A stretch of 64,000 nt of DNA from assembly GCA_911810475.1 (NCBI GenBank), contig OU461276.1, positions 1,269,501 through 1,333,500 of the forward strand. Reading direction: 5' to 3'. The translations under genes and the position numbers were made by a program. The notes beneath the pieces are model-generated. The model was not told where the DNA came from, searched no databases, and saw nothing but the letters and a program-made list of their open reading frames with translations. This stretch comes from Candidatus Celerinatantimonas neptuna (GTDB taxonomy: Bacteria; Pseudomonadota; Gammaproteobacteria; Enterobacterales; Celerinatantimonadaceae). Positions 1-64,000 of this stretch are shown here, piece by piece (the stretch's first letter is position 1; each line of letters starts with the position of its first letter).

Positions 1-231
1 TTTCCGAGATAAACGCTGCGATTTTTTTAAATCCTTATGTAAAACAGCAACACCTAAAGCCTCGCCACTCAGTAATCTCTGCCAGTTATTTGATTGCGCC
101 TGTACATCACTAACCCGACTGATATCCAATCCTAACTGGCTGCTTAAACGCGTCGTTAACAACACCATCATCACAATGACTAAAAGCACCATGAGTAGCG
201 CGATACCCTTTTGCGACTTATATTTACTCAC
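1..231 (-). CDS. gspK: Type II secretion minor pseudopilin GspK, N-terminal part (gene cut by window edge)
   Basis: The first 77 codons are visible; the rest lies left of the window. The start is a GTG at 231-229 that overlaps the end of gspJ by 8 bases. The N-terminus has a short basic leader ending in KG, then a hydrophobic stretch beginning IALLMVLLVIV, as in class III prepilin-like proteins cleaved by the prepilin peptidase. The residue at +5 of the mature protein is Met, not Glu; absence of Glu5 is the hallmark of GspK, which caps the pseudopilus tip with GspI and GspJ. Gene order (after gspJ) agrees. The function is assigned from position and the prepilin signature, because the large globular domain is not in the window. 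Confidence 0.9.
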   Translation of the reverse strand, partial: MSKYKSQKGIALLMVLLVIVMMVLLTTRLSSQLGLDISRVSDVQAQSNNWQRLLSGEALGVAVLHKDLKKSQRLSRK

Positions 232-868
232 TGCTGCTCTCATCTTCTTGAGCCTGTTTAAGTGCTTCAACTTTATGGTAATAGGGCGGTAACAGATAGA
301 TTCTGCGTAATTCTCCTACCCCGCTCAGATGAAACCGAACTTCGATTGCCTTAGGCAGTTGATCATGGCGGTGCCAGCGAGTTTTCCACCCCTGATTTTT
401 CAAATAAAATCGAAATTCAAGCCCTTTCACCCCCTTGAAAAGCACTTGTTTTTGTATTTTTTGTCCGGGAAGCGGATTGAGATGACGATAAAATTGTCGG
501 ATCAAATTTCCCTGCTTAACCAGATAGCCTACCCGCAATACGCCAGAGCGTTTCTCAACAGCTCCGATATTCTTCCAGCCGACCCGGATTAATGAAACAC
601 CGCCCTGCTCACTACCTAGCCATCCCTGCTGCCCGGCTACCCCCTGTCGTCCAGCATCTCTGAGCTTTACAATAGTCGCCTGACGAAAATCGGCTCCCAT
701 CAAGGCAAATGTACGTTCAAGTGAAGCCAAATGGTTACTATGTTGATGACTCACCGAAACTGTATTCGAAAGCCCCCGAAGCATCTGATAGGCACCCATT
801 CCCAACATGGCAAACACAACTAACGCAACGAGCATCTCAAGTAGCGTAAATCCACGTGACTTCATCAA
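224..868 (-). CDS. gspJ: Type II secretion minor pseudopilin GspJ
   Basis: A 214-residue protein with a type IV prepilin leader, RGFTLLEMLVALVVF, in which the peptidase would cut between Gly and Phe; Glu5 is present. Together with GspI and GspK it forms the tip complex of the inner-membrane pseudopilus that pushes folded exoproteins through the secretin. The C-terminal half contains the aromatic/basic strand-rich region seen in GspJ (residues about 125-200). It overlaps gspI upstream by 4 bases and gspK downstream by 8, so translation is probably coupled. The assignment rests on length, leader and place between gspI and gspK. Confidence 0.93.
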   Translation of the reverse strand: MMKSRGFTLLEMLVALVVFAMLGMGAYQMLRGLSNTVSVSHQHSNHLASLERTFALMGADFRQATIVKLRDAGRQGVAGQQGWLGSEQGGVSLIRVGWKNIGAVEKRSGVLRVGYLVKQGNLIRQFYRHLNPLPGQKIQKQVLFKGVKGLEFRFYLKNQGWKTRWHRHDQLPKAIEVRFHLSGVGELRRIYLLPPYYHKVEALKQAQEDESSSE

Positions 869-1221
869 GATGTCCTTTTACCCAGATACCCGGTACGTAC
901 AACAATCGGCGGTAATTTAGGTAAACGCCGAACTTCTACTTTAAAAGGAATTAACCAGCGATTTGGTGTTCCGACGATGACTTTCCAATACCAAACCTTT
1001 TTAGCCATTTGCACTTGGCCTTCTGATGCTTCAGCCTGCTGCACGATACGAATTTCCGCGATTTTATTATCGGCCACCCAATTAGCCACTAAATTTTGAC
1101 GCAAGTGAGACAAATGGACTAAATGTTCGTTTCCGGCTCGTAGCAAAGAAAGACCCGCAATGGCCAAAACAGCCATAGCGACAATCACTTCAAGTAATGT
1201 AAACCCTTTGACCTTCATCAA
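865..1221 (-). CDS. gspI: Type II secretion minor pseudopilin GspI
   Basis: A short protein (118 residues) with the prepilin leader KGFTLLEVIVAMAVLAIAG at residues 5-23, cleaved after Gly6. The small size and the region around residues 45-85 (NWVADNKIAEIRI, then a Trp-rich strand) are typical of GspI, which nucleates the tip complex with GspJ and GspK. It overlaps gspH by 4 bases and gspJ by 4 bases, an ATGA-type arrangement typical of coupled translation. Confidence 0.93.
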   Translation of the reverse strand: MMKVKGFTLLEVIVAMAVLAIAGLSLLRAGNEHLVHLSHLRQNLVANWVADNKIAEIRIVQQAEASEGQVQMAKKVWYWKVIVGTPNRWLIPFKVEVRRLPKLPPIVVRTGYLGKRTS

Positions 1222-1760
1222 CTTGAAACCTTATTCAGCTCTAATTGACCATTAGGGTTTTCAGAAGAAATTTGCCACTGCTGTTGCCCGTCACCAAGAT
1301 CCAACTTAAATAAAGGCCAGATCCCATCACCTGAAAAAACTAGTTGAATTGTTGGTTCTTTCGGTTTTTTCTTTTTCAGACTAAATGGGTCTTCCAATTC
1401 CTGCTTTTTTTTCTTTAAATCAAGATTAACAGGCTTACCATTAATACTCAGTATGATGTCTCTTAAGCCATGAACCGGCTTAAAACGACGATCTTTAATT
1501 ACTTTCCAGTGAGAATTCCCTTTATAACGGTAAAACTGATAACCATCATCTGTTAACTTCAATCCCAAAGGTATCTGGCTTAAAACCGACTCATCCCGAG
1601 CATAGCGTAACTGGTCACTCACGAGTCTGACTTTTTGCTCAAGCTCTCTTTCGCGACTCCCGGGCCCCATCGAAAGGATGACCGCAGATGACCCCAACCC
1701 AATCAACATAATGACGAGTAAAACTTCAAGCAGGGTAAATCCGCGGTTTCGATGCATCAT
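1218..1760 (-). CDS. gspH: Type II secretion minor pseudopilin GspH
   Basis: A 180-residue protein with leader NRGFTLLEVLLVIMLIGLG, cleaved after Gly7, and Glu5 kept. GspH links the tip complex to the GspG shaft. The body (residues 45-175) reads as the usual two-layer strand region (YARDESVLSQIPLGL, then a C-terminal QLVFSGDGIWPLF). Odd feature: residues about 115-135 carry two lysine clusters (KKKK and KKKKPK) separated by an acidic stretch, which looks like a charged loop insertion and which I do not recall from well-known GspH proteins. It overlaps gspG and gspI by 4 bases each. Confidence 0.92.
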   Translation of the reverse strand: MMHRNRGFTLLEVLLVIMLIGLGSSAVILSMGPGSRERELEQKVRLVSDQLRYARDESVLSQIPLGLKLTDDGYQFYRYKGNSHWKVIKDRRFKPVHGLRDIILSINGKPVNLDLKKKKQELEDPFSLKKKKPKEPTIQLVFSGDGIWPLFKLDLGDGQQQWQISSENPNGQLELNKVSS

Positions 1761-2191
1761 TTTATATTCCAGTTCCCAATATCATCTTTTGTCCCAGCTT
1801 GGCGATCAGGGCCATCAGAGTAAACATCGATTGCACCATGCTCTCCTGGAGAAAGAAGTTGATATGGTTTACCCCATGGGTCTTCAGGCAGACGACGGAT
1901 ATACCCACCACTACGGTAGTCACGGGGAATTGGTGCAATCTGAGGTTTAACCACTAACGCTTCCAGCCCTTGTTCGGTTGTTGGATAGACACCGTTATCC
2001 AATTTATACATATCCAGAGCATTCTCTAATGCGACGATATCGGCAAGAGCCTTTTTCTGATCAGCTTTTTCCTTATTACCCATTAAGTTCGGGACAATCA
2101 ATGTTGCCATCAGACCGATAATCACGATCACAACCATTACTTCCAGAAGTGAAAATCCCTTATTACGACGTTTCTGTTGTCGTTGAACCAT
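1757..2191 (-). CDS. gspG: Type II secretion major pseudopilin GspG
   Basis: The main subunit of the pseudopilus shaft. The leader ends NKGFSLLEVMVVIVIIGLM, and the mature region has the conserved helix (NKEKADQKKALADIVALENALDMYKLD, given here as residues about 40-66) and the C-terminal DPWGKPY and YSDGPDRQAGTKDDIGNW segments that bind calcium in GspG. The open frame extends 10 codons further upstream, but an AGGAGA ribosome site sits 6 bases before the ATG at 2191, so I chose this start (144 residues, the usual family size). It lies 22 bases after gspF. Confidence 0.95.
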   Translation of the reverse strand: MVQRQQKRRNKGFSLLEVMVVIVIIGLMATLIVPNLMGNKEKADQKKALADIVALENALDMYKLDNGVYPTTEQGLEALVVKPQIAPIPRDYRSGGYIRRLPEDPWGKPYQLLSPGEHGAIDVYSDGPDRQAGTKDDIGNWNIK

Positions 2192-2213
2192 TACATTTCT
2201 CCTAAATAACTCT

Positions 2214-3437
2214 TTACCCAACCATATTATTCAGCGCCAGAATAGGCTGAATAATGGCCATCACAATAAATAAAACAATTGCAGCCATAGAAACGATCAG
2301 TGCTGGCTCAAAAATCGACAGTGCAATTGAAACACGATAACTGAATTCCCGATCCTGAAAATCTGCTGCCCGATCAAGCATTTGTTCCAGTTCACCGGTC
2401 TGCTCACCACTTGCTATCATCTGCAATAACATGGGGGAAAATAAATTCGTTTCAGTCAATGTAGCTAAAAGTGGATTCCCTTTTCGAACCGACTCACTGG
2501 CTGTTATCAACTGTTCTCTGGCATATCGGTTCGATAAAACCTGGCTGGCAATCTGCATAGCTTCCACCAAAGGCACGGCACTTGCTGTCAAAATACTAAG
2601 TGTTCTGGCAAAACGCGCAGTTTGCAGCTCAGAGATAACACGCCCTATCACCGGCAACTTCAAACTATGTTGATGCCAGCGAAGCTTAATTTCTGGTTTT
2701 TTCAAGGCGCTTTTAACAAGAGCAATGATGACCACTAACAAAATAGCCATCCACCAGCCGTTAGTCCGAACGCCATGACTCAATGAAATCAAGATCTGAG
2801 TCGATAAAGGAAGATCGTGTCCCATATGCACAAACTGGGCAACAATTTGAGGAACAACTGCAGCCAGCAAAATCATAATCACGGATATTGAAACAAAAAC
2901 CAATACAGCCGGATAGATCATTGCCTGAAGTGTCTTCATTCGAATCTGCTGTCGTTGCTCGGTGTAATCCGCTAAACGGTTTAATACCAAATCAAGATTC
3001 CCGGTCCTCTCTCCTGCTGCAACCATAGCCCGATATAAATCGTCAAATATCTTCGGAAACCCAGACATACCATCCGATAAGGAATAACCTTGTGCGACAC
3101 GGCTTCTTAATTCAAATAAAAGCTCTTTCACTTGATTTTTAGAGCTTTGTTTCGCAACCGCTCGTAGTGCTTCTTCAACAGGCATAGACGCAGCAACTAA
3201 CGTCGCCAGCTGTCTGGTGAAAAGAGATAGATCAGAACTTTTTACCCGGCCAATCCGGGCCTTATGACCATGACTGGACACTCGAGAAGAGGCCGACTCA
3301 CCTGTAGCCTTAATCTGAAGGGGAGTCATGCCTTGCGAACGAAGTTGCTGGCGAACTAAACGGGCTGATTCCCCATCAATAACACCTTTTTTCTTTCTTC
3401 CTTTCGCATCTAACGCCTGATACTGAAAAGCTGCCAT
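2214..3437 (-). CDS. gspF: Type II secretion inner-membrane platform protein GspF
   Basis: A 407-residue polytopic membrane protein that forms the platform through which the GspE ATPase drives pseudopilus assembly. The N-terminus ([20 protein letters not shown]) is typical. Two homologous T2SSF cytoplasmic domains can be seen, at about residues 70-190 (LFTRQLATLVAASMPVEEAL) and 270-390 (ARFARTLSILTASAVPLVEAM), with hydrophobic segments at about 168-200, 225-247 and 372-400. The start ATG overlaps the gspE stop by one base (TAATG). The length is normal for the family. Confidence 0.96.
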   Translation of the reverse strand: MAAFQYQALDAKGRKKKGVIDGESARLVRQQLRSQGMTPLQIKATGESASSRVSSHGHKARIGRVKSSDLSLFTRQLATLVAASMPVEEALRAVAKQSSKNQVKELLFELRSRVAQGYSLSDGMSGFPKIFDDLYRAMVAAGERTGNLDLVLNRLADYTEQRQQIRMKTLQAMIYPAVLVFVSISVIMILLAAVVPQIVAQFVHMGHDLPLSTQILISLSHGVRTNGWWMAILLVVIIALVKSALKKPEIKLRWHQHSLKLPVIGRVISELQTARFARTLSILTASAVPLVEAMQIASQVLSNRYAREQLITASESVRKGNPLLATLTETNLFSPMLLQMIASGEQTGELEQMLDRAADFQDREFSYRVSIALSIFEPALIVSMAAIVLFIVMAIIQPILALNNMVG

Positions 3438-4942
3438 TAACGCTCCTCATGCGTGACACGCAATACTTCTGCCAGACTGGTCTCACCTTCGAGTATTTTT
3501 CTGGCACCATCTTCTAAAATGGCAGGATAATGTTTACGTGCACAATCCAGCATTTTCTGCTCTCCGGCACCTTCATGGATTAACGTTCGCAACTTATCCG
3601 TAATGACAATTAATTCATAAATACCTGTACGCCCTTTATATCCGCTCTGGTTACACTGATCGCATCCCCCAGGCATAAACACTTCATGGTGATGATACTG
3701 CTCAACATCCAGATGTAATAACTGACACTCTTTCTTAGTCAGAAAATGTGGTTTGCAGCAATGGGGACAAAGTACACGAACCAGACGCTGCGCTAATACA
3801 GCAACGAGAGACGAAGACAAGAGAAAGGGTTCGATCCCCATGTCACGAAGCCTTGTCACAGCACCAATTGCCGTATTCGTATGTAAAGTCGACAAAACCA
3901 AATGTCCGGTCAAACTCGCCTGTACAGCAATTTCAGCGGTTTCTAAATCACGAATTTCACCAATCATGACCACATCCGGATCCTGCCGCAATATCGCTCG
4001 AAGTCCCCGGGCAAAAGTCATATCAACCTTCGTATTTACCTGCGTCTGACCAATTCCGTCAATATGATATTCCACAGGATCTTCAACAGTTAAAATATTA
4101 CGCTCACGACTATTGATACTGTTTATACCAGAATATAACGTGGTACTTTTCCCTGAACCAGTTGGCCCTGTCACCAAAACGATCCCATGAGGCTGATTTA
4201 ATATACCGTTTAACTGCTTGTGAAGTTTATCCGGCATCCCCAAACCAGACATATCCAATTTTGCCTGCTGTTTATCAAGCAAACGAAGAACAACCCGTTC
4301 ACCAAAGCTTGCAGGCATTGTTGACACCCTTAAGTCAACCGCTCTACCACCGATTTTTAATGAAATACGGCCATCCTGAGGCAAACGCTTCTCTGCAATA
4401 TCCAAGCGAGCCATCACTTTTACACGAGCGGTCAATAACGCTGCCAGTTGGCGATTCGGTCTTAAAATCTCCCTTAAAACGCCATCCACACGAAATCGGA
4501 TCGACAACGATTTTTCAAATGTTTCAATATGAATATCACTTGCACCTGCCTTAATCGCCTCGCCTAACATCGCATTTAATAAGCGAATAATAGGGGCATC
4601 ATCTTCTGATTCTAATAAATCTTCGTCATCATGAAATTCACCAGCCAATGTATAGAAATCCATTTCACTGCCCAGATTTTCCATGAGTTGTCGGGCCTCA
4701 GACGAATCATTCTGGTAATGCTCTGCCAGCAAATGCTCTAACTGTTGCTCAGAAACTGTTTCAATCCGAAATGATTGACCAGACACACGACGAATTTCAC
4801 TTAATAGATCAAAAGAAGGTGCATCACTTGTATAAAGGATTCCCTGTTCACCATCTAATAGCACACCCATCTTTTTAGCAAAACCGTATGGAAGGCGCAT
4901 CAAACGATTATCGGCTGTTGTTTCATCAAACATTTCATCCAT
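3437..4942 (-). CDS. gspE: Type II secretion traffic ATPase GspE
   Basis: A 501-residue cytoplasmic hexameric ATPase that powers the pseudopilus. It has an N-terminal GspL-binding domain (about 1-120), the linker sequence [20 protein letters not shown], the Asp box, Walker [11 protein letters not shown] (about residue 263), a Walker B region with [14 protein letters not shown], and the His box STLHTNTA. Near the C-terminus a tetracysteine zinc module is seen as CPHC and CDQC separated by about 30 residues, which marks GspE as opposed to related pilus-retraction ATPases. It follows gspD after 5 bases. Confidence 0.97.
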
Positions 4943-4947
4943 AACAG

Positions 4948-7014
4948 TTAGTCCTGCGATTGTTGCGTCGATGTATCACCCTGACTATCCGCAGCATTTT
5001 TATGTATCTTATCCAGATATTTTTGAACTTCCTTAGGCAATTGTTGCGACCCGCTACTCTGATAAGCAGGTAATACAGGTGTTTTCTTATCAGGCATTAA
5101 ATGTATTCCCTGATCTCGACGATATAATTCCAATGCCCGAATTTCGGTATATTTACGAGCACTCAGATCCCGAAGCGAGCCAGCATCCCGGATAATTGTT
5201 GGTTTGATAAAAATCATCAGGTTCCGCTTCACTTTCTCACTCGAAGTCGAGCTAAATAAATAACCCAGTACCGGAATGTCTCCTAATAGGGGAACCTTAC
5301 TGACACTCTGTTCCACCTCACTATCAATCAAACCACTAAGCACCAAAGTCTGCCCACTATCGACAAGAACCGTTGTACTTAACTGCCGTTTAGAGAAGAT
5401 CACATCAATTGATGTCTGCCCCTGAACTTTTGATACTTCCTGTTTGATCTTCAATTGCACCGCATTTCCCTCATTGATTTGCGGTGTAACCGTCAATTTT
5501 ATACCAACCTCTTTACGTTCAACGGTAGTAAAAGGGTTACTGTTATCAGAACCAGTTGTCGAACCTGTTTTAACAGGCACTTCTTCACCAACAAGGAAAG
5601 AAGCCTGCTGATTATCAAGCGTCGTAATCGATGGTGTTGCCAGTACGTTGGTTTTTGTATCGGTTTTTGATGCCTGAAGCAGTGCACCGAAGCCACCTTT
5701 ATAAAATCCGACAATAGCACCAGACACACCACTTAACGCTGATTCTAAATCACTCACATCACCGTCTGAGCTGGTTGATGTCGATGTCCCAGAAGATGTA
5801 TAGGTAGTCGATGTGGAACTGCGGGCAGTATAGATCCCCGCAGCAAGAGTACTGACAGGAACCGATGAACCATTACTAAACTGGACCCCACCGGTTGGAG
5901 TAACCCACTGAACACCTAAATTTGCGCCTGTAGAATCAGAGACTTCAACAATCATCGCCTCAACATGAACCTGAGCCCGCCGGATATCAAGTTGACGGAT
6001 CACTTTCGCCAGTGAGCGCATTGTTTCTGGCTTTGCTGTAATCACCAGTGAGTTGGTATCGGCAAAAGCTTCGATTGAAAAATTCTTCCCTCCTGACGTG
6101 CTTTTTTTCCCTTTAGCCTGAGCAGACTGTTTACCCATTGTCGTACTCACACCTTTTAATACTTTCACCAGATCTTTAGCATGTGCATATTTCAGATAAA
6201 ACACCCGCGTATTACCATATGACTGCATTTCACTATCAAGTTGATTGATTAAATGTGAAATTCTGGCTCTGGCTTCAGGATTTCCGGAAACCAGGACACT
6301 ATTAGTCCGGTCATCTGCAACCACAGCCGGAATCAAAGCACTGGGTTGGTCTTTTTGATCTGTTTTACTCAAGACAGCATTAACAACACGTACCATTTCA
6401 TTTGCAGATGCATACTTGAGCCTGACAACGTCAACTTTTCTATCGTCAGCCTGGTCAACTCTATGGATAATTGCAACCATTCGGTTCACAACGGCTGCCC
6501 GCCCGGTAATCATAATGACATTTGATGGTGCATAGTGAACGACATTACTTCCGCCACTACTATCGGTCAGCTGACGCAAAATAGGCGTTAATTCTTTAAC
6601 AGAAACATTTTTTACCGCCACAATACGGGTAATCATTTCATCACCGTGACCAGGATGAAGACCATTTGCTAAAGGAATTGCTGAGGTTTTAGCATCCTGA
6701 GCAGGGACCACTTTTATGACACCATCAGGCATATCTACAGTTGCCAATCCATAAACTTCCAACACATTCAGGAAAAACTGATAATACTGCTTTTCACTTA
6801 GCATGTTATAGCTTCGAACATTGACCTTCCCATGAATAGATGGGTCAATAATAATTGTCTTGTGTAGATTACGGCCAATGGTATTAATAAATTCAGTAAT
6901 ATCAGTCCCTTTAAAATTAGCCGAATATTCTGCAGCAAAAGCTGGAACAGTCCCGGCTAACCAGACACTGATGAATAGCCCACAACAAAACCTTTTGATT
7001 CCTTTAGCATTCAT
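4948..7014 (-). CDS. gspD: Type II secretion outer-membrane secretin GspD
   Basis: The outer-membrane channel of the secretion system, 688 residues. A cleavable signal peptide ends AFAA at about residue 28. It is followed by the N0 domain ([21 protein letters not shown]), three N1-N3 repeats (about 100-340) and the secretin core (about 345-620) with the conserved [15 protein letters not shown] strand near 590. A Ser/Thr-rich low-complexity insert lies at about residues 395-425, a region that is variable in secretins. The C-terminal Gln/Ser-rich tail after residue 640 resembles an S-domain for a pilotin, but I cannot confirm this. It is 21 bases downstream of gspC. Confidence 0.97.
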
Positions 7015-7035
7015 TGAATACGGTGTCTCCTAAAA

Positions 7036-7884
7036 TTAACTGGGTAGACGCAAATTCATTGTCACGCGCATTCCCTGGCGTAAAACAATAATTTGGCAAT
7101 TACCTGAAGATGGAAAATTTCGAACAAGCTTCATCACACTTTGAGTATCATTCACATGATAACCATTAATGGATAACACCAGATCACCTGGCTGAAATCC
7201 TAACCGATGAAACAACTGAGGATCTGGGCCAGGTTGTAACTTATACCCCAATAAACGATGTTGCTTAGAATATTCCGGCTTAATATCAAAATACTGATTG
7301 ATCTGAGCAGGGTCCGCTAATATATCCCGGACACTGGGGAAATTTGCTGACGCCAAGGGCGGTAATCGCTTTAAAGGAACCGGGGCAACTGACCGACTAT
7401 TCGGTAAATACAACCGCTCACGATGACCAGACCGGTTAAGCACAATAAATGTCGGATAAATTCTCTCTACCTTTGCCTGTGTCCCCTCTATCTTTTCTCC
7501 AGGGCCATAAATCAGTTGTTTCCCAGCTCTGGCAATGACAGCTAAGGCCTTATCTGGATCACTACTAAACAATACCCCGTTTAAGACGATAGGTAACTGC
7601 GTTGTCGGAGCCCGGCTATCGTGCTGAGATATTCTCTCTGGCGCAACGCCAAACAAATGAAGCGATTGCAACTCACTCAATTGATCTGGGTGAGTTGCAA
7701 TAATATTAGGCTGCGACTCCACCTCTGATGAAGTAGCATGATCATGGTTCGGGAAAAACTTCCACGTTAAAATCCCCAGCTGATAACAGCTGAAAAACAA
7801 CAGTAGAATAGTAACCAGGTGAATAACGAATGGATGACTTCCCTGCCGCCGAATCGCCATAATAATTTGATTTAATTGATTCAT
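7036..7884 (-). CDS. gspC: Type II secretion inner-membrane protein GspC
   Basis: A bitopic inner-membrane protein (282 residues) that connects the platform to the secretin. One transmembrane helix spans about residues 20-42. It is followed by a periplasmic homology region (about 75-155, including SLHLFGVAP and a YGPGEKIEGTQAKVERI strand pair) and a C-terminal PDZ domain (about 190-280, with GFQPGDLVLSINGYHVND). It is the first gene of the secretion operon. No good Shine-Dalgarno sequence is visible before ATG 7884 or before the in-frame ATG at 7860, so the exact start is the least certain part. Confidence 0.95.
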   Translation of the reverse strand: MNQLNQIIMAIRRQGSHPFVIHLVTILLLFFSCYQLGILTWKFFPNHDHATSSEVESQPNIIATHPDQLSELQSLHLFGVAPERISQHDSRAPTTQLPIVLNGVLFSSDPDKALAVIARAGKQLIYGPGEKIEGTQAKVERIYPTFIVLNRSGHRERLYLPNSRSVAPVPLKRLPPLASANFPSVRDILADPAQINQYFDIKPEYSKQHRLLGYKLQPGPDPQLFHRLGFQPGDLVLSINGYHVNDTQSVMKLVRNFPSSGNCQIIVLRQGMRVTMNLRLPS

Positions 7885-7942
7885 TTTATATATACATCAC
7901 ATCCGAACTAATACACACTGCTAACCATTTACCCGATAAAAC

Positions 7943-7970
7943 AAATTGATAATAATTTTATTATCAATTT
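7943..7970. promoter_or_regulatory. Perfect 28-base palindrome upstream of gspC
   Basis: Two 13-base arms (AAATTGATAATAA and its exact complement) are separated by TT and followed on the plus strand by a short T run. It lies 59 bases upstream of the gspC start. It could be an operator for a dimeric regulator of the secretion operon. The low GC stem makes it a weak terminator candidate at best. Confidence 0.4.
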
Positions 7971-8307
7971 TTTTAAAGAAAAACTCGGCCTATTTTAGAT
8001 ACTAAACGTGAGACCACAACGACAATTTACTAATTAATTTAAGCTTTACATAAAAATATGACAATCAAGTAATTAACTACCTAATTTTCCACATATCATA
8101 CTTTTACGAAAATATGATGACATGGTTTTCAATAAAATTGATACTATTTATTAATACTAAAAACTATTTAACATGAATTAGGCATAGTAAACCACTGCTT
8201 TTAATAGATTAACTAAACCCATATAAGTTCCCTTCGATGTTATAGATCTTTCATCTGAGTTAATATGAATCATTCATGCTCAACAGCCCTAACGAGAAAC
8301 CAAAAAC

Positions 8308-8316
8308 TGGTATACT
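8308..8316 (+). promoter_or_regulatory. Extended -10 promoter element for hslR-hslO
   Basis: TGG followed directly by TATACT forms an extended -10 (TGn-TATAAT-like) 27 bases before the hslR start. No good -35 hexamer lies 17 bases upstream, as is common for extended -10 promoters. I saw no heat-shock sigma-32 type CTTGAA/CCCCAT pair. Confidence 0.5.
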
Positions 8317-8343
8317 ATCGCTTTCAATCAAGGCGAGAGAGTT

Positions 8344-8739
8344 ATGCCTCAACAATCTGCAATTCGATTAGACAAATGGCTGTGGGCAGCACGATTCTAT
8401 AAAACCCGCTCCATCGCCAGAGAAATGATCCAAGGCGGAAAAGTCCACTATAACCAACAACGCTGCAAACCAAGCCGCAACGTTGAAATTGGTGCAATCA
8501 TCACCTTATGGCAAAGTCAGGATCAACGCGAAATTGAAATCCTGAAACTTAGTGATAAAAGATCCAAAGCGCCGATTGCTCAATCTTTATATCAGGAAAC
8601 CGAACAAAGCATTGCGAAGCGACAGTTACATGCTGAGCAGCGAAAATTAACTCCAAAACCTCTTTCACCTGAGCGGCGTCCCGATAAGAAACAGCGTCGC
8701 CAGATCCTTCAGTTTAAACACCAACAATCAGGTGAGTAA
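8344..8739 (+). CDS. hslR: Ribosome-associated heat shock protein Hsp15
   Basis: A small basic RNA-binding protein (131 residues). Residues about 5-60 form an S4 domain (IRLDKWLWAARFYKTRS, then REMIQGGKVHYN and a lysine/arginine loop), and the C-terminus is a highly basic helix (QRKLTPKPLSPERRPDKKQRR). In E. coli, Hsp15 binds 50S subunits that still carry a nascent chain and helps recycle them after heat shock. The gene is 3 bases before hslO, so the two stress proteins form one operon, as in many gammaproteobacteria. Confidence 0.93.
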   Translation: MPQQSAIRLDKWLWAARFYKTRSIAREMIQGGKVHYNQQRCKPSRNVEIGAIITLWQSQDQREIEILKLSDKRSKAPIAQSLYQETEQSIAKRQLHAEQRKLTPKPLSPERRPDKKQRRQILQFKHQQSGE

Positions 8740-8742
8740 AGC

Positions 8743-9627
8743 ATGGCACAAAGTGATACTCTATACCGTTATCTTTTTGAAAATTATCAAGTCAGAGGCG
8801 AGCTAGTTCAGCTAGATAACACGTTACAAACCATTTTATCTCAGCAGGATTATCCGACCCGAATCAGGCAAATCATCGGCGAGCTTCTGGCAGCAACCAG
8901 TTTGCTGACAGCAACGCTTAAATTTCAGGGAGATATCACTGTTCAATTACAAGGAAATGGTGCCCTGCATTACGTTGCCATTAATGGCAATAACCGCCAA
9001 CAGATGCGTGGAGTAGCCCGATGGGATGCTACTCTCTTCGATGATACGCATTCACTGGCAAAACTGGTTGGGAAACAAGCACGACTGGTTATCACTATTT
9101 CTCCAGATAATGGTGAACGTTATCAGGGAATTGTCCAATTAGAAACCGCTGGCATTTCTGCAAGCATCGAAGCATATTTCGCACAATCAGAGCAATTGCC
9201 TACACATCTGTGGTTGTTCTATCAGGATGACCCCAAAAATCCATGTTGCGCAGGCACTTTGATCCAGCAACTACCAGCAAATGGCTCTAATGCTGCTGAT
9301 GATTACAACCACATCAGGGAACTCACACAAACAATTACAGCAAAAGAACTCTTTACGCTTCCAGCAGAGGAGCTCCTGTACCGGCTATACCATCAAGAAC
9401 AAGTACGCATTTTCGATCCACAACCAGTTGAATTTGCCTGTTCCTGCTCAAAAGAAAGATGTCAATCTGCCCTGTTTTCTATGGATGAAGCTGAACTTCT
9501 ACAAATTTGTGATGAACAAGGCGCGATTACAATGCATTGTGAATTCTGCGGAAGCCAATATCGCTTTAACCATGAGGCTATTGAACAGTTATTTCATGGC
9601 TCATCTCATAAGCCATCAGCCCATTAA
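8743..9627 (+). CDS. hslO: Redox-regulated chaperone Hsp33
   Basis: A 294-residue cytoplasmic holdase that is switched on by oxidation. The C-terminal zinc switch is intact: FACSCS (CxC) at about residues 231-236 and CEFC (CxxC) at about 265-268, the four cysteines that bind zinc when reduced and form disulfides under oxidative stress. The N-terminal core (TLYRYLFENYQVRGELVQL, and ATLKFQGDITVQLQGNG with the GPL/GALHY-type loop) matches the family. The ribosome site AGGTGAG lies within the end of hslR, so translation is probably coupled. Confidence 0.97.
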   Translation: MAQSDTLYRYLFENYQVRGELVQLDNTLQTILSQQDYPTRIRQIIGELLAATSLLTATLKFQGDITVQLQGNGALHYVAINGNNRQQMRGVARWDATLFDDTHSLAKLVGKQARLVITISPDNGERYQGIVQLETAGISASIEAYFAQSEQLPTHLWLFYQDDPKNPCCAGTLIQQLPANGSNAADDYNHIRELTQTITAKELFTLPAEELLYRLYHQEQVRIFDPQPVEFACSCSKERCQSALFSMDEAELLQICDEQGAITMHCEFCGSQYRFNHEAIEQLFHGSSHKPSAH

Positions 9628-9637
9628 ATCCCCAAAA

Positions 9638-9667
9638 ATGGAAATGGGATTTATAACCCATTTCCAT
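9638..9667 (+). terminator. Hairpin after hslO, likely transcription terminator
   Basis: Perfect 11-base arms (ATGGAAATGGG and its complement) around an 8-base loop start 11 bases after the hslO stop. There is no good T tract after the stem, so termination may be weak or the hairpin may instead protect the messenger 3' end. Confidence 0.5.
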
Positions 9668-9694
9668 CCAATTCTTGCAACTCAGTAACAAGAT

Positions 9695-9758
9695 TGTGAC
9701 ATTTTTACCATTCTCATACTAATTTTTGACTAAAATTTCGTTAGACTAACAATACAAT
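9695..9758 (+). promoter_or_regulatory. Candidate pckA promoter with possible CRP half-site
   Basis: TACAAT at 9753-9758 is a reasonable -10. TTGACT at 9726-9731 resembles a -35 but the 21-base gap is long. TGTGA at 9695-9699 with a poor second arm (TACCA at 9706-9710) would place a CRP site about 62 bases before the start point expected from that -10, the classic class I position. pckA is a catabolite-controlled gene in enteric bacteria, so the idea is reasonable but unproven. Confidence 0.3.
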
Positions 9759-9786
9759 AAACATCTTCCCTACAAGGAGCTTTAAT

Positions 9787-11409
9787 ATGGCAGCTAATAA
9801 GCATGCTCTTCTGAAGCTTGATCTTAGCCATTACGGCATTATAGAACCTCAAGAAGTTATTCATAATCCAAGTTATGAACAATTATTCAAAGAAGAAACC
9901 CATGCCGATCTCACCGGGTACGAACAAGGGACACTAACTCAATCTGGAGCCATTGCCGTAGACACCGGTAAATTTACCGGCCGCTCACCGAAAGATAAAT
10001 TCATCGTCAAAGATGATGTAACGCATGATACGTTCTGGTGGAATAACCCGGTCTCACCAAACGACAACAAACCGATTCCTCAGGAAACTTGGGATGAACT
10101 CAAACAAATAACAACATCCCAACTCAGCGGAAAACGATTATTTGTCGTCGATACGTATTGTGGAGCAAACCCTGACAGCCGACTCAAAGTCCGCTTTGTT
10201 ACCGAAGTTGCCTGGCAGGCCCACTTCGTTAAAAATATGTTTATTCGGCCAACTGTTCAGGAACTTCTGACCTACGAGCCTGACTTTGTTGTTCTTAATG
10301 CATCAAAAACAACCAACCCGAACTGGCAGTCACAAGGTTTACACTCAGAAAATTACACTGTATTCAACTTAACTGAACGCATGCAGCTCATTGGGGGTAC
10401 ATGGTACGGCGGTGAAATGAAAAAAGGCATATTTGCCATTATGAATTATTACTTACCGCTTAAAGGTATCGCGGCTATGCACTGCAGTGCTAATGTCGGC
10501 GAAAAAGGTGATGTTGCCATTTTCTTCGGACTTTCAGGTACAGGGAAAACAACCTTATCAACCGATCCCAAACGAGCACTGATTGGCGATGATGAACATG
10601 GTTGGGATGATGATGGCGTATTCAACTTCGAAGGTGGGTGTTACGCAAAAACTATTCATCTTAGTGAAGAAGATGAACCTGATATTTATCATGCCATCAG
10701 AAGAGATGCTCTGTTAGAAAATGTTGTCGTCGATACCACAGGTCAAATTGATTATGACGATAATACCAAAACGGAAAATACACGGGTTTCTTATCCGATT
10801 TACCACATCGAAAATATTGTCACTCCAATCTCCAAAGCCGGCCATGCGAAAAAAGTCATCTTTTTAACCGCAGATGCTTTTGGGGTACTCCCTCCTGTTG
10901 CCAAATTAACGGATGAACAGGCTCAATATCATTTCCTCTCTGGATTTACAGCAAAAGTTGCAGGAACTGAATGCGGAATCACAGAACCGGTTCCAACATT
11001 CTCAGCTTGCTTTGGTGCTGCGTTTTTAACACTCCATCCGACACAATACGCTCAGGTTCTGGTTAAAAGGATGCAAGCCAGTGGCGCAACAGCCTATTTA
11101 GTCAATACAGGATGGAATGGAACAGGAAAACGAATCTCAATTAGTGATACCCGGGGAATCATTGATGCCATTCTAAATGGAGATATTGATAAAGCGCCGA
11201 TGAACCAATTACCAATTTTCAATCTGGCCATTCCTTCTGCACTACCAGGGGTTGACTCTCATATCCTCGATCCGCGGGACACTTATGAGATAGCTGATGA
11301 CTGGCAGGTCAAAGCCGTTGATTTAGCCCAAAGGTTTATCAAAAACTTTGATCAGTATACTGATACCTCAGCCGGCCAGGCACTTGTCAGTGCAGGCCCT
11401 CAACTTTAA
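9787..11409 (+). CDS. pckA: Phosphoenolpyruvate carboxykinase (ATP)
   Basis: A 540-residue enzyme, the normal length for the ATP-dependent bacterial family. It turns oxaloacetate plus ATP into phosphoenolpyruvate, CO2 and ADP, the first committed step of gluconeogenesis. Visible motifs are the substrate loop [13 protein letters not shown] (about 60-72), the kinase-1a P-loop [12 protein letters not shown] (about 247-258), the metal-binding [22 protein letters not shown] segment just after it (about 267-288, listed by its ends only), and the adenine-binding region [14 protein letters not shown] (about 449-462). The ribosome site AAGGAG sits 9 bases before ATG. It is a single-gene unit closed by a strong terminator. 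Confidence 0.98.
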
Positions 11410-11422
11410 ATATCATCGATAT

Positions 11423-11464
11423 ATGATAAAAAATACGGGGCATTAGCCCCGTATTTTTTATCAT
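11423..11464. terminator. Strong bidirectional terminator between pckA and the symporter gene
   Basis: Perfect 19-base arms (ending ACGGGGC / GCCCCGT) around an ATTA loop. The outer parts of the arms are A-rich on the left and T-rich on the right, so a U tract follows the GC stem in both directions. It lies between the convergent genes pckA and the symporter and can serve both. Confidence 0.93.
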
Positions 11465-11512
11465 GCCAAAGAGCGATTAGATAGACTCAATCACCATTCA
11501 TTCAACAATAGG

Positions 11513-12979
11513 TTACTCGCCCCATATATTATGCAAATACTGCCCGGCAACCTTCTCAAGCTGTTTAGGCTCAAAGACAGGTTGCTTGATCCCTAATTTT
11601 CGTTGTCGCTCATAATCATGCAATGTCATAAACGCAACAGGGGCCAGGAAGATAATCGCGATAAGGTTAGTTGTAGCCATTAATCCCATTGCAAAATCAG
11701 CGAATTCCCAGACAAACGTCAGGTTGGCAACAGAGCCTAACATCACCATAGCCAAAACAGCAAAACGCAATATGTTAATCGCAAATTTAGAATGTTTTTT
11801 GAACAAATAACCGATATTAATTTCGCCGTAAGCGTAATTTCCAATAATCGAAGTAAATGCAAATAAGAAAATAGCAACTGCAATAAAGTAACTACCAAAT
11901 ACGCCTAAATGATCAGTCATCGCCTGCTGGGTCAAGGTGATCCCTTCAATGTGCTGACCAGCATGATTTTCCATTAAATGGCTATACACACCAGACAACA
12001 GAATAACCACAGCAGTACAACTACAGATCACTAACGTATCAACAAACACCCCAAAAGATTGAACAAGGCCCTGAGCTGCGGGATGTTTCACAGTGGCTGT
12101 TGCTGCAACATTAGGCGCAGACCCCATACCAGCTTCGTTTGAAAACAAACCACGTTTAATACCATTTTCCATCGCTATCTTAACGGTATACCCCACGGTT
12201 CCACCAATCGCTGGCCCATAGCCAAAAGCACTCTTGAAGATTAAGGCAAGCATTCCTGGAACTTCAGGAAGGTTCGCAATCAGAATGTATAAAGCGACTA
12301 ACAGATATAAAATGGCCATAACAGGGACAATTTTTTCAGCTGTTTTAGCGACAGAACGTACACCACCACAGATAATAACCGCTGTCAAAATAACTAAAAC
12401 AACCCCAGTGACCCATGTTGGGATATTAAATGCTTCATGCATACTATCGGCGATAGTATTCGCTTGAGCACCATTAAATGCTAAACCGTAGGCAAACAAT
12501 AAGAAAATCGCAAAAACGATACTCATCCAGCGATGACCCAACCCCCGCTCAATGTAATATGCTGGTCCCCCACGAAAAGAACCATCCGTATGAGGCTCTT
12601 TATAAACCTGGGCTAAAGTCGATTCAATAAAAGCTGTTGCTAACCCCACTAATGCCGTGATCCACATCCAGAATATTGCTCCGGGACCACCAACCCAAAG
12701 TGCAATCGCAACACCAGCCAGGTTTCCTGTTCCGACTCGCGAAGCCAACGATGTAGCAAAAGCCTGAAAAGCACTAATACCTTTTTCCCCAGCCTCTCTA
12801 CGTGTAAATGTGATTCGCATCATGTGACCAAGCAAACGAAACTGCATAAACCCGGTAAAACAAGTAAACAAGATCCCAGCTCCCAGCAAAAGGTAAACCA
12901 GAACATAAGTCCAGATGAAATGACTGACCGGATCCATCACTACATGAATGATGCTCTCGATTTGTTGAATCAAATCCAT
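11513..12979 (-). CDS. Alanine/glycine:cation symporter (AGCS family)
   Basis: A 488-residue inner-membrane sodium- or proton-driven amino acid importer. About ten or eleven hydrophobic segments are visible. The family signature is clear: SRVGTGNLAGVAIALWVGGP, followed by a FWMWITALVGLATAFIEST segment (about residues 80-120), and further on FSNEAGMGSAPNVAA (about 283-297). The open frame runs 13 codons further upstream, but GGAGAG lies 9 bases before the ATG at 12979 and the shorter product begins MDLIQQIESI like other family members, so I chose this start. Substrate (Ala, Gly or D-Ala) cannot be told from sequence. It is monocistronic and convergent with pckA. Confidence 0.92.
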   Translation of the reverse strand: MDLIQQIESIIHVVMDPVSHFIWTYVLVYLLLGAGILFTCFTGFMQFRLLGHMMRITFTRREAGEKGISAFQAFATSLASRVGTGNLAGVAIALWVGGPGAIFWMWITALVGLATAFIESTLAQVYKEPHTDGSFRGGPAYYIERGLGHRWMSIVFAIFLLFAYGLAFNGAQANTIADSMHEAFNIPTWVTGVVLVILTAVIICGGVRSVAKTAEKIVPVMAILYLLVALYILIANLPEVPGMLALIFKSAFGYGPAIGGTVGYTVKIAMENGIKRGLFSNEAGMGSAPNVAATATVKHPAAQGLVQSFGVFVDTLVICSCTAVVILLSGVYSHLMENHAGQHIEGITLTQQAMTDHLGVFGSYFIAVAIFLFAFTSIIGNYAYGEINIGYLFKKHSKFAINILRFAVLAMVMLGSVANLTFVWEFADFAMGLMATTNLIAIIFLAPVAFMTLHDYERQRKLGIKQPVFEPKQLEKVAGQYLHNIWGE

Positions 12980-13545
12980 AAATTTTAGCTCTCCGTTTGT
13001 GACCTGTTTTCTTAGCATGTCCAGTTAACCAGACAACAGGTTTTATTATGATGTTATGTGGCATAGAGATACCTGAGCGGAGGAGTTTACACGATATGCA
13101 GAAAAAACGTAGGATTTTAATATATAAAAACTTTTACCAACTTTTATAAAATCGCAGAAATTCGCTTAAAATAGAATTAATTAAACGCAATTTCATCTAA
13201 AATTACTCATAAAAAACAACGCTGATATATTCAATAAACTGCATAAAAATACATATGTTTTATCGCGAATTAATCCCAAATACCTAAGATGAAACAATGA
13301 GTTCCAATTTGGAAAATAAAACTAAATATAAGTTGAAGTTATTCTCAATTAAAAAGCCATTCAAAACAGAAAAAACAGAAAAAACAGACCTAATATAACC
13401 TTGTTTCATGATTGTCGAGATACTTATAAGGAACAATAGAGTTATGATAGAAATAACATTAAAAAATATTCAATCGGATTCATTTTTCTTCAAACTATTT
13501 ATCTTTTAAATTTTCATTATATTTCAATCAATGAGAAGCTTTATT
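12980..13545. other. AT-rich non-coding region upstream of the symporter gene
   Basis: No supported gene is present. The left part must contain the symporter promoter reading left; TTGGTA and TAAAAT about 15 bases apart on the minus strand (around 13120-13150) are a weak candidate. I looked for a glycine riboswitch, which often precedes this transporter family, and did not see its conserved core. A small triple repeat of ACAGAAAAA lies at about 13366-13390. Confidence 0.4.
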
Positions 13546-14338
13546 ATGGTCAGTGTTCGCGATAATAGCGACCTTCCCGCAGCCTATCGATGGTTATATA
13601 AATACCATGTGCCTGACGGTATCTCGCAATTCGAACCTTACGTGACAAAATACGATACCTACCGGGCATTACCTGTGCCCCCCGCTGGAGAAAATTACGG
13701 AACCTACAACTGGATCATGACTGAACACTACTGGCTCATCCAATCCATTTAATACCAGCAAAAATGCCACACCCGATGGAATCGCTTTCAGAGAAACATA
13801 TGATCCCAAATATTTACGAATCACCCGCCAACCAATCAATGGCCAACTACGCCCAACCCATTGGCTTAACACAAGAAATGGGTATCATCCGACCGTTTTT
13901 GTTTTCGTTCCTATCTTCTAAGAAGAAAATTATAAAAGAAGCAACCGAACCATCGAAGATGGCCCCAATTATCGCTGGTTAATCGTCTTTAAATACCCCA
14001 AAGGCGTATCTGTCAAACGAGGCAATCGATGGTTTAAACGCAAACTCATTCCGGCTTTGATCAAATGCCCTCAAGTCAATCGAATTATCTCAAGCCATGT
14101 TCTTACTAAACCACATACCAGCCCATTTCAACAAGTTACTGAAATTTGGTTCGATAACAGCAAACAGTGGCAAAAAGCCATGAAGACTATCAGTAAAGAA
14201 GTTCCGCCTCCGAGCTGGACAACCTATCACCATTTCCCATACCTGGCTCCCTATAAAGACTTTGTTGGGGAATTTTTACTGGATTACCCAGAATCCAGTC
14301 ATCTAAGACAATACCAGGGCTATATCACCACACGATAA
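13546..14338 (+). pseudogene. Broken gene of unrecognised family (one frameshift and one in-frame stop)
   Basis: The reading frame starts at ATG 13546 (GAGAAG 9 bases upstream) as MVSVRDNSDLPAAYRWLYKY and hits TAA at 13750. Dropping one base near 13739-13741 restores a frame reading INPFNTSKNATPDG, which runs to a TAA at 13919-13921. The same frame continues through RTIEDGPNYRWLIVFKYPKG to the final stop at 14336. The restored product is about 264 residues with two similar halves, each with a YRWL segment followed by xKYPxG or xKYHVPxG, suggesting a tandem ferredoxin-like (EthD/Dabb-type) fold. I do not recognise the family firmly. Long matching coding frames on either side of each lesion point to recent decay, or to sequencing error at two sites. 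Confidence 0.7.
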
Positions 14339-14463
14339 GAATAAATCTTCAAACTGAACCGTCTCAACAAGATAGTTCAGCGCAAAAATGAGATAAAACG
14401 ATTGGTTGTTGACCAGGGTCATCTATTCGGATGTAGTCAGCGATAGTGATTTATAGGTAGTAC

Positions 14464-14494
14464 TGCTATAATGCTCTCCCGATTTTCACATCGG
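14464..14494 (+). promoter_or_regulatory. pyrBI promoter and short leader hairpin
   Basis: TGC followed by TATAAT (14467-14472) is a consensus extended -10. The -35 region (TAGTGA, 17 bases upstream) is poor. The untranslated leader is only about 33 bases. It holds a small inverted repeat, CCGAT / ATCGG, at 14479-14494 close to the expected start point, but no leader peptide and no attenuator as found in E. coli pyrBI. Confidence 0.75.
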
Positions 14495-14511
14495 ACTTCT
14501 AGGACACTAAA

Positions 14512-15441
14512 ATGACCAACCCGCTGTTTCACCGGCATATCATTTCGATAACCGATCTTTGCCGCCAGGAGCTGGAACTCATTGTAGCCACAGCTAATCA
14601 GCTAAAAGCCACACCTCACCCAACACTACTTCAGGGTAAAGTAATTGCCAGCTGTTTTTTTGAAGCATCGACCCGAACACGGCTCTCATTTGAAACCGCT
14701 GTCCAACGACTGGGGGGAAGCGTGATCGGGTTTGCCGATGGAGGCAATACCTCATTAGGTAAAAAAGGCGAAACATTAGCTGATTCCGTCAGAATCATCT
14801 CTTCATACAGTGACGCTTTTTTCATGCGTCATCCCCGGGAAGGTGCAGCGCGTCTGGCCAGCGAATTTTCCAGCGTTCCTGTCATTAATGGTGGTGATGG
14901 TTCAAACCAGCATCCCACCCAGACTTTGCTGGATCTTTTCACCATCTATGAAACTCAGGGGACCTTAGAAGGATTAAAAGTTGCCTTTGTTGGCGATTTA
15001 AAATACGGACGAACCGTCCATTCATTAGCACAAGCTTTATCGCTTTTCGGTTGCGAATTCTACTTTGTCGCACCACAAGCGCTGGCTATGCCAGACTACC
15101 TGATTGATGAACTCAAAGAAAAAGGGATCCGCTGTAGTTTTCATCAGAGTATCGAACAAGTTATTGATAAGCTGGATATCCTCTACATGACCCGGGTACA
15201 AAAAGAACGTTTTGATGAAACCGAATATCAGTACTTACGCTCCGGGTTCGTTCTTGAGGCCAGTATGTTTGGCCATGTTAAACCAAACCTTAAAATCCTC
15301 CATCCTCTCCCCAGAATAGATGAAATCGACATTCAAGTCGATCAAACCTCTTATGCCTATTACTTCGAACAAGCCCGCAACGGCGTCTTTGCCCGTCAGG
15401 CACTGTTATCTTTGGTTTTAACTAACGAATTCGGAGCCTGA
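14512..15441 (+). CDS. pyrB: Aspartate carbamoyltransferase catalytic subunit
   Basis: A 309-residue catalytic chain that joins carbamoyl phosphate and aspartate to give carbamoyl-aspartate, the committed step of pyrimidine synthesis. The carbamoyl-phosphate site [15 protein letters not shown] (about residues 49-63) is intact, as are the 80s loop ([12 protein letters not shown]), [12 protein letters not shown] (about 104-115), [14 protein letters not shown] (about 128-141), the aspartate loop MTRVQKERF, and HPLPRIDEI near the C-terminus. A ribosome site AGGA lies 8 bases before ATG. It is followed after 4 bases by pyrI, so the enzyme should be the class-B dodecamer under allosteric control. 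Confidence 0.98.
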
Positions 15442-15445
15442 TAAA

Positions 15446-15910
15446 ATGGAAAAAAAACTACAAGTTGAAGCAATTGCAAAGGGAACGGTTATTGATCACA
15501 TTCCAGCAGGTCAAGGCATCAAAATTTTACGTTTTTTACGACTTGCCGATACCAATAAGCGCTTGACTATCGGGCTTAATTTACCCACTAAAAATCACCA
15601 ATCGAAAGATCTGATTAAAGTTGCCGATACTATCTTCAGCGAAGAGCAGGCAAATCAACTCGCCTTATTTGCACCAACAGCAACGATCAATGTCATTGAA
15701 GATTATCAGGTCGTCAAAAAATTTCAGGTCACACAACCTGAATCTATTCATGGCGTATTCCAATGCCCGAATAGTAACTGTATTACACATGGCGAAAATA
15801 TTCCCAGCCTGTTTTATATCCGCCAAGTCAATCAGGAACTAAAACTCAAATGTCACTATTGTGAAAAAAGCTTCGCCAGCAGCTTATTTATGGAATTAAA
15901 AGATAACTAA
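15446..15910 (+). CDS. pyrI: Aspartate carbamoyltransferase regulatory subunit
   Basis: A 154-residue regulatory chain that binds ATP, CTP and UTP and links catalytic trimers. The N-terminal nucleotide-binding half is clear (LQVEAIAKGTVIDHIPAGQG, then LRFLRL). The C-terminal zinc domain has its four cysteines in the right spacing: CPNSNC (about 109-114) and CHYC (about 137-140). It is co-transcribed with pyrB and followed by a terminator. Confidence 0.98.
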   Translation: MEKKLQVEAIAKGTVIDHIPAGQGIKILRFLRLADTNKRLTIGLNLPTKNHQSKDLIKVADTIFSEEQANQLALFAPTATINVIEDYQVVKKFQVTQPESIHGVFQCPNSNCITHGENIPSLFYIRQVNQELKLKCHYCEKSFASSLFMELKDN

Positions 15911-15935
15911 CCTGAATGAGTTAAATACAGAATCA

Positions 15936-15966
15936 GAGAAGCCCCGCCAGGGGCTCCTCTTTTTTT
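15936..15966 (+). terminator. Rho-independent terminator of pyrBI
   Basis: The stem AGCCCC / GGGGCT with a GCCA loop is extended by GAG / CTC across one mismatch and followed by TCTTTTTTT. It lies just after pyrI and just beyond the end of the convergent exporter gene; in that direction only a weak T-rich stretch follows. Confidence 0.92.
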
Positions 15967-15969
15967 AGA

Positions 15970-17673
15970 CTATGCAGGCACGACAGACACTGATATTACC
16001 TCATCAGTTTCTTCTATCCCGATATCAGGCCGGATATTTTTAATAATCTGACCATTTTCGAATTTGATCAATTGATCCGCCAAATCAAAATAGCGGTCAT
16101 CATGCGTGATAACGACCACTAATTTGTTCTGTCGCTTCAATTCAGGAATAATTTTCGTATAGAAAATTTCACGGAAGGTCGGATCCTGATCTGCAGCCCA
16201 TTCGTCATAAAGACAGATAGGTGAATCTTCAATATAAGACATCAATAAAGCCAGACGTTTTTTCTGACCTTGAGACAGCATCACTGACGATAGTTTGCCT
16301 TCTTTAGAATCAACTTTCGTGGCTAACCCCAAATCAGTCAGATATTTCCCAATCACTTCATCTTTTGCAAGTTGTCCTTTTGGATCAAGAACATGCTCAA
16401 ATAAATAAAAATCAGAGAAAATAGTTGAGAACAACTGTTGATAATCAGTAACGGCAATCGACTCTCCAACCTCATTCTGATCCAGACGAATACGACCTTG
16501 ATCAGGTTGATATAAGCCAACCAGCAATTTAGCAAACGTTGATTTACCGCTTCCGTTACCTCCGGTCAGAAAGACCGCTTCTCCTCGTTGGAACTGAACA
16601 TCAACCGGTCCGACATGGAACTGGTAGTCGTCATTATTTCCCTCTTGCGCTTCATATTGATAAATCACATTTTCAGCAGATAATGTCTGCCAAGGCTGAG
16701 TTTCAACAAAACTGCGTTTCACCGCCAGATTCTCTTCAAAGTTGTCATCATCCGCTAAATCCAACCCTTCGATTTTCCGATAGGACGCTGTAAATTCACT
16801 GATCTGATTTAATGACCCCACGACGCTTTCCATAGGGTTAATCATGTAAAGAATAGCCAGTACAAAACTGACCACATCAGCTAATGGGATCTCAGTAAAA
16901 TAGATTCTGGAACCAAAAACAATCACACCAATGACAAAAAAGATCAGTGTGGATGTCATACCATTAAGCATTGTAAAAATCAGGGATACCTTAATACTAC
17001 ACCGGCGAATATCAACAAAGTTCGGTAACAAGATCCTTTGATAAACAAAGCGACGCCGATTCGCATTAAGCGTTAACTCCTTTGCGCCATCAACTAATGT
17101 CCGAAGACCTGAAAACAGTTCGTCTTCATACTCCCTCAGACAACGATAATGGGCTAACCCGAACTTTAAAAAGAAACGAGCCACCAAAAAAATCACGACA
17201 ATAAGCGAGAAGACTAATATAAATAGTTGCCAAGAGGTATAAATCATATACGCCAGACATAATAATACAGTCACCAAACTATAAACAAAGTTCGGCATCA
17301 TCAGCAGCCCATCAGACAACTTCGCCGCATCCGTTTTCATCACGGCCATGATCCGGTGGCCTTTGAGTTTCTCAATTGCTGCATAGGGAGTTGATAGAAG
17401 TCTTTTAGATAATGAATCGCGAAATTCATACACCACCAGAGCACCTAATTTAGCCAGCAGATATCGTGAAGCAAAGCTAAAAACCAACACCGAGATAATT
17501 GCCGCACCAAAGATGGCAAAACGCATTGCAAAATGACTCTGCGGATGGCCGATTTGACTGAGTTGATCGGTAATAATCTTAAGCATCCCAAGCCCGGCTA
17601 AAGCGCCGAGCACACTGAGTAACGTTGCTGAAACAATCAGCCACTTAAAACGAACTAAAATTGGTTTAAACAT
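15970..17673 (-). CDS. Cyclic-peptide-type ABC exporter (SyrD/PvdE-like), membrane and ATPase domains fused
   Basis: A 567-residue half-transporter. Six hydrophobic segments lie in residues about 1-300. The ATPase domain has Walker A GGNGSGKST (about 370-378), the ABC signature LSQGQKKR (about 464-471) and Walker B CLYDEWAADQDP, ending with the switch HDD. The WAADQDP sequence after Walker B is typical of the SyrD/PvdE group, which moves cyclic lipopeptides or pyoverdine precursors across the inner membrane. It starts 11 bases after the NRPS-3 stop, with AAGGA as ribosome site, so it belongs to the NRPS operon and most likely exports its product. No MacAB-type efflux pair is present in the window. 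A role in import or immunity is less likely. Confidence 0.9.
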   Translation of the reverse strand: MFKPILVRFKWLIVSATLLSVLGALAGLGMLKIITDQLSQIGHPQSHFAMRFAIFGAAIISVLVFSFASRYLLAKLGALVVYEFRDSLSKRLLSTPYAAIEKLKGHRIMAVMKTDAAKLSDGLLMMPNFVYSLVTVLLCLAYMIYTSWQLFILVFSLIVVIFLVARFFLKFGLAHYRCLREYEDELFSGLRTLVDGAKELTLNANRRRFVYQRILLPNFVDIRRCSIKVSLIFTMLNGMTSTLIFFVIGVIVFGSRIYFTEIPLADVVSFVLAILYMINPMESVVGSLNQISEFTASYRKIEGLDLADDDNFEENLAVKRSFVETQPWQTLSAENVIYQYEAQEGNNDDYQFHVGPVDVQFQRGEAVFLTGGNGSGKSTFAKLLVGLYQPDQGRIRLDQNEVGESIAVTDYQQLFSTIFSDFYLFEHVLDPKGQLAKDEVIGKYLTDLGLATKVDSKEGKLSSVMLSQGQKKRLALLMSYIEDSPICLYDEWAADQDPTFREIFYTKIIPELKRQNKLVVVITHDDRYFDLADQLIKFENGQIIKNIRPDIGIEETDEVISVSVVPA

Positions 17674-17684
17674 AACAACATCCT

Positions 17685-18430
17685 TTACTGTGGCTTAATC
17701 AATTCAGCAACTGAATCAACAAAGGGAACATTAAGTAATCGAATATGATTACCCTGGCTATGAGCAAATTCGAGCTCAGGAACCCACGATTTCCAGCCTG
17801 CTAATTGTTCCTCACGCGCATCACATGCGAGTAACAATTTAAAATCAGTCTGGGGTATCGCTGACGGGGTATAACTGGTACGGATATTGGTTGAAAAGAC
17901 CCTGAAAATTGCCTCAACCTCTGCAAGTTTTGCACTACCTGGCATAAACCTTTTTGCGATCAAGGCCACATGCAAACGCTGCAAACGCTCACCGGCAGAT
18001 AACGAGTTCAAATCACTTTCTGACAATTCCAAAGAAGTGCCTCTCATCTCAAACAAATCGATCAGTCTCAGCAGAGCTTGCAGATCACTGTATTCTCGAA
18101 CCTGGGCATCTGGAACACGAGAATCAGCAAGAACAAGAGATTCTACGCGAACACCATATGCTTCTAATCGATTGGTTAACTCAAGCGCTGCCCACCCACC
18201 AAACGAATGTCCAAATACATAGACAGTCCGGCCTTTCACATGAGCAAGCAATGCTTGGAAATAGAAATCAGCGGCTGCTTCAACCGAAGAATGAGGTAGT
18301 GCATCTCCCCATAACCCTCTGGGCTGTAACCCCAGCACAGACAGGTCATCAGGCAACTTATGAACTAAATCCATAAATCCAAAGACATTGTCCCCAGCGC
18401 CGGGAATACACACGACCACAGGCGAATGAT
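17685..18430 (-). other. NRPS-3 second thioesterase domain (TE2)
   Basis: A second alpha/beta-hydrolase with Ser7830 in GHSFGG, Asp in LADSRVP and His in QGNHIRLL. It differs strongly in sequence from TE1. Tandem thioesterases are known at the end of Pseudomonas lipopeptide synthetases such as those for arthrofactin and massetolide. Confidence 0.85.
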
Positions 18431-21400
18431 CGGTTGCGGTTCTTAGTTTAACGACCGGATCATATGCACTTTGCTGCGCTTTCACGATTGATTCACATTG
18501 CTGATGGCGGGCCATAATGGCAGATGAAATAACTTTCCCAACCCCACCAACATGAGCACTCGAGAACGCATTAAAGTGTCCACCAACAAACTCATGGAGT
18601 GTGATTGATTCTTTAGGTAAGAATGTATCCCAGCCGTGATAGCAATGACTATTTCCACCTTCTGTTCCAATCAACAAATCCACATGCGCTGGAATGTCCC
18701 GGATTTGATATTCAGCAACAATCAAATCACGTCGGTGAATAATCCAGTTTTTGAAATATTCTTTAGACCAATCTGCTGGTATCAATTCATATTCACAAAT
18801 CACATCATGACACTGTGACCAATTAGAACAACGATCTAAACGTGACTTAACTTCATCGACATCTAATCTGTCACGATTAAATTGAATTTGTGCTTCAATA
18901 ACATCTAAGCACATTGCCATCATGGCGACATCTGTGCCGGCAGCTTCAAGCGACTCAGCGGCAGAGCGACCTTCTGGAAGGGTGGCCCAGCTATCCAATA
19001 ATCCTAAAAACTCGATGGTCTGATCCATGCCCATTAATTGAATGGCAATTTCATATGCCAGCGTTCCACCAAATGACCAGCCAATCAACCGGTAAGGTCC
19101 CTCAGGCTGAACTTGGCGAATCGCTTCCACATAAAAAGCTGCAGCTTTTTGTACCGTCTTCAGACTCGACAAATTGCGATCCCGGGCAACCAAGCCATAA
19201 ACAGGGATATTAGAATCGATATGGGCGGTTAATACCGGGCCATAGAAAAGCCCGCCACTTGCTTCAGGAACGATAAACAGTGGTGCCTGTGAGCCCGTTT
19301 TTCTAAATGCGATAGTACCGTCTTCAGTACTTTCAACATGTTGGCCTGATGCTGCATTATCCAACTGTTCAGCTAACTCTTTGAGTATAGAAAATCTAAA
19401 TAGCGTATTCAGATCACAGTTAAAACCGGCTTTACAAATCTCACTAACCAGCTCTACTGCCATCAATGAATGGCCACCGAGTTCAAAGAAATTATCGTTA
19501 CGCCCAATCTTCTCAAGCCCTAATAACTGCGACCAGATATCGGCCAGCTGCTGCTCGGTGTCCCCCTGCGGGGCTTCATAAGCCGCATGCACAAACGCAT
19601 CTTCACCCGGCTCAGGCAGCCCTTTGCGGTCCACCTTCCCATTCGCCGTCAGCGGAATTTCGTCCAGCTGCACATACGCCGCCGGCACCATGTAATCCGG
19701 TAATTTCAACGCCAGAGCGTTTCTCTGACTATCCACATCAACCGAGCCCACGGTATAAGCAATTAAACGCGTGACTCCCTGCGATGTCGTTTGCGCGATG
19801 ACGACTGCATCTTTAATACCCGCCTGGGCCCGCAATGCTGCTTCAATTTCACCCAGCTCAATTCGGTAACCCCGGATTTTCACCTGCTGGTCATTGCGCC
19901 CTAAGTACTCAATACGACCATCGGCCAACCACCGCCCTAAGTCGCCCGTCCGGTACATCCGTGCCCCCGGCTCATCACTGAACGGGTCCGCCATAAAGCG
20001 TTCGACCGTCAAATCAGGCCGGTTCAGATAGCCCCGCGCCACTCCCGCGCCGCCAATGTACAGCTCACCGGTCACGCCCACCGGGACCGGTTGACCGGCA
20101 CCATTGAGAATATACACCCGGGTATTATCAATCGGACCCCCAATATCAAGAATATCGCGGCCGGCCCGCATCACCCCGGACGTCGCCACCACCGTCGTCT
20201 CCGTCGGTCCGTAGTTGTTCACCACCTCAAATGTCACGTCTTTCGGTAATTGCGTCAGCCGGTCTCCGCCCACCAGTAACGTTCTCAATGTTGGGTGCGT
20301 CAGGCCTCGGTTAAACGCTAACTCGGCAATCGCCGTTGACAAAAAGCCCACTTCAATCGGATGCGACTGCCACCAGTCCAGTAACTGCTGCGGGTCGCGC
20401 GATACCTCTAAGGTGGGCATCAGCAACTGACCCCCGCCACACAATACCGGCCAGATTTCCCACACCGCCGCATCAAAGCCCACACCCGCCACACTGGAAG
20501 CACAAGTTCCCGCCGTGATGTTGAACTGTCGATTGTGCCACGCCACCAGATGACTTAAATTCCGGTGCTCAACCAGCACCCCTTTCGGTTGCCCGGTCGA
20601 CCCCGAGGTATATATCACATAGGCTAAATCGTCTGCACAAGCACACCGCCCATGAGCATTCTCTGTAGACATTTGTGACCATTGATTCACCCCGTCCAAT
20701 TCAATAACCGGTACCAATGACGACATATCAATAAATAAATGACTTAATTTCTTCTCGGTCAACAGAACTTTGGGTTCACTGTCTTCAAGCATGTAGTGCA
20801 AACGATCCTGTGGATAGCCAGGATCTAACGGGATATAAGCACCACCCGCTTTCAGAGTAGCTAACAGTGCAATAATCATTTGCCGACCACGTTCAAGTGA
20901 GACAGCAACTAATTCACCCTGGCCAATCCCTTTATCCCGCAGATAACGAGCCAGCTGATTCGCCTGTGCATTCAGCTCGGCATAGCTCAGCGCCCCGACT
21001 TCATCGGTCACCGCAATCGCATCCCCATGGGCCCGGGCCTGCGCTTCAACCAATTCATGGATGCACATCTGGTCCGGGTAATCCATCGAGCTCGGGTTAA
21101 AGTCATGCAAGACTTGATGTCGTTCCACCTCCCCTAACAGCGGATGCGCGTTGACCGGCTGCTCTGGTGCACTCACCAGACCATGTAATAATTGCACCCA
21201 GTAATCCACATACCGCTGCACCGTCTCTTCATCAAATAACGACACCGCATAATTCAGTCCACCGCGCAGTTCACCATCAACTTCACTCACCACCAAACTT
21301 AAATCAAACTGCGCCGTCTCTATGGTGCTCTCTCCGGCCTGTAACGCCAAATCCCCCAGCGACACCCGTTGCTCCGGCAGGTTCTGTAAGGTCAGCATCA

Positions 21401-24400
21401 CCTGGAATAACGGACTGTGCGATAAGCTCCGGCTCGGCGACACCGCCTCCACCACCTGCTCAAACGGAATATCCGCATGCATCTGGGCATCCACCGATAC
21501 CTGTTTCACCCGGCTCAGTAACGTCCCCATATCCGGCTCGCCACTTAAATCTATCCGCAGCGCCTGGGTGTTCACAAACATCCCTATCAGCCCTTCAACC
21601 TCTGTCCGGCTGCGCCCCGCCACCGGGCTCCCTATCACCACATCATCCTGACCCGATAACTGCCCCATCAACACCGACCAGCTCGCCAGTAACGTCATAT
21701 ACAAGGTGCAACCATGCCGCTGACTTAACGCTTTGAGCTCGCCGGTTAAGGCCCCCTCCAGCACCACATCAACCATCCCGCCCCGGTAATCCTGCACCGC
21801 CGGACGCGCCCGGTCTTTCGGCAATAACAGCTCATCCGGAGTACCCCTCAGCTGTGCCTCCCAGTACGTCTGCTGACCCTTCAGCACGTCACCACTCAGA
21901 TAACATCTCTGCCAGTGCGCATAGTCCCCATACTGCAATGCCAGTGGCGCCAATGGGCTCGCATCCCCATCACAGTACGCCTGATACAGCTGCCCCAGCT
22001 CGTTAAACAAAACCCCCTGGGACCAGCCATCCGAGATAATATGGTGCATCGCCAGTCTTAGTCGATGCCGCTGCGCTTGCTCTTCTATCAGCTCACCACA
22101 GAACAACGGACCCCGGCTTAAATCAAAGACCGGCGGCCACTGGACACCGGCTTCATCCGACCGGCGGCTGTGCAGACTGAACCCGGTCGCCGCATCCACT
22201 ATCTGAACCGCGCCACTCCCGTCACTGGCAAAGTGGCTGCGCAGGACATGATGACGAGTCACTATCTCATCCAGGGCCGCTTTCAATGCCGGGCGGTTTA
22301 AACGCCCTTCCAGCACTAAATCAAAGGCAATCACATACGCGGCACTGGCATCCTGGTCCATCTGTGACAGGAACCACAGCCGTTGCTGGGCCATCGACAG
22401 CGGTTGTGCGACCCCTTCACCCACGCCCTGCGCTTCTATCGCCGGCAGCTCATCCGCTTCTCGCAACGTCACTATCAACGCCTGCGCTTTCAGCTGCGGA
22501 TGGGCAAATAAATCCGCCAATGACACATCCCGCCCCAGTTCACTGCGTATGCGCGAGGCCAGCTGCACCGCCATGAGCGAGTGACCGCCCAGACCAAAGA
22601 AGTCGTCATTTCGGCCAATTTTCGCAATGCCCAATAGTCCCGACCAGATATCGGCCAGCTGCTGCTCGGTATCCCCCTGCGGCGCTTCATAGGCCTGATG
22701 CACATACGCATCCTCACCCGGCTCAGGCAGCCCTTTGCGGTCCACTTTCCCGTTCGCTGTTAATGGAATTGCTTCCAGCTGCACATACGCCGCCGGCACC
22801 ATGTAATCCGGCAGCGCTGCCGATAACGCATGGCGCAGACTCTCCACGCGTGCGTCCCCACAGTAATACCCCACCAGTTGCGGCACTTCGCCGTTATCCC
22901 GGCGGGCCAGCACCACCGCATCTGCAACTCCCTCCAGAGCTTTCAGCGCCGATTCAATTTCACCCAGCTCGATTCGGAAGCCCCGGATTTTCACCTGCTG
23001 GTCATTGCGCCCTAAGTACTCGATGGAACCATCAGCCAACCACCGCCCTAAGTCACCGGTCCGGTACATCCGCGCTCCGGATTGTTGAACAAACGGGTCC
23101 GCCATAAAACGCTCCGCCGTTAAATCCGGCCGGTTCAGATACCCTTGCGCCACCTGCTCGCCACCAATGTATAACTCGCCGGTAACCCCCACGCCCACCG
23201 GCTCCCCATAAGGGTCTAACAGGTACATCCGCGTATTCGCCACCGGATAACCAATCCGTACCCGCTCATTCAGTGGCTCAGGACAGGTCCATGCCGTCAC
23301 ATCCACTGCCGCTTCTGTCGGACCATACAAGTTATGCACCGGTACTCCCGGCAGTCGCCTCTGAGACTGGCGCACCGTTTCATCCGATAACGCATCCCCG
23401 CTGCAGAATATCCCCCGCAGGCTTGCACAGCGCCCCGCTTTTTGCCCGAACAGAAAGCTCTGCAACATCGGCGGCACAAAGTGCATCAGCGTCACGCCTG
23501 TGCGCTCTATGACCTCCCTCAGGTAATCCGGGTCTTTATGCCCTTCCGGCTTCGCCATCACCAGCCGCGCACCACTGCCCAGCGTGGCAAAAAATTCCCA
23601 CACCGACACATCAAAGCTGAATGAGGTCTTTTGCAACACCACATCGCTCGCACTGAACCCATAGTCTTCTATCATCCAGCGCAGCCGGTTCACCACCCCC
23701 CGGTGGCCATTCATCACCCCTTTCGGTTGCCCGGTCGACCCCGAGGTGTATATCACATAGGCTAAATCATCAGCCTGCACACCTGCTTCACTCAGGTTGG
23801 TGCCCGCCATCGCCTGCCACCCAGACTCGGTATCTAGTGCCAGTACCCGGGTCCCTTGCGGGAGCATATCAAACCGCGCTGACAAAGCGCTGTCCGTCAG
23901 CAGCACCTTCGGCTGACTGTCCGACAGCATGTAACTTAACCGCTCCTGCGGATACCCCGGGTCCATTGGCACATAGGCACCGCCGGCTTTAAGAACCGCC
24001 AACAGCGCTGTCACCATGCCACGGCCCCGCTCCAGCGACACCGCCACCAAATCACCCCGGCCAATCCCTTTATCCCGCAGATAACGCGCCAGCTGATTCG
24101 CCTGTGCATTGAGCTCGGCATAGCTCAGCACGCCTGAATCATCGTCCACCGCGATGGCATCGCCATGCGCCAGGGCCTGCGCTTCAAACAGTGCATGAAT
24201 GCAGGGGCTGTCCAGGTAGTAACGTTCGGTCTGGTTAAAATCATAAACGACCTGATGATATTCTGACTCACTCAATACTGGTAATGACACAACAGATTGA
24301 TCCGCCGAATCAACTAACCCGACCATCACCGCATCCAGTGCCCGAATCAGCATGGCAGCTATTCGCTGTGCCCCAACACAAGCATCAGATTGAACTTCAA

Positions 24401-27400
24401 ACGAAAAGCTCCCATCTTCATGGTCATTGACCGAAACCATCAATGGATAATTGGTTCGTTCTTCAGCAAAAACAACGCCAAAACCAGAAGGTTTTTCATC
24501 CAGCTCAATTTGGCTACTTCCACCTTGATAGCGGTAATTAATCAAACTACTAAATAATGGTTGCCCGGTTCCCACACCACTGCACTGCTGAGCTTGAACC
24601 AGTGATGTATGCTCATGATTTAATAGCCCTGCCAGTCGTTGTTGTGTCTCTTTCAATACATCATCTAACGGCCTATCATTTAGCGTCAGTCGCAACGGTA
24701 GGGTATTAAGGAACATCCCCAGCATGCGATCTGCCCCTTTCCCGGCATTCATCCGGCCAAACAGTACCGTCCCAAACACCACATCATCTCGGCCTGTCCC
24801 TGCTCGGACAACAAGCCCCCAAGCCAGATGGAACAGAGCGGCTGAGCTCATTCCCCGCTGACGACTTTGTTCCCGAATAAGACGAGACAGTTCATCAGAT
24901 AGTGCCTCAGTCGCCGATTCGATCTGACGGCCATCACCTTGCACATCCGTCAAGCCGAATGGCGTGCATCCCTCATCAATATCTCCAAGTTGCTCACGGA
25001 AGTATGCTTGCTGAGCATCCCGGTCCACTTCGTGGCGGGCTCTGGCCACAAAGTCACGAAAGGCCAAAGGCGTTGGCAATTCATCTGAGCGGCCAACTAG
25101 GTAGGCTTGCAATTCTTCCAGCAGGAGTTCAAGTGTGGTGTGGTCATTACACAGATGATGCAATAACAAACAAAGCAGCTCCCGGCCATGGGATGGATCG
25201 CTGCTGTGATACGCCGCCATCATCGGTGCCTGCTGCACATTCAGTCGCAGATGTGCCGGGTCCAGGCGAGCCTTCATTTGTTCTACAACGTCATCTCCTT
25301 CGAGTGATAGCGCTTGTAGAGGCAATGGCGCATCCCGCCACACCACCTGAGCCGGCTCATTCAAACCTTCCCAAACGATGGCCGTCCGTAAAATATCATG
25401 ACGGGCAATCACAGAGCGCAATGCATTCACAAAGGCATTCAGGTTTTCAGTATCAGTAAAACCAAGAACCAGCCGAGACACATATGGATCGCCCTCCTCA
25501 CTGAGTAGATGATGGAACAAGATCCCTTCCTGCAGAGGGGCCAGTGGATAGATATCCTGAATATTGGCACTACCACCAGGCACCTTGGCTTCGATGCTTC
25601 GTAGCTCTGCCTCATTAAGTTCAACCAGCGGCAGCATCGCCGGAGTCAGTACCTGACAATCGGATGGAATGAGATTAGCGGGAACCTGATAACCGTCAGA
25701 AGCATCCAGATCACTGAGCTGCAAGGCACTAGCCAATCCTTTAAGTGACGCATCGTCAAACAATGTATTTACGCTCAGCTGATAACCATGCTCACGCAGT
25801 CGTTCAATCAGTTGCACCGCCATGAGCGAGTGCCCACCTAATCCGAAGAAGTCATCATGACGACCAATCTGTTCAATGCCTAGTAAATCGTGCCAAATCA
25901 CCGCCAGGGTTTGCTCAGCATCCCCCTCTGGCGCTTCATACACCTGATGCACATACGCCGATTCATCCGGAGCCGGCAGTGCCCGCCGGTCGACTTTCCC
26001 GTTCGCCGTCAGCGGAATGTCGTCCAGCACCACATACGCCGCCGGCACCATGTAATCCGGCAGGTCAGCCGATAACGCCTGGCGCAGACTATCCACGCTC
26101 GCGTCCCCACAGTAATACCCCACCAGTTGCGGCACATCACCGGTATCCCGACGCGCTAGCACCACTGCATCGCTCACGCCTTCCTGAGCTTTCAGCGCCG
26201 ATTCAATTTCACCCAGCTCGATTCGGAAGCCCCGGATTTTCACCTGCTGGTCATTACGCCCTAAGTATTCAATGGACCCATCCGAGTGCCAGCGCCCTAA
26301 GTCGCCGGTCCGGTACATCCGCTCGCCCGGTTCATCGCTGAACGGGTCCGCCATAAACCGCTCCGCCGTTAACTCCGGCCGGTTCAGATACCCCAGCGCC
26401 ACCTGCGCGCCACCAATGTATAACTCACCGGTTACGCCCACACCTACCGGTTCACCATAAGGGTCTAACAGATACATCCGCGTATTCGCTACCGGATAGC
26501 CTATCTTCACCCGCTCATCCAGCGGCTCAGGGCAGGTCCATGCCGTCACTTCTACCGCTGCTTCGGTCGGGCCATACAGGTTATGCACCGGCACACCCGG
26601 CAGGCGACTCTGGGACTGACGAACCGTTTCATCCGATAACGCATCCCCGCTGCAGAATATTCCCCGCAGACTCGGGCACTGTCCGGCTTTTTGACCAAAC
26701 AGGAAGCTTTGCAACATCGGTGGGACAAAGTGCACCAAGGTCACCCCGTAACGCTCTATCACCTCCCTCAGGTAATCCGGATCTTTATGCCCTTCCGGTT
26801 TCGCCATCACCAGCCGCGCGCCACTGCCCAAGGTGACAAAGAATTCCCACACCGACACATCAAAGCTAAAGGGGGTCTTCTGCAGAACCACATCGCTCGC
26901 ACTAAACTGATAGTCATCCATCATCCAGCGCAACCGGTTGACCACGCCCCGGTGGGCATTCATCACCCCTTTCGGTTGCCCGGTCGACCCCGAGGTGTAT
27001 ATCACATAGGCGATATCATCGGCCTGCACCCCGGCTTCACTCAGGTTGGTGGTCGCCATCGCCTGCCACCCGGACTCGGTATCCAGTGTCAGCACCCGGG
27101 TTTCATTCAACAACGCATCAAACCGGCTGGCCAGATGGCTGTCGGTCAGCAGCACCTTCGGCTGACTGTCTTCAAGCATGTAACTTAACCGCTCTTGCGG
27201 ATAGCCTGGGTCCATCGGCACATAGGCACCGCCTGCTTTAAGGGTCGCCATCAGCGCCATCACCAAATAACGGCTACGCTCCAGTGATATGGCTACTCGC
27301 GCTCCCTGAATCACGCCACAGTGCCGCAAATAACGCGCCAGTTGATTCACCTGCGCGTTCAGCTCGGCATAACTCAGCGCCCCGTCTTCATCTTCTACCG

Positions 27401-30400
27401 CAATGGCATCACCATTCGCCTCAGCCTGCGCTTCAAACAGCTCATGCATACAGGTATGAGTGGGGTAAGCGCGATCGGTCTGGTTAAAGTCATGCAAGAC
27501 TTGATGACGTTCTGCCTCCCCTAACAGCGGATGCGCAGCCACCGGCTGTGCCGGGGCACTCACCAGACCATGTAATAATTGCACCCAGTAATCCACATAC
27601 CGCTGCACCGTCTCTTCATCAAATAACGACACCGCATAATTCAGTCCACCGCGCAGTTCACCATCAACTTCACTCACCACCAAACTTAAATCAAACTGCG
27701 CCGTCTCTATGGTGCTCTCTCCGGCCTGTAACGCCAAATCCCCCAGCAACACCCGTTGCTCCGGCAGGTTCTGTAAGGTCAGCATCACCTGGAATAACGG
27801 ACTGTGCGATAAGCTCCGGCTCGGCGACACCGCCTCCACCACCTGCTCAAACGGAATCTCCGCATGCATCTGGGCATCCACCGATACCTGTTTCACCCGG
27901 CTCAGTAACGTCCCCATATCCGGCTCGCCACTTAAATCTATCCGCAGCGCCTGGGTGTTCACAAACATCCCTATCAGCCCTTCAACCTCTGTCCGGCTGC
28001 GCCCCGCCACCGGGCTCCCTATCACCACATCATCCTGACCCGATAACTGCCCCATCAGCACCGACCAGCTCGCCAGTAACGTCATATACAAGGTGCAACC
28101 ATGCCGCTGACTTAACGCTTTGAGCTCGCCGGTTAAGGCCCCCTCCAGCACCACATCAACCATCCCGCCCCGGTAATCCTGCACCGCCGGACGCGCCCGG
28201 TCTTTCGGCAATAACAGCTCATCCGGAGTACCCCTCAGCTGTGCCTCCCAGTACGTCTGCTGACCCTTCAGCACGTCACCACTCAGATAACATCTCTGCC
28301 AGTGCGCATAGTCCCCATACTGCAATGCCAGTGGCGCCAATGGGCTCGCATCCCCATCACAGTACGCCTGATACAGCTGCCCCAGCTCGTTAAACAAAAC
28401 CCCCTGGGACCAGCCATCCGAGATAATATGGTGCATCGCCAGTCTTAGTCGATGCCGCTGCGCTTGCTCTTCTATCAGCTCACCACAGAACAACGGACCC
28501 CGGCTTAAATCAAAGACCGGCGGCCACTGGACACCGGCTTCATCCGACCGGCGGCTGTGCAGACTGAACCCGGTCGCCGCATCCACTATCTGAACCGCGC
28601 CACTCCCGTCACTGGCAAAGTGGCTGCGCAGGACATGATGACGAGTCACTATCTCATCCAGGGCCGCTTTCAATGCCGGGCGGTTTAAACGCCCGTCCAG
28701 CACTAAATCAAAGGCAATCACATACGCGGCACTGGCATCCGGGTCCATCTGTGACAGGAACCACAGCCGTTGCTGGGCCATCGACAGCGGTTGTGCGACC
28801 CCTTCACCCACGCCCTGCGCTTCTATCGCCGGCAGCTCATCCGCTTCTCGCAACGTCACTATCAACGCCTGCGCTTTCAGCTGCGGATGGGCAAATAAAT
28901 CCGCCAATGACACATCCCGCCCCAGTTCACTGCGTATGCGCGAGGCCAGCTGCACCGCCATCAGCGAGTGACCGCCCAGACCAAAAAAGTCGTCGTTGCG
29001 GCCAATTTTCTCAAGCCCTAATAACTGCGACCAGATATCGGCCAGCTGCTGCTCGGTGTCCCCCTGCGGGGCTTCATAAGCCGCATGCACAAACGCATCT
29101 TCACCCGGCTCAGGCAGCCCTTTGCGGTCCACCTTCCCATTCGCCGTCAGCGGAATTTCGTCCAGCTGCACATACGCCGCCGGCACCATGTAATCCGGTA
29201 ATTTCAACGCCAGAGCGTTTCTCTGACTATCCACATCAACCGAGCCCACGGTATAAGCAATTAAACGCGTGACTCCCTGCGATGTCGTTTGCGCGATGAC
29301 GACTGCATCTTTAATACCCGCCTGGGCCCGCAATGCTGCTTCAATTTCACCCAGCTCAATTCGGTAACCCCGGATTTTCACCTGCTGGTCATTGCGCCCT
29401 AAGTACTCAATACGACCATCGGCCAACCACCGCCCTAAGTCGCCCGTCCGGTACATCCGTGCCCCCGGCTCATCACTGAACGGGTCCGCCATAAAGCGTT
29501 CGACCGTCAAATCAGGCCGGTTCAGATAACCCCGCGCCACTCCCGCGCCGCCAATGTACAGCTCACCCGCAACGCCCACCGGGACCGGTTGACCGGCACG
29601 ATTAAGGAGATAGACCCGGGTATTATCAATCGGACCCCCAATATCAAGAATATCGCGGCCGGCCCGCATCACCCCTGACGTCGCCACCACCGTCGTCTCC
29701 GTCGGTCCGTAGTTGTTCACCACCTCAAATGTCACGTCTTTCGGTAATTGCGTCAGCCGGTCTCCGCCCACCAGTAACGTTCTCAACGTTGGGTGCGTCA
29801 GGCCTCGGTTAAACGCTAACTCGGCAATCGCCGTTGACAAAAAGCCCACTTCAATCGGATGCGACTGCCACCAGTCCAGTAACTGCTGCGGGTCGCGCGA
29901 TATCGCCAGCGTCGGCATCAGCAACTGACCCCCGCCACACAATACCGGCCAGATTTCCCACACCGCCGCATCAAAGCCCACACCCGCCACACTGGAAGCA
30001 CAAGTTCCCGCCGTGATGTTGAACTGTCGATTGTGCCACGCCACCAGATGACTTAAATTCCGGTGCTCAACCAGCACCCCTTTCGGTTGCCCGGTCGACC
30101 CCGAGGTATATATCACATAGGCTAAATCGCTTGATTCTGCGTGAGGTTCAATACCATTCTGGTCAGAGAATGAAGACCAGTCCTCTGATTTTTCTAACAG
30201 GACCAGCGTCGTTGTTTCCGGCCGTGACCCAAATAATGGCGCTCGCTCCCAGTCCGTCACCAGTACTTTTGGCTGACTGTCCGACAGCATGTAACTTAAA
30301 CGCTCCTGTGGATAGCCCGGGTCCATCGGCACATACGCACCCCCGGCTTTAAGAACCGCCAACAGCGCTGTCACCATGCCACAGCCCCGCTCCAGCGACA

Positions 30401-33400
30401 CCGCCACCAAATCACCCCGGCCAATCCCGTTTTCCCGCAGATAACGCGCCAGCTGATTCGCCTGTGCATTCAGCTCGGCATAGCTCAGCGCCCCGACTTC
30501 ATCGGTCACCGCAATCGCATCCCCATGGGCCCGGACCTGCGCTTCAAACAGTGCATGAATGCAAACCTGGTCGGGGTAATCGGTCCCGGTCGGGTTGAAG
30601 TCGTTCACCACCTGCTGGTACTCTGCGTCGCTTAAAACCAGTAATTGATCAACTGGAGATGAAATTCCCTTCACTAACGCCGCCACAATACCGGCTAATG
30701 TCTGCATCATCATGTCAGAAACACGCTTCGCACCGACTGAATCATCAGCCTGAATATCAAGTGAAAAACCACCATTTTGTAGATCATTAATCGATGCGAT
30801 CAAAGGATAGTTGGTCCGTTCCTCTGAAAACACGAGTTCCAATGGCAAGATCTGCTCAGAATTTTCCAATTCTATTTGGCTGCTTCCCCCTTGATAACGA
30901 TAATTCACCAGACTGTTAAACAGGGGTTGCCCACTATCCACACCGCTAGATTGTATGGCTTGTACTAATGACGTATGTTCATGACTTAATAAGCCTGCCA
31001 ATCCATGCTGTGTACTTTTTAATGCATTCTCAACTGATACATTATTGAGAGTCAGTCGCAGCGGTAGAGTATTAAGGAACATTCCCAACATTCGATCTGC
31101 GCCTTTCCCGGCATTCATTCGGCCAAACAGCACGGTACCAAACACCACATCATCCCGGCCTGTTCCGGCACGGACAACCAGTCCCCAGGCCAGATGGAAC
31201 AGAGCGGCTGCACTCATTCCCCGTTGACGACTCAGTTCTCGTATTTCAAAAGACAATTCATCTGATAGAGCCACATTGATTGCTTCGATCTGGCTGCCAT
31301 CACCCTGCACATCCGTCAAGCCAAAAGGAGCACAACTTTCGTCAAGATCACCCAATTGTTCACGGAAATACGCCTGTTGTTCTTCCCGATCCACTTCATG
31401 GCGGGCTCTGGCGACAAATTCACGGAAAGCCAAAGGTGTTGGCAGTTCATCGGCTCGACCCAGCATATGAGCCTGAATTTCTTCTAGTAGCAGTTCGAGT
31501 GTTGTGTGGTCATTACACAAATGGTGAACTAACAGACAGAGTAGTTCACGACCATTGGCTGAGTCACTGCTGTGATACGCCGCCATCATTGGTGCCTGCT
31601 GCACATTCAGCCGCAGGTGTGCCGGGTCCAGCCGTGCTTTCATTTGCTCAGCAATATCATCACCGCCAAGTGATAATGTCTGTAAAGACAATGACGCATC
31701 CCGCCACACCACCTGTACCGGCTCACTTATATCTTCCCAAACTATAGCCGTGCGCAAAATATCATGGCGGGCAATCACAGAGCGCAATGCATCCATAAAA
31801 GCATTCAGGGTTTCGGTATCATCAAAGCCCAGAATCAACCGGGTAATATAAGGATCGCCTTCTTCATTCAATAGGTGATGAAATAAGATCCCTTCCTGCA
31901 GTGGGGCCAGTGGATAGATATCCTGAATATTGGATGTACCACCTGACACTCTGGATTCAATTTCTCGCAGCTCAACGTCACTGAGTTCAACCAGTGGCAA
32001 CATTGCCGGAGTCAATGTTTGACAATTGGACGGAATGAGATTGGCTGGAACCTGATAATCGTCAGATCCATTTGAATCGCTGATCTGCAAGGCGCTGGCC
32101 AGACCTTTAAGCGATGCATCTTCAAACAGAGTCTTCACCGTTAGCTGATATCCCTGTTTACGCAATTGTTCAATCAATTGCACGGCCATAAGCGAGTGAC
32201 CGCCCAGACCAAAAAAGTCGTCGTTGCGGCCAATTTTCTCAAGCCCTAATAACCCTGACCAGATATCGGCCAGTTGCTGTTCGGTGTCCCCTTGAGGGGC
32301 TTCATAGGCCGCATGCACAAACGCATCCTCACCCGGTTCCGGTAGCCCTTTGCGGTCCACCTTCCCATTCGCCGTCAGCGGAATTTCGTCCAGCTGCACA
32401 TACGCCGCCGGCACCATGTAATCCGGTAACTGTGCCGAAACGCCCTGGCGCAATCCGTCTGGTAAAGCGGCCCCACAGTAATACCCCACCAGTTGCGGCA
32501 CACCCCCATCTCGTTGCCATGCCACAACCACCGCATCGTCAACGCCCGCCTGGGCCCGCAATGCTGCTTCAATTTCACCCAGCTCAATTCGATAACCCCG
32601 GATTTTCACCTGCTGGTCATTGCGCCCTAAGTACTCAATACGACCATCGGCCAACCACCGCCCTAAGTCGCCCGTCCGGTACATCCGTGCCCCCGGCTCA
32701 TCACTGAACGGGTCCGCCATAAAGCGTTCGACCGTCAAATCAGACCGGTTCAGATAGCCCCGCGCCACTCCCGCGCCGCCAATGTACAGCTCACCGGTCA
32801 CGCCCACCGGCACCGGCTGCCCGGCACCATTGAGAAGATACACCCGGGTATTATCAATCGGACCCCCAATATCAAGAATATCGCGGCCGGCCCGCATCAC
32901 CCCGGACGTCGCCACCACCGTCGTCTCCGTCGGTCCGTAGTTGTTCACCACCTCAAATGTCACGTCTTTCGGTAATTGCGTCAGCCGGTCTCCGCCCACC
33001 AGTAACGTTCTCAACGTTGGGTGCGTCAGGCCTCGGTTAAACGCTAACTCGGCAATCGCCGTTGACAAAAAGCCCACTTCAATCGGTTGCGACTGCCACC
33101 AGTCCAGTAACTGCTGCGGGTCGCGCGATATCGCCAGCGTCGGCATCAGCAACTGACCCCCGCCACACAATACCGGCCAGATTTCCCACACCGCCGCATC
33201 AAAGCCCACACCCGCCACACTGGAAGCACAAGTTCCCGCCGTGATGTTGAACTGTCGATTGTGCCACGCCACCAGATGACTTAAATTCCGATGCTCAACC
33301 AGCACCCCTTTCGGTTGCCCGGTCGACCCCGAGGTATATATCACATAGGCTAAATCGCTTGATTCTGCGTGAGGTTCAATACCATTCTGGTCAGAGAATG

Positions 33401-36400
33401 AAGACCAGTCCTCTGATTTTTCTAACAGGACCAGCGTCGTTGTTTCCGGCCGTGACCCAAATAATGGCGCTCGCTCCCAGTCCGTCACCAGTACTTTTGG
33501 CTGACTGTCCGACAGCATGTAACTTAAACGCTCCTGTGGATAGCCCGGGTCCATCGGCACATACGCACCCCCGGCTTTAAGAACCGCCAACAGCGCTGTC
33601 ACCATGCCACAGCCCCGCTCCAGCGACACCGCCACCAAATCACCCCGGCCAATCCCGTTTTCCCGCAGATAACGCGCCAGCTGATTCGCCTGTGCATTCA
33701 GCTCGGCATAGCTCAGCACGCCGGCTTCATCTTCCACCGCGATGGCATCGCCATGCGCCAGGGCCTGCGCTTCAAACAGTGCATGAATGCAGGGGCTGTC
33801 CAGGTAGTAACGTTCGGTCTGGTTAAAGTCATAAACGACCTGATGATATTCTGACTCACTCAATACTGGTAATGACACAACAGATTGATCCGCCGAATCA
33901 ACTAACCCGACCATCACCGCATCCAGTGCCCGAATCAGCATGGCAGCTATTCGCTGTGCCCCAACACAAGCATCAGATTGAACTTCAAACGAAAAGCTCC
34001 CATCTTCATGGTCATTGACCGAAACCATCAATGGATAATTGGTTCGTTCTTCAGCAAAAACAACGCCAAAACCAGAAGGTTTTTCATCCAGCTCAATTTG
34101 GCTACTTCCACCTTGATAGCGGTAATTAATCAAACTACTAAATAATGGTTGCCCGGTTCCCACACCACTGCACTGCTGAGCTTGAACCAGTGATGTATGC
34201 TCATGATTTAATAGCCCTGCCAGTCGTTGTTGTGTCTCTTTCAATACATCATCTAACGGCCTATCATTTAGCGTCAGTCGCAACGGTAGGGTATTAAGGA
34301 ACATCCCCAGCATGCGATCTGCCCCTTTCCCGGCATTCATCCGGCCAAACAGTACCGTCCCAAACACCACATCATCTCGGCCTGTCCCTGCTCGGACAAC
34401 AAGCCCCCAAGCCAGATGGAACAGAGCGGCTGCGCTCATTCCCCGCTGACGACTTTGTTCCCGAATAAGACGAGACAGTTCATCAGATAGTGCCTCAGTC
34501 GCCGATTCGATCTGACGGCCATCACCTTGCACATCCGTCAAGCCGAATGGCGTGCATCCCTCATCAATATCCCCAAGTTGCTCACGGAAGTATGCTTGCT
34601 GAGCATCCCGGTCCACTTCGTGGCGGGCTCTGGCCACAAAGTCACGAAAGGCCAAAGGCGTTGGCAATTCATCTGAGCGGCCAACTAGGTAGGCTTGCAA
34701 TTCTTCCAGCAGGAGTTCAAGTGTGGTGTGGTCATTACACAGATGATGCAATAACAAACAAAGCAGCTCCCGGCCATGGGATGGATCGCTGCTGTGATAC
34801 GCCGCCATCATCGGTGCCTGCTGCACATTCAGTCGCAGATGTGCCGGGTCCAGGCGAGCCTTCATTTGTTCTACAACGTCATCTCCTTCGAGTGATAGCG
34901 CTTGTAGAGGCAATGGCGCATCCCGCCACACCACCTGAGCCGGCTCATTCAAACCTTCCCAAACGATGGCCGTCCGTAAAATATCATGACGGGCAATCAC
35001 AGAGCGCAATGCATTCACAAAGGCATTCAGGTTTTCAGTATCAGTAAAACCAAGAACCAGCCGAGACACATATGGATCGCCCTCCTCACTGAGTAGATGA
35101 TGGAACAAGATCCCTTCCTGCAGAGGGGCCAGTGGATAGATATCCTGAATATTGGCACTACCACCAGACACCTTGGCTTCGATGCTTCGTAGCTCTGCCT
35201 CATTAAGTTCAACCAGCGGCAGCATCGTCGGAGTCAGTACCTGACAATCGGATGGAATGAGATTAGCGGGAACCTGATAACCGTCAGAAGCATCCAGATC
35301 ACTGAGCTGCAAGGCACTAGCCAATCCTTTAAGTGACGCATCGTCAAACAATGTATTTACGCTCAGCTGATAACCATGCTCACGCAGTCGTTCAATCAGT
35401 TGCACCGCCATGAGCGAGTGCCCACCTAATCCGAAGAAGTCATCATGACGACCAATCTGTTCAATGCCTAGTAAATCGTGCCAAATCACCGCCAGGGTTT
35501 GCTCAGCATCCCCCTCTGGCGCTTCATACACCTGATGCACATACGCCGATTCATCCGGAGCCGGCAGTGCCCGCCGGTCGACTTTCCCGTTCGCCGTCAG
35601 CGGAATGTCGTCCAGCACCACATACGCCGCCGGCACCATGTAATCCGGCAGGTCAGCCGATAACGCCTGGCGCAGACTATCCACGCTCGCGTCCCCACAG
35701 TAATACCCCACCAGTTGCGGCACATCACCGGTATCCCGACGCGCTAGCACCACTGCATCGCTCACGCCTTCCTGAGCTTTCAGCGCCGATTCAATTTCAC
35801 CCAGCTCGATTCGGAAGCCCCGGATTTTCACCTGCTGGTCATTACGCCCTAAGTATTCAATGGACCCATCCGAGTGCCAGCGCCCTAAGTCGCCGGTCCG
35901 GTACATCCGCTCGCCCGGTTCATCGCTGAACGGGTCCGCCATAAACCGCTCCGCCGTTAACTCCGGCCGGTTCAGATACCCCAGCGCCACCTGCGCGCCA
36001 CCAATGTATAACTCACCGGTTACGCCCACACCTACCGGTTCACCATAAGGGTCTAACAGATACATCCGCGTATTCGCTACCGGATAGCCTATCTTCACCC
36101 GCTCATCCAGCGGCTCAGGGCAGGTCCATGCCGTCACTTCTACCGCTGCTTCGGTCGGGCCATACAGGTTATGCACCGGCACACCCGGCAGGCGACTCTG
36201 GGACTGACGAACCGTTTCATCCGATAACGCATCCCCGCTGCAGAATATTCCCCGCAGACTCGGGCACTGTCCGGCTTTTTGACCAAACAGGAAGCTTTGC
36301 AACATCGGTGGGACAAAGTGCACCAAGGTCACCCCGTAACGCTCTATCACCTCCCTCAGGTAATCCGGATCTTTATGCCCTTCCGGTTTCGCCATCACCA

Positions 36401-39400
36401 GCCGCGCGCCACTGCCCAAGGTGACAAAGAATTCCCACACCGACACATCAAAGCTAAAGGGGGTCTTCTGCAGAACCACATCGCTCGCACTAAACTGATA
36501 GTCATCCATCATCCAGCGCAACCGGTTGACCACGCCCCGGTGGGCATTCATCACCCCTTTCGGTTGCCCGGTCGACCCCGAGGTGTATATCACATAGGCG
36601 ATATCATCGGCCTGCACCCCGGCTTCACTCAGGTTGGTGGTCGCCATCGCCTGCCACCCGGACTCGGTATCCAGTGTCAGCACCCGGGTTTCATTCAACA
36701 ACGCATCAAACCGGCTGGCCAGATGGCTGTCGGTCAGCAGCACCTTCGGCTGACTGTCTTCAAGCATGTAACTTAACCGCTCTTGCGGATAGCCTGGGTC
36801 CATCGGCACATAGGCACCGCCTGCTTTAAGGGTCGCCATCAGCGCCATCACCAAATAACGGCTACGCTCCAGTGATATGGCTACTCGCGCTCCCTGAATC
36901 ACGCCACAGTGCCGCAAATAACGCGCCAGTTGATTCACCTGCGCGTTCAGCTCGGCATAACTCAGCGCCCCGTCTTCATCTTCTACCGCAATGGCATCAC
37001 CATTCGCCTCAGCCTGCGCTTCAAACAGCTCATGCATACAGGTATGAGTGGGGTAAGCGCGATCGGTCTGGTTAAAGTCATGCAAGACTTGATGACGTTC
37101 CACCTCCCCTAACAGCGGATGCGCAGCCACCGGCTGTGCCGGGGCACTCACCAGACCATGTAATAATTGCACCCAGTAATCCACATACCGCTGCACCGTC
37201 TCTTCATCAAATAACGACACCGCATAATTCAGTCCACCGCGCAGTTCACCATCAACTTCACTCACCACCAAACTTAAATCAAACTGCGCCGTCTCTATGG
37301 TGCTCTCTCCGGCCTGTAACGCCAAATCCCCCAGCAACACCCGTTGCTCCGGCAGGTTCTGTAAGGTCAGCATCACCTGGAATAACGGACTGTGCGATAA
37401 GCTCCGGCTCGGCGACACCGCCTCCACCACCTGCTCAAACGGAATCTCCGCATGCATCTGGGCATCCACCGATACCTGTTTCACCCGGCTCAGTAACGTC
37501 CCCATATCCGGCTCGCCACTTAAATCTATCCGCAGCGCCTGGGTGTTCACAAACATCCCTATCAGCCCTTCAACCTCTGTCCGGCTGCGCCCCGCCACCG
37601 GGCTCCCTATCACCACATCATCCTGACCCGATAACTGCCCCATCAGCACCGACCAGCTCGCCAGTAACGTCATATACAAGGTGCAACCATGCCGCTGACT
37701 TAACGCTTTGAGCTCGCCGGTTAAGGCCCCCTCCAGCACCACATCAACCATCCCGCCCCGGTAATCCTGCACCGCCGGACGCGCCCGGTCTTTCGGCAAT
37801 AACAGCTCATCCGGAGTACCCCTCAGCTGTGCCTCCCAGTACGTCTGCTGACCCTTCAGCACGTCACCACTCAGATAACATCTCTGCCAGTGCGCATAGT
37901 CCCCATACTGCAATGCCAGTGGCGCCAATGGGCTCGCATCCCCATCACAGTACGCCTGATACAGCTGCCCCAGCTCGTTAAACAAAACCCCCTGGGACCA
38001 GCCATCCGAGATAATATGGTGCATCGCCAGTCTTAGTCGATGCCGCTGCGCTTGCTCTTCTATCAGCTCACCACAGAACAACGGACCCCGGCTTAAATCA
38101 AAGACCGGCGGCCACTGGACACCGGCTTCATCCGACCGGCGGCTGTGCAGACTGAACCCGGTCGCCGCATCCACTATCTGAACCGCGCCACTCCCGTCAC
38201 TGGCAAAGTGGCTGCGCAGGACATGATGACGAGTCACTATCTCATCCAGGGCCGCTTTCAATGCCGGGCGGTTTAAACGCCCGTCCAGCACTAAATCAAA
38301 GGCAATCACATACGCGGCACTGGCATCCTGGTCCATCTGTGACAGGAACCACAGCCGTTGCTGGGCCATCGACAGCGGTTGTGCGACCCCTTCACCCACG
38401 CCCTGCGCTTCTATCGCCGGCAGCTCATCCGCTTCTCGCAACGTCACTATCAACGCCTGCGCTTTCAGCTGCGGATGGGCAAATAAATCCGCCAATGACA
38501 CATCTCGCCCCAGCTCACTGCGTATCCGTGAGGCCAGCTGCACCGCCATCAGTGAGTGACCGCCCAGACCAAAGAAGTCGTCATTGCGCCCCACCTGCTC
38601 AACCTGCAGTAACTCGCGCCAAATCGCCGCCAGGGTCTGTTCTGCTTCCCCTTCCGGCGCTTCATAGGCCTGATGCACATACGCCGATTCATCCGGAGCC
38701 GGCAACGCCCGCCGGTCGACTTTCCCGTTCGCCGTCAGCGGAATGTCGTCCACACGAATATAGGCAGCAGGAACCATATAAAGAGGTAATTGCTCTGATA
38801 ATCCTGCCCTCAGGCTCTCGATATCCGCATTACCTTGATAGTAACCAACTAATTGGGGAGCATTATCATTATCTTGCCGAGCTAATACCACGGCATCATC
38901 GACACCTGCCTGAGAGCGCAATTGTGATTCAATTTCACCCAGCTCAATCCGGTACCCCCGAATTTTCACCTGCTGGTCGTTGCGCCCCAGATAATCAATG
39001 CTGCCATCAGCCAACCAGCATCCCAAATCGCCACTCCGGTACATCCGAGCACCTGATTGTTTGACAAACGGGTCTGCCATAAAACGCTGCGCGGTTAACT
39101 CGGCCCGATTTAAATAACCTCTTGTAACGCCTGCTCCGCCCACATAAATTTCCCCAGGGGCTCCCATTGGAACAGGGTTTTGCCATTCATCTAAAATGTA
39201 AATTCGCACATCTGGGAGACGGCAACCAATCGGACTGTGCCCTGTAAGCTGAGTCACCTGGATATCGAGTGGAACATAAGTCGTATGAACCGTAGTTTCA
39301 GTGATCCCATACATGTTGACCAGCTGCGTATTCGTACCTGCATTTTGTCCATACCAGGCTTTGAGGCTGCTCGGTTCCAATGCCTCACCACCAAAGATTA

Positions 39401-41693
39401 CATAGCGCAACTGATGCTTCAATGAAGCGTCTGCATTATTCTGAGCGAAGGTCAACTGTTTAAAAGCACTCGGCGTCTGGTTTAAAACAGTCACACCGCG
39501 ATCACAGAGCAACTGATAAAATTCCGGGGCACTACGGCTAATATCGGTCGGAACGATCACTAAACGACTGCCGTGAACCAGGGCTCCCCATATTTCCCAA
39601 ACCGAAAAATCAAACGCATATGAATGGAACAGACTCCAGATATCCTGGGGGCCGAACTGGAACCATTCTTGTGTTGATGAAAATAGACGAGCGACCTGCC
39701 GGTGCTCAACCATAACGCCTTTAGGTGCGCCCGTTGAGCCTGAGGTATAAATCACATACATGAGCTGGTCAGATGAACTTTCGGCTTCAACAGATGATTT
39801 TGAATAATTGAGCCAGGGTTGTTCAGGTGCATCTAATGCCACAATGCTCAGATCATTTTGTAATTGCCCAAGAGACTGAACGGTGTGAGTTGTCGTCACT
39901 AATAGCCGGGGCAGGCTATCGTTTAACATATAATGCAATCGTTCCTGAGGATAAGCAGGATCCAATGGCACATACGCACCACCGGCTTTAAGCGTCGCCA
40001 ATAGAGCAACCACCAACTCACAGCCTCTCTCTAGAGACACAGCAACCAGGTCGCCTTGTTTTACGCCTTGCTCACGCAGATAATGTGCTAACTGATTAGC
40101 TCGGGTATTGAGCTCACCATAGCTCAAAGAACCATTATTGTCTTCTACAGCAACCGAATCAGGTCTTGATTTCGCTTGGTTTTCGATCAATTCATGAATA
40201 CAAACGGAACTTGGATAATCCTGTTTGATATCATTAAATTCATGCACGAGCTGCTGATATTCAGTCTCACCCAATAAAGGAACTTGATAAACTGAATTTT
40301 GCCCATTATTAACTAAACCTCGTAGTAATCTTTCCCAATAATCGAGATAACGCTTGACGGTCACTTCATCGAATAATGACACCGCATAGTTTAAACCGCC
40401 GCTGATTTTCCCATCCGATTCATTTAATAACAGGCTTAAATCAAACTGGGCCGTTTCCATTTGAGCATCACCTGCCGAAAGTTCGATATCACCCAGCTGA
40501 GCTTTTCCTGATGGTAAGTTCTGTAGCGCAAACATTACCTGAAAAAGCGGGCTACATGATAAATTTCGCCTTGGAGAAACTGTTTCAACCACCTGCTCAA
40601 ATGGGATATCCGCATGCATCTGGGCATCTAACGATACCTGTTTCACCCGGGATAACAGCTCACTTATGTCCGGTTCGCCAGTTAAATCGACTCGCAGTGC
40701 CTGGGTGTTCACAAACATCCCGATCAGGCCTTCGACTTCACTACGGGTTCTCCCGGCCACAGGACTACCGATCACCACATCATCTTGACCAGCCAACCGG
40801 CCCATCAGCACGGCCCAACTCGCCAGTAAGGTCATATACAAGGTGCACCCATGGCGCTGACTTAACGCTTTCAGCTCGCCGGTTAACGCCCGGTCCAGCA
40901 TCACATGAACCAGTGCGCCCCGGTAATCCTGTACTTCCGGACGTTCCCGGTCTTTCGGCAATAACAACTCATCTGGAGCACCACTCAGTTGTGCTTCCCA
41001 GTACGACTGTTGTGTTTTGAGAACTTCACCACTGACATATTGCCTCTGCCAGCAGGCATAATCGCCATACTGGAGAGTTAACGGACTCAGTGGGTTTGAC
41101 TGTTCGGCTTGATAAGCCTCATAAAGCTGGCTTAATTCAGTAAATAAAATGCTCAAAGACCAGCCATCGGCAATGATATGGTGCATGGCCAATCGCAGAC
41201 GATGGCATGTCTCACTTTCATGGATCAATTCCCCCTGGATCAGATGACCAGCAGTCAGATCAAATTTCGGTGGCCAGTCAATGGCGGGAGCATTCACATC
41301 CCGCTCATGCAGCATGAATCCTTGGGACTTATCGACAATCTGAACCGCTTCACCCTCATGATTCTCAAAGTGACTGTGTAAGATGTGATGCCGTTCCACT
41401 ATCGTATCAAGCGCAGCTTTCAACGCCTCCCGATCCAGCTTACCATCGAGGAGTAAATCACTGGCAATAATGTAGGCAGCCGTTGCGCCTGTATCCATCT
41501 GTGACAAGAACCACAAACGTTGCTGCGCCAAAGATAAAGGAAATTCTGTGCGATCTGGATCACTTACCTCAATTGGACATGTTTTCTGTGCAGAGCCTTC
41601 TCCAATTTCAACATCAGAGTTTTCTAAGTGCTCCAGCAGCGCTTGCAGCTCTTCTGGAGACAGATCATTGATTGAAAATTCTACTTCACTCAT
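17685..41693 (-). CDS. NRPS-3: seven-module peptide synthetase with tandem thioesterases (terminal subunit)
   Basis: An unbroken 8002-residue frame, roughly 0.9 MDa, very large for one bacterial protein. Order: docking helix (1-50); C-A(Thr)-T (to ~1105); C-A(Ser)-T (to ~2140); dualE/C-A(Leu)-T (to ~3215); dualE/C-A(Leu)-T (to ~4302); C-A(Ser)-T (to ~5336); dualE/C-A(Ser)-T (to ~6431); C-A(Leu)-T (to ~7455); TE1 (7459-7727, Ser7540 in GWSFGG); TE2 (7755-8002, Ser7830 in GHSFGG). All T domains keep GGHSLMAV with the pantetheine serine, and every C domain keeps its active-site histidines. The start ATG lies 5 bases after the NRPS-2 stop, with AGGTAA overlapping that stop. It should add the last seven residues, Thr-D-Ser-D-Leu-Leu-D-Ser-Ser-Leu, and release the peptide. 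Substrates are inferred from ten-position codes only. Confidence 0.95.
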   Translation of the reverse strand: MSEVEFSINDLSPEELQALLEHLENSDVEIGEGSAQKTCPIEVSDPDRTEFPLSLAQQRLWFLSQMDTGATAAYIIASDLLLDGKLDREALKAALDTIVERHHILHSHFENHEGEAVQIVDKSQGFMLHERDVNAPAIDWPPKFDLTAGHLIQGELIHESETCHRLRLAMHHIIADGWSLSILFTELSQLYEAYQAEQSNPLSPLTLQYGDYACWQRQYVSGEVLKTQQSYWEAQLSGAPDELLLPKDRERPEVQDYRGALVHVMLDRALTGELKALSQRHGCTLYMTLLASWAVLMGRLAGQDDVVIGSPVAGRTRSEVEGLIGMFVNTQALRVDLTGEPDISELLSRVKQVSLDAQMHADIPFEQVVETVSPRRNLSCSPLFQVMFALQNLPSGKAQLGDIELSAGDAQMETAQFDLSLLLNESDGKISGGLNYAVSLFDEVTVKRYLDYWERLLRGLVNNGQNSVYQVPLLGETEYQQLVHEFNDIKQDYPSSVCIHELIENQAKSRPDSVAVEDNNGSLSYGELNTRANQLAHYLREQGVKQGDLVAVSLERGCELVVALLATLKAGGAYVPLDPAYPQERLHYMLNDSLPRLLVTTTHTVQSLGQLQNDLSIVALDAPEQPWLNYSKSSVEAESSSDQLMYVIYTSGSTGAPKGVMVEHRQVARLFSSTQEWFQFGPQDIWSLFHSYAFDFSVWEIWGALVHGSRLVIVPTDISRSAPEFYQLLCDRGVTVLNQTPSAFKQLTFAQNNADASLKHQLRYVIFGGEALEPSSLKAWYGQNAGTNTQLVNMYGITETTVHTTYVPLDIQVTQLTGHSPIGCRLPDVRIYILDEWQNPVPMGAPGEIYVGGAGVTRGYLNRAELTAQRFMADPFVKQSGARMYRSGDLGCWLADGSIDYLGRNDQQVKIRGYRIELGEIESQLRSQAGVDDAVVLARQDNDNAPQLVGYYQGNADIESLRAGLSEQLPLYMVPAAYIRVDDIPLTANGKVDRRALPAPDESAYVHQAYEAPEGEAEQTLAAIWRELLQVEQVGRNDDFFGLGGHSLMAVQLASRIRSELGRDVSLADLFAHPQLKAQALIVTLREADELPAIEAQGVGEGVAQPLSMAQQRLWFLSQMDQDASAAYVIAFDLVLDGRLNRPALKAALDEIVTRHHVLRSHFASDGSGAVQIVDAATGFSLHSRRSDEAGVQWPPVFDLSRGPLFCGELIEEQAQRHRLRLAMHHIISDGWSQGVLFNELGQLYQAYCDGDASPLAPLALQYGDYAHWQRCYLSGDVLKGQQTYWEAQLRGTPDELLLPKDRARPAVQDYRGGMVDVVLEGALTGELKALSQRHGCTLYMTLLASWSVLMGQLSGQDDVVIGSPVAGRSRTEVEGLIGMFVNTQALRIDLSGEPDMGTLLSRVKQVSVDAQMHAEIPFEQVVEAVSPSRSLSHSPLFQVMLTLQNLPEQRVLLGDLALQAGESTIETAQFDLSLVVSEVDGELRGGLNYAVSLFDEETVQRYVDYWVQLLHGLVSAPAQPVAAHPLLGEVERHQVLHDFNQTDRAYPTHTCMHELFEAQAEANGDAIAVEDEDGALSYAELNAQVNQLARYLRHCGVIQGARVAISLERSRYLVMALMATLKAGGAYVPMDPGYPQERLSYMLEDSQPKVLLTDSHLASRFDALLNETRVLTLDTESGWQAMATTNLSEAGVQADDIAYVIYTSGSTGQPKGVMNAHRGVVNRLRWMMDDYQFSASDVVLQKTPFSFDVSVWEFFVTLGSGARLVMAKPEGHKDPDYLREVIERYGVTLVHFVPPMLQSFLFGQKAGQCPSLRGIFCSGDALSDETVRQSQSRLPGVPVHNLYGPTEAAVEVTAWTCPEPLDERVKIGYPVANTRMYLLDPYGEPVGVGVTGELYIGGAQVALGYLNRPELTAERFMADPFSDEPGERMYRTGDLGRWHSDGSIEYLGRNDQQVKIRGFRIELGEIESALKAQEGVSDAVVLARRDTGDVPQLVGYYCGDASVDSLRQALSADLPDYMVPAAYVVLDDIPLTANGKVDRRALPAPDESAYVHQVYEAPEGDAEQTLAVIWHDLLGIEQIGRHDDFFGLGGHSLMAVQLIERLREHGYQLSVNTLFDDASLKGLASALQLSDLDASDGYQVPANLIPSDCQVLTPTMLPLVELNEAELRSIEAKVSGGSANIQDIYPLAPLQEGILFHHLLSEEGDPYVSRLVLGFTDTENLNAFVNALRSVIARHDILRTAIVWEGLNEPAQVVWRDAPLPLQALSLEGDDVVEQMKARLDPAHLRLNVQQAPMMAAYHSSDPSHGRELLCLLLHHLCNDHTTLELLLEELQAYLVGRSDELPTPLAFRDFVARARHEVDRDAQQAYFREQLGDIDEGCTPFGLTDVQGDGRQIESATEALSDELSRLIREQSRQRGMSAAALFHLAWGLVVRAGTGRDDVVFGTVLFGRMNAGKGADRMLGMFLNTLPLRLTLNDRPLDDVLKETQQRLAGLLNHEHTSLVQAQQCSGVGTGQPLFSSLINYRYQGGSSQIELDEKPSGFGVVFAEERTNYPLMVSVNDHEDGSFSFEVQSDACVGAQRIAAMLIRALDAVMVGLVDSADQSVVSLPVLSESEYHQVVYDFNQTERYYLDSPCIHALFEAQALAHGDAIAVEDEAGVLSYAELNAQANQLARYLRENGIGRGDLVAVSLERGCGMVTALLAVLKAGGAYVPMDPGYPQERLSYMLSDSQPKVLVTDWERAPLFGSRPETTTLVLLEKSEDWSSFSDQNGIEPHAESSDLAYVIYTSGSTGQPKGVLVEHRNLSHLVAWHNRQFNITAGTCASSVAGVGFDAAVWEIWPVLCGGGQLLMPTLAISRDPQQLLDWWQSQPIEVGFLSTAIAELAFNRGLTHPTLRTLLVGGDRLTQLPKDVTFEVVNNYGPTETTVVATSGVMRAGRDILDIGGPIDNTRVYLLNGAGQPVPVGVTGELYIGGAGVARGYLNRSDLTVERFMADPFSDEPGARMYRTGDLGRWLADGRIEYLGRNDQQVKIRGYRIELGEIEAALRAQAGVDDAVVVAWQRDGGVPQLVGYYCGAALPDGLRQGVSAQLPDYMVPAAYVQLDEIPLTANGKVDRKGLPEPGEDAFVHAAYEAPQGDTEQQLADIWSGLLGLEKIGRNDDFFGLGGHSLMAVQLIEQLRKQGYQLTVKTLFEDASLKGLASALQISDSNGSDDYQVPANLIPSNCQTLTPAMLPLVELSDVELREIESRVSGGTSNIQDIYPLAPLQEGILFHHLLNEEGDPYITRLILGFDDTETLNAFMDALRSVIARHDILRTAIVWEDISEPVQVVWRDASLSLQTLSLGGDDIAEQMKARLDPAHLRLNVQQAPMMAAYHSSDSANGRELLCLLVHHLCNDHTTLELLLEEIQAHMLGRADELPTPLAFREFVARARHEVDREEQQAYFREQLGDLDESCAPFGLTDVQGDGSQIEAINVALSDELSFEIRELSRQRGMSAAALFHLAWGLVVRAGTGRDDVVFGTVLFGRMNAGKGADRMLGMFLNTLPLRLTLNNVSVENALKSTQHGLAGLLSHEHTSLVQAIQSSGVDSGQPLFNSLVNYRYQGGSSQIELENSEQILPLELVFSEERTNYPLIASINDLQNGGFSLDIQADDSVGAKRVSDMMMQTLAGIVAALVKGISSPVDQLLVLSDAEYQQVVNDFNPTGTDYPDQVCIHALFEAQVRAHGDAIAVTDEVGALSYAELNAQANQLARYLRENGIGRGDLVAVSLERGCGMVTALLAVLKAGGAYVPMDPGYPQERLSYMLSDSQPKVLVTDWERAPLFGSRPETTTLVLLEKSEDWSSFSDQNGIEPHAESSDLAYVIYTSGSTGQPKGVLVEHRNLSHLVAWHNRQFNITAGTCASSVAGVGFDAAVWEIWPVLCGGGQLLMPTLAISRDPQQLLDWWQSHPIEVGFLSTAIAELAFNRGLTHPTLRTLLVGGDRLTQLPKDVTFEVVNNYGPTETTVVATSGVMRAGRDILDIGGPIDNTRVYLLNRAGQPVPVGVAGELYIGGAGVARGYLNRPDLTVERFMADPFSDEPGARMYRTGDLGRWLADGRIEYLGRNDQQVKIRGYRIELGEIEAALRAQAGIKDAVVIAQTTSQGVTRLIAYTVGSVDVDSQRNALALKLPDYMVPAAYVQLDEIPLTANGKVDRKGLPEPGEDAFVHAAYEAPQGDTEQQLADIWSQLLGLEKIGRNDDFFGLGGHSLMAVQLASRIRSELGRDVSLADLFAHPQLKAQALIVTLREADELPAIEAQGVGEGVAQPLSMAQQRLWFLSQMDPDASAAYVIAFDLVLDGRLNRPALKAALDEIVTRHHVLRSHFASDGSGAVQIVDAATGFSLHSRRSDEAGVQWPPVFDLSRGPLFCGELIEEQAQRHRLRLAMHHIISDGWSQGVLFNELGQLYQAYCDGDASPLAPLALQYGDYAHWQRCYLSGDVLKGQQTYWEAQLRGTPDELLLPKDRARPAVQDYRGGMVDVVLEGALTGELKALSQRHGCTLYMTLLASWSVLMGQLSGQDDVVIGSPVAGRSRTEVEGLIGMFVNTQALRIDLSGEPDMGTLLSRVKQVSVDAQMHAEIPFEQVVEAVSPSRSLSHSPLFQVMLTLQNLPEQRVLLGDLALQAGESTIETAQFDLSLVVSEVDGELRGGLNYAVSLFDEETVQRYVDYWVQLLHGLVSAPAQPVAAHPLLGEAERHQVLHDFNQTDRAYPTHTCMHELFEAQAEANGDAIAVEDEDGALSYAELNAQVNQLARYLRHCGVIQGARVAISLERSRYLVMALMATLKAGGAYVPMDPGYPQERLSYMLEDSQPKVLLTDSHLASRFDALLNETRVLTLDTESGWQAMATTNLSEAGVQADDIAYVIYTSGSTGQPKGVMNAHRGVVNRLRWMMDDYQFSASDVVLQKTPFSFDVSVWEFFVTLGSGARLVMAKPEGHKDPDYLREVIERYGVTLVHFVPPMLQSFLFGQKAGQCPSLRGIFCSGDALSDETVRQSQSRLPGVPVHNLYGPTEAAVEVTAWTCPEPLDERVKIGYPVANTRMYLLDPYGEPVGVGVTGELYIGGAQVALGYLNRPELTAERFMADPFSDEPGERMYRTGDLGRWHSDGSIEYLGRNDQQVKIRGFRIELGEIESALKAQEGVSDAVVLARRDTGDVPQLVGYYCGDASVDSLRQALSADLPDYMVPAAYVVLDDIPLTANGKVDRRALPAPDESAYVHQVYEAPEGDAEQTLAVIWHDLLGIEQIGRHDDFFGLGGHSLMAVQLIERLREHGYQLSVNTLFDDASLKGLASALQLSDLDASDGYQVPANLIPSDCQVLTPAMLPLVELNEAELRSIEAKVPGGSANIQDIYPLAPLQEGILFHHLLSEEGDPYVSRLVLGFTDTENLNAFVNALRSVIARHDILRTAIVWEGLNEPAQVVWRDAPLPLQALSLEGDDVVEQMKARLDPAHLRLNVQQAPMMAAYHSSDPSHGRELLCLLLHHLCNDHTTLELLLEELQAYLVGRSDELPTPLAFRDFVARARHEVDRDAQQAYFREQLGDIDEGCTPFGLTDVQGDGRQIESATEALSDELSRLIREQSRQRGMSSAALFHLAWGLVVRAGTGRDDVVFGTVLFGRMNAGKGADRMLGMFLNTLPLRLTLNDRPLDDVLKETQQRLAGLLNHEHTSLVQAQQCSGVGTGQPLFSSLINYRYQGGSSQIELDEKPSGFGVVFAEERTNYPLMVSVNDHEDGSFSFEVQSDACVGAQRIAAMLIRALDAVMVGLVDSADQSVVSLPVLSESEYHQVVYDFNQTERYYLDSPCIHALFEAQALAHGDAIAVDDDSGVLSYAELNAQANQLARYLRDKGIGRGDLVAVSLERGRGMVTALLAVLKAGGAYVPMDPGYPQERLSYMLSDSQPKVLLTDSALSARFDMLPQGTRVLALDTESGWQAMAGTNLSEAGVQADDLAYVIYTSGSTGQPKGVMNGHRGVVNRLRWMIEDYGFSASDVVLQKTSFSFDVSVWEFFATLGSGARLVMAKPEGHKDPDYLREVIERTGVTLMHFVPPMLQSFLFGQKAGRCASLRGIFCSGDALSDETVRQSQRRLPGVPVHNLYGPTEAAVDVTAWTCPEPLNERVRIGYPVANTRMYLLDPYGEPVGVGVTGELYIGGEQVAQGYLNRPDLTAERFMADPFVQQSGARMYRTGDLGRWLADGSIEYLGRNDQQVKIRGFRIELGEIESALKALEGVADAVVLARRDNGEVPQLVGYYCGDARVESLRHALSAALPDYMVPAAYVQLEAIPLTANGKVDRKGLPEPGEDAYVHQAYEAPQGDTEQQLADIWSGLLGIAKIGRNDDFFGLGGHSLMAVQLASRIRSELGRDVSLADLFAHPQLKAQALIVTLREADELPAIEAQGVGEGVAQPLSMAQQRLWFLSQMDQDASAAYVIAFDLVLEGRLNRPALKAALDEIVTRHHVLRSHFASDGSGAVQIVDAATGFSLHSRRSDEAGVQWPPVFDLSRGPLFCGELIEEQAQRHRLRLAMHHIISDGWSQGVLFNELGQLYQAYCDGDASPLAPLALQYGDYAHWQRCYLSGDVLKGQQTYWEAQLRGTPDELLLPKDRARPAVQDYRGGMVDVVLEGALTGELKALSQRHGCTLYMTLLASWSVLMGQLSGQDDVVIGSPVAGRSRTEVEGLIGMFVNTQALRIDLSGEPDMGTLLSRVKQVSVDAQMHADIPFEQVVEAVSPSRSLSHSPLFQVMLTLQNLPEQRVSLGDLALQAGESTIETAQFDLSLVVSEVDGELRGGLNYAVSLFDEETVQRYVDYWVQLLHGLVSAPEQPVNAHPLLGEVERHQVLHDFNPSSMDYPDQMCIHELVEAQARAHGDAIAVTDEVGALSYAELNAQANQLARYLRDKGIGQGELVAVSLERGRQMIIALLATLKAGGAYIPLDPGYPQDRLHYMLEDSEPKVLLTEKKLSHLFIDMSSLVPVIELDGVNQWSQMSTENAHGRCACADDLAYVIYTSGSTGQPKGVLVEHRNLSHLVAWHNRQFNITAGTCASSVAGVGFDAAVWEIWPVLCGGGQLLMPTLEVSRDPQQLLDWWQSHPIEVGFLSTAIAELAFNRGLTHPTLRTLLVGGDRLTQLPKDVTFEVVNNYGPTETTVVATSGVMRAGRDILDIGGPIDNTRVYILNGAGQPVPVGVTGELYIGGAGVARGYLNRPDLTVERFMADPFSDEPGARMYRTGDLGRWLADGRIEYLGRNDQQVKIRGYRIELGEIEAALRAQAGIKDAVVIAQTTSQGVTRLIAYTVGSVDVDSQRNALALKLPDYMVPAAYVQLDEIPLTANGKVDRKGLPEPGEDAFVHAAYEAPQGDTEQQLADIWSQLLGLEKIGRNDNFFELGGHSLMAVELVSEICKAGFNCDLNTLFRFSILKELAEQLDNAASGQHVESTEDGTIAFRKTGSQAPLFIVPEASGGLFYGPVLTAHIDSNIPVYGLVARDRNLSSLKTVQKAAAFYVEAIRQVQPEGPYRLIGWSFGGTLAYEIAIQLMGMDQTIEFLGLLDSWATLPEGRSAAESLEAAGTDVAMMAMCLDVIEAQIQFNRDRLDVDEVKSRLDRCSNWSQCHDVICEYELIPADWSKEYFKNWIIHRRDLIVAEYQIRDIPAHVDLLIGTEGGNSHCYHGWDTFLPKESITLHEFVGGHFNAFSSAHVGGVGKVISSAIMARHQQCESIVKAQQSAYDPVVKLRTATDHSPVVVCIPGAGDNVFGFMDLVHKLPDDLSVLGLQPRGLWGDALPHSSVEAAADFYFQALLAHVKGRTVYVFGHSFGGWAALELTNRLEAYGVRVESLVLADSRVPDAQVREYSDLQALLRLIDLFEMRGTSLELSESDLNSLSAGERLQRLHVALIAKRFMPGSAKLAEVEAIFRVFSTNIRTSYTPSAIPQTDFKLLLACDAREEQLAGWKSWVPELEFAHSQGNHIRLLNVPFVDSVAELIKPQ
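18515..19320 (-). other. NRPS-3 first thioesterase domain (TE1)
   Basis: An alpha/beta-hydrolase fold with the nucleophile Ser7540 in GWSFGG, an Asp candidate in LLDSWA and His in GGHFNAF. It should take the full chain from the last carrier and release it by cyclisation. Confidence 0.85.
19330..22403 (-). other. NRPS-3 module 7: C-A(Leu)-T (last residue)
   Basis: The code is DAWFLGNVVK, with the LLTEKKLSHLFID variant before A3. The carrier (NDNFFELGGHSLMAVELVSEI) differs from all others, as expected for one that hands over to a thioesterase. Confidence 0.85.
22404..25686 (-). other. NRPS-3 module 6: dual E/C-A(Ser)-T
   Basis: The dual domain (HHLLSEEGD) is nearly identical to those of module 3 and of NRPS-2 module 3. 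The code is DVWHFSLVDK. An ordinary C follows, so L-Ser is predicted. Confidence 0.85.
24040..28950. repeat. Third copy of the C-A(Ser)-T-dual E/C cassette
   Basis: This stretch matches about 33628-38538 at a constant offset of 9588 bases, a multiple of three, and so also matches NRPS-2. It spans module 5 and the dual E/C of module 6, and ends where the adenylation domain changes from Leu type to Ser type. Confidence 0.88.
25687..28790 (-). other. NRPS-3 module 5: C-A(Ser, variant code)-T
   Basis: The code is DVWHFSLVEK. It is a third near-identical copy of NRPS-2 module 2 and NRPS-3 module 2. A dual domain follows, so D-Ser is predicted. Confidence 0.8.
28791..32051 (-). other. NRPS-3 module 4: dual E/C-A(Leu)-T
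   Basis: The dual motif is HHLLNEEGD; this condensation domain is a more diverged copy. The code is DAWFLGNVVK. An ordinary C follows, so L-Leu is predicted. Confidence 0.85.
32052..35273 (-). other. NRPS-3 module 3: dual E/C-A(Leu)-T
   Basis: The dual motif is HHLLSEEGD and the code DAWFLGNVVK. The next module is again dual, so D-Leu is predicted. The part before the A3 motif is the LVTDWERAPLFG variant of the Leu domain. Confidence 0.85.
32302..38620. repeat. 6.3 kb direct repeat, copy in NRPS-3
   Basis: This stretch matches 41988-48306 at a constant offset of 9686 bases, with only scattered differences and a few short swapped patches (for example around 32500). It covers the carrier of module 1, all of module 2, and the dual E/C and most of the Leu domain of module 3. 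Confidence 0.9.
35274..38378 (-). other. NRPS-3 module 2: C-A(Ser, variant code)-T
   Basis: The code DVWHFSLVEK is as in NRPS-2 module 2. The following domain is dual E/C, so D-Ser is predicted. It lies inside the 6.3 kb repeat shared with NRPS-2. Confidence 0.8.
38379..41693 (-). other. NRPS-3 module 1: docking helix-C-A(Thr)-T
   Basis: The only threonine module. FDFSVW, LNQTP, VIFGG, NMYGI and TTVHT give DFWNIGMVHK, the known Thr code. Its adenylation domain (about 39.0-40.2 kb) is the least repeated and least GC-rich of the set. The threonine side chain is the natural nucleophile for ring closure. Confidence 0.88.
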
Positions 41694-41990
41694 GCTTGTT
41701 ACCTGTTTAAAATTTGACGAGCAAGTGCCTGAACATCACTCAAATTGAATTTTGATAGTTTTAGATAGGTTAATCGTGTAGCTAGTGCATTTAATTTCGG
41801 GTTCTTGAACAAATCGGTAATCGTTATCTCGATAGATAATTTTTCACGAATACGAGTGACTAATTGAACGCCCAATAAGGAATGTCCACCTAATTCAAAG
41901 AAATCATCATTTCGACCAATTTTTTCCAGGCCTAATAACTCACCCCATAGCTTCGCAAGGGTGACTTCTAATTTCCCTTCAGGCGCTTCA
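40940..41990. repeat. Gene-junction repeat, NRPS-2/NRPS-3 copy
   Basis: About 1.05 kb containing the end of NRPS-2, the 5-base gap and the first ~250 codons of NRPS-3. It matches 50602-51652 at an offset of 9662 bases, including the shared stop codon and ribosome site. Confidence 0.9.
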
Positions 41991-44959
41991 TAGGCCGCAT
42001 GCACAAACGCATCCTCACCCGGTTCCGGTAGCCCTTTGCGGTCCACCTTCCCATTCGCCGTCAGCGGAATTTCGTCCAGCTGCACATACGCCGCCGGCAC
42101 CATGTAATCCGGTAACTGTGCCGAAACGCCCTGGCGCAATCCGTCTGGTAAAGCGGCCCCACAGTAATACCCCACCAGTTGCGGCGCACCGCCATCCCGT
42201 TGCCACGCCACCACCGCCGCATCGCTCACGCCTTCCTGAACTTTCAGTGCCGATTCAATCTCACCCAGCTCAATCCGGTAGCCCCGGATTTTCACCTGCT
42301 GGTCATTGCGCCCTAAGTACTCAATACGACCATCGGCCAACCACCGCCCTAAGTCGCCCGTCCGGTACATCCGTGCCCCCGGCTCATCACTGAACGGGTC
42401 CGCCATAAAGCGTTCGACCGTCAAATCAGGCCGGTTCAGATAGCCCCGCGCCACTCCCGCGCCGCCAATGTACAGCTCACCCGCAACGCCCACCGGGACC
42501 GGTTGACCGGCACCATTGAGAAGATACACCCGGGTATTATCAATCGGACCCCCAATATCAAGAATATCGCGGCCGGCCCGCATCACCCCGGACGTCGCCA
42601 CCACCGTCGTCTCCGTCGGTCCGTAGTTGTTCACCACCTCAAATGTCACGTCTTTCGGTAATTGCGTCAGCCGGTCTCCGCCCACCAGTAACGTTCTCAA
42701 CGTTGGGTGCGTCAGGCCTCGGTTAAACGCTAACTCGGCAATCGCCGTTGACAAAAAGCCCACTTCAATCGGTTGCGACTGCCACCAGTCCAGTAACTGC
42801 TGCGGGTCGCGCGATACCTCTAAGGTGGGCATCAGCAACTGACCCCCGCCACACAATACCGGCCAGATTTCCCACACCGCCGCATCAAAGCCCACACCCG
42901 CCACACTGGAAGCACAAGTTCCCGCCGTGATGTTGAACTGTCGATTGTGCCACGCCACCAGATGACTTAAATTCCGGTGCTCAACCAGCACCCCTTTCGG
43001 TTGCCCGGTCGACCCCGAGGTATATATCACATAGGCTAAATCGCTTGATTCTGCGTGAGGTTCAATACCATTCTGGTCAGAGAATGAAGACCAGTCCTCT
43101 GATTTTTCTAACAGGACCAGCGTCGTTGTTTCCGGCCGTGACCCAAATAATGGCGCTCGCTCCCAGTCCGTCACCAGTACTTTTGGCTGACTGTCCGACA
43201 GCATGTAACTTAAACGCTCCTGTGGATAGCCCGGGTCCATCGGCACATACGCACCCCCGGCTTTAAGAACCGCCAACAGCGCTGTCACCATGCCACAGCC
43301 CCGCTCCAGCGACACCGCCACCAAATCACCCCGGCCAATCCCGTTTTCCCGCAGATAACGCGCCAGCTGATTCGCCTGTGCATTCAGCTCGGCATAGCTC
43401 AGCACGCCGGCTTCATCTTCCACCGCGATGGCATCGCCATGCGCCAGGGCCTGCGCTTCAAACAGTGCATGAATGCAGGGGCTGTCCAGGTAGTAACGTT
43501 CGGTCTGGTTAAAGTCATAAACGACCTGATGATATTCTGACTCACTCAATACTGGTAATGACACAACAGATTGATCCGCCGAATCAACTAACCCGACCAT
43601 CACCGCATCCAGTGCCCGAATCAGCATGGCAGCTATTCGCTGTGCCCCAACACAAGCATCAGATTGAACTTCAAACGAAAAGCTCCCATCTTCATGGTCA
43701 TTGACCGAAACCATCAATGGATAATTGGTTCGTTCTTCAGCAAAAACAACGCCAAAACCAGAAGGTTTTTCATCCAGCTCAATTTGGCTACTTCCACCTT
43801 GATAGCGGTAATTAATCAAACTACTAAATAATGGTTGCCCGGTTCCCACACCACTGCACTGCTGAGCTTGAACCAGTGATGTATGCTCATGATTTAATAG
43901 CCCTGCCAGTCGTTGTTGTGTCTCTTTCAATACATCATCTAACGGCCTATCATTTAGCGTCAGTCGCAACGGTAGGGTATTAAGGAACATCCCCAGCATG
44001 CGATCTGCCCCTTTCCCGGCATTCATCCGGCCAAACAGTACCGTCCCAAACACCACATCATCTCGGCCTGTCCCTGCTCGGACAACAAGCCCCCAAGCCA
44101 GATGGAACAGAGCGGCTGAGCTCATTCCCCGCTGACGACTTTGTTCCCGAATAAGACGAGACAGTTCATCAGATAGTGCCTCAGTCGCCGATTCGATCTG
44201 ACGGCCATCACCTTGCACATCCGTCAAGCCGAATGGCGTGCATCCCTCATCAATATCCCCAAGTTGCTCACGGAAGTATGCTTGCTGAGCATCCCGGTCC
44301 ACTTCGTGGCGGGCTCTGGCCACAAAGTCACGAAAGGCCAAAGGCGTTGGCAATTCATCTGAGCGGCCAACTAGGTAGGCTTGCAATTCTTCCAGCAGGA
44401 GTTCAAGTGTGGTGTGGTCATTACACAGATGATGCAATAACAAACAAAGCAGCTCCCGGCCATGGGATGGATCGCTGCTGTGATACGCCGCCATCATCGG
44501 TGCCTGCTGCACATTCAGTCGCAGATGTGCCGGGTCCAGGCGAGCCTTCATTTGTTCTACAACGTCATCTCCTTCGAGTGATAGCGCTTGTAGAGGCAAT
44601 GGCGCATCCCGCCACACCACCTGAGCCGGCTCATTCAAACCTTCCCAAACGATGGCCGTCCGTAAAATATCATGACGGGCAATCACAGAGCGCAATGCAT
44701 TCACAAAGGCATTCAGGTTTTCAGTATCAGTAAAACCAAGAACCAGCCGAGACACATATGGATCGCCCTCCTCACTGAGTAGATGATGGAACAAGATCCC
44801 TTCCTGCAGAGGGGCCAGTGGATAGATATCCTGAATATTGGCACTACCACCAGACACCTTGGCTTCGATGCTTCGTAGCTCTGCCTCATTAAGTTCAACC
44901 AGCGGCAGCATCGTCGGAGTCAGTACCTGACAATCGGATGGAATGAGATTAGCGGGAAC
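41699..44959 (-). other. NRPS-2 module 3: dual E/C-A(Leu)-T and docking tail
   Basis: The dual motif HHLLSEEGD is followed by HHLCNDH. The Leu code is DAWFLGNVVK. The last ~95 residues switch to the NRPS-1 type carrier and docking tail at about 41988, which is a visible recombination point. Confidence 0.85.
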
Positions 44960-47900
44960 CTGATAACCGTCAGAAGCATCCAGATCACTGAGCTGCAAGG
45001 CACTAGCCAATCCTTTAAGTGACGCATCGTCAAACAATGTATTTACGCTCAGCTGATAACCATGCTCACGCAGTCGTTCAATCAGTTGCACCGCCATGAG
45101 CGAGTGCCCACCTAATCCGAAGAAGTCATCATGACGACCAATCTGTTCAATGCCTAGTAAATCGTGCCAAATCACCGCCAGGGTTTGCTCAGCATCCCCC
45201 TCTGGCGCTTCATACACCTGATGCACATACGCCGATTCATCCGGAGCCGGCAGTGCCCGCCGGTCGACTTTCCCGTTCGCCGTCAGCGGAATGTCGTCCA
45301 GCACCACATACGCCGCCGGCACCATGTAATCCGGCAGGTCAGCCGATAACGCCTGGCGCAGACTATCCACGCTCGCGTCCCCACAGTAATACCCCACCAG
45401 TTGCGGCACATCACCGGTATCCCGACGCGCTAGCACCACTGCATCGCTCACGCCTTCCTGAGCTTTCAGCGCCGATTCAATTTCACCCAGCTCGATTCGG
45501 AAGCCCCGGATTTTCACCTGCTGGTCATTACGCCCTAAGTATTCAATGGACCCATCCGAGTGCCAGCGCCCTAAGTCGCCGGTCCGGTACATCCGCTCGC
45601 CCGGTTCATCGCTGAACGGGTCCGCCATAAACCGCTCCGCCGTTAACTCCGGCCGGTTCAGATACCCCAGCGCCACCTGCGCGCCACCAATGTATAACTC
45701 ACCGGTTACGCCCACACCTACCGGTTCACCATAAGGGTCTAACAGATACATCCGCGTATTCGCTACCGGATAGCCTATCTTCACCCGCTCATCCAGCGGC
45801 TCAGGGCAGGTCCATGCCGTCACTTCTACCGCTGCTTCGGTCGGGCCATACAGGTTATGCACCGGCACACCCGGCAGGCGACTCTGGGACTGACGAACCG
45901 TTTCATCCGATAACGCATCCCCGCTGCAGAATATTCCCCGCAGACTCGGGCACTGTCCGGCTTTTTGACCAAACAGGAAGCTTTGCAACATCGGTGGGAC
46001 AAAGTGCACCAAGGTCACCCCGTAACGCTCTATCACCTCCCTCAGGTAATCCGGATCTTTATGCCCTTCCGGTTTCGCCATCACCAGCCGCGCGCCACTG
46101 CCCAAGGTGACAAAGAATTCCCACACCGACACATCAAAGCTAAAGGGGGTCTTCTGCAGAACCACATCGCTCGCACTAAACTGATAGTCATCCATCATCC
46201 AGCGCAACCGGTTGACCACGCCCCGGTGGGCATTCATCACCCCTTTCGGTTGCCCGGTCGACCCCGAGGTGTATATCACATAGGCGATATCATCGGCCTG
46301 CACCCCGGCTTCACTCAGGTTGGTGGTCGCCATCGCCTGCCACCCGGACTCGGTATCCAGTGTCAGCACCCGGGTTTCATTCAACAACGCATCAAACCGG
46401 CTGGCCAGATGGCTGTCGGTCAGCAGCACCTTCGGCTGACTGTCTTCAAGCATGTAACTTAACCGCTCTTGCGGATAGCCTGGGTCCATCGGCACATAGG
46501 CACCGCCTGCTTTAAGGGTCGCCATCAGCGCCATCACCAAATAACGGCTACGCTCCAGTGATATGGCTACTCGCGCTCCCTGAATCACGCCACAGTGCCG
46601 CAAATAACGCGCAAGTTGATTCACCTGCGCGTTCAGCTCGGCATAACTCAGCGCTCCGTCTTCATCTTCTACCGCAATGGCATCACCATTCGCCTCAGCC
46701 TGCGCTTCAAACAGCTCATGCATACAGGTATGAGTGGGGTAAGCGCGATCGGTCTGGTTAAAGTCATGCAAGACTTGATGACGTTCCACCTCCCCTAACA
46801 GCGGATGCGCAGCCACCGGCTGTGCCGGGGCACTCACCAGACCATGTAATAATTGCACCCAGTAATCCACATACCGCTGCACCGTCTCTTCATCAAATAA
46901 CGACACCGCATAATTCAGTCCACCGCGCAGTTCACCATCAACTTCACTCACCACCAAACTTAAATCAAACTGCGCCGTCTCTATGGTGCTCTCTCCGGCC
47001 TGTAACGCCAAATCCCCCAGCAACACCCGTTGCTCCGGCAGGTTCTGTAAGGTCAGCATCACCTGGAATAACGGACTGTGCGATAAGCTCCGGCTCGGCG
47101 ACACCGCCTCCACCACCTGCTCAAACGGAATCTCCGCATGCATCTGGGCATCCACCGATACCTGTTTCACCCGGCTCAGTAACGTCCCCATATCCGGCTC
47201 GCCACTTAAATCTATCCGCAGCGCCTGGGTGTTCACAAACATCCCTATCAGCCCTTCAACCTCTGTCCGGCTGCGCCCCGCCACCGGGCTCCCTATCACC
47301 ACATCATCCTGACCCGATAACTGCCCCATCAACACCGACCAGCTCGCCAGTAACGTCATATACAAGGTGCAACCATGCCGCTGACTTAACGCTTTGAGCT
47401 CGCCGGTTAAGGCCCCCTCCAGCACCACATCAACCATCCCGCCCCGGTAATCCTGCACCGCCGGACGCGCCCGGTCTTTCGGCAATAACAGCTCATCCGG
47501 AGTACCCCTCAGCTGTGCCTCCCAGTACGTCTGCTGACCCTTCAGCACGTCACCACTCAGATAACATCTCTGCCAGTGCGCATAGTCCCCATACTGCAAT
47601 GCCAGTGGCGCCAATGGGCTCGCATCCCCATCACAGTACGCCTGATACAGCTGCCCCAGCTCGTTAAACAAAACCCCCTGGGACCAGCCATCCGAGATAA
47701 TATGGTGCATCGCCAGTCTTAGTCGATGCCGCTGCGCTTGCTCTTCTATCAGCTCACCACAGAACAACGGACCCCGGCTTAAATCAAAGACCGGCGGCCA
47801 CTGGACACCGGCTTCATCCGACCGGCGGCTGTGCAGACTGAACCCGGTCGCCGCATCCACTATCTGAACCGCGCCACTCCCGTCACTGGCAAAGTGGCTG

Positions 47901-50900
47901 CGCAGGACATGATGACGAGTCACTATCTCATCCAGGGCCGCTTTCAATGCCGGGCGGTTTAAACGCCCGTCCAGCACTAAATCAAAGGCAATCACATACG
48001 CTGCACTGGCATCCGGGTCCATCTGTGACAGGAACCACAGCCGTTGCTGGGCCATCGACAGCGGTTGTGCGACCCCTTCACCCACGCCCTGCGCTTCTAT
48101 CGCCGGCAGCTCATCCGCTTCTCGCAACGTCACTATCAACGCCTGCGCTTTCAGCTGCGGATGGGCAAATAAATCCGCCAATGACACATCCCGCCCCAGC
48201 TCACTGCGTATCCGTGAGGCCAGCTGCACCGCCATCAGTGAGTGACCGCCCAGACCAAAGAAGTCGTCGTTGCGGCCCACCTGCTCAACCTGCAGTAACT
48301 CGCGCCAAATCGCCGCTAAAATCTGCTCTGCTTCCCCTTGCGGCGCTTCATAGGCCGCATGCACAAACGCATCCTCACCCGGCTCAGGCAGCCCTTTGCG
48401 GTCCACTTTCCCGTTCGCTGTTAATGGAATTGCTTCCAGCTGCACATACGCCGCCGGCACCATGTAATCCGGCAGCGCTGCCGATAACGCATGGCGCAGA
48501 CTCTCCACGCGTGCGTCCCCACAGTAATACCCCACCAGTTGCGGCACTTCGCCGTTATCCCGGCGGGCCAGCACCACCGCATCTGCAACTCCCTCCAGAG
48601 CTTTCAGCGCCGATTCAATTTCACCCAGCTCTATCCGGAAGCCCCGGATTTTCACCTGCTGGTCATTGCGCCCTAAGTACTCGATGGAACCATCAGCCAA
48701 CCACCGCCCTAAGTCACCGGTCCGGTACATCCGCGCTCCGGATTGTTGAACAAACGGGTCCGCCATAAAACGCTCCGCCGTTAAATCCGGCCGGTTCAGA
48801 TACCCTTGCGCCACCTGCTCGCCACCAATGTATAACTCGCCGGTAACCCCCACGCCCACCGGCTCCCCATAAGGGTCTAACAGGTACATCCGCGTATTCG
48901 CCACCGGATAACCAATCCGTACCCGCTCATTCAGTGGCTCAGGACAGGTCCATGCCGTCACATCCACTGCCGCTTCTGTCGGACCATACAAGTTATGCAC
49001 CGGTACTCCCGGCAGTCGCCTCTGAGACTGGCGCACCGTTTCATCCGATAACGCATCCCCGCTGCAGAATATCCCCCGCAGGCTTGCACAGCGCCCCGCT
49101 TTTTGCCCGAACAGAAAGCTCTGCAACATCGGCGGCACAAAGTGCATCAGCGTCACGCCTGTGCGCTCTATGACCTCCCTCAGGTAATCCGGGTCTTTAT
49201 GCCCTTCCGGCTTCGCCATCACCAGCCGCGCACCACTGCCCAGCGTGGCAAAAAATTCCCACACCGACACATCAAAGCTGAATGAGGTCTTTTGCAACAC
49301 CACATCGCTCGCACTGAACCCATAGTCTTCTATCATCCAGCGCAGCCGGTTCACCACCCCCCGGTGGCCATTCATCACCCCTTTCGGTTGCCCGGTCGAC
49401 CCCGAGGTGTATATCACATAGGCTAAATCATCAGCCTGCACACCTGCTTCACTCAGGTTGGTGCCCGCCATCGCCTGCCACCCGGACTCGGTATCTAGTG
49501 CCAGTACCCGGGTCCCTTGCGGGAGCATATCAAACCGCGCTGACAAAGCGCTGTCCGTCAGCAGCACCTTCGGCTGACTGTCCGACAGCATGTAACTTAA
49601 ACGCTCCTGGGGATACCCCGGGTCCATCGGCACATAGGCACCGCCGGCTTTAAGAACCGCCAACAGCGCTGTCACCATGCCACGGCCCCGCTCCAGCGAC
49701 ACCGCCACCAAATCACCCCGGCCAATCCCTTTATCCCGCAGATAACGCGCCAGCTGATTCGCCTGTGCATTCAGCTCGCCATAGCTCAGCACGCCGGCTT
49801 CATCTTCCACCGCGATGGCATCGCCATGCGCCAGGGCCTGCGCTTCAAACAGTGCATGAATGCAGGGGCTGTCCAGGTAGTAACGTTCGGTCTGGTTAAA
49901 GTCATGCAATACTTGATATCGTTCCACCTCACCCAACAACGGATGCGATGCCACCGGTTTCTCTGGTGTATTTACCAGGCCCTTCAGCAGCCGTTTCCAG
50001 TAATCCACATACCGCTGCACCGTCCCTTCATCAAATAACGACACTGCATAGTTCAGTCCGCCCCTCAGTTCACCCTCGGCTTCACTCAACAACAGGCTTA
50101 AATCAAACTGCGCGGTTTCCATCTCTGGCTGTCCAGCTGATAACTCAATATCCCCCAGTTTTAGATGGCCCGATGATCCATTTTGCAATGCGAACATCAC
50201 CTGTGACAGCGGACTATACGACAAGCTACGGGTAGGCGAGACTGCTTCAACGACTTGTTCAAAGGGAATATCCTGGTGCTCCTGAGCATCCATTGAGATC
50301 TGTTTCACCCGGGATAACAGCTCTCTCATGTCCGGCTCGCCACTTAAGTCAACCCGCAGCGCTTGAGTGTTCACAAACATCCCTATCAGGCCTTCGACTT
50401 CACTACGGGTTCTCCCGGCCACGGGACTACCGATCACCACATCATCTTGGCCGGCCAACCGGCCCATCAGCACGGCCCAACTCGCCAAAAGCGTCATGTA
50501 TAAGGTACAGCCATGCTGCTGACTTAACGCTTTAAGCTCTCCTGTTAAGGCTCGGTCCAACACCACATCAACCATCCCGCCCCGGTAATCCTGGACTGTC
50601 GGGCGTTCCCGGTCTTTCGGCAATAACAACTCATCTGGAGCACCACTCAGTTGTGCTTCCCAGTACGCCTGTTGTGTTTTGAGAACTTCACCACTGACAT
50701 ATTCCCTCTGCCAGCAGGCATAATCGCCATACTGGAGAGTTAACGGACTCAGTGGGTTTGACTGTTCGGCTTGATAAGCCTCATAAAGCTGGCTTAATTC
50801 AGTAAATAAAATGCTCAAAGACCAGCCATCGGCAATGATATGATGCATGGCCAATCGCAGACGATGGCATGTCTCACTTTCATGGATCAATTCCCCCTGG

Positions 50901-51355
50901 ATCAGATGACCAGCAGTCAGATCGAATTTCGGTGGCCAGTCAATGGCGGGAGCATTCACATCCCGCTCATGCAGCATGAATCCTTGGGACTTATCGACAA
51001 TCTGAACCGCTTCACCCTCATGATTCTCAAAGTGACTGTGTAAGATGTGATGCCGTTCCACTATCGTATCGAGCGCAGCTTTCAACGCCTCCCGATCCAG
51101 CTTACCATCGAGGAGTAAATCACTGGCAATAATGTAGGCAGCCGTTGCGCCTGTATCCATCTGTGACAAGAACCACAAACGTTGCTGCGCCAAAGATAAA
51201 GGAAATTCTGTGCGATCTGGATCACTTACCTCAATTGGACATGTTTTCTGTGCAGAGCTTTCTCCAATTTCAACATCAGAGTTTTCTAAGTGCTCCAGCA
51301 GCGCTTGCAGCTCTTCTGGAGACAGATCATTGATTGAAAATTCTACTTCACTCAT
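41699..51355 (-). CDS. NRPS-2: three-module peptide synthetase (Ser-Ser-Leu)
   Basis: A 3218-residue middle subunit. Order: N-terminal docking helix (MSEVEFSINDLSPEELQALL, 1-50); C-A(Ser, DVWHFSLVDK)-T (to ~1098); C-A(Ser, variant code DVWHFSLVEK)-T (to ~2133); dualE/C-A(Leu, DAWFLGNVVK)-T; and a short C-terminal docking tail (LSDVQALARQILNR). All catalytic motifs look intact. Its first 250 residues are almost the same as those of NRPS-3, and its last ~95 residues are almost the same as those of NRPS-1. Modules 2-3 match NRPS-3 modules 2-3 nearly base for base. So the gene looks like a copy of the start of NRPS-3 in which the Thr adenylation domain was replaced by a Ser one. The junction is 5 bases on each side. 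Confidence 0.95.
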   Translation of the reverse strand: MSEVEFSINDLSPEELQALLEHLENSDVEIGESSAQKTCPIEVSDPDRTEFPLSLAQQRLWFLSQMDTGATAAYIIASDLLLDGKLDREALKAALDTIVERHHILHSHFENHEGEAVQIVDKSQGFMLHERDVNAPAIDWPPKFDLTAGHLIQGELIHESETCHRLRLAMHHIIADGWSLSILFTELSQLYEAYQAEQSNPLSPLTLQYGDYACWQREYVSGEVLKTQQAYWEAQLSGAPDELLLPKDRERPTVQDYRGGMVDVVLDRALTGELKALSQQHGCTLYMTLLASWAVLMGRLAGQDDVVIGSPVAGRTRSEVEGLIGMFVNTQALRVDLSGEPDMRELLSRVKQISMDAQEHQDIPFEQVVEAVSPTRSLSYSPLSQVMFALQNGSSGHLKLGDIELSAGQPEMETAQFDLSLLLSEAEGELRGGLNYAVSLFDEGTVQRYVDYWKRLLKGLVNTPEKPVASHPLLGEVERYQVLHDFNQTERYYLDSPCIHALFEAQALAHGDAIAVEDEAGVLSYGELNAQANQLARYLRDKGIGRGDLVAVSLERGRGMVTALLAVLKAGGAYVPMDPGYPQERLSYMLSDSQPKVLLTDSALSARFDMLPQGTRVLALDTESGWQAMAGTNLSEAGVQADDLAYVIYTSGSTGQPKGVMNGHRGVVNRLRWMIEDYGFSASDVVLQKTSFSFDVSVWEFFATLGSGARLVMAKPEGHKDPDYLREVIERTGVTLMHFVPPMLQSFLFGQKAGRCASLRGIFCSGDALSDETVRQSQRRLPGVPVHNLYGPTEAAVDVTAWTCPEPLNERVRIGYPVANTRMYLLDPYGEPVGVGVTGELYIGGEQVAQGYLNRPDLTAERFMADPFVQQSGARMYRTGDLGRWLADGSIEYLGRNDQQVKIRGFRIELGEIESALKALEGVADAVVLARRDNGEVPQLVGYYCGDARVESLRHALSAALPDYMVPAAYVQLEAIPLTANGKVDRKGLPEPGEDAFVHAAYEAPQGEAEQILAAIWRELLQVEQVGRNDDFFGLGGHSLMAVQLASRIRSELGRDVSLADLFAHPQLKAQALIVTLREADELPAIEAQGVGEGVAQPLSMAQQRLWFLSQMDPDASAAYVIAFDLVLDGRLNRPALKAALDEIVTRHHVLRSHFASDGSGAVQIVDAATGFSLHSRRSDEAGVQWPPVFDLSRGPLFCGELIEEQAQRHRLRLAMHHIISDGWSQGVLFNELGQLYQAYCDGDASPLAPLALQYGDYAHWQRCYLSGDVLKGQQTYWEAQLRGTPDELLLPKDRARPAVQDYRGGMVDVVLEGALTGELKALSQRHGCTLYMTLLASWSVLMGQLSGQDDVVIGSPVAGRSRTEVEGLIGMFVNTQALRIDLSGEPDMGTLLSRVKQVSVDAQMHAEIPFEQVVEAVSPSRSLSHSPLFQVMLTLQNLPEQRVLLGDLALQAGESTIETAQFDLSLVVSEVDGELRGGLNYAVSLFDEETVQRYVDYWVQLLHGLVSAPAQPVAAHPLLGEVERHQVLHDFNQTDRAYPTHTCMHELFEAQAEANGDAIAVEDEDGALSYAELNAQVNQLARYLRHCGVIQGARVAISLERSRYLVMALMATLKAGGAYVPMDPGYPQERLSYMLEDSQPKVLLTDSHLASRFDALLNETRVLTLDTESGWQAMATTNLSEAGVQADDIAYVIYTSGSTGQPKGVMNAHRGVVNRLRWMMDDYQFSASDVVLQKTPFSFDVSVWEFFVTLGSGARLVMAKPEGHKDPDYLREVIERYGVTLVHFVPPMLQSFLFGQKAGQCPSLRGIFCSGDALSDETVRQSQSRLPGVPVHNLYGPTEAAVEVTAWTCPEPLDERVKIGYPVANTRMYLLDPYGEPVGVGVTGELYIGGAQVALGYLNRPELTAERFMADPFSDEPGERMYRTGDLGRWHSDGSIEYLGRNDQQVKIRGFRIELGEIESALKAQEGVSDAVVLARRDTGDVPQLVGYYCGDASVDSLRQALSADLPDYMVPAAYVVLDDIPLTANGKVDRRALPAPDESAYVHQVYEAPEGDAEQTLAVIWHDLLGIEQIGRHDDFFGLGGHSLMAVQLIERLREHGYQLSVNTLFDDASLKGLASALQLSDLDASDGYQVPANLIPSDCQVLTPTMLPLVELNEAELRSIEAKVSGGSANIQDIYPLAPLQEGILFHHLLSEEGDPYVSRLVLGFTDTENLNAFVNALRSVIARHDILRTAIVWEGLNEPAQVVWRDAPLPLQALSLEGDDVVEQMKARLDPAHLRLNVQQAPMMAAYHSSDPSHGRELLCLLLHHLCNDHTTLELLLEELQAYLVGRSDELPTPLAFRDFVARARHEVDRDAQQAYFREQLGDIDEGCTPFGLTDVQGDGRQIESATEALSDELSRLIREQSRQRGMSSAALFHLAWGLVVRAGTGRDDVVFGTVLFGRMNAGKGADRMLGMFLNTLPLRLTLNDRPLDDVLKETQQRLAGLLNHEHTSLVQAQQCSGVGTGQPLFSSLINYRYQGGSSQIELDEKPSGFGVVFAEERTNYPLMVSVNDHEDGSFSFEVQSDACVGAQRIAAMLIRALDAVMVGLVDSADQSVVSLPVLSESEYHQVVYDFNQTERYYLDSPCIHALFEAQALAHGDAIAVEDEAGVLSYAELNAQANQLARYLRENGIGRGDLVAVSLERGCGMVTALLAVLKAGGAYVPMDPGYPQERLSYMLSDSQPKVLVTDWERAPLFGSRPETTTLVLLEKSEDWSSFSDQNGIEPHAESSDLAYVIYTSGSTGQPKGVLVEHRNLSHLVAWHNRQFNITAGTCASSVAGVGFDAAVWEIWPVLCGGGQLLMPTLEVSRDPQQLLDWWQSQPIEVGFLSTAIAELAFNRGLTHPTLRTLLVGGDRLTQLPKDVTFEVVNNYGPTETTVVATSGVMRAGRDILDIGGPIDNTRVYLLNGAGQPVPVGVAGELYIGGAGVARGYLNRPDLTVERFMADPFSDEPGARMYRTGDLGRWLADGRIEYLGRNDQQVKIRGYRIELGEIESALKVQEGVSDAAVVAWQRDGGAPQLVGYYCGAALPDGLRQGVSAQLPDYMVPAAYVQLDEIPLTANGKVDRKGLPEPGEDAFVHAAYEAPEGKLEVTLAKLWGELLGLEKIGRNDDFFELGGHSLLGVQLVTRIREKLSIEITITDLFKNPKLNALATRLTYLKLSKFNLSDVQALARQILNR
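41988..48306. repeat. 6.3 kb direct repeat, copy in NRPS-2
   Basis: Partner of 32302-38620. The left edge is sharp: at about 41988 the sequence changes from the NRPS-1-type end to the NRPS-3-type Leu domain. The right edge lies in the linker after the first carrier domain. Confidence 0.9.
44960..48064 (-). other. NRPS-2 module 2: C-A(Ser, variant code)-T
   Basis: The code reads DVWHFSLVEK: Glu replaces Asp at the ninth position (VEVTAW instead of VDVTAW). Serine is still the best guess. The carrier (LIERLREHGYQLSV) and the following dual domain predict D-Ser. It is nearly identical to NRPS-3 modules 2 and 5. Confidence 0.8.
48065..51355 (-). other. NRPS-2 module 1: docking helix-C-A(Ser)-T
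   Basis: The ordinary condensation domain has MHHIIADGWS. The adenylation domain reads DVWHFSLVDK (Ser) and is nearly identical in DNA to the Ser domains at about 22.7-24.2 kb and 54.9-56.4 kb. It receives the L-Leu chain from NRPS-1. The next domain is an ordinary C, which predicts L-Ser. Confidence 0.85.
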
Positions 51356-51652
51356 GCTTGTTACCTGTTTAAAATTTGACGAGCAAGTGCCTGAACATCA
51401 CTCAAATTGAATTTTGATAGTTTTAGATAGGTTAATCGTGTAGCTAGTGCATTTAATTTCGGGTTCTTGAACAAATCGGTAATCGTTATCTCGATAGATA
51501 ATTTTTCACGAATACGAGTGACTAATTGAACGCCCAATAAGGAATGTCCACCTAATTCAAAGAAATCATCATTTCGACCAATTTTTTCCAGGCCTAATAA
51601 CTCACCCCATAGCTTCGCAAGGGTGACTTCTAATTTCCCTTCAGGCGCTTCA
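50602..51652. repeat. Gene-junction repeat, NRPS-1/NRPS-2 copy
   Basis: Partner of 40940-41990. The ribosome site AGGTAA overlaps the NRPS-1 stop, with CAAGC between stop and ATG, exactly as at the other junction. Confidence 0.9.
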
Positions 51653-54621
51653 TAAGTCGAATGCACAAACGCATCTTCACCCGGCTCAGGCAGCCCTTTA
51701 CGGTCCACCTTCCCATTCGCCGTCAGCGGAATTTCGTCCAGCTGCACATACGCCGCCGGCACCATGTAATCCGGTAATTTCAACGCCAGAGCGTTTCTCT
51801 GACTATCCACATCAACCGAGCCCACGGTATAAGCAATTAAACGCGTGACTCCCTGCGATGTCGTTTGCGCGATGACGACTGCATCTTTAATACCCGCCTG
51901 GGCCCGCAATGCTGCTTCAATTTCACCCAGCTCAATTCGGTAACCCCGGATTTTCACCTGCTGGTCATTGCGCCCTAAGTACTCAATACGACCATCGGCC
52001 AACCACCGCCCTAAGTCGCCCGTCCGGTACATCCGTGCCCCCGGCTCATCACTGAACGGGTCCGCCATAAAGCGTTCGACCGTCAAATCAGGCCGGTTCA
52101 GATAACCCCGCGCCACTCCCGCGCCGCCAATGTACATCTCACCGGTCACGCCCACCGGCACCGGCTGCCCGGCACCATTGAGAAGATACACCCGGGTATT
52201 ATCAATCGGACCCCCAATATCAAGAATATCGCGGCCGGCCCGCATCACCCCGGACGTCGCCACCACCGTCGTCTCCGTCGGTCCGTAGTTGTTCACCACC
52301 TCAAATGTCACGTCTTTCGGTAATTGCGTCAGCCGGTCTCCGCCCACCAGTAACGTTCTCAACGTTGGGTGCGTCAGGCCTCGGTTAAACGCTAACTCGG
52401 CAATCGCCGTTGACAAAAAGCCCACTTCAATCGGATGCGACTGCCACCAGTCCAGTAACTGCTGCGGGTCGCGCGATACCTCTAAGGTGGGCATCAGCAA
52501 CTGACCCCCGGCACACAATACCGGCCAGATTTCCCACACCGCCGCATCAAAGCCCACACCCGCCACACTGGAAGCACAAGTTCCCGCCGTGATGTTGAAC
52601 TGTCGATTGTGCCACGCCACCAGATGACTTAAATTCCGGTGCTCAACCAGCACCCCTTTCGGTTGCCCGGTCGACCCCGAGGTATATATCACATAGGCTA
52701 AATCGCTTGATTCTGCGTGAGGTTCAATACCATTCTGGTCAGAGAATGAAGACCAGTCCTCTGATTTTTCTAACAGGACCAGCGTCGTTGTTTCCGGCCG
52801 TGACCCAAATAATGGCGCTCGCTCCCAGTCCGTCACCAGTACTTTTGGCTGACTGTCCGACAGCATGTAACTTAAACGCTCCTGTGGATAGCCCGGGTCC
52901 ATCGGCACATACGCACCCCCGGCTTTAAGAACCGCCAACAGCGCTGTCACCATGCCACAGCCCCGCTCCAGCGACACCGCCACCAAATCACCCCGGCCAA
53001 TCCCTTTTTCCCGCAAATAACGCGCAAGTTGATTCGCCTGTGCATTCAGCTCGGCATAGCTCAGCGCCCCGACTTCATCGGCCACCGCAATCGCATCCCC
53101 ATGGGCCCGGGCCTGCGCTTCAAACAGTGCATGAATGCAAACCTGGTCGGGGTAATCGGTCCCGGTCGGGTTGAAGTCGTTCACCACCTGCTGATATTCG
53201 TGATGACTTAATACAGGCAGCTCATCGACTGTCAGAGAATCGCCTTGTACCAGTGCTTTGACCAGAGCTGTCAAAGCTCGCATGAACATATCGGCAATTC
53301 GCTCTGCACCGACCGAGGTATCCGCCAGAATATCAAGAGAAAATCCCCCATCTTGCAGATCGTTAACTGAAGCAACCAGCGGATAGTTAGTCCGCTCTTC
53401 CGAAAAGACGAGATCTACTTCTAATTCTTTTTTATCCAGGTCTAACTGGCTACTTCCACCCTGATAGCGATAGTTCAAAAGCGTACTGAATAGTGGCTGT
53501 CCGCTTCCTAAACCACTGCACTGCTGGGCCTGTACCAGCGATGTATGCTCATGACTCAATAGCCCCGCCAGTCGCTGTTGTGTCTCTTTCAATACCTCAT
53601 CCAGCGGCCGATCATTAAGCGTCAGTCGCAGCGGCAGGGTATTGAGGAACATCCCCAGCATTCGGTCTGCGCCTTTTCCGGCATTCATCCGGCCAAACAA
53701 CACGGTGCCAAACACCACATCATCCCGGCCTGTTCCAGCACGGACAACCAGTCCCCAAGCCAGATGGAACAGCGCCGCTGCGCTCATTCCCCTCTGGCGA
53801 CTCTGCGTTCGTAATGCGCAAGCAACCTCATCTGATATATCAATATTGAAGGCTTCGATTTGACTACCGTTGCCCTGGACATCGGTCAAACCGAATGGCG
53901 TACTGCCATCTTCAATATCTCCCAGCTGCTCTCTGAAGTATTCCTGCTGTTCTTCCCTGTCCACTTCATGGCAGGCTCTGGCGACAAATTCACGAAAAGC
54001 CAAGGGTGTTGGCAGTTCATCTGACCGATTCTGCAAATGCGCCTGCACTTCTTCCATCAACAACTCAAGCGTAGTGTGGTCATTACACAGATGATGCAAT
54101 AACAAACAAAGCAGCTCTCGGCCATGAGATGGATCGCTGCTATGATACGCCGCCATCATTGGTGCCTGCTGCACATTCAGCCGCAGGTGTGCCGGGTCCA
54201 GCCGAGCTTTCATTTGCTCAGCAATGTCATCACCGTCGAGCGGGAATGGATGTAATGGCAATGGCGCATCTCGCCACACCACCTGTACAGGCTCGTCGAG
54301 CCCTTCCCAGACAATGGCTGTCCGTAAAATATCATGGCGGACAATCACAGAGCGCAATGCATCCACAAAGTCATTCAGGCTCTGCGCATCGCTAAAACCC
54401 AGGACTAATCGGGATACATATGGGTCACCCTCTTCATTGAGCATGTGATGGAATAAGATCCCTTCCTGCAGTGGGGCCAGTGGATAGATATCCTGAATAT
54501 TGGCGGCTCCACCTGGCACGCGGGATGTGATCGTCTGAAGTTCGCTGTCGCGAAGATCAACAAGCGGCAGCATCGCCGGAGTCAACACCTGGCAATCGGA
54601 TGGAATGAGATTAGCGGGTAC
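51361..54621 (-). other. NRPS-1 visible module 4: dual E/C-A(Leu)-T and docking tail
   Basis: The epimerisation motif is HHMLNEEGD, with Met where Ile/Leu is usual. The Leu code is DAWFLGNVVK. The carrier domain (GGHSLLGVQLVTRIREKLSIE) and the tail ending ARQILNR are the same as in NRPS-2 and differ from internal carriers, consistent with a role in docking. Confidence 0.85.
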
Positions 54622-57600
54622 CTGATAACCGTCAGATCCATTTGAATCGCTGATCTTCAAGGCACAGGCCAATCCTCTAAGTGACGCATCGTCAAACAAC
54701 GTTTTCACACTCAGCTGATAGTCCTGTTGACGCAGTCGCTCAATCAGCTGCACCGCCATGAGCGAGTGACCACCCAGACCAAAAAAGTCGTCATTGCGGC
54801 CCACCTGTTCAACCTGCAGTAACTCGCGCCAAATCGCCGCTAAAATCTGCTCTGCTTCCCCTTGCGGCGCTTCATAGGCCGCATGCACATACGCATCCTC
54901 ACCCGGCTCAGGCAGCCCTTTGCGGTCCACTTTCCCGTTCGCTGTTAATGGAATTGCTTCCAGCTGCACATACGCCGCCGGCACCATGTAATCCGGCAGC
55001 GCTGCCGATAACGCATGGCGCAGACTCTCCACGCGTGCGTCCCCACAGTAATACCCCACCAGTTGCGGCACTTCGCCGTTATCCCGGCGGGCCAGCACCA
55101 CCGCATCTGCAACTCCCTCCAGAGCTTTCAGCGCCGATTCAATTTCACCCAGCTCTATCCGGAAGCCCCGGATTTTCACCTGCTGGTCATTGCGCCCTAA
55201 GTACTCGATGGAACCATCAGCCAACCACCGCCCTAAGTCACCGGTCCGGTACATCCGCGCTCCGGATTGTTGAACAAACGGGTCCGCCATAAAACGCTCC
55301 GCCGTTAAATCCGGCCGGTTCAGATACCCTTGCGCCACCTGCTCGCCACCAATGTATAACTCGCCGGTAACCCCCACGCCCACCGGCTCCCCATAAGGGT
55401 CTAACAGGTACATCCGCGTATTCGCCACCGGATAACCAATCCGTACCCGCTCATTCAGTGGCTCAGGACAGGTCCATGCCGTCACATCCACTGCCGCTTC
55501 TGTCGGACCATACAAGTTATGCACCGGTACTCCCGGCAGTCGCCTCTGAGACTGGCGCACCGTTTCATCCGATAACGCATCCCCGCTGCAGAATATCCCC
55601 CGCAGGCTTGCACAGCGCCCCGCTTTTTGCCCGAACAGAAAGCTCTGCAACATCGGCGGCACAAAGTGCATCAGCGTCACGCCTGTGCGCTCTATGACCT
55701 CCCTCAGGTAATCCGGGTCTTTATGCCCTTCCGGCTTCGCCATCACCAGCCGCGCACCACTGCCCAGCGTGGCAAAAAATTCCCACACCGACACATCAAA
55801 GCTGAATGAGGTCTTTTGCAACACCACATCGCTCGCACTGAACCCATAGTCTTCTATCATCCAGCGCAGCCGGTTCACCACCCCCCGGTGGCCATTCATC
55901 ACCCCTTTCGGTTGCCCGGTCGACCCCGAGGTGTATATCACATAGGCTAAATCATCAGCCTGCACACCTGCTTCACTCAGGTTGGTGCCCGCCATCGCCT
56001 GCCACCCAGACTCGGTATCCAGTGTCAGCACCTGTGTTCCCTCTGGCAACACATCAAAGCGGCTGGCCAGGTGGCTGTCGGTCAGCAGCACCTTCGGCTG
56101 ACTGTCCGACAGCATGTAACTTAAACGCTCCTGGGGATACCCCGGGTCCATCGGCACATAGGCACCGCCGGCTTTAAGAACCGCCAACAGCGCTGTCACC
56201 ATGCCACGGCCCCGCTCCAGCGACACCGCCACCAAATCACCCCGGCCAATCCCTTTATCCCGCAGATAACGCGCCAGCTGATTCGCCTGTGCATTCAGCT
56301 CGGCATAGCTCAGCACGCCGGCTTCATCTTCCACCGCGATGGCATCGCCATGCGCCAGGGCCTGCGCTTCAAACAGTGCATGAATGCAGGGGCTGTCCAG
56401 GTAGTAGCGTTCGGTCTGGTTAAATCCATGAATGACTTGATGATATTCATCAGCCCCCAGAACCGCTAAAGCCGTAATCTTTTGCTCTGGAGAATAAATT
56501 AGTGCTTCGACTAAGCCACTCAGAGCTTGAATCAGCATCTTCGATATCCGCTCACTACCTGCCGCTGCATCAGCTTGAATATCGAGAGAGAACCCACCAC
56601 TGCTCTGATTATCATTGATAGAAATAACCAGTGGATAATTGGTGCGTTCCTCCGAAGAAACGATCTCCAGTTCCATCTTATCCAGATCAAGCTGCTTACT
56701 TCCGCCCTGATAACGATAATTCACTAAACTACTAAATAATGGTTGCCCGGTACTGACACCACTGCATTGTTGCGCTTCGACTAAAGATGCCTGCTCATGA
56801 ACCAGCAGTGCAGCTAACCCTTGTTGCGTATGATTTAATGCGTCTTCAACGCTGCATTGACTCAGAGACAACCGAAGAGGTAATGTATTGAGAAACATCC
56901 CCAACATCCGGTCTGAACCTTTCCCGGCATTCATCCGGCCAAACAATACCGTGCCGAGTACCACATCATCACGCCCGGTTCCGGCTCTGACGACCAGCCC
57001 CCAGGCTAAATGGAACAAAGTAGCGGCACTCATGCCTCTGAGCCGTGTCTGGGTTCGGACTTTTTGTGCCAAGACATCAGGCACATCCACATAAGTCGAT
57101 TCGATCTGGCTACCATCACCCTGGACATCACACAGCCCAAATGGCGTACTGCCTTCTTCAATATCGCCCAATTGTTCTTTGAAATATGACCGTTGCTCTT
57201 CACGATCAGCAAAATAGCAAGACCGAGCAACAAACTCACGAAACGCCAATGGTTTTGGCAACTCATCCGCTCTTTTAGCTAAGTAAGCATGTACTTCTTC
57301 AAGCAGTAGATCCAAGGTGGTGTGATCGTTACACAGATGGTGCATTAATAAGCACAGTAACTCTCGATTATTGTCAGGATCAGCATTTTGATAAGTTTCA
57401 ATCATAGGTGCCATCTGAACATTCAATCGAAAATGAGTAAGATTTAATTTCTCCTCCATCTGTTCAAGAATATGAGAACCTTCGAGATGAAGTGGTTGCA
57501 GTGGTAACTGGACATTTTTCCAGACAACTTGCACAGGCTCGCTCACGCCTTCCCAAACAACAGCAGTTCTCAAAATGTCATGTCGTGCAATCACTGCTCT

Positions 57601-60600
57601 AAATGCATCCATGAAATCTTGCAAAGCAAATTGATCAGAAAAAGCGATAATCAATTTTGTAATATATGGATCACCTTCTTCATTAAGCAAATGGTGAAAT
57701 AGGATCCCTTCTTGTAACGGTGCTAACGGATAAATGTCTTGAATGTTCGATGCACCACCTACAACCCCGTCTTCTATATGCTGTAATTCAGCCTCACTTA
57801 GTGAGACTAAAGGCAGCATGTCTGGTGTTAGCTTCCGACAATTCTGAGGAATTTTATTGGCTGGAATATCGAGGCTATCTGACACCATCGTTTGCAGTGC
57901 AAAAGCCAGCCCTTGTAAAGAAGCATCCTCAAATAACGTTTTGACACTCAATTGATAACCGTGCTCGCGCAATCGTTCAATGAGTTGCACCGCCATTAAG
58001 GAATGACCACCTAATTCAAAAAATTGATCTTTGCGACCGATCCGCCCAATGCCCAATAGCTCAGACCAGATATCGGCCAGCTGCTGCTCGGTGTCCCCCT
58101 GCGGGGCTTCATAGGCTGCATGCACAAACGCATCTTCACCCGGCTCAGGCAGCCCTTTGCGGTCCACCTTCCCATTCGCCGTCAGCGGAATTTCGTCCAG
58201 CTGCACATACGCCGCCGGCACCATGTAATCCGGTAATTTCAACGCCAGAGCGTTTCTCTGACTATCCACATCAACCGAGCCCACGGTATAAGCAATTAAA
58301 CGCGTGACTCCCTGCGATGTCGTTTGCGCGATGACGACTGCATCTTTAATACCCGCCTGGGCCCGCAATGCTGATTCAATTTCACCCAGCTCAATTCGAT
58401 AACCCCGGATTTTCACCTGCTGGTCATTGCGCCCTAAGTACTCAATACGACCATCGGCCAACCACCGCCCTAAGTCGCCCGTCCGGTACATCCGTGCCCC
58501 CGGCTCATCACTGAACGGGTCCGCCATAAAGCGTTCGACCGTCAAATCAGGCCGGTTCAGATAACCCCGCGCCACTCCCGCACCACCAATGTACAACTCA
58601 CCCGCAACGCCCACCGGGACCGGTTGACCGGCACGATTAAGGAGATAGACCCGGGTATTATCAATCGGACCCCCAATATCAAGAATATCGCGGCCGGCCC
58701 GCATCACCCCGGACGTCGCCACCACCGTCGTCTCCGTCGGTCCGTAGTTGTTCACCACCTCAAATGTCACGTCTTTCGGTAATTGCGTCAGCCGGTCTCC
58801 GCCCACCAGTAACGTTCTCAACGTTGGGTGCGTCAGGCCTCGGTTAAACGCTAACTCGGCAATCGCCGTTGACAAAAAGCCCACTTCAATCGGTTGCGAC
58901 TGCCACCAGTCCAGTAACTGCTGCGGGTCGCGCGATATCGCCAGCGTCGGCATCAGCAACTGACCCCCGCCACACAATACCGGCCAGATTTCCCACACCG
59001 CCGCATCAAAGCCCACACCCGCCACACTGGAAGCACAAGTTCCCGCCGTGATGTTGAACTGTCGATTATGCCACGCCACCAGATGACTTAAATTCCGATG
59101 CTCAACCAGCACCCCTTTCGGTTGCCCGGTCGACCCCGAGGTATATATCACATAGGCTAAATCGTCTGCACAAGCACACCGCCCATGAGCATTCTCTGTA
59201 GACATTTGTGACCATTGATTCACCCCGTCCAATTCAATAACCGGTACCAATGACGACATATCAATAAATAAATGACTTAATTTCTTCTCGGTCAACAGAA
59301 CTTTGGGTTCACTGTCTTCAAGCATGTAGTGCAAACGATCCTGTGGATAGCCAGGATCTAACGGGATATAAGCACCACCCGCTTTCAGAGTAGCTAACAG
59401 TGCAATAATCATTTGCCGACCACGTTCAAGTGAGACAGCAACTAATTCACCCTGGCACCCACCCTTCTCACGGAGATAACACGCCAGCTGATTGGCCTGT
59501 GCATTGAGCTCGGCATAACTCAGAGCACCTAAATCATCTTTAAGCGCAATAGCATGACCTCTTGTCTTAGCCTGAACTTCCACTAACTCGTGAATGCACA
59601 CATCATCTGAAGAAGCCTGCCCGGTCCGATTAAATCCATTCACGACCTGCTGGTATTCGGTCTTTTCCAGAATTGGAAGTGCAAAAACAGAATTTTTCTG
59701 TGAATTCACTAAACCATTCAGAAGCTGCTTCCAATATCCCAGGTAGCGGCAAATGGTCTGTTCATCAAACAGGGATACGGCATAATTCAAATTACCCCAA
59801 ATCACGCCATCTGATTCACTCAGCAACAGACTTAAATCAAACTGTGACGTTTCAAGACTCTGCTTACCGGCTGACAACTCGAGTTCGCCCAATTTCCAAG
59901 TCTGCTCAGGCAGATTCTGCAACGCCAACATCACCTGGAATAATGGACTATGCGATAAACTACGGCTCGGAGATACCACTTCAACCACTTGTTCGAAAGG
60001 GATATCCTGGTGCATTTGTGCATCAAGAGACACCTGCTTCACCCGGGACAACAGCTCACCCACATCCGGTTCACCGCTTAAATCTATCCGCAGCGCCTGG
60101 GTGTTTACAAACATCCCAATCAACCCTTCTACTTCAGTTCGGGTTCGTCCGGCTATTGGGCTACCGATGACGACATCATCCTGTCCCGATAAACGGCCCA
60201 TCAGCAGTGACCAGCTCGCCAGCAGCGTCATATATAAAGTACAGCCATAATGCTGACTTAATTCGTTCAATTTTCTGGTTAATTCCGCATCGAGGGAAAC
60301 AGGAACGATTGCGCCTTTATAATCCTGCACTGCCGGACGAGTGCGATCCTTAGGCAACATCAATTCATCAGGAACGTCACTGAGTTGATTTTTCCAATAA
60401 AGTTGCTGATCTTTGAGTACATTGCCATTTAGATAAGAACGCTGCCAGTGGGCATAATCAACATACTGAAGAGCGAGAGGCGAAAGAGGGTTTGCTTCAT
60501 CGTTACTATAGGCCTGGTAGAGTTTGCCCAGCTCGTCACACAATATCCCCAGTGACCAACCATCTGAGATAATATGGTGCATGGCCAGTCGCAACAGGTG

Positions 60601-63600
60601 ACACACTTCCCGTTCTCGAATTAGCTCGCCCTGAATCAATGCTCCGTGAGACAAATCAAATTGAGGCGGCCAATGAATTTTTCTCTCATCCCAATTCCGT
60701 TCTGATAGAAGAAGACCATTTGATTGCTCAACTATTTGAACGGCTTCACCATTATGACTGGCGAAACGAGTGCGAAGAATATGATGACGGTCAACGATAC
60801 TATTCAATGCTGCTTTCAATGCATCTTTGTTCAATGCACCTTTTAACTTCAATTCACATGTAATGATATAAGCTTCATTTACTTGAGCATCCATTTGTGA
60901 TAAGAACCACAGCCGTTGCTGCATCATAGACAGCGGCTGAGCTTCACCAACATCTATTTGTCGGGCTTCAATCGCCGGTAGCTTAGCTACATCACGCTCA
61001 GCCAGGATCGACGCCTGCGCTTTCAGGTGCGGATGGGCAAATAAATCCGCCAATGACACATCCCGCCCCAGTTCACTGCGTATGCGCGAGGCCAGCTGCA
61101 CCGCCATGAGCGAGTGACCGCCCAGACCAAAAAAGTCGTCGTTGCGGCCAATTTTCTCAAGCCCTAATAACTGCGACCAGATATCGGCCAGCTGCTGCTC
61201 GGTGTCCCCCTGCGGGGCTTCATAAGCCGCATGCACAAACGCATCTTCACCCGGCTCAGGCAGCCCTTTGCGGTCCACCTTCCCATTCGCCGTCAGCGGA
61301 ATTTCGTCCAGCTGCACATACGCCGCCGGCACCATGTAATCCGGTAATTTCAACGCCAGAGCGTTTCTCTGACTATCCACATCAACCGAGCCCACGGTAT
61401 AAGCAATTAAACGCGTGACTCCCTGCGATGTCGTTTGCGCGATGACGACTGCATCTTTAATACCCGCCTGGGCCCGCAATGCTGCTTCAATTTCACCCAG
61501 CTCAATTCGGTAACCCCGGATTTTCACCTGCTGGTCATTGCGCCCTAAGTACTCAATACGACCATCGGCCAACCACCGCCCTAAGTCGCCCGTCCGGTAC
61601 ATCCGTGCCCCCGGCTCATCACTGAACGGGTCCGCCATAAAGCGTTCGACCGTCAAATCAGGCCGGTTCAGATAGCCCCGCGCCACTCCCGCGCCGCCAA
61701 TGTACAGCTCACCCGCAACGCCCACCGGGACCGGTTGACCGGCACCATTGAGAAGATACACCCGGGTATTATCAATCGGACCCCCAATATCAAGAATATC
61801 GCGGCCGGCCCGCATCACCCCGGACGTCGCCACCACCGTCGTCTCCGTCGGTCCGTAGTTGTTCACCACCTCAAATGTCACGTCTTTCGGTAATTGCGTC
61901 AGCCGGTCTCCGCCCACCAGTAACGTTCTCAACGTTGGGTGCGTCAGGCCTCGGTTAAACGCTAACTCGGCAATCGCCGTTGACAAAAAGCCCACTTCAA
62001 TCGGATGCGACTGCCACCAGTCCAGTAACTGCTGCGGGTCGCGCGATACCTCTAAGGTGGGCATCAGCAACTGACCCCCGGCACACAATACCGGCCAGAT
62101 TTCCCACACCGCCGCATCAAAGCCCACACCCGCCACACTGGAAGCACAAGTTCCCGCCGTGATGTTGAACTGTCGATTGTGCCACGCCACCAGATGACTT
62201 AAATTCCGGTGCTCAACCAGCACCCCTTTCGGTTGCCCGGTCGACCCCGAGGTATATATCACATAGGCTAAATCGTCTGCACAAGCACACCGCCCATGAG
62301 CATTCTCTGTAGACATTTGTGACCATTGATTCACCCCGTCCAATTCAATAACCGGTACCAATGACGACATATCAATAAATAAATGACTTAATTTCTTCTC
62401 GGTCAACAGAACTTTGGGTTCACTGTCTTCAAGCATGTAGTGCAAACGATCCTGTGGATAGCCCGGGTCCATCGGCACATACGCACCCCCGGCTTTAAGA
62501 ACCGCCAACAGCGCTGTCACCATGCCACAGCCCCGCTCCAGCGACACCGCCACCAAATCACCCTGGCCAATCCCTTTATCCCGCAGATAACGAGCCAGCT
62601 GATTCGCCTGTGCATTCAGCTCGGCATAGCTCAGCGCCCCGACTTCATCGGTCACCGCAATCGCATCCCCATGGGCCCGGGCCTGCGCTTCAACCAATTC
62701 ATGGATGCACATCTGGTCCGGGTAATCCATCGAGCTCGGGTTAAAGTCATGCAAGACTTGATGTCGTTCCACCTCCCCTAACAGCGGATGCGCGTTGACC
62801 GGCTGCTCTGGTGCACTCACCAGACCATGTAATAATTGCACCCAGTAATCCACATACCGCTGCACCGTCTCTTCATCAAATAACGACACCGCATAATTCA
62901 GTCCACCGCGCAGTTCACCATCAACTTCACTCACCACCAAACTTAAATCAAACTGCGCCGTCTCTATGGTGCTCTCTCCGGCCTGTAACGCCAAATCCCC
63001 CAGCGACACCCGTTGCTCCGGCAGGTTCTGTAAGGTCAGCATCACCTGGAATAACGGACTGTGCGATAAGCTCCGGCTCGGCGACACCGCCTCCACCACC
63101 TGCTCAAACGGAATCTCCGCATGCATCTGGGCATCCACCGATACCTGTTTCACCCGGCTCAGTAACGTCCCCATATCCGGCTCGCCACTTAAATCTATCC
63201 GCAGCGCCTGGGTGTTCACAAACATCCCTATCAGCCCTTCAACCTCTGTCCGGCTGCGCCCCGCCACCGGGCTCCCTATCACCACATCATCCTGACCCGA
63301 TAACTGCCCCATCAACACCGACCAGCTCGCCAGTAACGTCATATACAAGGTGCAACCATGCCGCTGACTTAACGCTTTGAGCTCGCCGGTTAAGGCCCCC
63401 TCCAGCACCACATCAACCATCCCGCCCCGGTAATCCTGCACCGCCGGACGCGCCCGGTCTTTCGGCAATAACAGCTCATCCGGAGTACCCCTCAGCTGTG
63501 CCTCCCAGTACGTCTGCTGACCCTTCAGCACGTCACCACTCAGATAACATCTCTGCCAGTGCGCATAGTCCCCATACTGCAATGCCAGTGGCGCCAATGG

Positions 63601-64000
63601 GCTCGCATCCCCATCACAGTACGCCTGATACAGCTGCCCCAGCTCGTTAAACAAAACCCCCTGGGACCAGCCATCCGAGATAATATGGTGCATCGCCAGT
63701 CTTAGTCGATGCCGCTGCGCTTGCTCTTCTATCAGCTCACCACAGAACAACGGACCCCGGCTTAAATCAAAGACCGGCGGCCACTGGACACCGGCTTCAT
63801 CCGACCGGCGGCTGTGCAGACTGAACCCGGTCGCCGCATCCACTATCTGAACCGCGCCACTCCCGTCACTGGCAAAGTGGCTGCGCAGCACATGATGACG
63901 AGTCACTATCTCATCCAGGGCCGCTTTCAATGCCGGGCGGTTTAAACGCCCGTCCAGCACTAAATCAAAGGCAATCACATACGCGGCACTGGCATCCGGG
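51361..64000 (-). CDS. NRPS-1: peptide synthetase, last four modules visible (Leu-Leu-Ser-Leu), N-terminal part beyond the window
   Basis: The frame is open to the right edge, beginning inside a condensation domain (PDASAAYVIAFDLVL). No start codon is in the window; the GTG at 63978 is only an internal valine. Order visible: C(partial)-A(Leu)-T; C-A(Leu)-T; dualE/C-A(Ser)-T; dualE/C-A(Leu)-T; C-terminal docking tail. The three Leu domains read DAWFLGNVVK and the Ser domain DVWHFSLVDK. The dual domains carry HHLLNEEGD (module 3) and HHMLNEEGD (module 4), so the second Leu and the Ser should be D. The stop is 5 bases before NRPS-2. Whether a fatty-acid starter condensation domain begins this protein or an earlier one cannot be seen. 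Confidence 0.95.
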   Translation of the reverse strand, partial: PDASAAYVIAFDLVLDGRLNRPALKAALDEIVTRHHVLRSHFASDGSGAVQIVDAATGFSLHSRRSDEAGVQWPPVFDLSRGPLFCGELIEEQAQRHRLRLAMHHIISDGWSQGVLFNELGQLYQAYCDGDASPLAPLALQYGDYAHWQRCYLSGDVLKGQQTYWEAQLRGTPDELLLPKDRARPAVQDYRGGMVDVVLEGALTGELKALSQRHGCTLYMTLLASWSVLMGQLSGQDDVVIGSPVAGRSRTEVEGLIGMFVNTQALRIDLSGEPDMGTLLSRVKQVSVDAQMHAEIPFEQVVEAVSPSRSLSHSPLFQVMLTLQNLPEQRVSLGDLALQAGESTIETAQFDLSLVVSEVDGELRGGLNYAVSLFDEETVQRYVDYWVQLLHGLVSAPEQPVNAHPLLGEVERHQVLHDFNPSSMDYPDQMCIHELVEAQARAHGDAIAVTDEVGALSYAELNAQANQLARYLRDKGIGQGDLVAVSLERGCGMVTALLAVLKAGGAYVPMDPGYPQDRLHYMLEDSEPKVLLTEKKLSHLFIDMSSLVPVIELDGVNQWSQMSTENAHGRCACADDLAYVIYTSGSTGQPKGVLVEHRNLSHLVAWHNRQFNITAGTCASSVAGVGFDAAVWEIWPVLCAGGQLLMPTLEVSRDPQQLLDWWQSHPIEVGFLSTAIAELAFNRGLTHPTLRTLLVGGDRLTQLPKDVTFEVVNNYGPTETTVVATSGVMRAGRDILDIGGPIDNTRVYLLNGAGQPVPVGVAGELYIGGAGVARGYLNRPDLTVERFMADPFSDEPGARMYRTGDLGRWLADGRIEYLGRNDQQVKIRGYRIELGEIEAALRAQAGIKDAVVIAQTTSQGVTRLIAYTVGSVDVDSQRNALALKLPDYMVPAAYVQLDEIPLTANGKVDRKGLPEPGEDAFVHAAYEAPQGDTEQQLADIWSQLLGLEKIGRNDDFFGLGGHSLMAVQLASRIRSELGRDVSLADLFAHPHLKAQASILAERDVAKLPAIEARQIDVGEAQPLSMMQQRLWFLSQMDAQVNEAYIITCELKLKGALNKDALKAALNSIVDRHHILRTRFASHNGEAVQIVEQSNGLLLSERNWDERKIHWPPQFDLSHGALIQGELIREREVCHLLRLAMHHIISDGWSLGILCDELGKLYQAYSNDEANPLSPLALQYVDYAHWQRSYLNGNVLKDQQLYWKNQLSDVPDELMLPKDRTRPAVQDYKGAIVPVSLDAELTRKLNELSQHYGCTLYMTLLASWSLLMGRLSGQDDVVIGSPIAGRTRTEVEGLIGMFVNTQALRIDLSGEPDVGELLSRVKQVSLDAQMHQDIPFEQVVEVVSPSRSLSHSPLFQVMLALQNLPEQTWKLGELELSAGKQSLETSQFDLSLLLSESDGVIWGNLNYAVSLFDEQTICRYLGYWKQLLNGLVNSQKNSVFALPILEKTEYQQVVNGFNRTGQASSDDVCIHELVEVQAKTRGHAIALKDDLGALSYAELNAQANQLACYLREKGGCQGELVAVSLERGRQMIIALLATLKAGGAYIPLDPGYPQDRLHYMLEDSEPKVLLTEKKLSHLFIDMSSLVPVIELDGVNQWSQMSTENAHGRCACADDLAYVIYTSGSTGQPKGVLVEHRNLSHLVAWHNRQFNITAGTCASSVAGVGFDAAVWEIWPVLCGGGQLLMPTLAISRDPQQLLDWWQSQPIEVGFLSTAIAELAFNRGLTHPTLRTLLVGGDRLTQLPKDVTFEVVNNYGPTETTVVATSGVMRAGRDILDIGGPIDNTRVYLLNRAGQPVPVGVAGELYIGGAGVARGYLNRPDLTVERFMADPFSDEPGARMYRTGDLGRWLADGRIEYLGRNDQQVKIRGYRIELGEIESALRAQAGIKDAVVIAQTTSQGVTRLIAYTVGSVDVDSQRNALALKLPDYMVPAAYVQLDEIPLTANGKVDRKGLPEPGEDAFVHAAYEAPQGDTEQQLADIWSELLGIGRIGRKDQFFELGGHSLMAVQLIERLREHGYQLSVKTLFEDASLQGLAFALQTMVSDSLDIPANKIPQNCRKLTPDMLPLVSLSEAELQHIEDGVVGGASNIQDIYPLAPLQEGILFHHLLNEEGDPYITKLIIAFSDQFALQDFMDAFRAVIARHDILRTAVVWEGVSEPVQVVWKNVQLPLQPLHLEGSHILEQMEEKLNLTHFRLNVQMAPMIETYQNADPDNNRELLCLLMHHLCNDHTTLDLLLEEVHAYLAKRADELPKPLAFREFVARSCYFADREEQRSYFKEQLGDIEEGSTPFGLCDVQGDGSQIESTYVDVPDVLAQKVRTQTRLRGMSAATLFHLAWGLVVRAGTGRDDVVLGTVLFGRMNAGKGSDRMLGMFLNTLPLRLSLSQCSVEDALNHTQQGLAALLVHEQASLVEAQQCSGVSTGQPLFSSLVNYRYQGGSKQLDLDKMELEIVSSEERTNYPLVISINDNQSSGGFSLDIQADAAAGSERISKMLIQALSGLVEALIYSPEQKITALAVLGADEYHQVIHGFNQTERYYLDSPCIHALFEAQALAHGDAIAVEDEAGVLSYAELNAQANQLARYLRDKGIGRGDLVAVSLERGRGMVTALLAVLKAGGAYVPMDPGYPQERLSYMLSDSQPKVLLTDSHLASRFDVLPEGTQVLTLDTESGWQAMAGTNLSEAGVQADDLAYVIYTSGSTGQPKGVMNGHRGVVNRLRWMIEDYGFSASDVVLQKTSFSFDVSVWEFFATLGSGARLVMAKPEGHKDPDYLREVIERTGVTLMHFVPPMLQSFLFGQKAGRCASLRGIFCSGDALSDETVRQSQRRLPGVPVHNLYGPTEAAVDVTAWTCPEPLNERVRIGYPVANTRMYLLDPYGEPVGVGVTGELYIGGEQVAQGYLNRPDLTAERFMADPFVQQSGARMYRTGDLGRWLADGSIEYLGRNDQQVKIRGFRIELGEIESALKALEGVADAVVLARRDNGEVPQLVGYYCGDARVESLRHALSAALPDYMVPAAYVQLEAIPLTANGKVDRKGLPEPGEDAYVHAAYEAPQGEAEQILAAIWRELLQVEQVGRNDDFFGLGGHSLMAVQLIERLRQQDYQLSVKTLFDDASLRGLACALKISDSNGSDGYQVPANLIPSDCQVLTPAMLPLVDLRDSELQTITSRVPGGAANIQDIYPLAPLQEGILFHHMLNEEGDPYVSRLVLGFSDAQSLNDFVDALRSVIVRHDILRTAIVWEGLDEPVQVVWRDAPLPLHPFPLDGDDIAEQMKARLDPAHLRLNVQQAPMMAAYHSSDPSHGRELLCLLLHHLCNDHTTLELLMEEVQAHLQNRSDELPTPLAFREFVARACHEVDREEQQEYFREQLGDIEDGSTPFGLTDVQGNGSQIEAFNIDISDEVACALRTQSRQRGMSAAALFHLAWGLVVRAGTGRDDVVFGTVLFGRMNAGKGADRMLGMFLNTLPLRLTLNDRPLDEVLKETQQRLAGLLSHEHTSLVQAQQCSGLGSGQPLFSTLLNYRYQGGSSQLDLDKKELEVDLVFSEERTNYPLVASVNDLQDGGFSLDILADTSVGAERIADMFMRALTALVKALVQGDSLTVDELPVLSHHEYQQVVNDFNPTGTDYPDQVCIHALFEAQARAHGDAIAVADEVGALSYAELNAQANQLARYLREKGIGRGDLVAVSLERGCGMVTALLAVLKAGGAYVPMDPGYPQERLSYMLSDSQPKVLVTDWERAPLFGSRPETTTLVLLEKSEDWSSFSDQNGIEPHAESSDLAYVIYTSGSTGQPKGVLVEHRNLSHLVAWHNRQFNITAGTCASSVAGVGFDAAVWEIWPVLCAGGQLLMPTLEVSRDPQQLLDWWQSHPIEVGFLSTAIAELAFNRGLTHPTLRTLLVGGDRLTQLPKDVTFEVVNNYGPTETTVVATSGVMRAGRDILDIGGPIDNTRVYLLNGAGQPVPVGVTGEMYIGGAGVARGYLNRPDLTVERFMADPFSDEPGARMYRTGDLGRWLADGRIEYLGRNDQQVKIRGYRIELGEIEAALRAQAGIKDAVVIAQTTSQGVTRLIAYTVGSVDVDSQRNALALKLPDYMVPAAYVQLDEIPLTANGKVDRKGLPEPGEDAFVHSTYEAPEGKLEVTLAKLWGELLGLEKIGRNDDFFELGGHSLLGVQLVTRIREKLSIEITITDLFKNPKLNALATRLTYLKLSKFNLSDVQALARQILNR
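54622..57867 (-). other. NRPS-1 visible module 3: dual E/C-A(Ser)-T
   Basis: The dual domain has HHLLNEEGD near its start and HHLCNDH in the acceptor site. It too is a diverged copy compared with the others. The adenylation domain reads DVWHFSLVDK, the same ten residues as the serine code of EntF. The following dual domain predicts D-Ser. Confidence 0.85.
57868..60936 (-). other. NRPS-1 visible module 2: C-A(Leu)-T
   Basis: An ordinary condensation domain (MHHIISDGWSLG) whose sequence is clearly different from the other copies and less GC-rich, so it has escaped homogenisation. The Leu code is DAWFLGNVVK. The next module opens with a dual E/C domain, which predicts D-Leu. Confidence 0.85.
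60937..64000 (-). other. NRPS-1 visible module 1: C(partial)-A(Leu)-T
   Basis: The condensation domain is missing its first part but keeps MHHIISDGWS. The adenylation code read from FDAAVW, VGFL, LLVGG, NNYGP and TTVVA is DAWFLGNVVK, the known leucine code. The carrier domain is of the kind found here before ordinary condensation domains (SRIRSELGRD), so this Leu should stay L. Confidence 0.85.

Follow-up and report, generated by a model that had tools for sequence, protein, structure and literature searches.

A predicted 16-module lipopeptide-type synthetase with near-identical protein junctions in Candidatus Celerinatantimonas neptuna

Organization of the synthetase locus

The analyzed window, a stretch of 64,000 nucleotides, corresponds to bases 1269501-1333500 of a single-contig genome of 4,132,137 bases, and coordinates marked as extended carry the window numbering past 64000 into the neighboring genome stretch. 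Three large synthetase genes were located on the minus strand: N1, the initiating synthetase with modules 1-6 (51361-64000, continuing to 70515 extended; 6384 aa), N2, the middle synthetase with modules 7-9 (41699-51355; 3218 aa), and N3, the terminating synthetase with modules 10-16 and a TE-TE end (17685-41693; 8002 aa). According to the reading of the open frames, all three were open throughout, comprising 17,604 codons without a stop. The window holds modules 3-6 of N1, and the C domain of module 3 (62677-64047) overruns its edge by 47 bases. A profile search of the three proteins returned 16 Condensation-domain matches, one per module; therefore, the line has no separate epimerization domains. 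The domain order was C-A-T in all 16 modules, and 14 of the 16 A domains were located inside the window.

The C-terminal end of N3 was formed by a tandem thioesterase region (17688-19376, minus strand), which was matched by PF00975 in two stretches and carried the intact serine motifs GWSFGG and GHSFGG. An orphan tandem-TE gene was also present elsewhere in the genome (3941089-3942705; 568 aa), with 40% identity to the N3 TE pair and the nearest Condensation match ending at 3929436, about 11.7 kb away. In its TE1, the motif GWAYGG replaces GWSFGG, changing the serine to alanine. A phosphopantetheinyl transferase (PPTase)-family match was found in a 257-aa open frame at another site of the genome.

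The synthetase genes were accompanied by the gene of a cyclic-peptide export ABC transporter (15970-17673, minus strand; 567 aa), which scored 385.7 bits against TIGR01194 (cut-off 286.2). Its score against the multidrug ABC model NF007813 was higher (412.4), yet below the cut-off of that model (604). The left border of the insertion site was formed by pyrB and pyrI (14512-15910, plus strand), both scoring over the cut-off, while the right-hand neighbors of the synthetase genes were a LacI-family gene and then, as judged by eye, a fructose PTS-like operon. Scanning for promoters upstream of N1 yielded 13 sites compared with 9.1 (sd 3.1) in shuffled sequences, and was not informative. A preliminary description of the window had named three collinear synthetase proteins, tandem thioesterases, an exporter, and a pyrBI neighborhood, all of which were confirmed, with N1, N2, and N3 as minus-strand open frames and the exporter as a cyclic-peptide-type ABC protein. 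It had also allowed for more modules to the right, and two of these, for Leu and Ser, were found past the window edge.

Adenylation specificity and predicted residues

Ten-position specificity codes were extracted from all 16 A domains by motif anchors, at positions that we take to correspond to the GrsA numbering. The Leu code DAWFLGNVVK was found in eight of the 16 modules, the Ser code DVWHFSLVDK in four, and the Ser code DVWHFSLVEK in three (modules 8, 11, and 14). The Thr code DFWNIGMVHK was found once, in module 10, which contains the only Thr-type A domain of the line (38700-40169, minus strand). Read from these codes, the residue order was Leu-Ser-Leu-Leu-Ser-Leu for N1, Ser-Ser-Leu for N2, and Thr-Ser-Leu-Leu-Ser-Ser-Leu for N3. 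The 14 codes previously given for the window were all re-read identically, and the restriction to Leu, Ser, and Thr that had been claimed from them now extends over all 16 modules.

In the portion of a published code survey that was available, both the Leu and the Thr codes found here are contained, and DFWNIGMVHK is mentioned for modified Thr and Ser as well (PMC12283262). The Ser codes given there are DVWHLSLVDK or DVWHMSLVDK, variable at positions 299 and 330. The Ser codes of this line fit that pattern apart from those of modules 8, 11, and 14, whose ninth residue is E, and a Ser code with E331 was not found in the same portion of the survey. The A domains carrying DVWHFSLVEK are located at 45248-46693 (module 8), 35562-37007 (module 11), and 25974-27419 (module 14); they are near-identical copies, and each of these modules is followed by a dual C/E domain.

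Condensation domains and predicted stereochemistry

Two groups of C domains were clear in both the DNA and the protein comparison, with C1 standing apart. Group A, of the LCL type, carried HHIISDG or HHIIADG and had C domains of Txo2, Txo1, and TycC among its best PDB matches. It comprised eight of the 16 domains (C3, C4, C7, C8, C10, C11, C14, and C16), of which C8 (46694-48064, minus strand; HHIISDG) is an example. Group B, of the dual type, carried HHLCNDH and, in addition, the elongated form HH[L/M]L[N/S]EEGD; in the PDB, it was best matched by microcystin, bacitracin, and PvdL domains. Dual C/E domains are characterized by HH[I/L]XXXXGD in the part of PMC3039948 used here, and this motif was present in six of the seven group B domains, with HHMLNEEGD in the seventh, C6, and in none of the nine other C domains of the line. 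On the basis of motif and tree, C2, C5, C6, C9, C12, C13, and C15 (7/16) were assigned to the dual C/E type, as exemplified by C9 (43445-44821, minus strand; HHLLSEEGD).

The C-domain tree had 39 tips, including the domains of a Pseudomonas syringae terminal synthetase and of Eleftheria terrae. The E. terrae loci were rejected as references for teixobactin stereochemistry, since they gave no match to teixobactin, and served as extra tips only. Group B was joined with split support of 1.000 to the two C domains of the P. syringae Leu-Ser-Ile synthetase that would come after D-Ser in viscosin, and group A was joined with support of 0.999 to the C domain that would come after L-Leu. The viscosin end is given as D-Ser6, L-Leu7, D-Ser8, L-Ile9 in a table of PMC3039948, and we infer that the P. 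syringae terminal synthetase used as the reference makes a viscosin-type product. The motifs of the reference C domains, HHVSTAQGD and QHRAVQGAD, were looser than those found here. The opposite assignment, with the HHIISDG type as dual C/E, was rejected on the published HH[I/L]XXXXGD motif and the comparison with the viscosin-like system of P. syringae.

The best PDB matches of C1 were 7c1k, 7c1h, and 7c1p (236-231 bits), followed by EntF with 163.5. According to the section consulted of PMC7804268, these three entries show the RzmA starter domain, which uses acyl-CoA, and C1 also stood apart from the other 15 C domains in the tree. C1 thus resembles a lipoinitiation domain and is predicted to act as an N-acylating starter, so that a 16-residue lipopeptide would be expected. 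With the C/E assignments, the predicted order would be D-Leu1, L-Ser2, L-Leu3, D-Leu4, D-Ser5, L-Leu6 for N1, L-Ser7, D-Ser8, L-Leu9 for N2, and L-Thr10, D-Ser11, D-Leu12, L-Leu13, D-Ser14, L-Ser15, L-Leu16 for N3. This D/L order is provisional because some dual C/E domains are inactive, as stated in part of PMC9948697.

Host, insertion site, and relatives elsewhere

The Vibrio/Aeromonas-like setting of the preliminary description was replaced, the host being a Celerinatantimonas. Its 16S gene had no mismatch to any of the four published Celerinatantimonas FISH probes (probe letters from PMC8636270), a set with some matches outside the genus according to the same source, and nifH was present (471.9 bits; cut-off 394.35). 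In the sections of PMC8636270 at hand, Ca. C. neptuna is described as a seagrass-root endophyte and C. diazotrophica as originating from salt marsh. In the literature collection searched, no report paired Celerinatantimonas with "nonribosomal".

The insertion site was compared with that of one other Celerinatantimonas genome, from which the four genes N1, N2, N3, and the exporter (about 55 kb) were absent. There, pyrI was followed by 19 bases and then by a 47% relative of the gene at 71431-72345 (extended), and the matched genes kept their order on both sides of the island. The gene at 71431-72345, which adjoins the island and encodes 304 aa, had no Pfam match, and the gene at 77590-79047 (485 aa), outside the island, had no match in the compared stretch of the second genome. 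The island transporter had no counterpart in the second genome beyond generic ABC matches, the best with 22% identity. The island therefore represents a presence/absence difference of four genes and about 55 kb, and two genomes cannot separate gain from loss. No LuxR-family regulator was found among the four island genes; the neighbors on both sides match the backbone of the second genome, and the flanks were partly scanned. Likewise, no tripartite exporter of the PleABC (MacAB-like) type was found in the island, whose only exporter is the TIGR01194 protein.

A recently expanded or decaying cluster, silent or poorly productive, in which the internal copies described below would reflect drift and not function, would be in line with an island that is missing from the second genome and has no regulator gene, as well as with the altered TE1 serine motif of the orphan TE-TE gene. 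We nevertheless consider this explanation unlikely, as no stop interrupts the 17,604 codons of the three frames, both N3 TE serine motifs are intact, and a readable code was obtained from each of the 16 A domains.

The same genome contains two NRPS/PKS clusters of similar layout at 968509-984665 and 3915096-3931263, which encode proteins of 1030/593/1833/1350 aa and 1022/600/1838/1351 aa, respectively. The two clusters are probably paralogous, as their C domains form pairs in the tree. A hybrid NRPS/PKS cluster was located at 3415224-3444371, with proteins of 4160, 2163, 1520, and 510 aa and, by eye, transporter-like genes, and a small cluster with Condensation matches at 152275-158715, with ABC transporter-like genes and a short-chain dehydrogenase recognized by eye.

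Relatives were searched with the N3 TE pair and the transporter as queries, in genome sets that are samples. At E<=1e-60, the TE pair matched three of 394 genomes of the order, namely its own and two of one genus in another family with 32% identity. Only its own genome was matched among 369 genomes of the class (1e-50) and 12 genomes of the family (1e-20). Two loci with 32 and 35% identity were found among named genome contigs, and 302 records, all under 60% identity, among plasmids. The transporter matched 70 of the 394 order genomes at E<=1e-70, with 36-38% identity for the best matches outside its own genome. The amino acid set resembles that of smaller Leu/Ser/Thr peptides made by marine Vibrionaceae, as given by the preliminary description, and a lipodepsipeptide closely related to these could be envisaged. 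We regard such a close relationship as most unlikely, with the other TE-pair relatives at E<=1e-60 confined to a single genus of the 394 order genomes, a set in which Vibrionaceae are not named.

Internal copying of the assembly line

Paired tracts were defined as stretches of at least 400 bp in which 200-base windows had at least 98% identity, with a few whole tracts averaging just under 98%. Such near-identical internal pairs accounted for 68.1% of the synthetase DNA. The longest tract, with 6058 bp from T7 to A9 (42261-48318, minus strand), was 99.55% identical to a second copy from T10 to A12 (32575-38632, minus strand), and a third copy of 4850 bp from T13 to A15 (24136-28985, minus strand) was 99.65% identical to 43410-48259. 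The domains C9, C12, and C15 were mutually 99.8-99.9% identical, and the domains of the Ser modules 8, 11, and 14 were 99.7-100% identical. The first three modules of N3 look like a copy of N2 with a Thr-type instead of a Ser-type first A domain, and the assembly line seems to have been lengthened through duplication of its own segments.

With exact repeats that reach 2493 bp and near-identical tracts of up to 6058 bp, short reads would be defeated, and a false expansion or collapse of modules during assembly would mean that the true module number differs. Such an artefact is very unlikely in our judgment, because the genome is one contig of 4.13 Mb, the differences among the copies are dispersed, and dissimilar domains lie between them, such as A7 (Ser) and A10 (Thr) with 53.6% DNA identity.

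The base composition of the locus was a mosaic, with G+C values of 0.365 for the starter C domain, 0.473 for A1, 0.54-0.595 for the other Leu and Ser A domains, 0.488 for the Thr A domain, 0.453 for the TE region, and 0.41 for the transporter. The GC3 of duplicated codons was 0.606, compared with 0.441 for unique codons. Biased gene conversion alone was rejected as the cause, because the duplicated T6/T9 were low in G+C (0.40 and 0.41) and C9/12/15 were middling (0.51); a high-G+C donor is an equally possible source of the pattern.

The near-identical internal copies and the matching protein junctions are new in this analysis and were absent from the preliminary description. Lengthening by module duplication is not new in kind, since the Pseudomonas literature, in the parts used here, describes it among the ways in which such systems change; what stands out in this line is the copied subunit junction.

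Protein junctions and predicted product series

The N1/N2 and N2/N3 boundaries fall in tracts of 1086 bp that are 98.9% identical. The last 66 aa of N1 (51364-51561, minus strand), which comprise the end of T6 and a putative docking tail, and the last 66 aa of N2 (41702-41899, minus strand), with the end of T9 and the corresponding tail, were identical at 66 of 66 positions. The N-terminal 217 aa of N2 (50705-51355, minus strand), a putative docking end and the first part of the C domain, differed from those of N3 (41043-41693, minus strand) at one position, S33G, and the intergenic spacer of 5 nt was identical at both junctions. Compared over 60-aa termini, the N1/N2/N3 junctions were 100% and 98% identical, whereas 18 comparable pairs across three other multi-protein assembly lines of the same genome were 3-27% identical. 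No Pfam docking family matched the first 70 aa of N2 or the last 66 aa of N1, including, for the N2 end, the TubC_N family of rhabdopeptide/xenortide (RXP)-type docking, which matched the P. syringae control. The docking role of these ends is inferred from their position.

At both junctions, a predicted L-Leu donor is presented to an LCL domain with the same first part. Since the ends are near-identical and both donors are predicted to be L-Leu, docking should not itself fix the order N1-N2-N3, and should not distinguish the transfers from N1 to N2, N1 to N3, N2 to N3, and N2 to N2. Identical docking ends do not prove skipping, and the choice of partner could depend on the preference of the C domain, on assembly during translation, or on how much of each subunit is present. 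A strictly collinear line would produce one lipo-hexadecapeptide, with gating at the C domain, co-translational assembly, or the ratio of the subunits maintaining the order, and we give this reading close to an even chance. It agrees with the collinearity reported for most known Pseudomonas lipopeptide systems in the part of PMC3656897 used here. Furthermore, the sequences of C7 and C10 part beyond about residue 217 of the protein, so that the remainder of the C domain, or the A domain, could act as the gate. Strict collinearity is disfavored by the near-identity of the putative docking ends and of the opening segments of C7 and C10, together with the same predicted L-Leu on both donors.

Somewhat more tentatively, we propose that with the copied subunit junction docking no longer encodes order, making N2 both optional and repeatable and giving rise to a native Ser-Ser-Leu ladder of 13, 16, and 19 residues. 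Skipping of N2 is predicted to yield the 13-mer and repetition of N2 the 19-mer, with a computed ladder step, one Ser-Ser-Leu, of 287.148 Da. For an assumed 3-hydroxydecanoyl lactone, the calculated [M+H]+ values are 1498.93, 1786.08, and 2073.23 for the 13-, 16-, and 19-mer. The strictly collinear 16-mer and the ladder series are about as likely as each other.

Comparison with known systems

The line shared with the Pseudomonas lipopeptide synthetases (non-Mycin) a starter-like first C domain, exclusively C-A-T modules, several collinear proteins, dual C/E domains in place of E domains, and the TE-TE end. It differed from them in having 16 modules for Leu, Ser, and Thr only, a host outside Pseudomonas, and near-identical protein junctions. 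As far as the source used describes them, tolaasin clusters have a SyrD homologue as the exporter, whereas the exporter found here belongs to the cyclic-peptide ABC family. The two are presumably of one kind. The Pseudomonas systems have LuxR genes and PleABC according to part of PMC9948697, and the island is without both. Viscosin and most amphisins contain D-allo-Thr (table in PMC3039948), whereas the Thr is predicted to be L here. In terms of size, one section on the Pseudomonas families names systems of 7 to 14 residues, and the table in PMC3039948 also lists the longer tolaasins and peptins. Judged from its sequence, the line appears to bear the enzymatic marks of Pseudomonas-type lipopeptide synthetases and not the genomic ones, a LuxR gene and PleABC in the island. 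The lipopeptide-type assembly line and the dual E/C domains of the preliminary description were both supported, the former by the starter-like C1, the dual C/E domains, the TE pair, and the exporter type, and the latter by motif and tree in seven of the 16 C domains.

The terminal synthetase of P. syringae PA-4-7F, viscosin-like by its codes, has a TE pair with 32% identity to that of N3 and C domains that belong to the same two types, arranged as C/E, LCL, and C/E, but consists of three modules for Leu-Ser-Ile (by eye) and has a TubC_N docking domain. With respect to the junctions, the RXP synthetases may offer a parallel: their docking ends serve several junctions, so that a length series is expected, and their subunits, acting in varied order, make peptide libraries, as described in part of PMC6195595. 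These subunits are single modules with TubC-like docking domains, whereas the proteins found here have 6, 3, and 7 modules. SrfA-B was bypassed in a surfactin synthetase whose COM domains had been exchanged so that the docking ends matched, according to the part of PMC9113145 consulted; that system was engineered, whereas the matching ends found here are natural and lie in duplicated DNA.

Proposed assembly and its meaning

Taken together, it is probable that the locus encodes an exporter and an NRPS of the Pseudomonas lipopeptide type, made up of three proteins and 16 modules, in which hand-over from N1 to N3 and from N2 to N2 may be allowed, besides or instead of the synthesis of one 16-mer. 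In this assembly, C1 would attach a fatty acid to Leu1, and the chain would travel from N1 to N2 and N3. TE1 would then release the chain, possibly closing a lactone at Thr10 or at a Ser, and the ABC protein would export the peptide. Because the junctions are near-identical and both donors are predicted to be L-Leu, N1 could also hand the chain straight to N3, and N2 could act in succession to another N2, so that the products would be acyl-(LSLLSL)(SSL)n(TSLLSSL), where n is 0, 1, or 2.

With these results, the structure of a large lipopeptide is predicted in concrete terms for a nitrogen-fixing genus known from the roots of seagrass and salt-marsh grass (PMC8636270, in the sections at hand). 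The locus also represents a natural experiment, in which a duplication across a gene boundary would have matched the putative docking ends of successive subunits and raised the question of how subunit order is then kept. If the proposed hand-over is true, one assembly line would make a ladder of products and not a single one.
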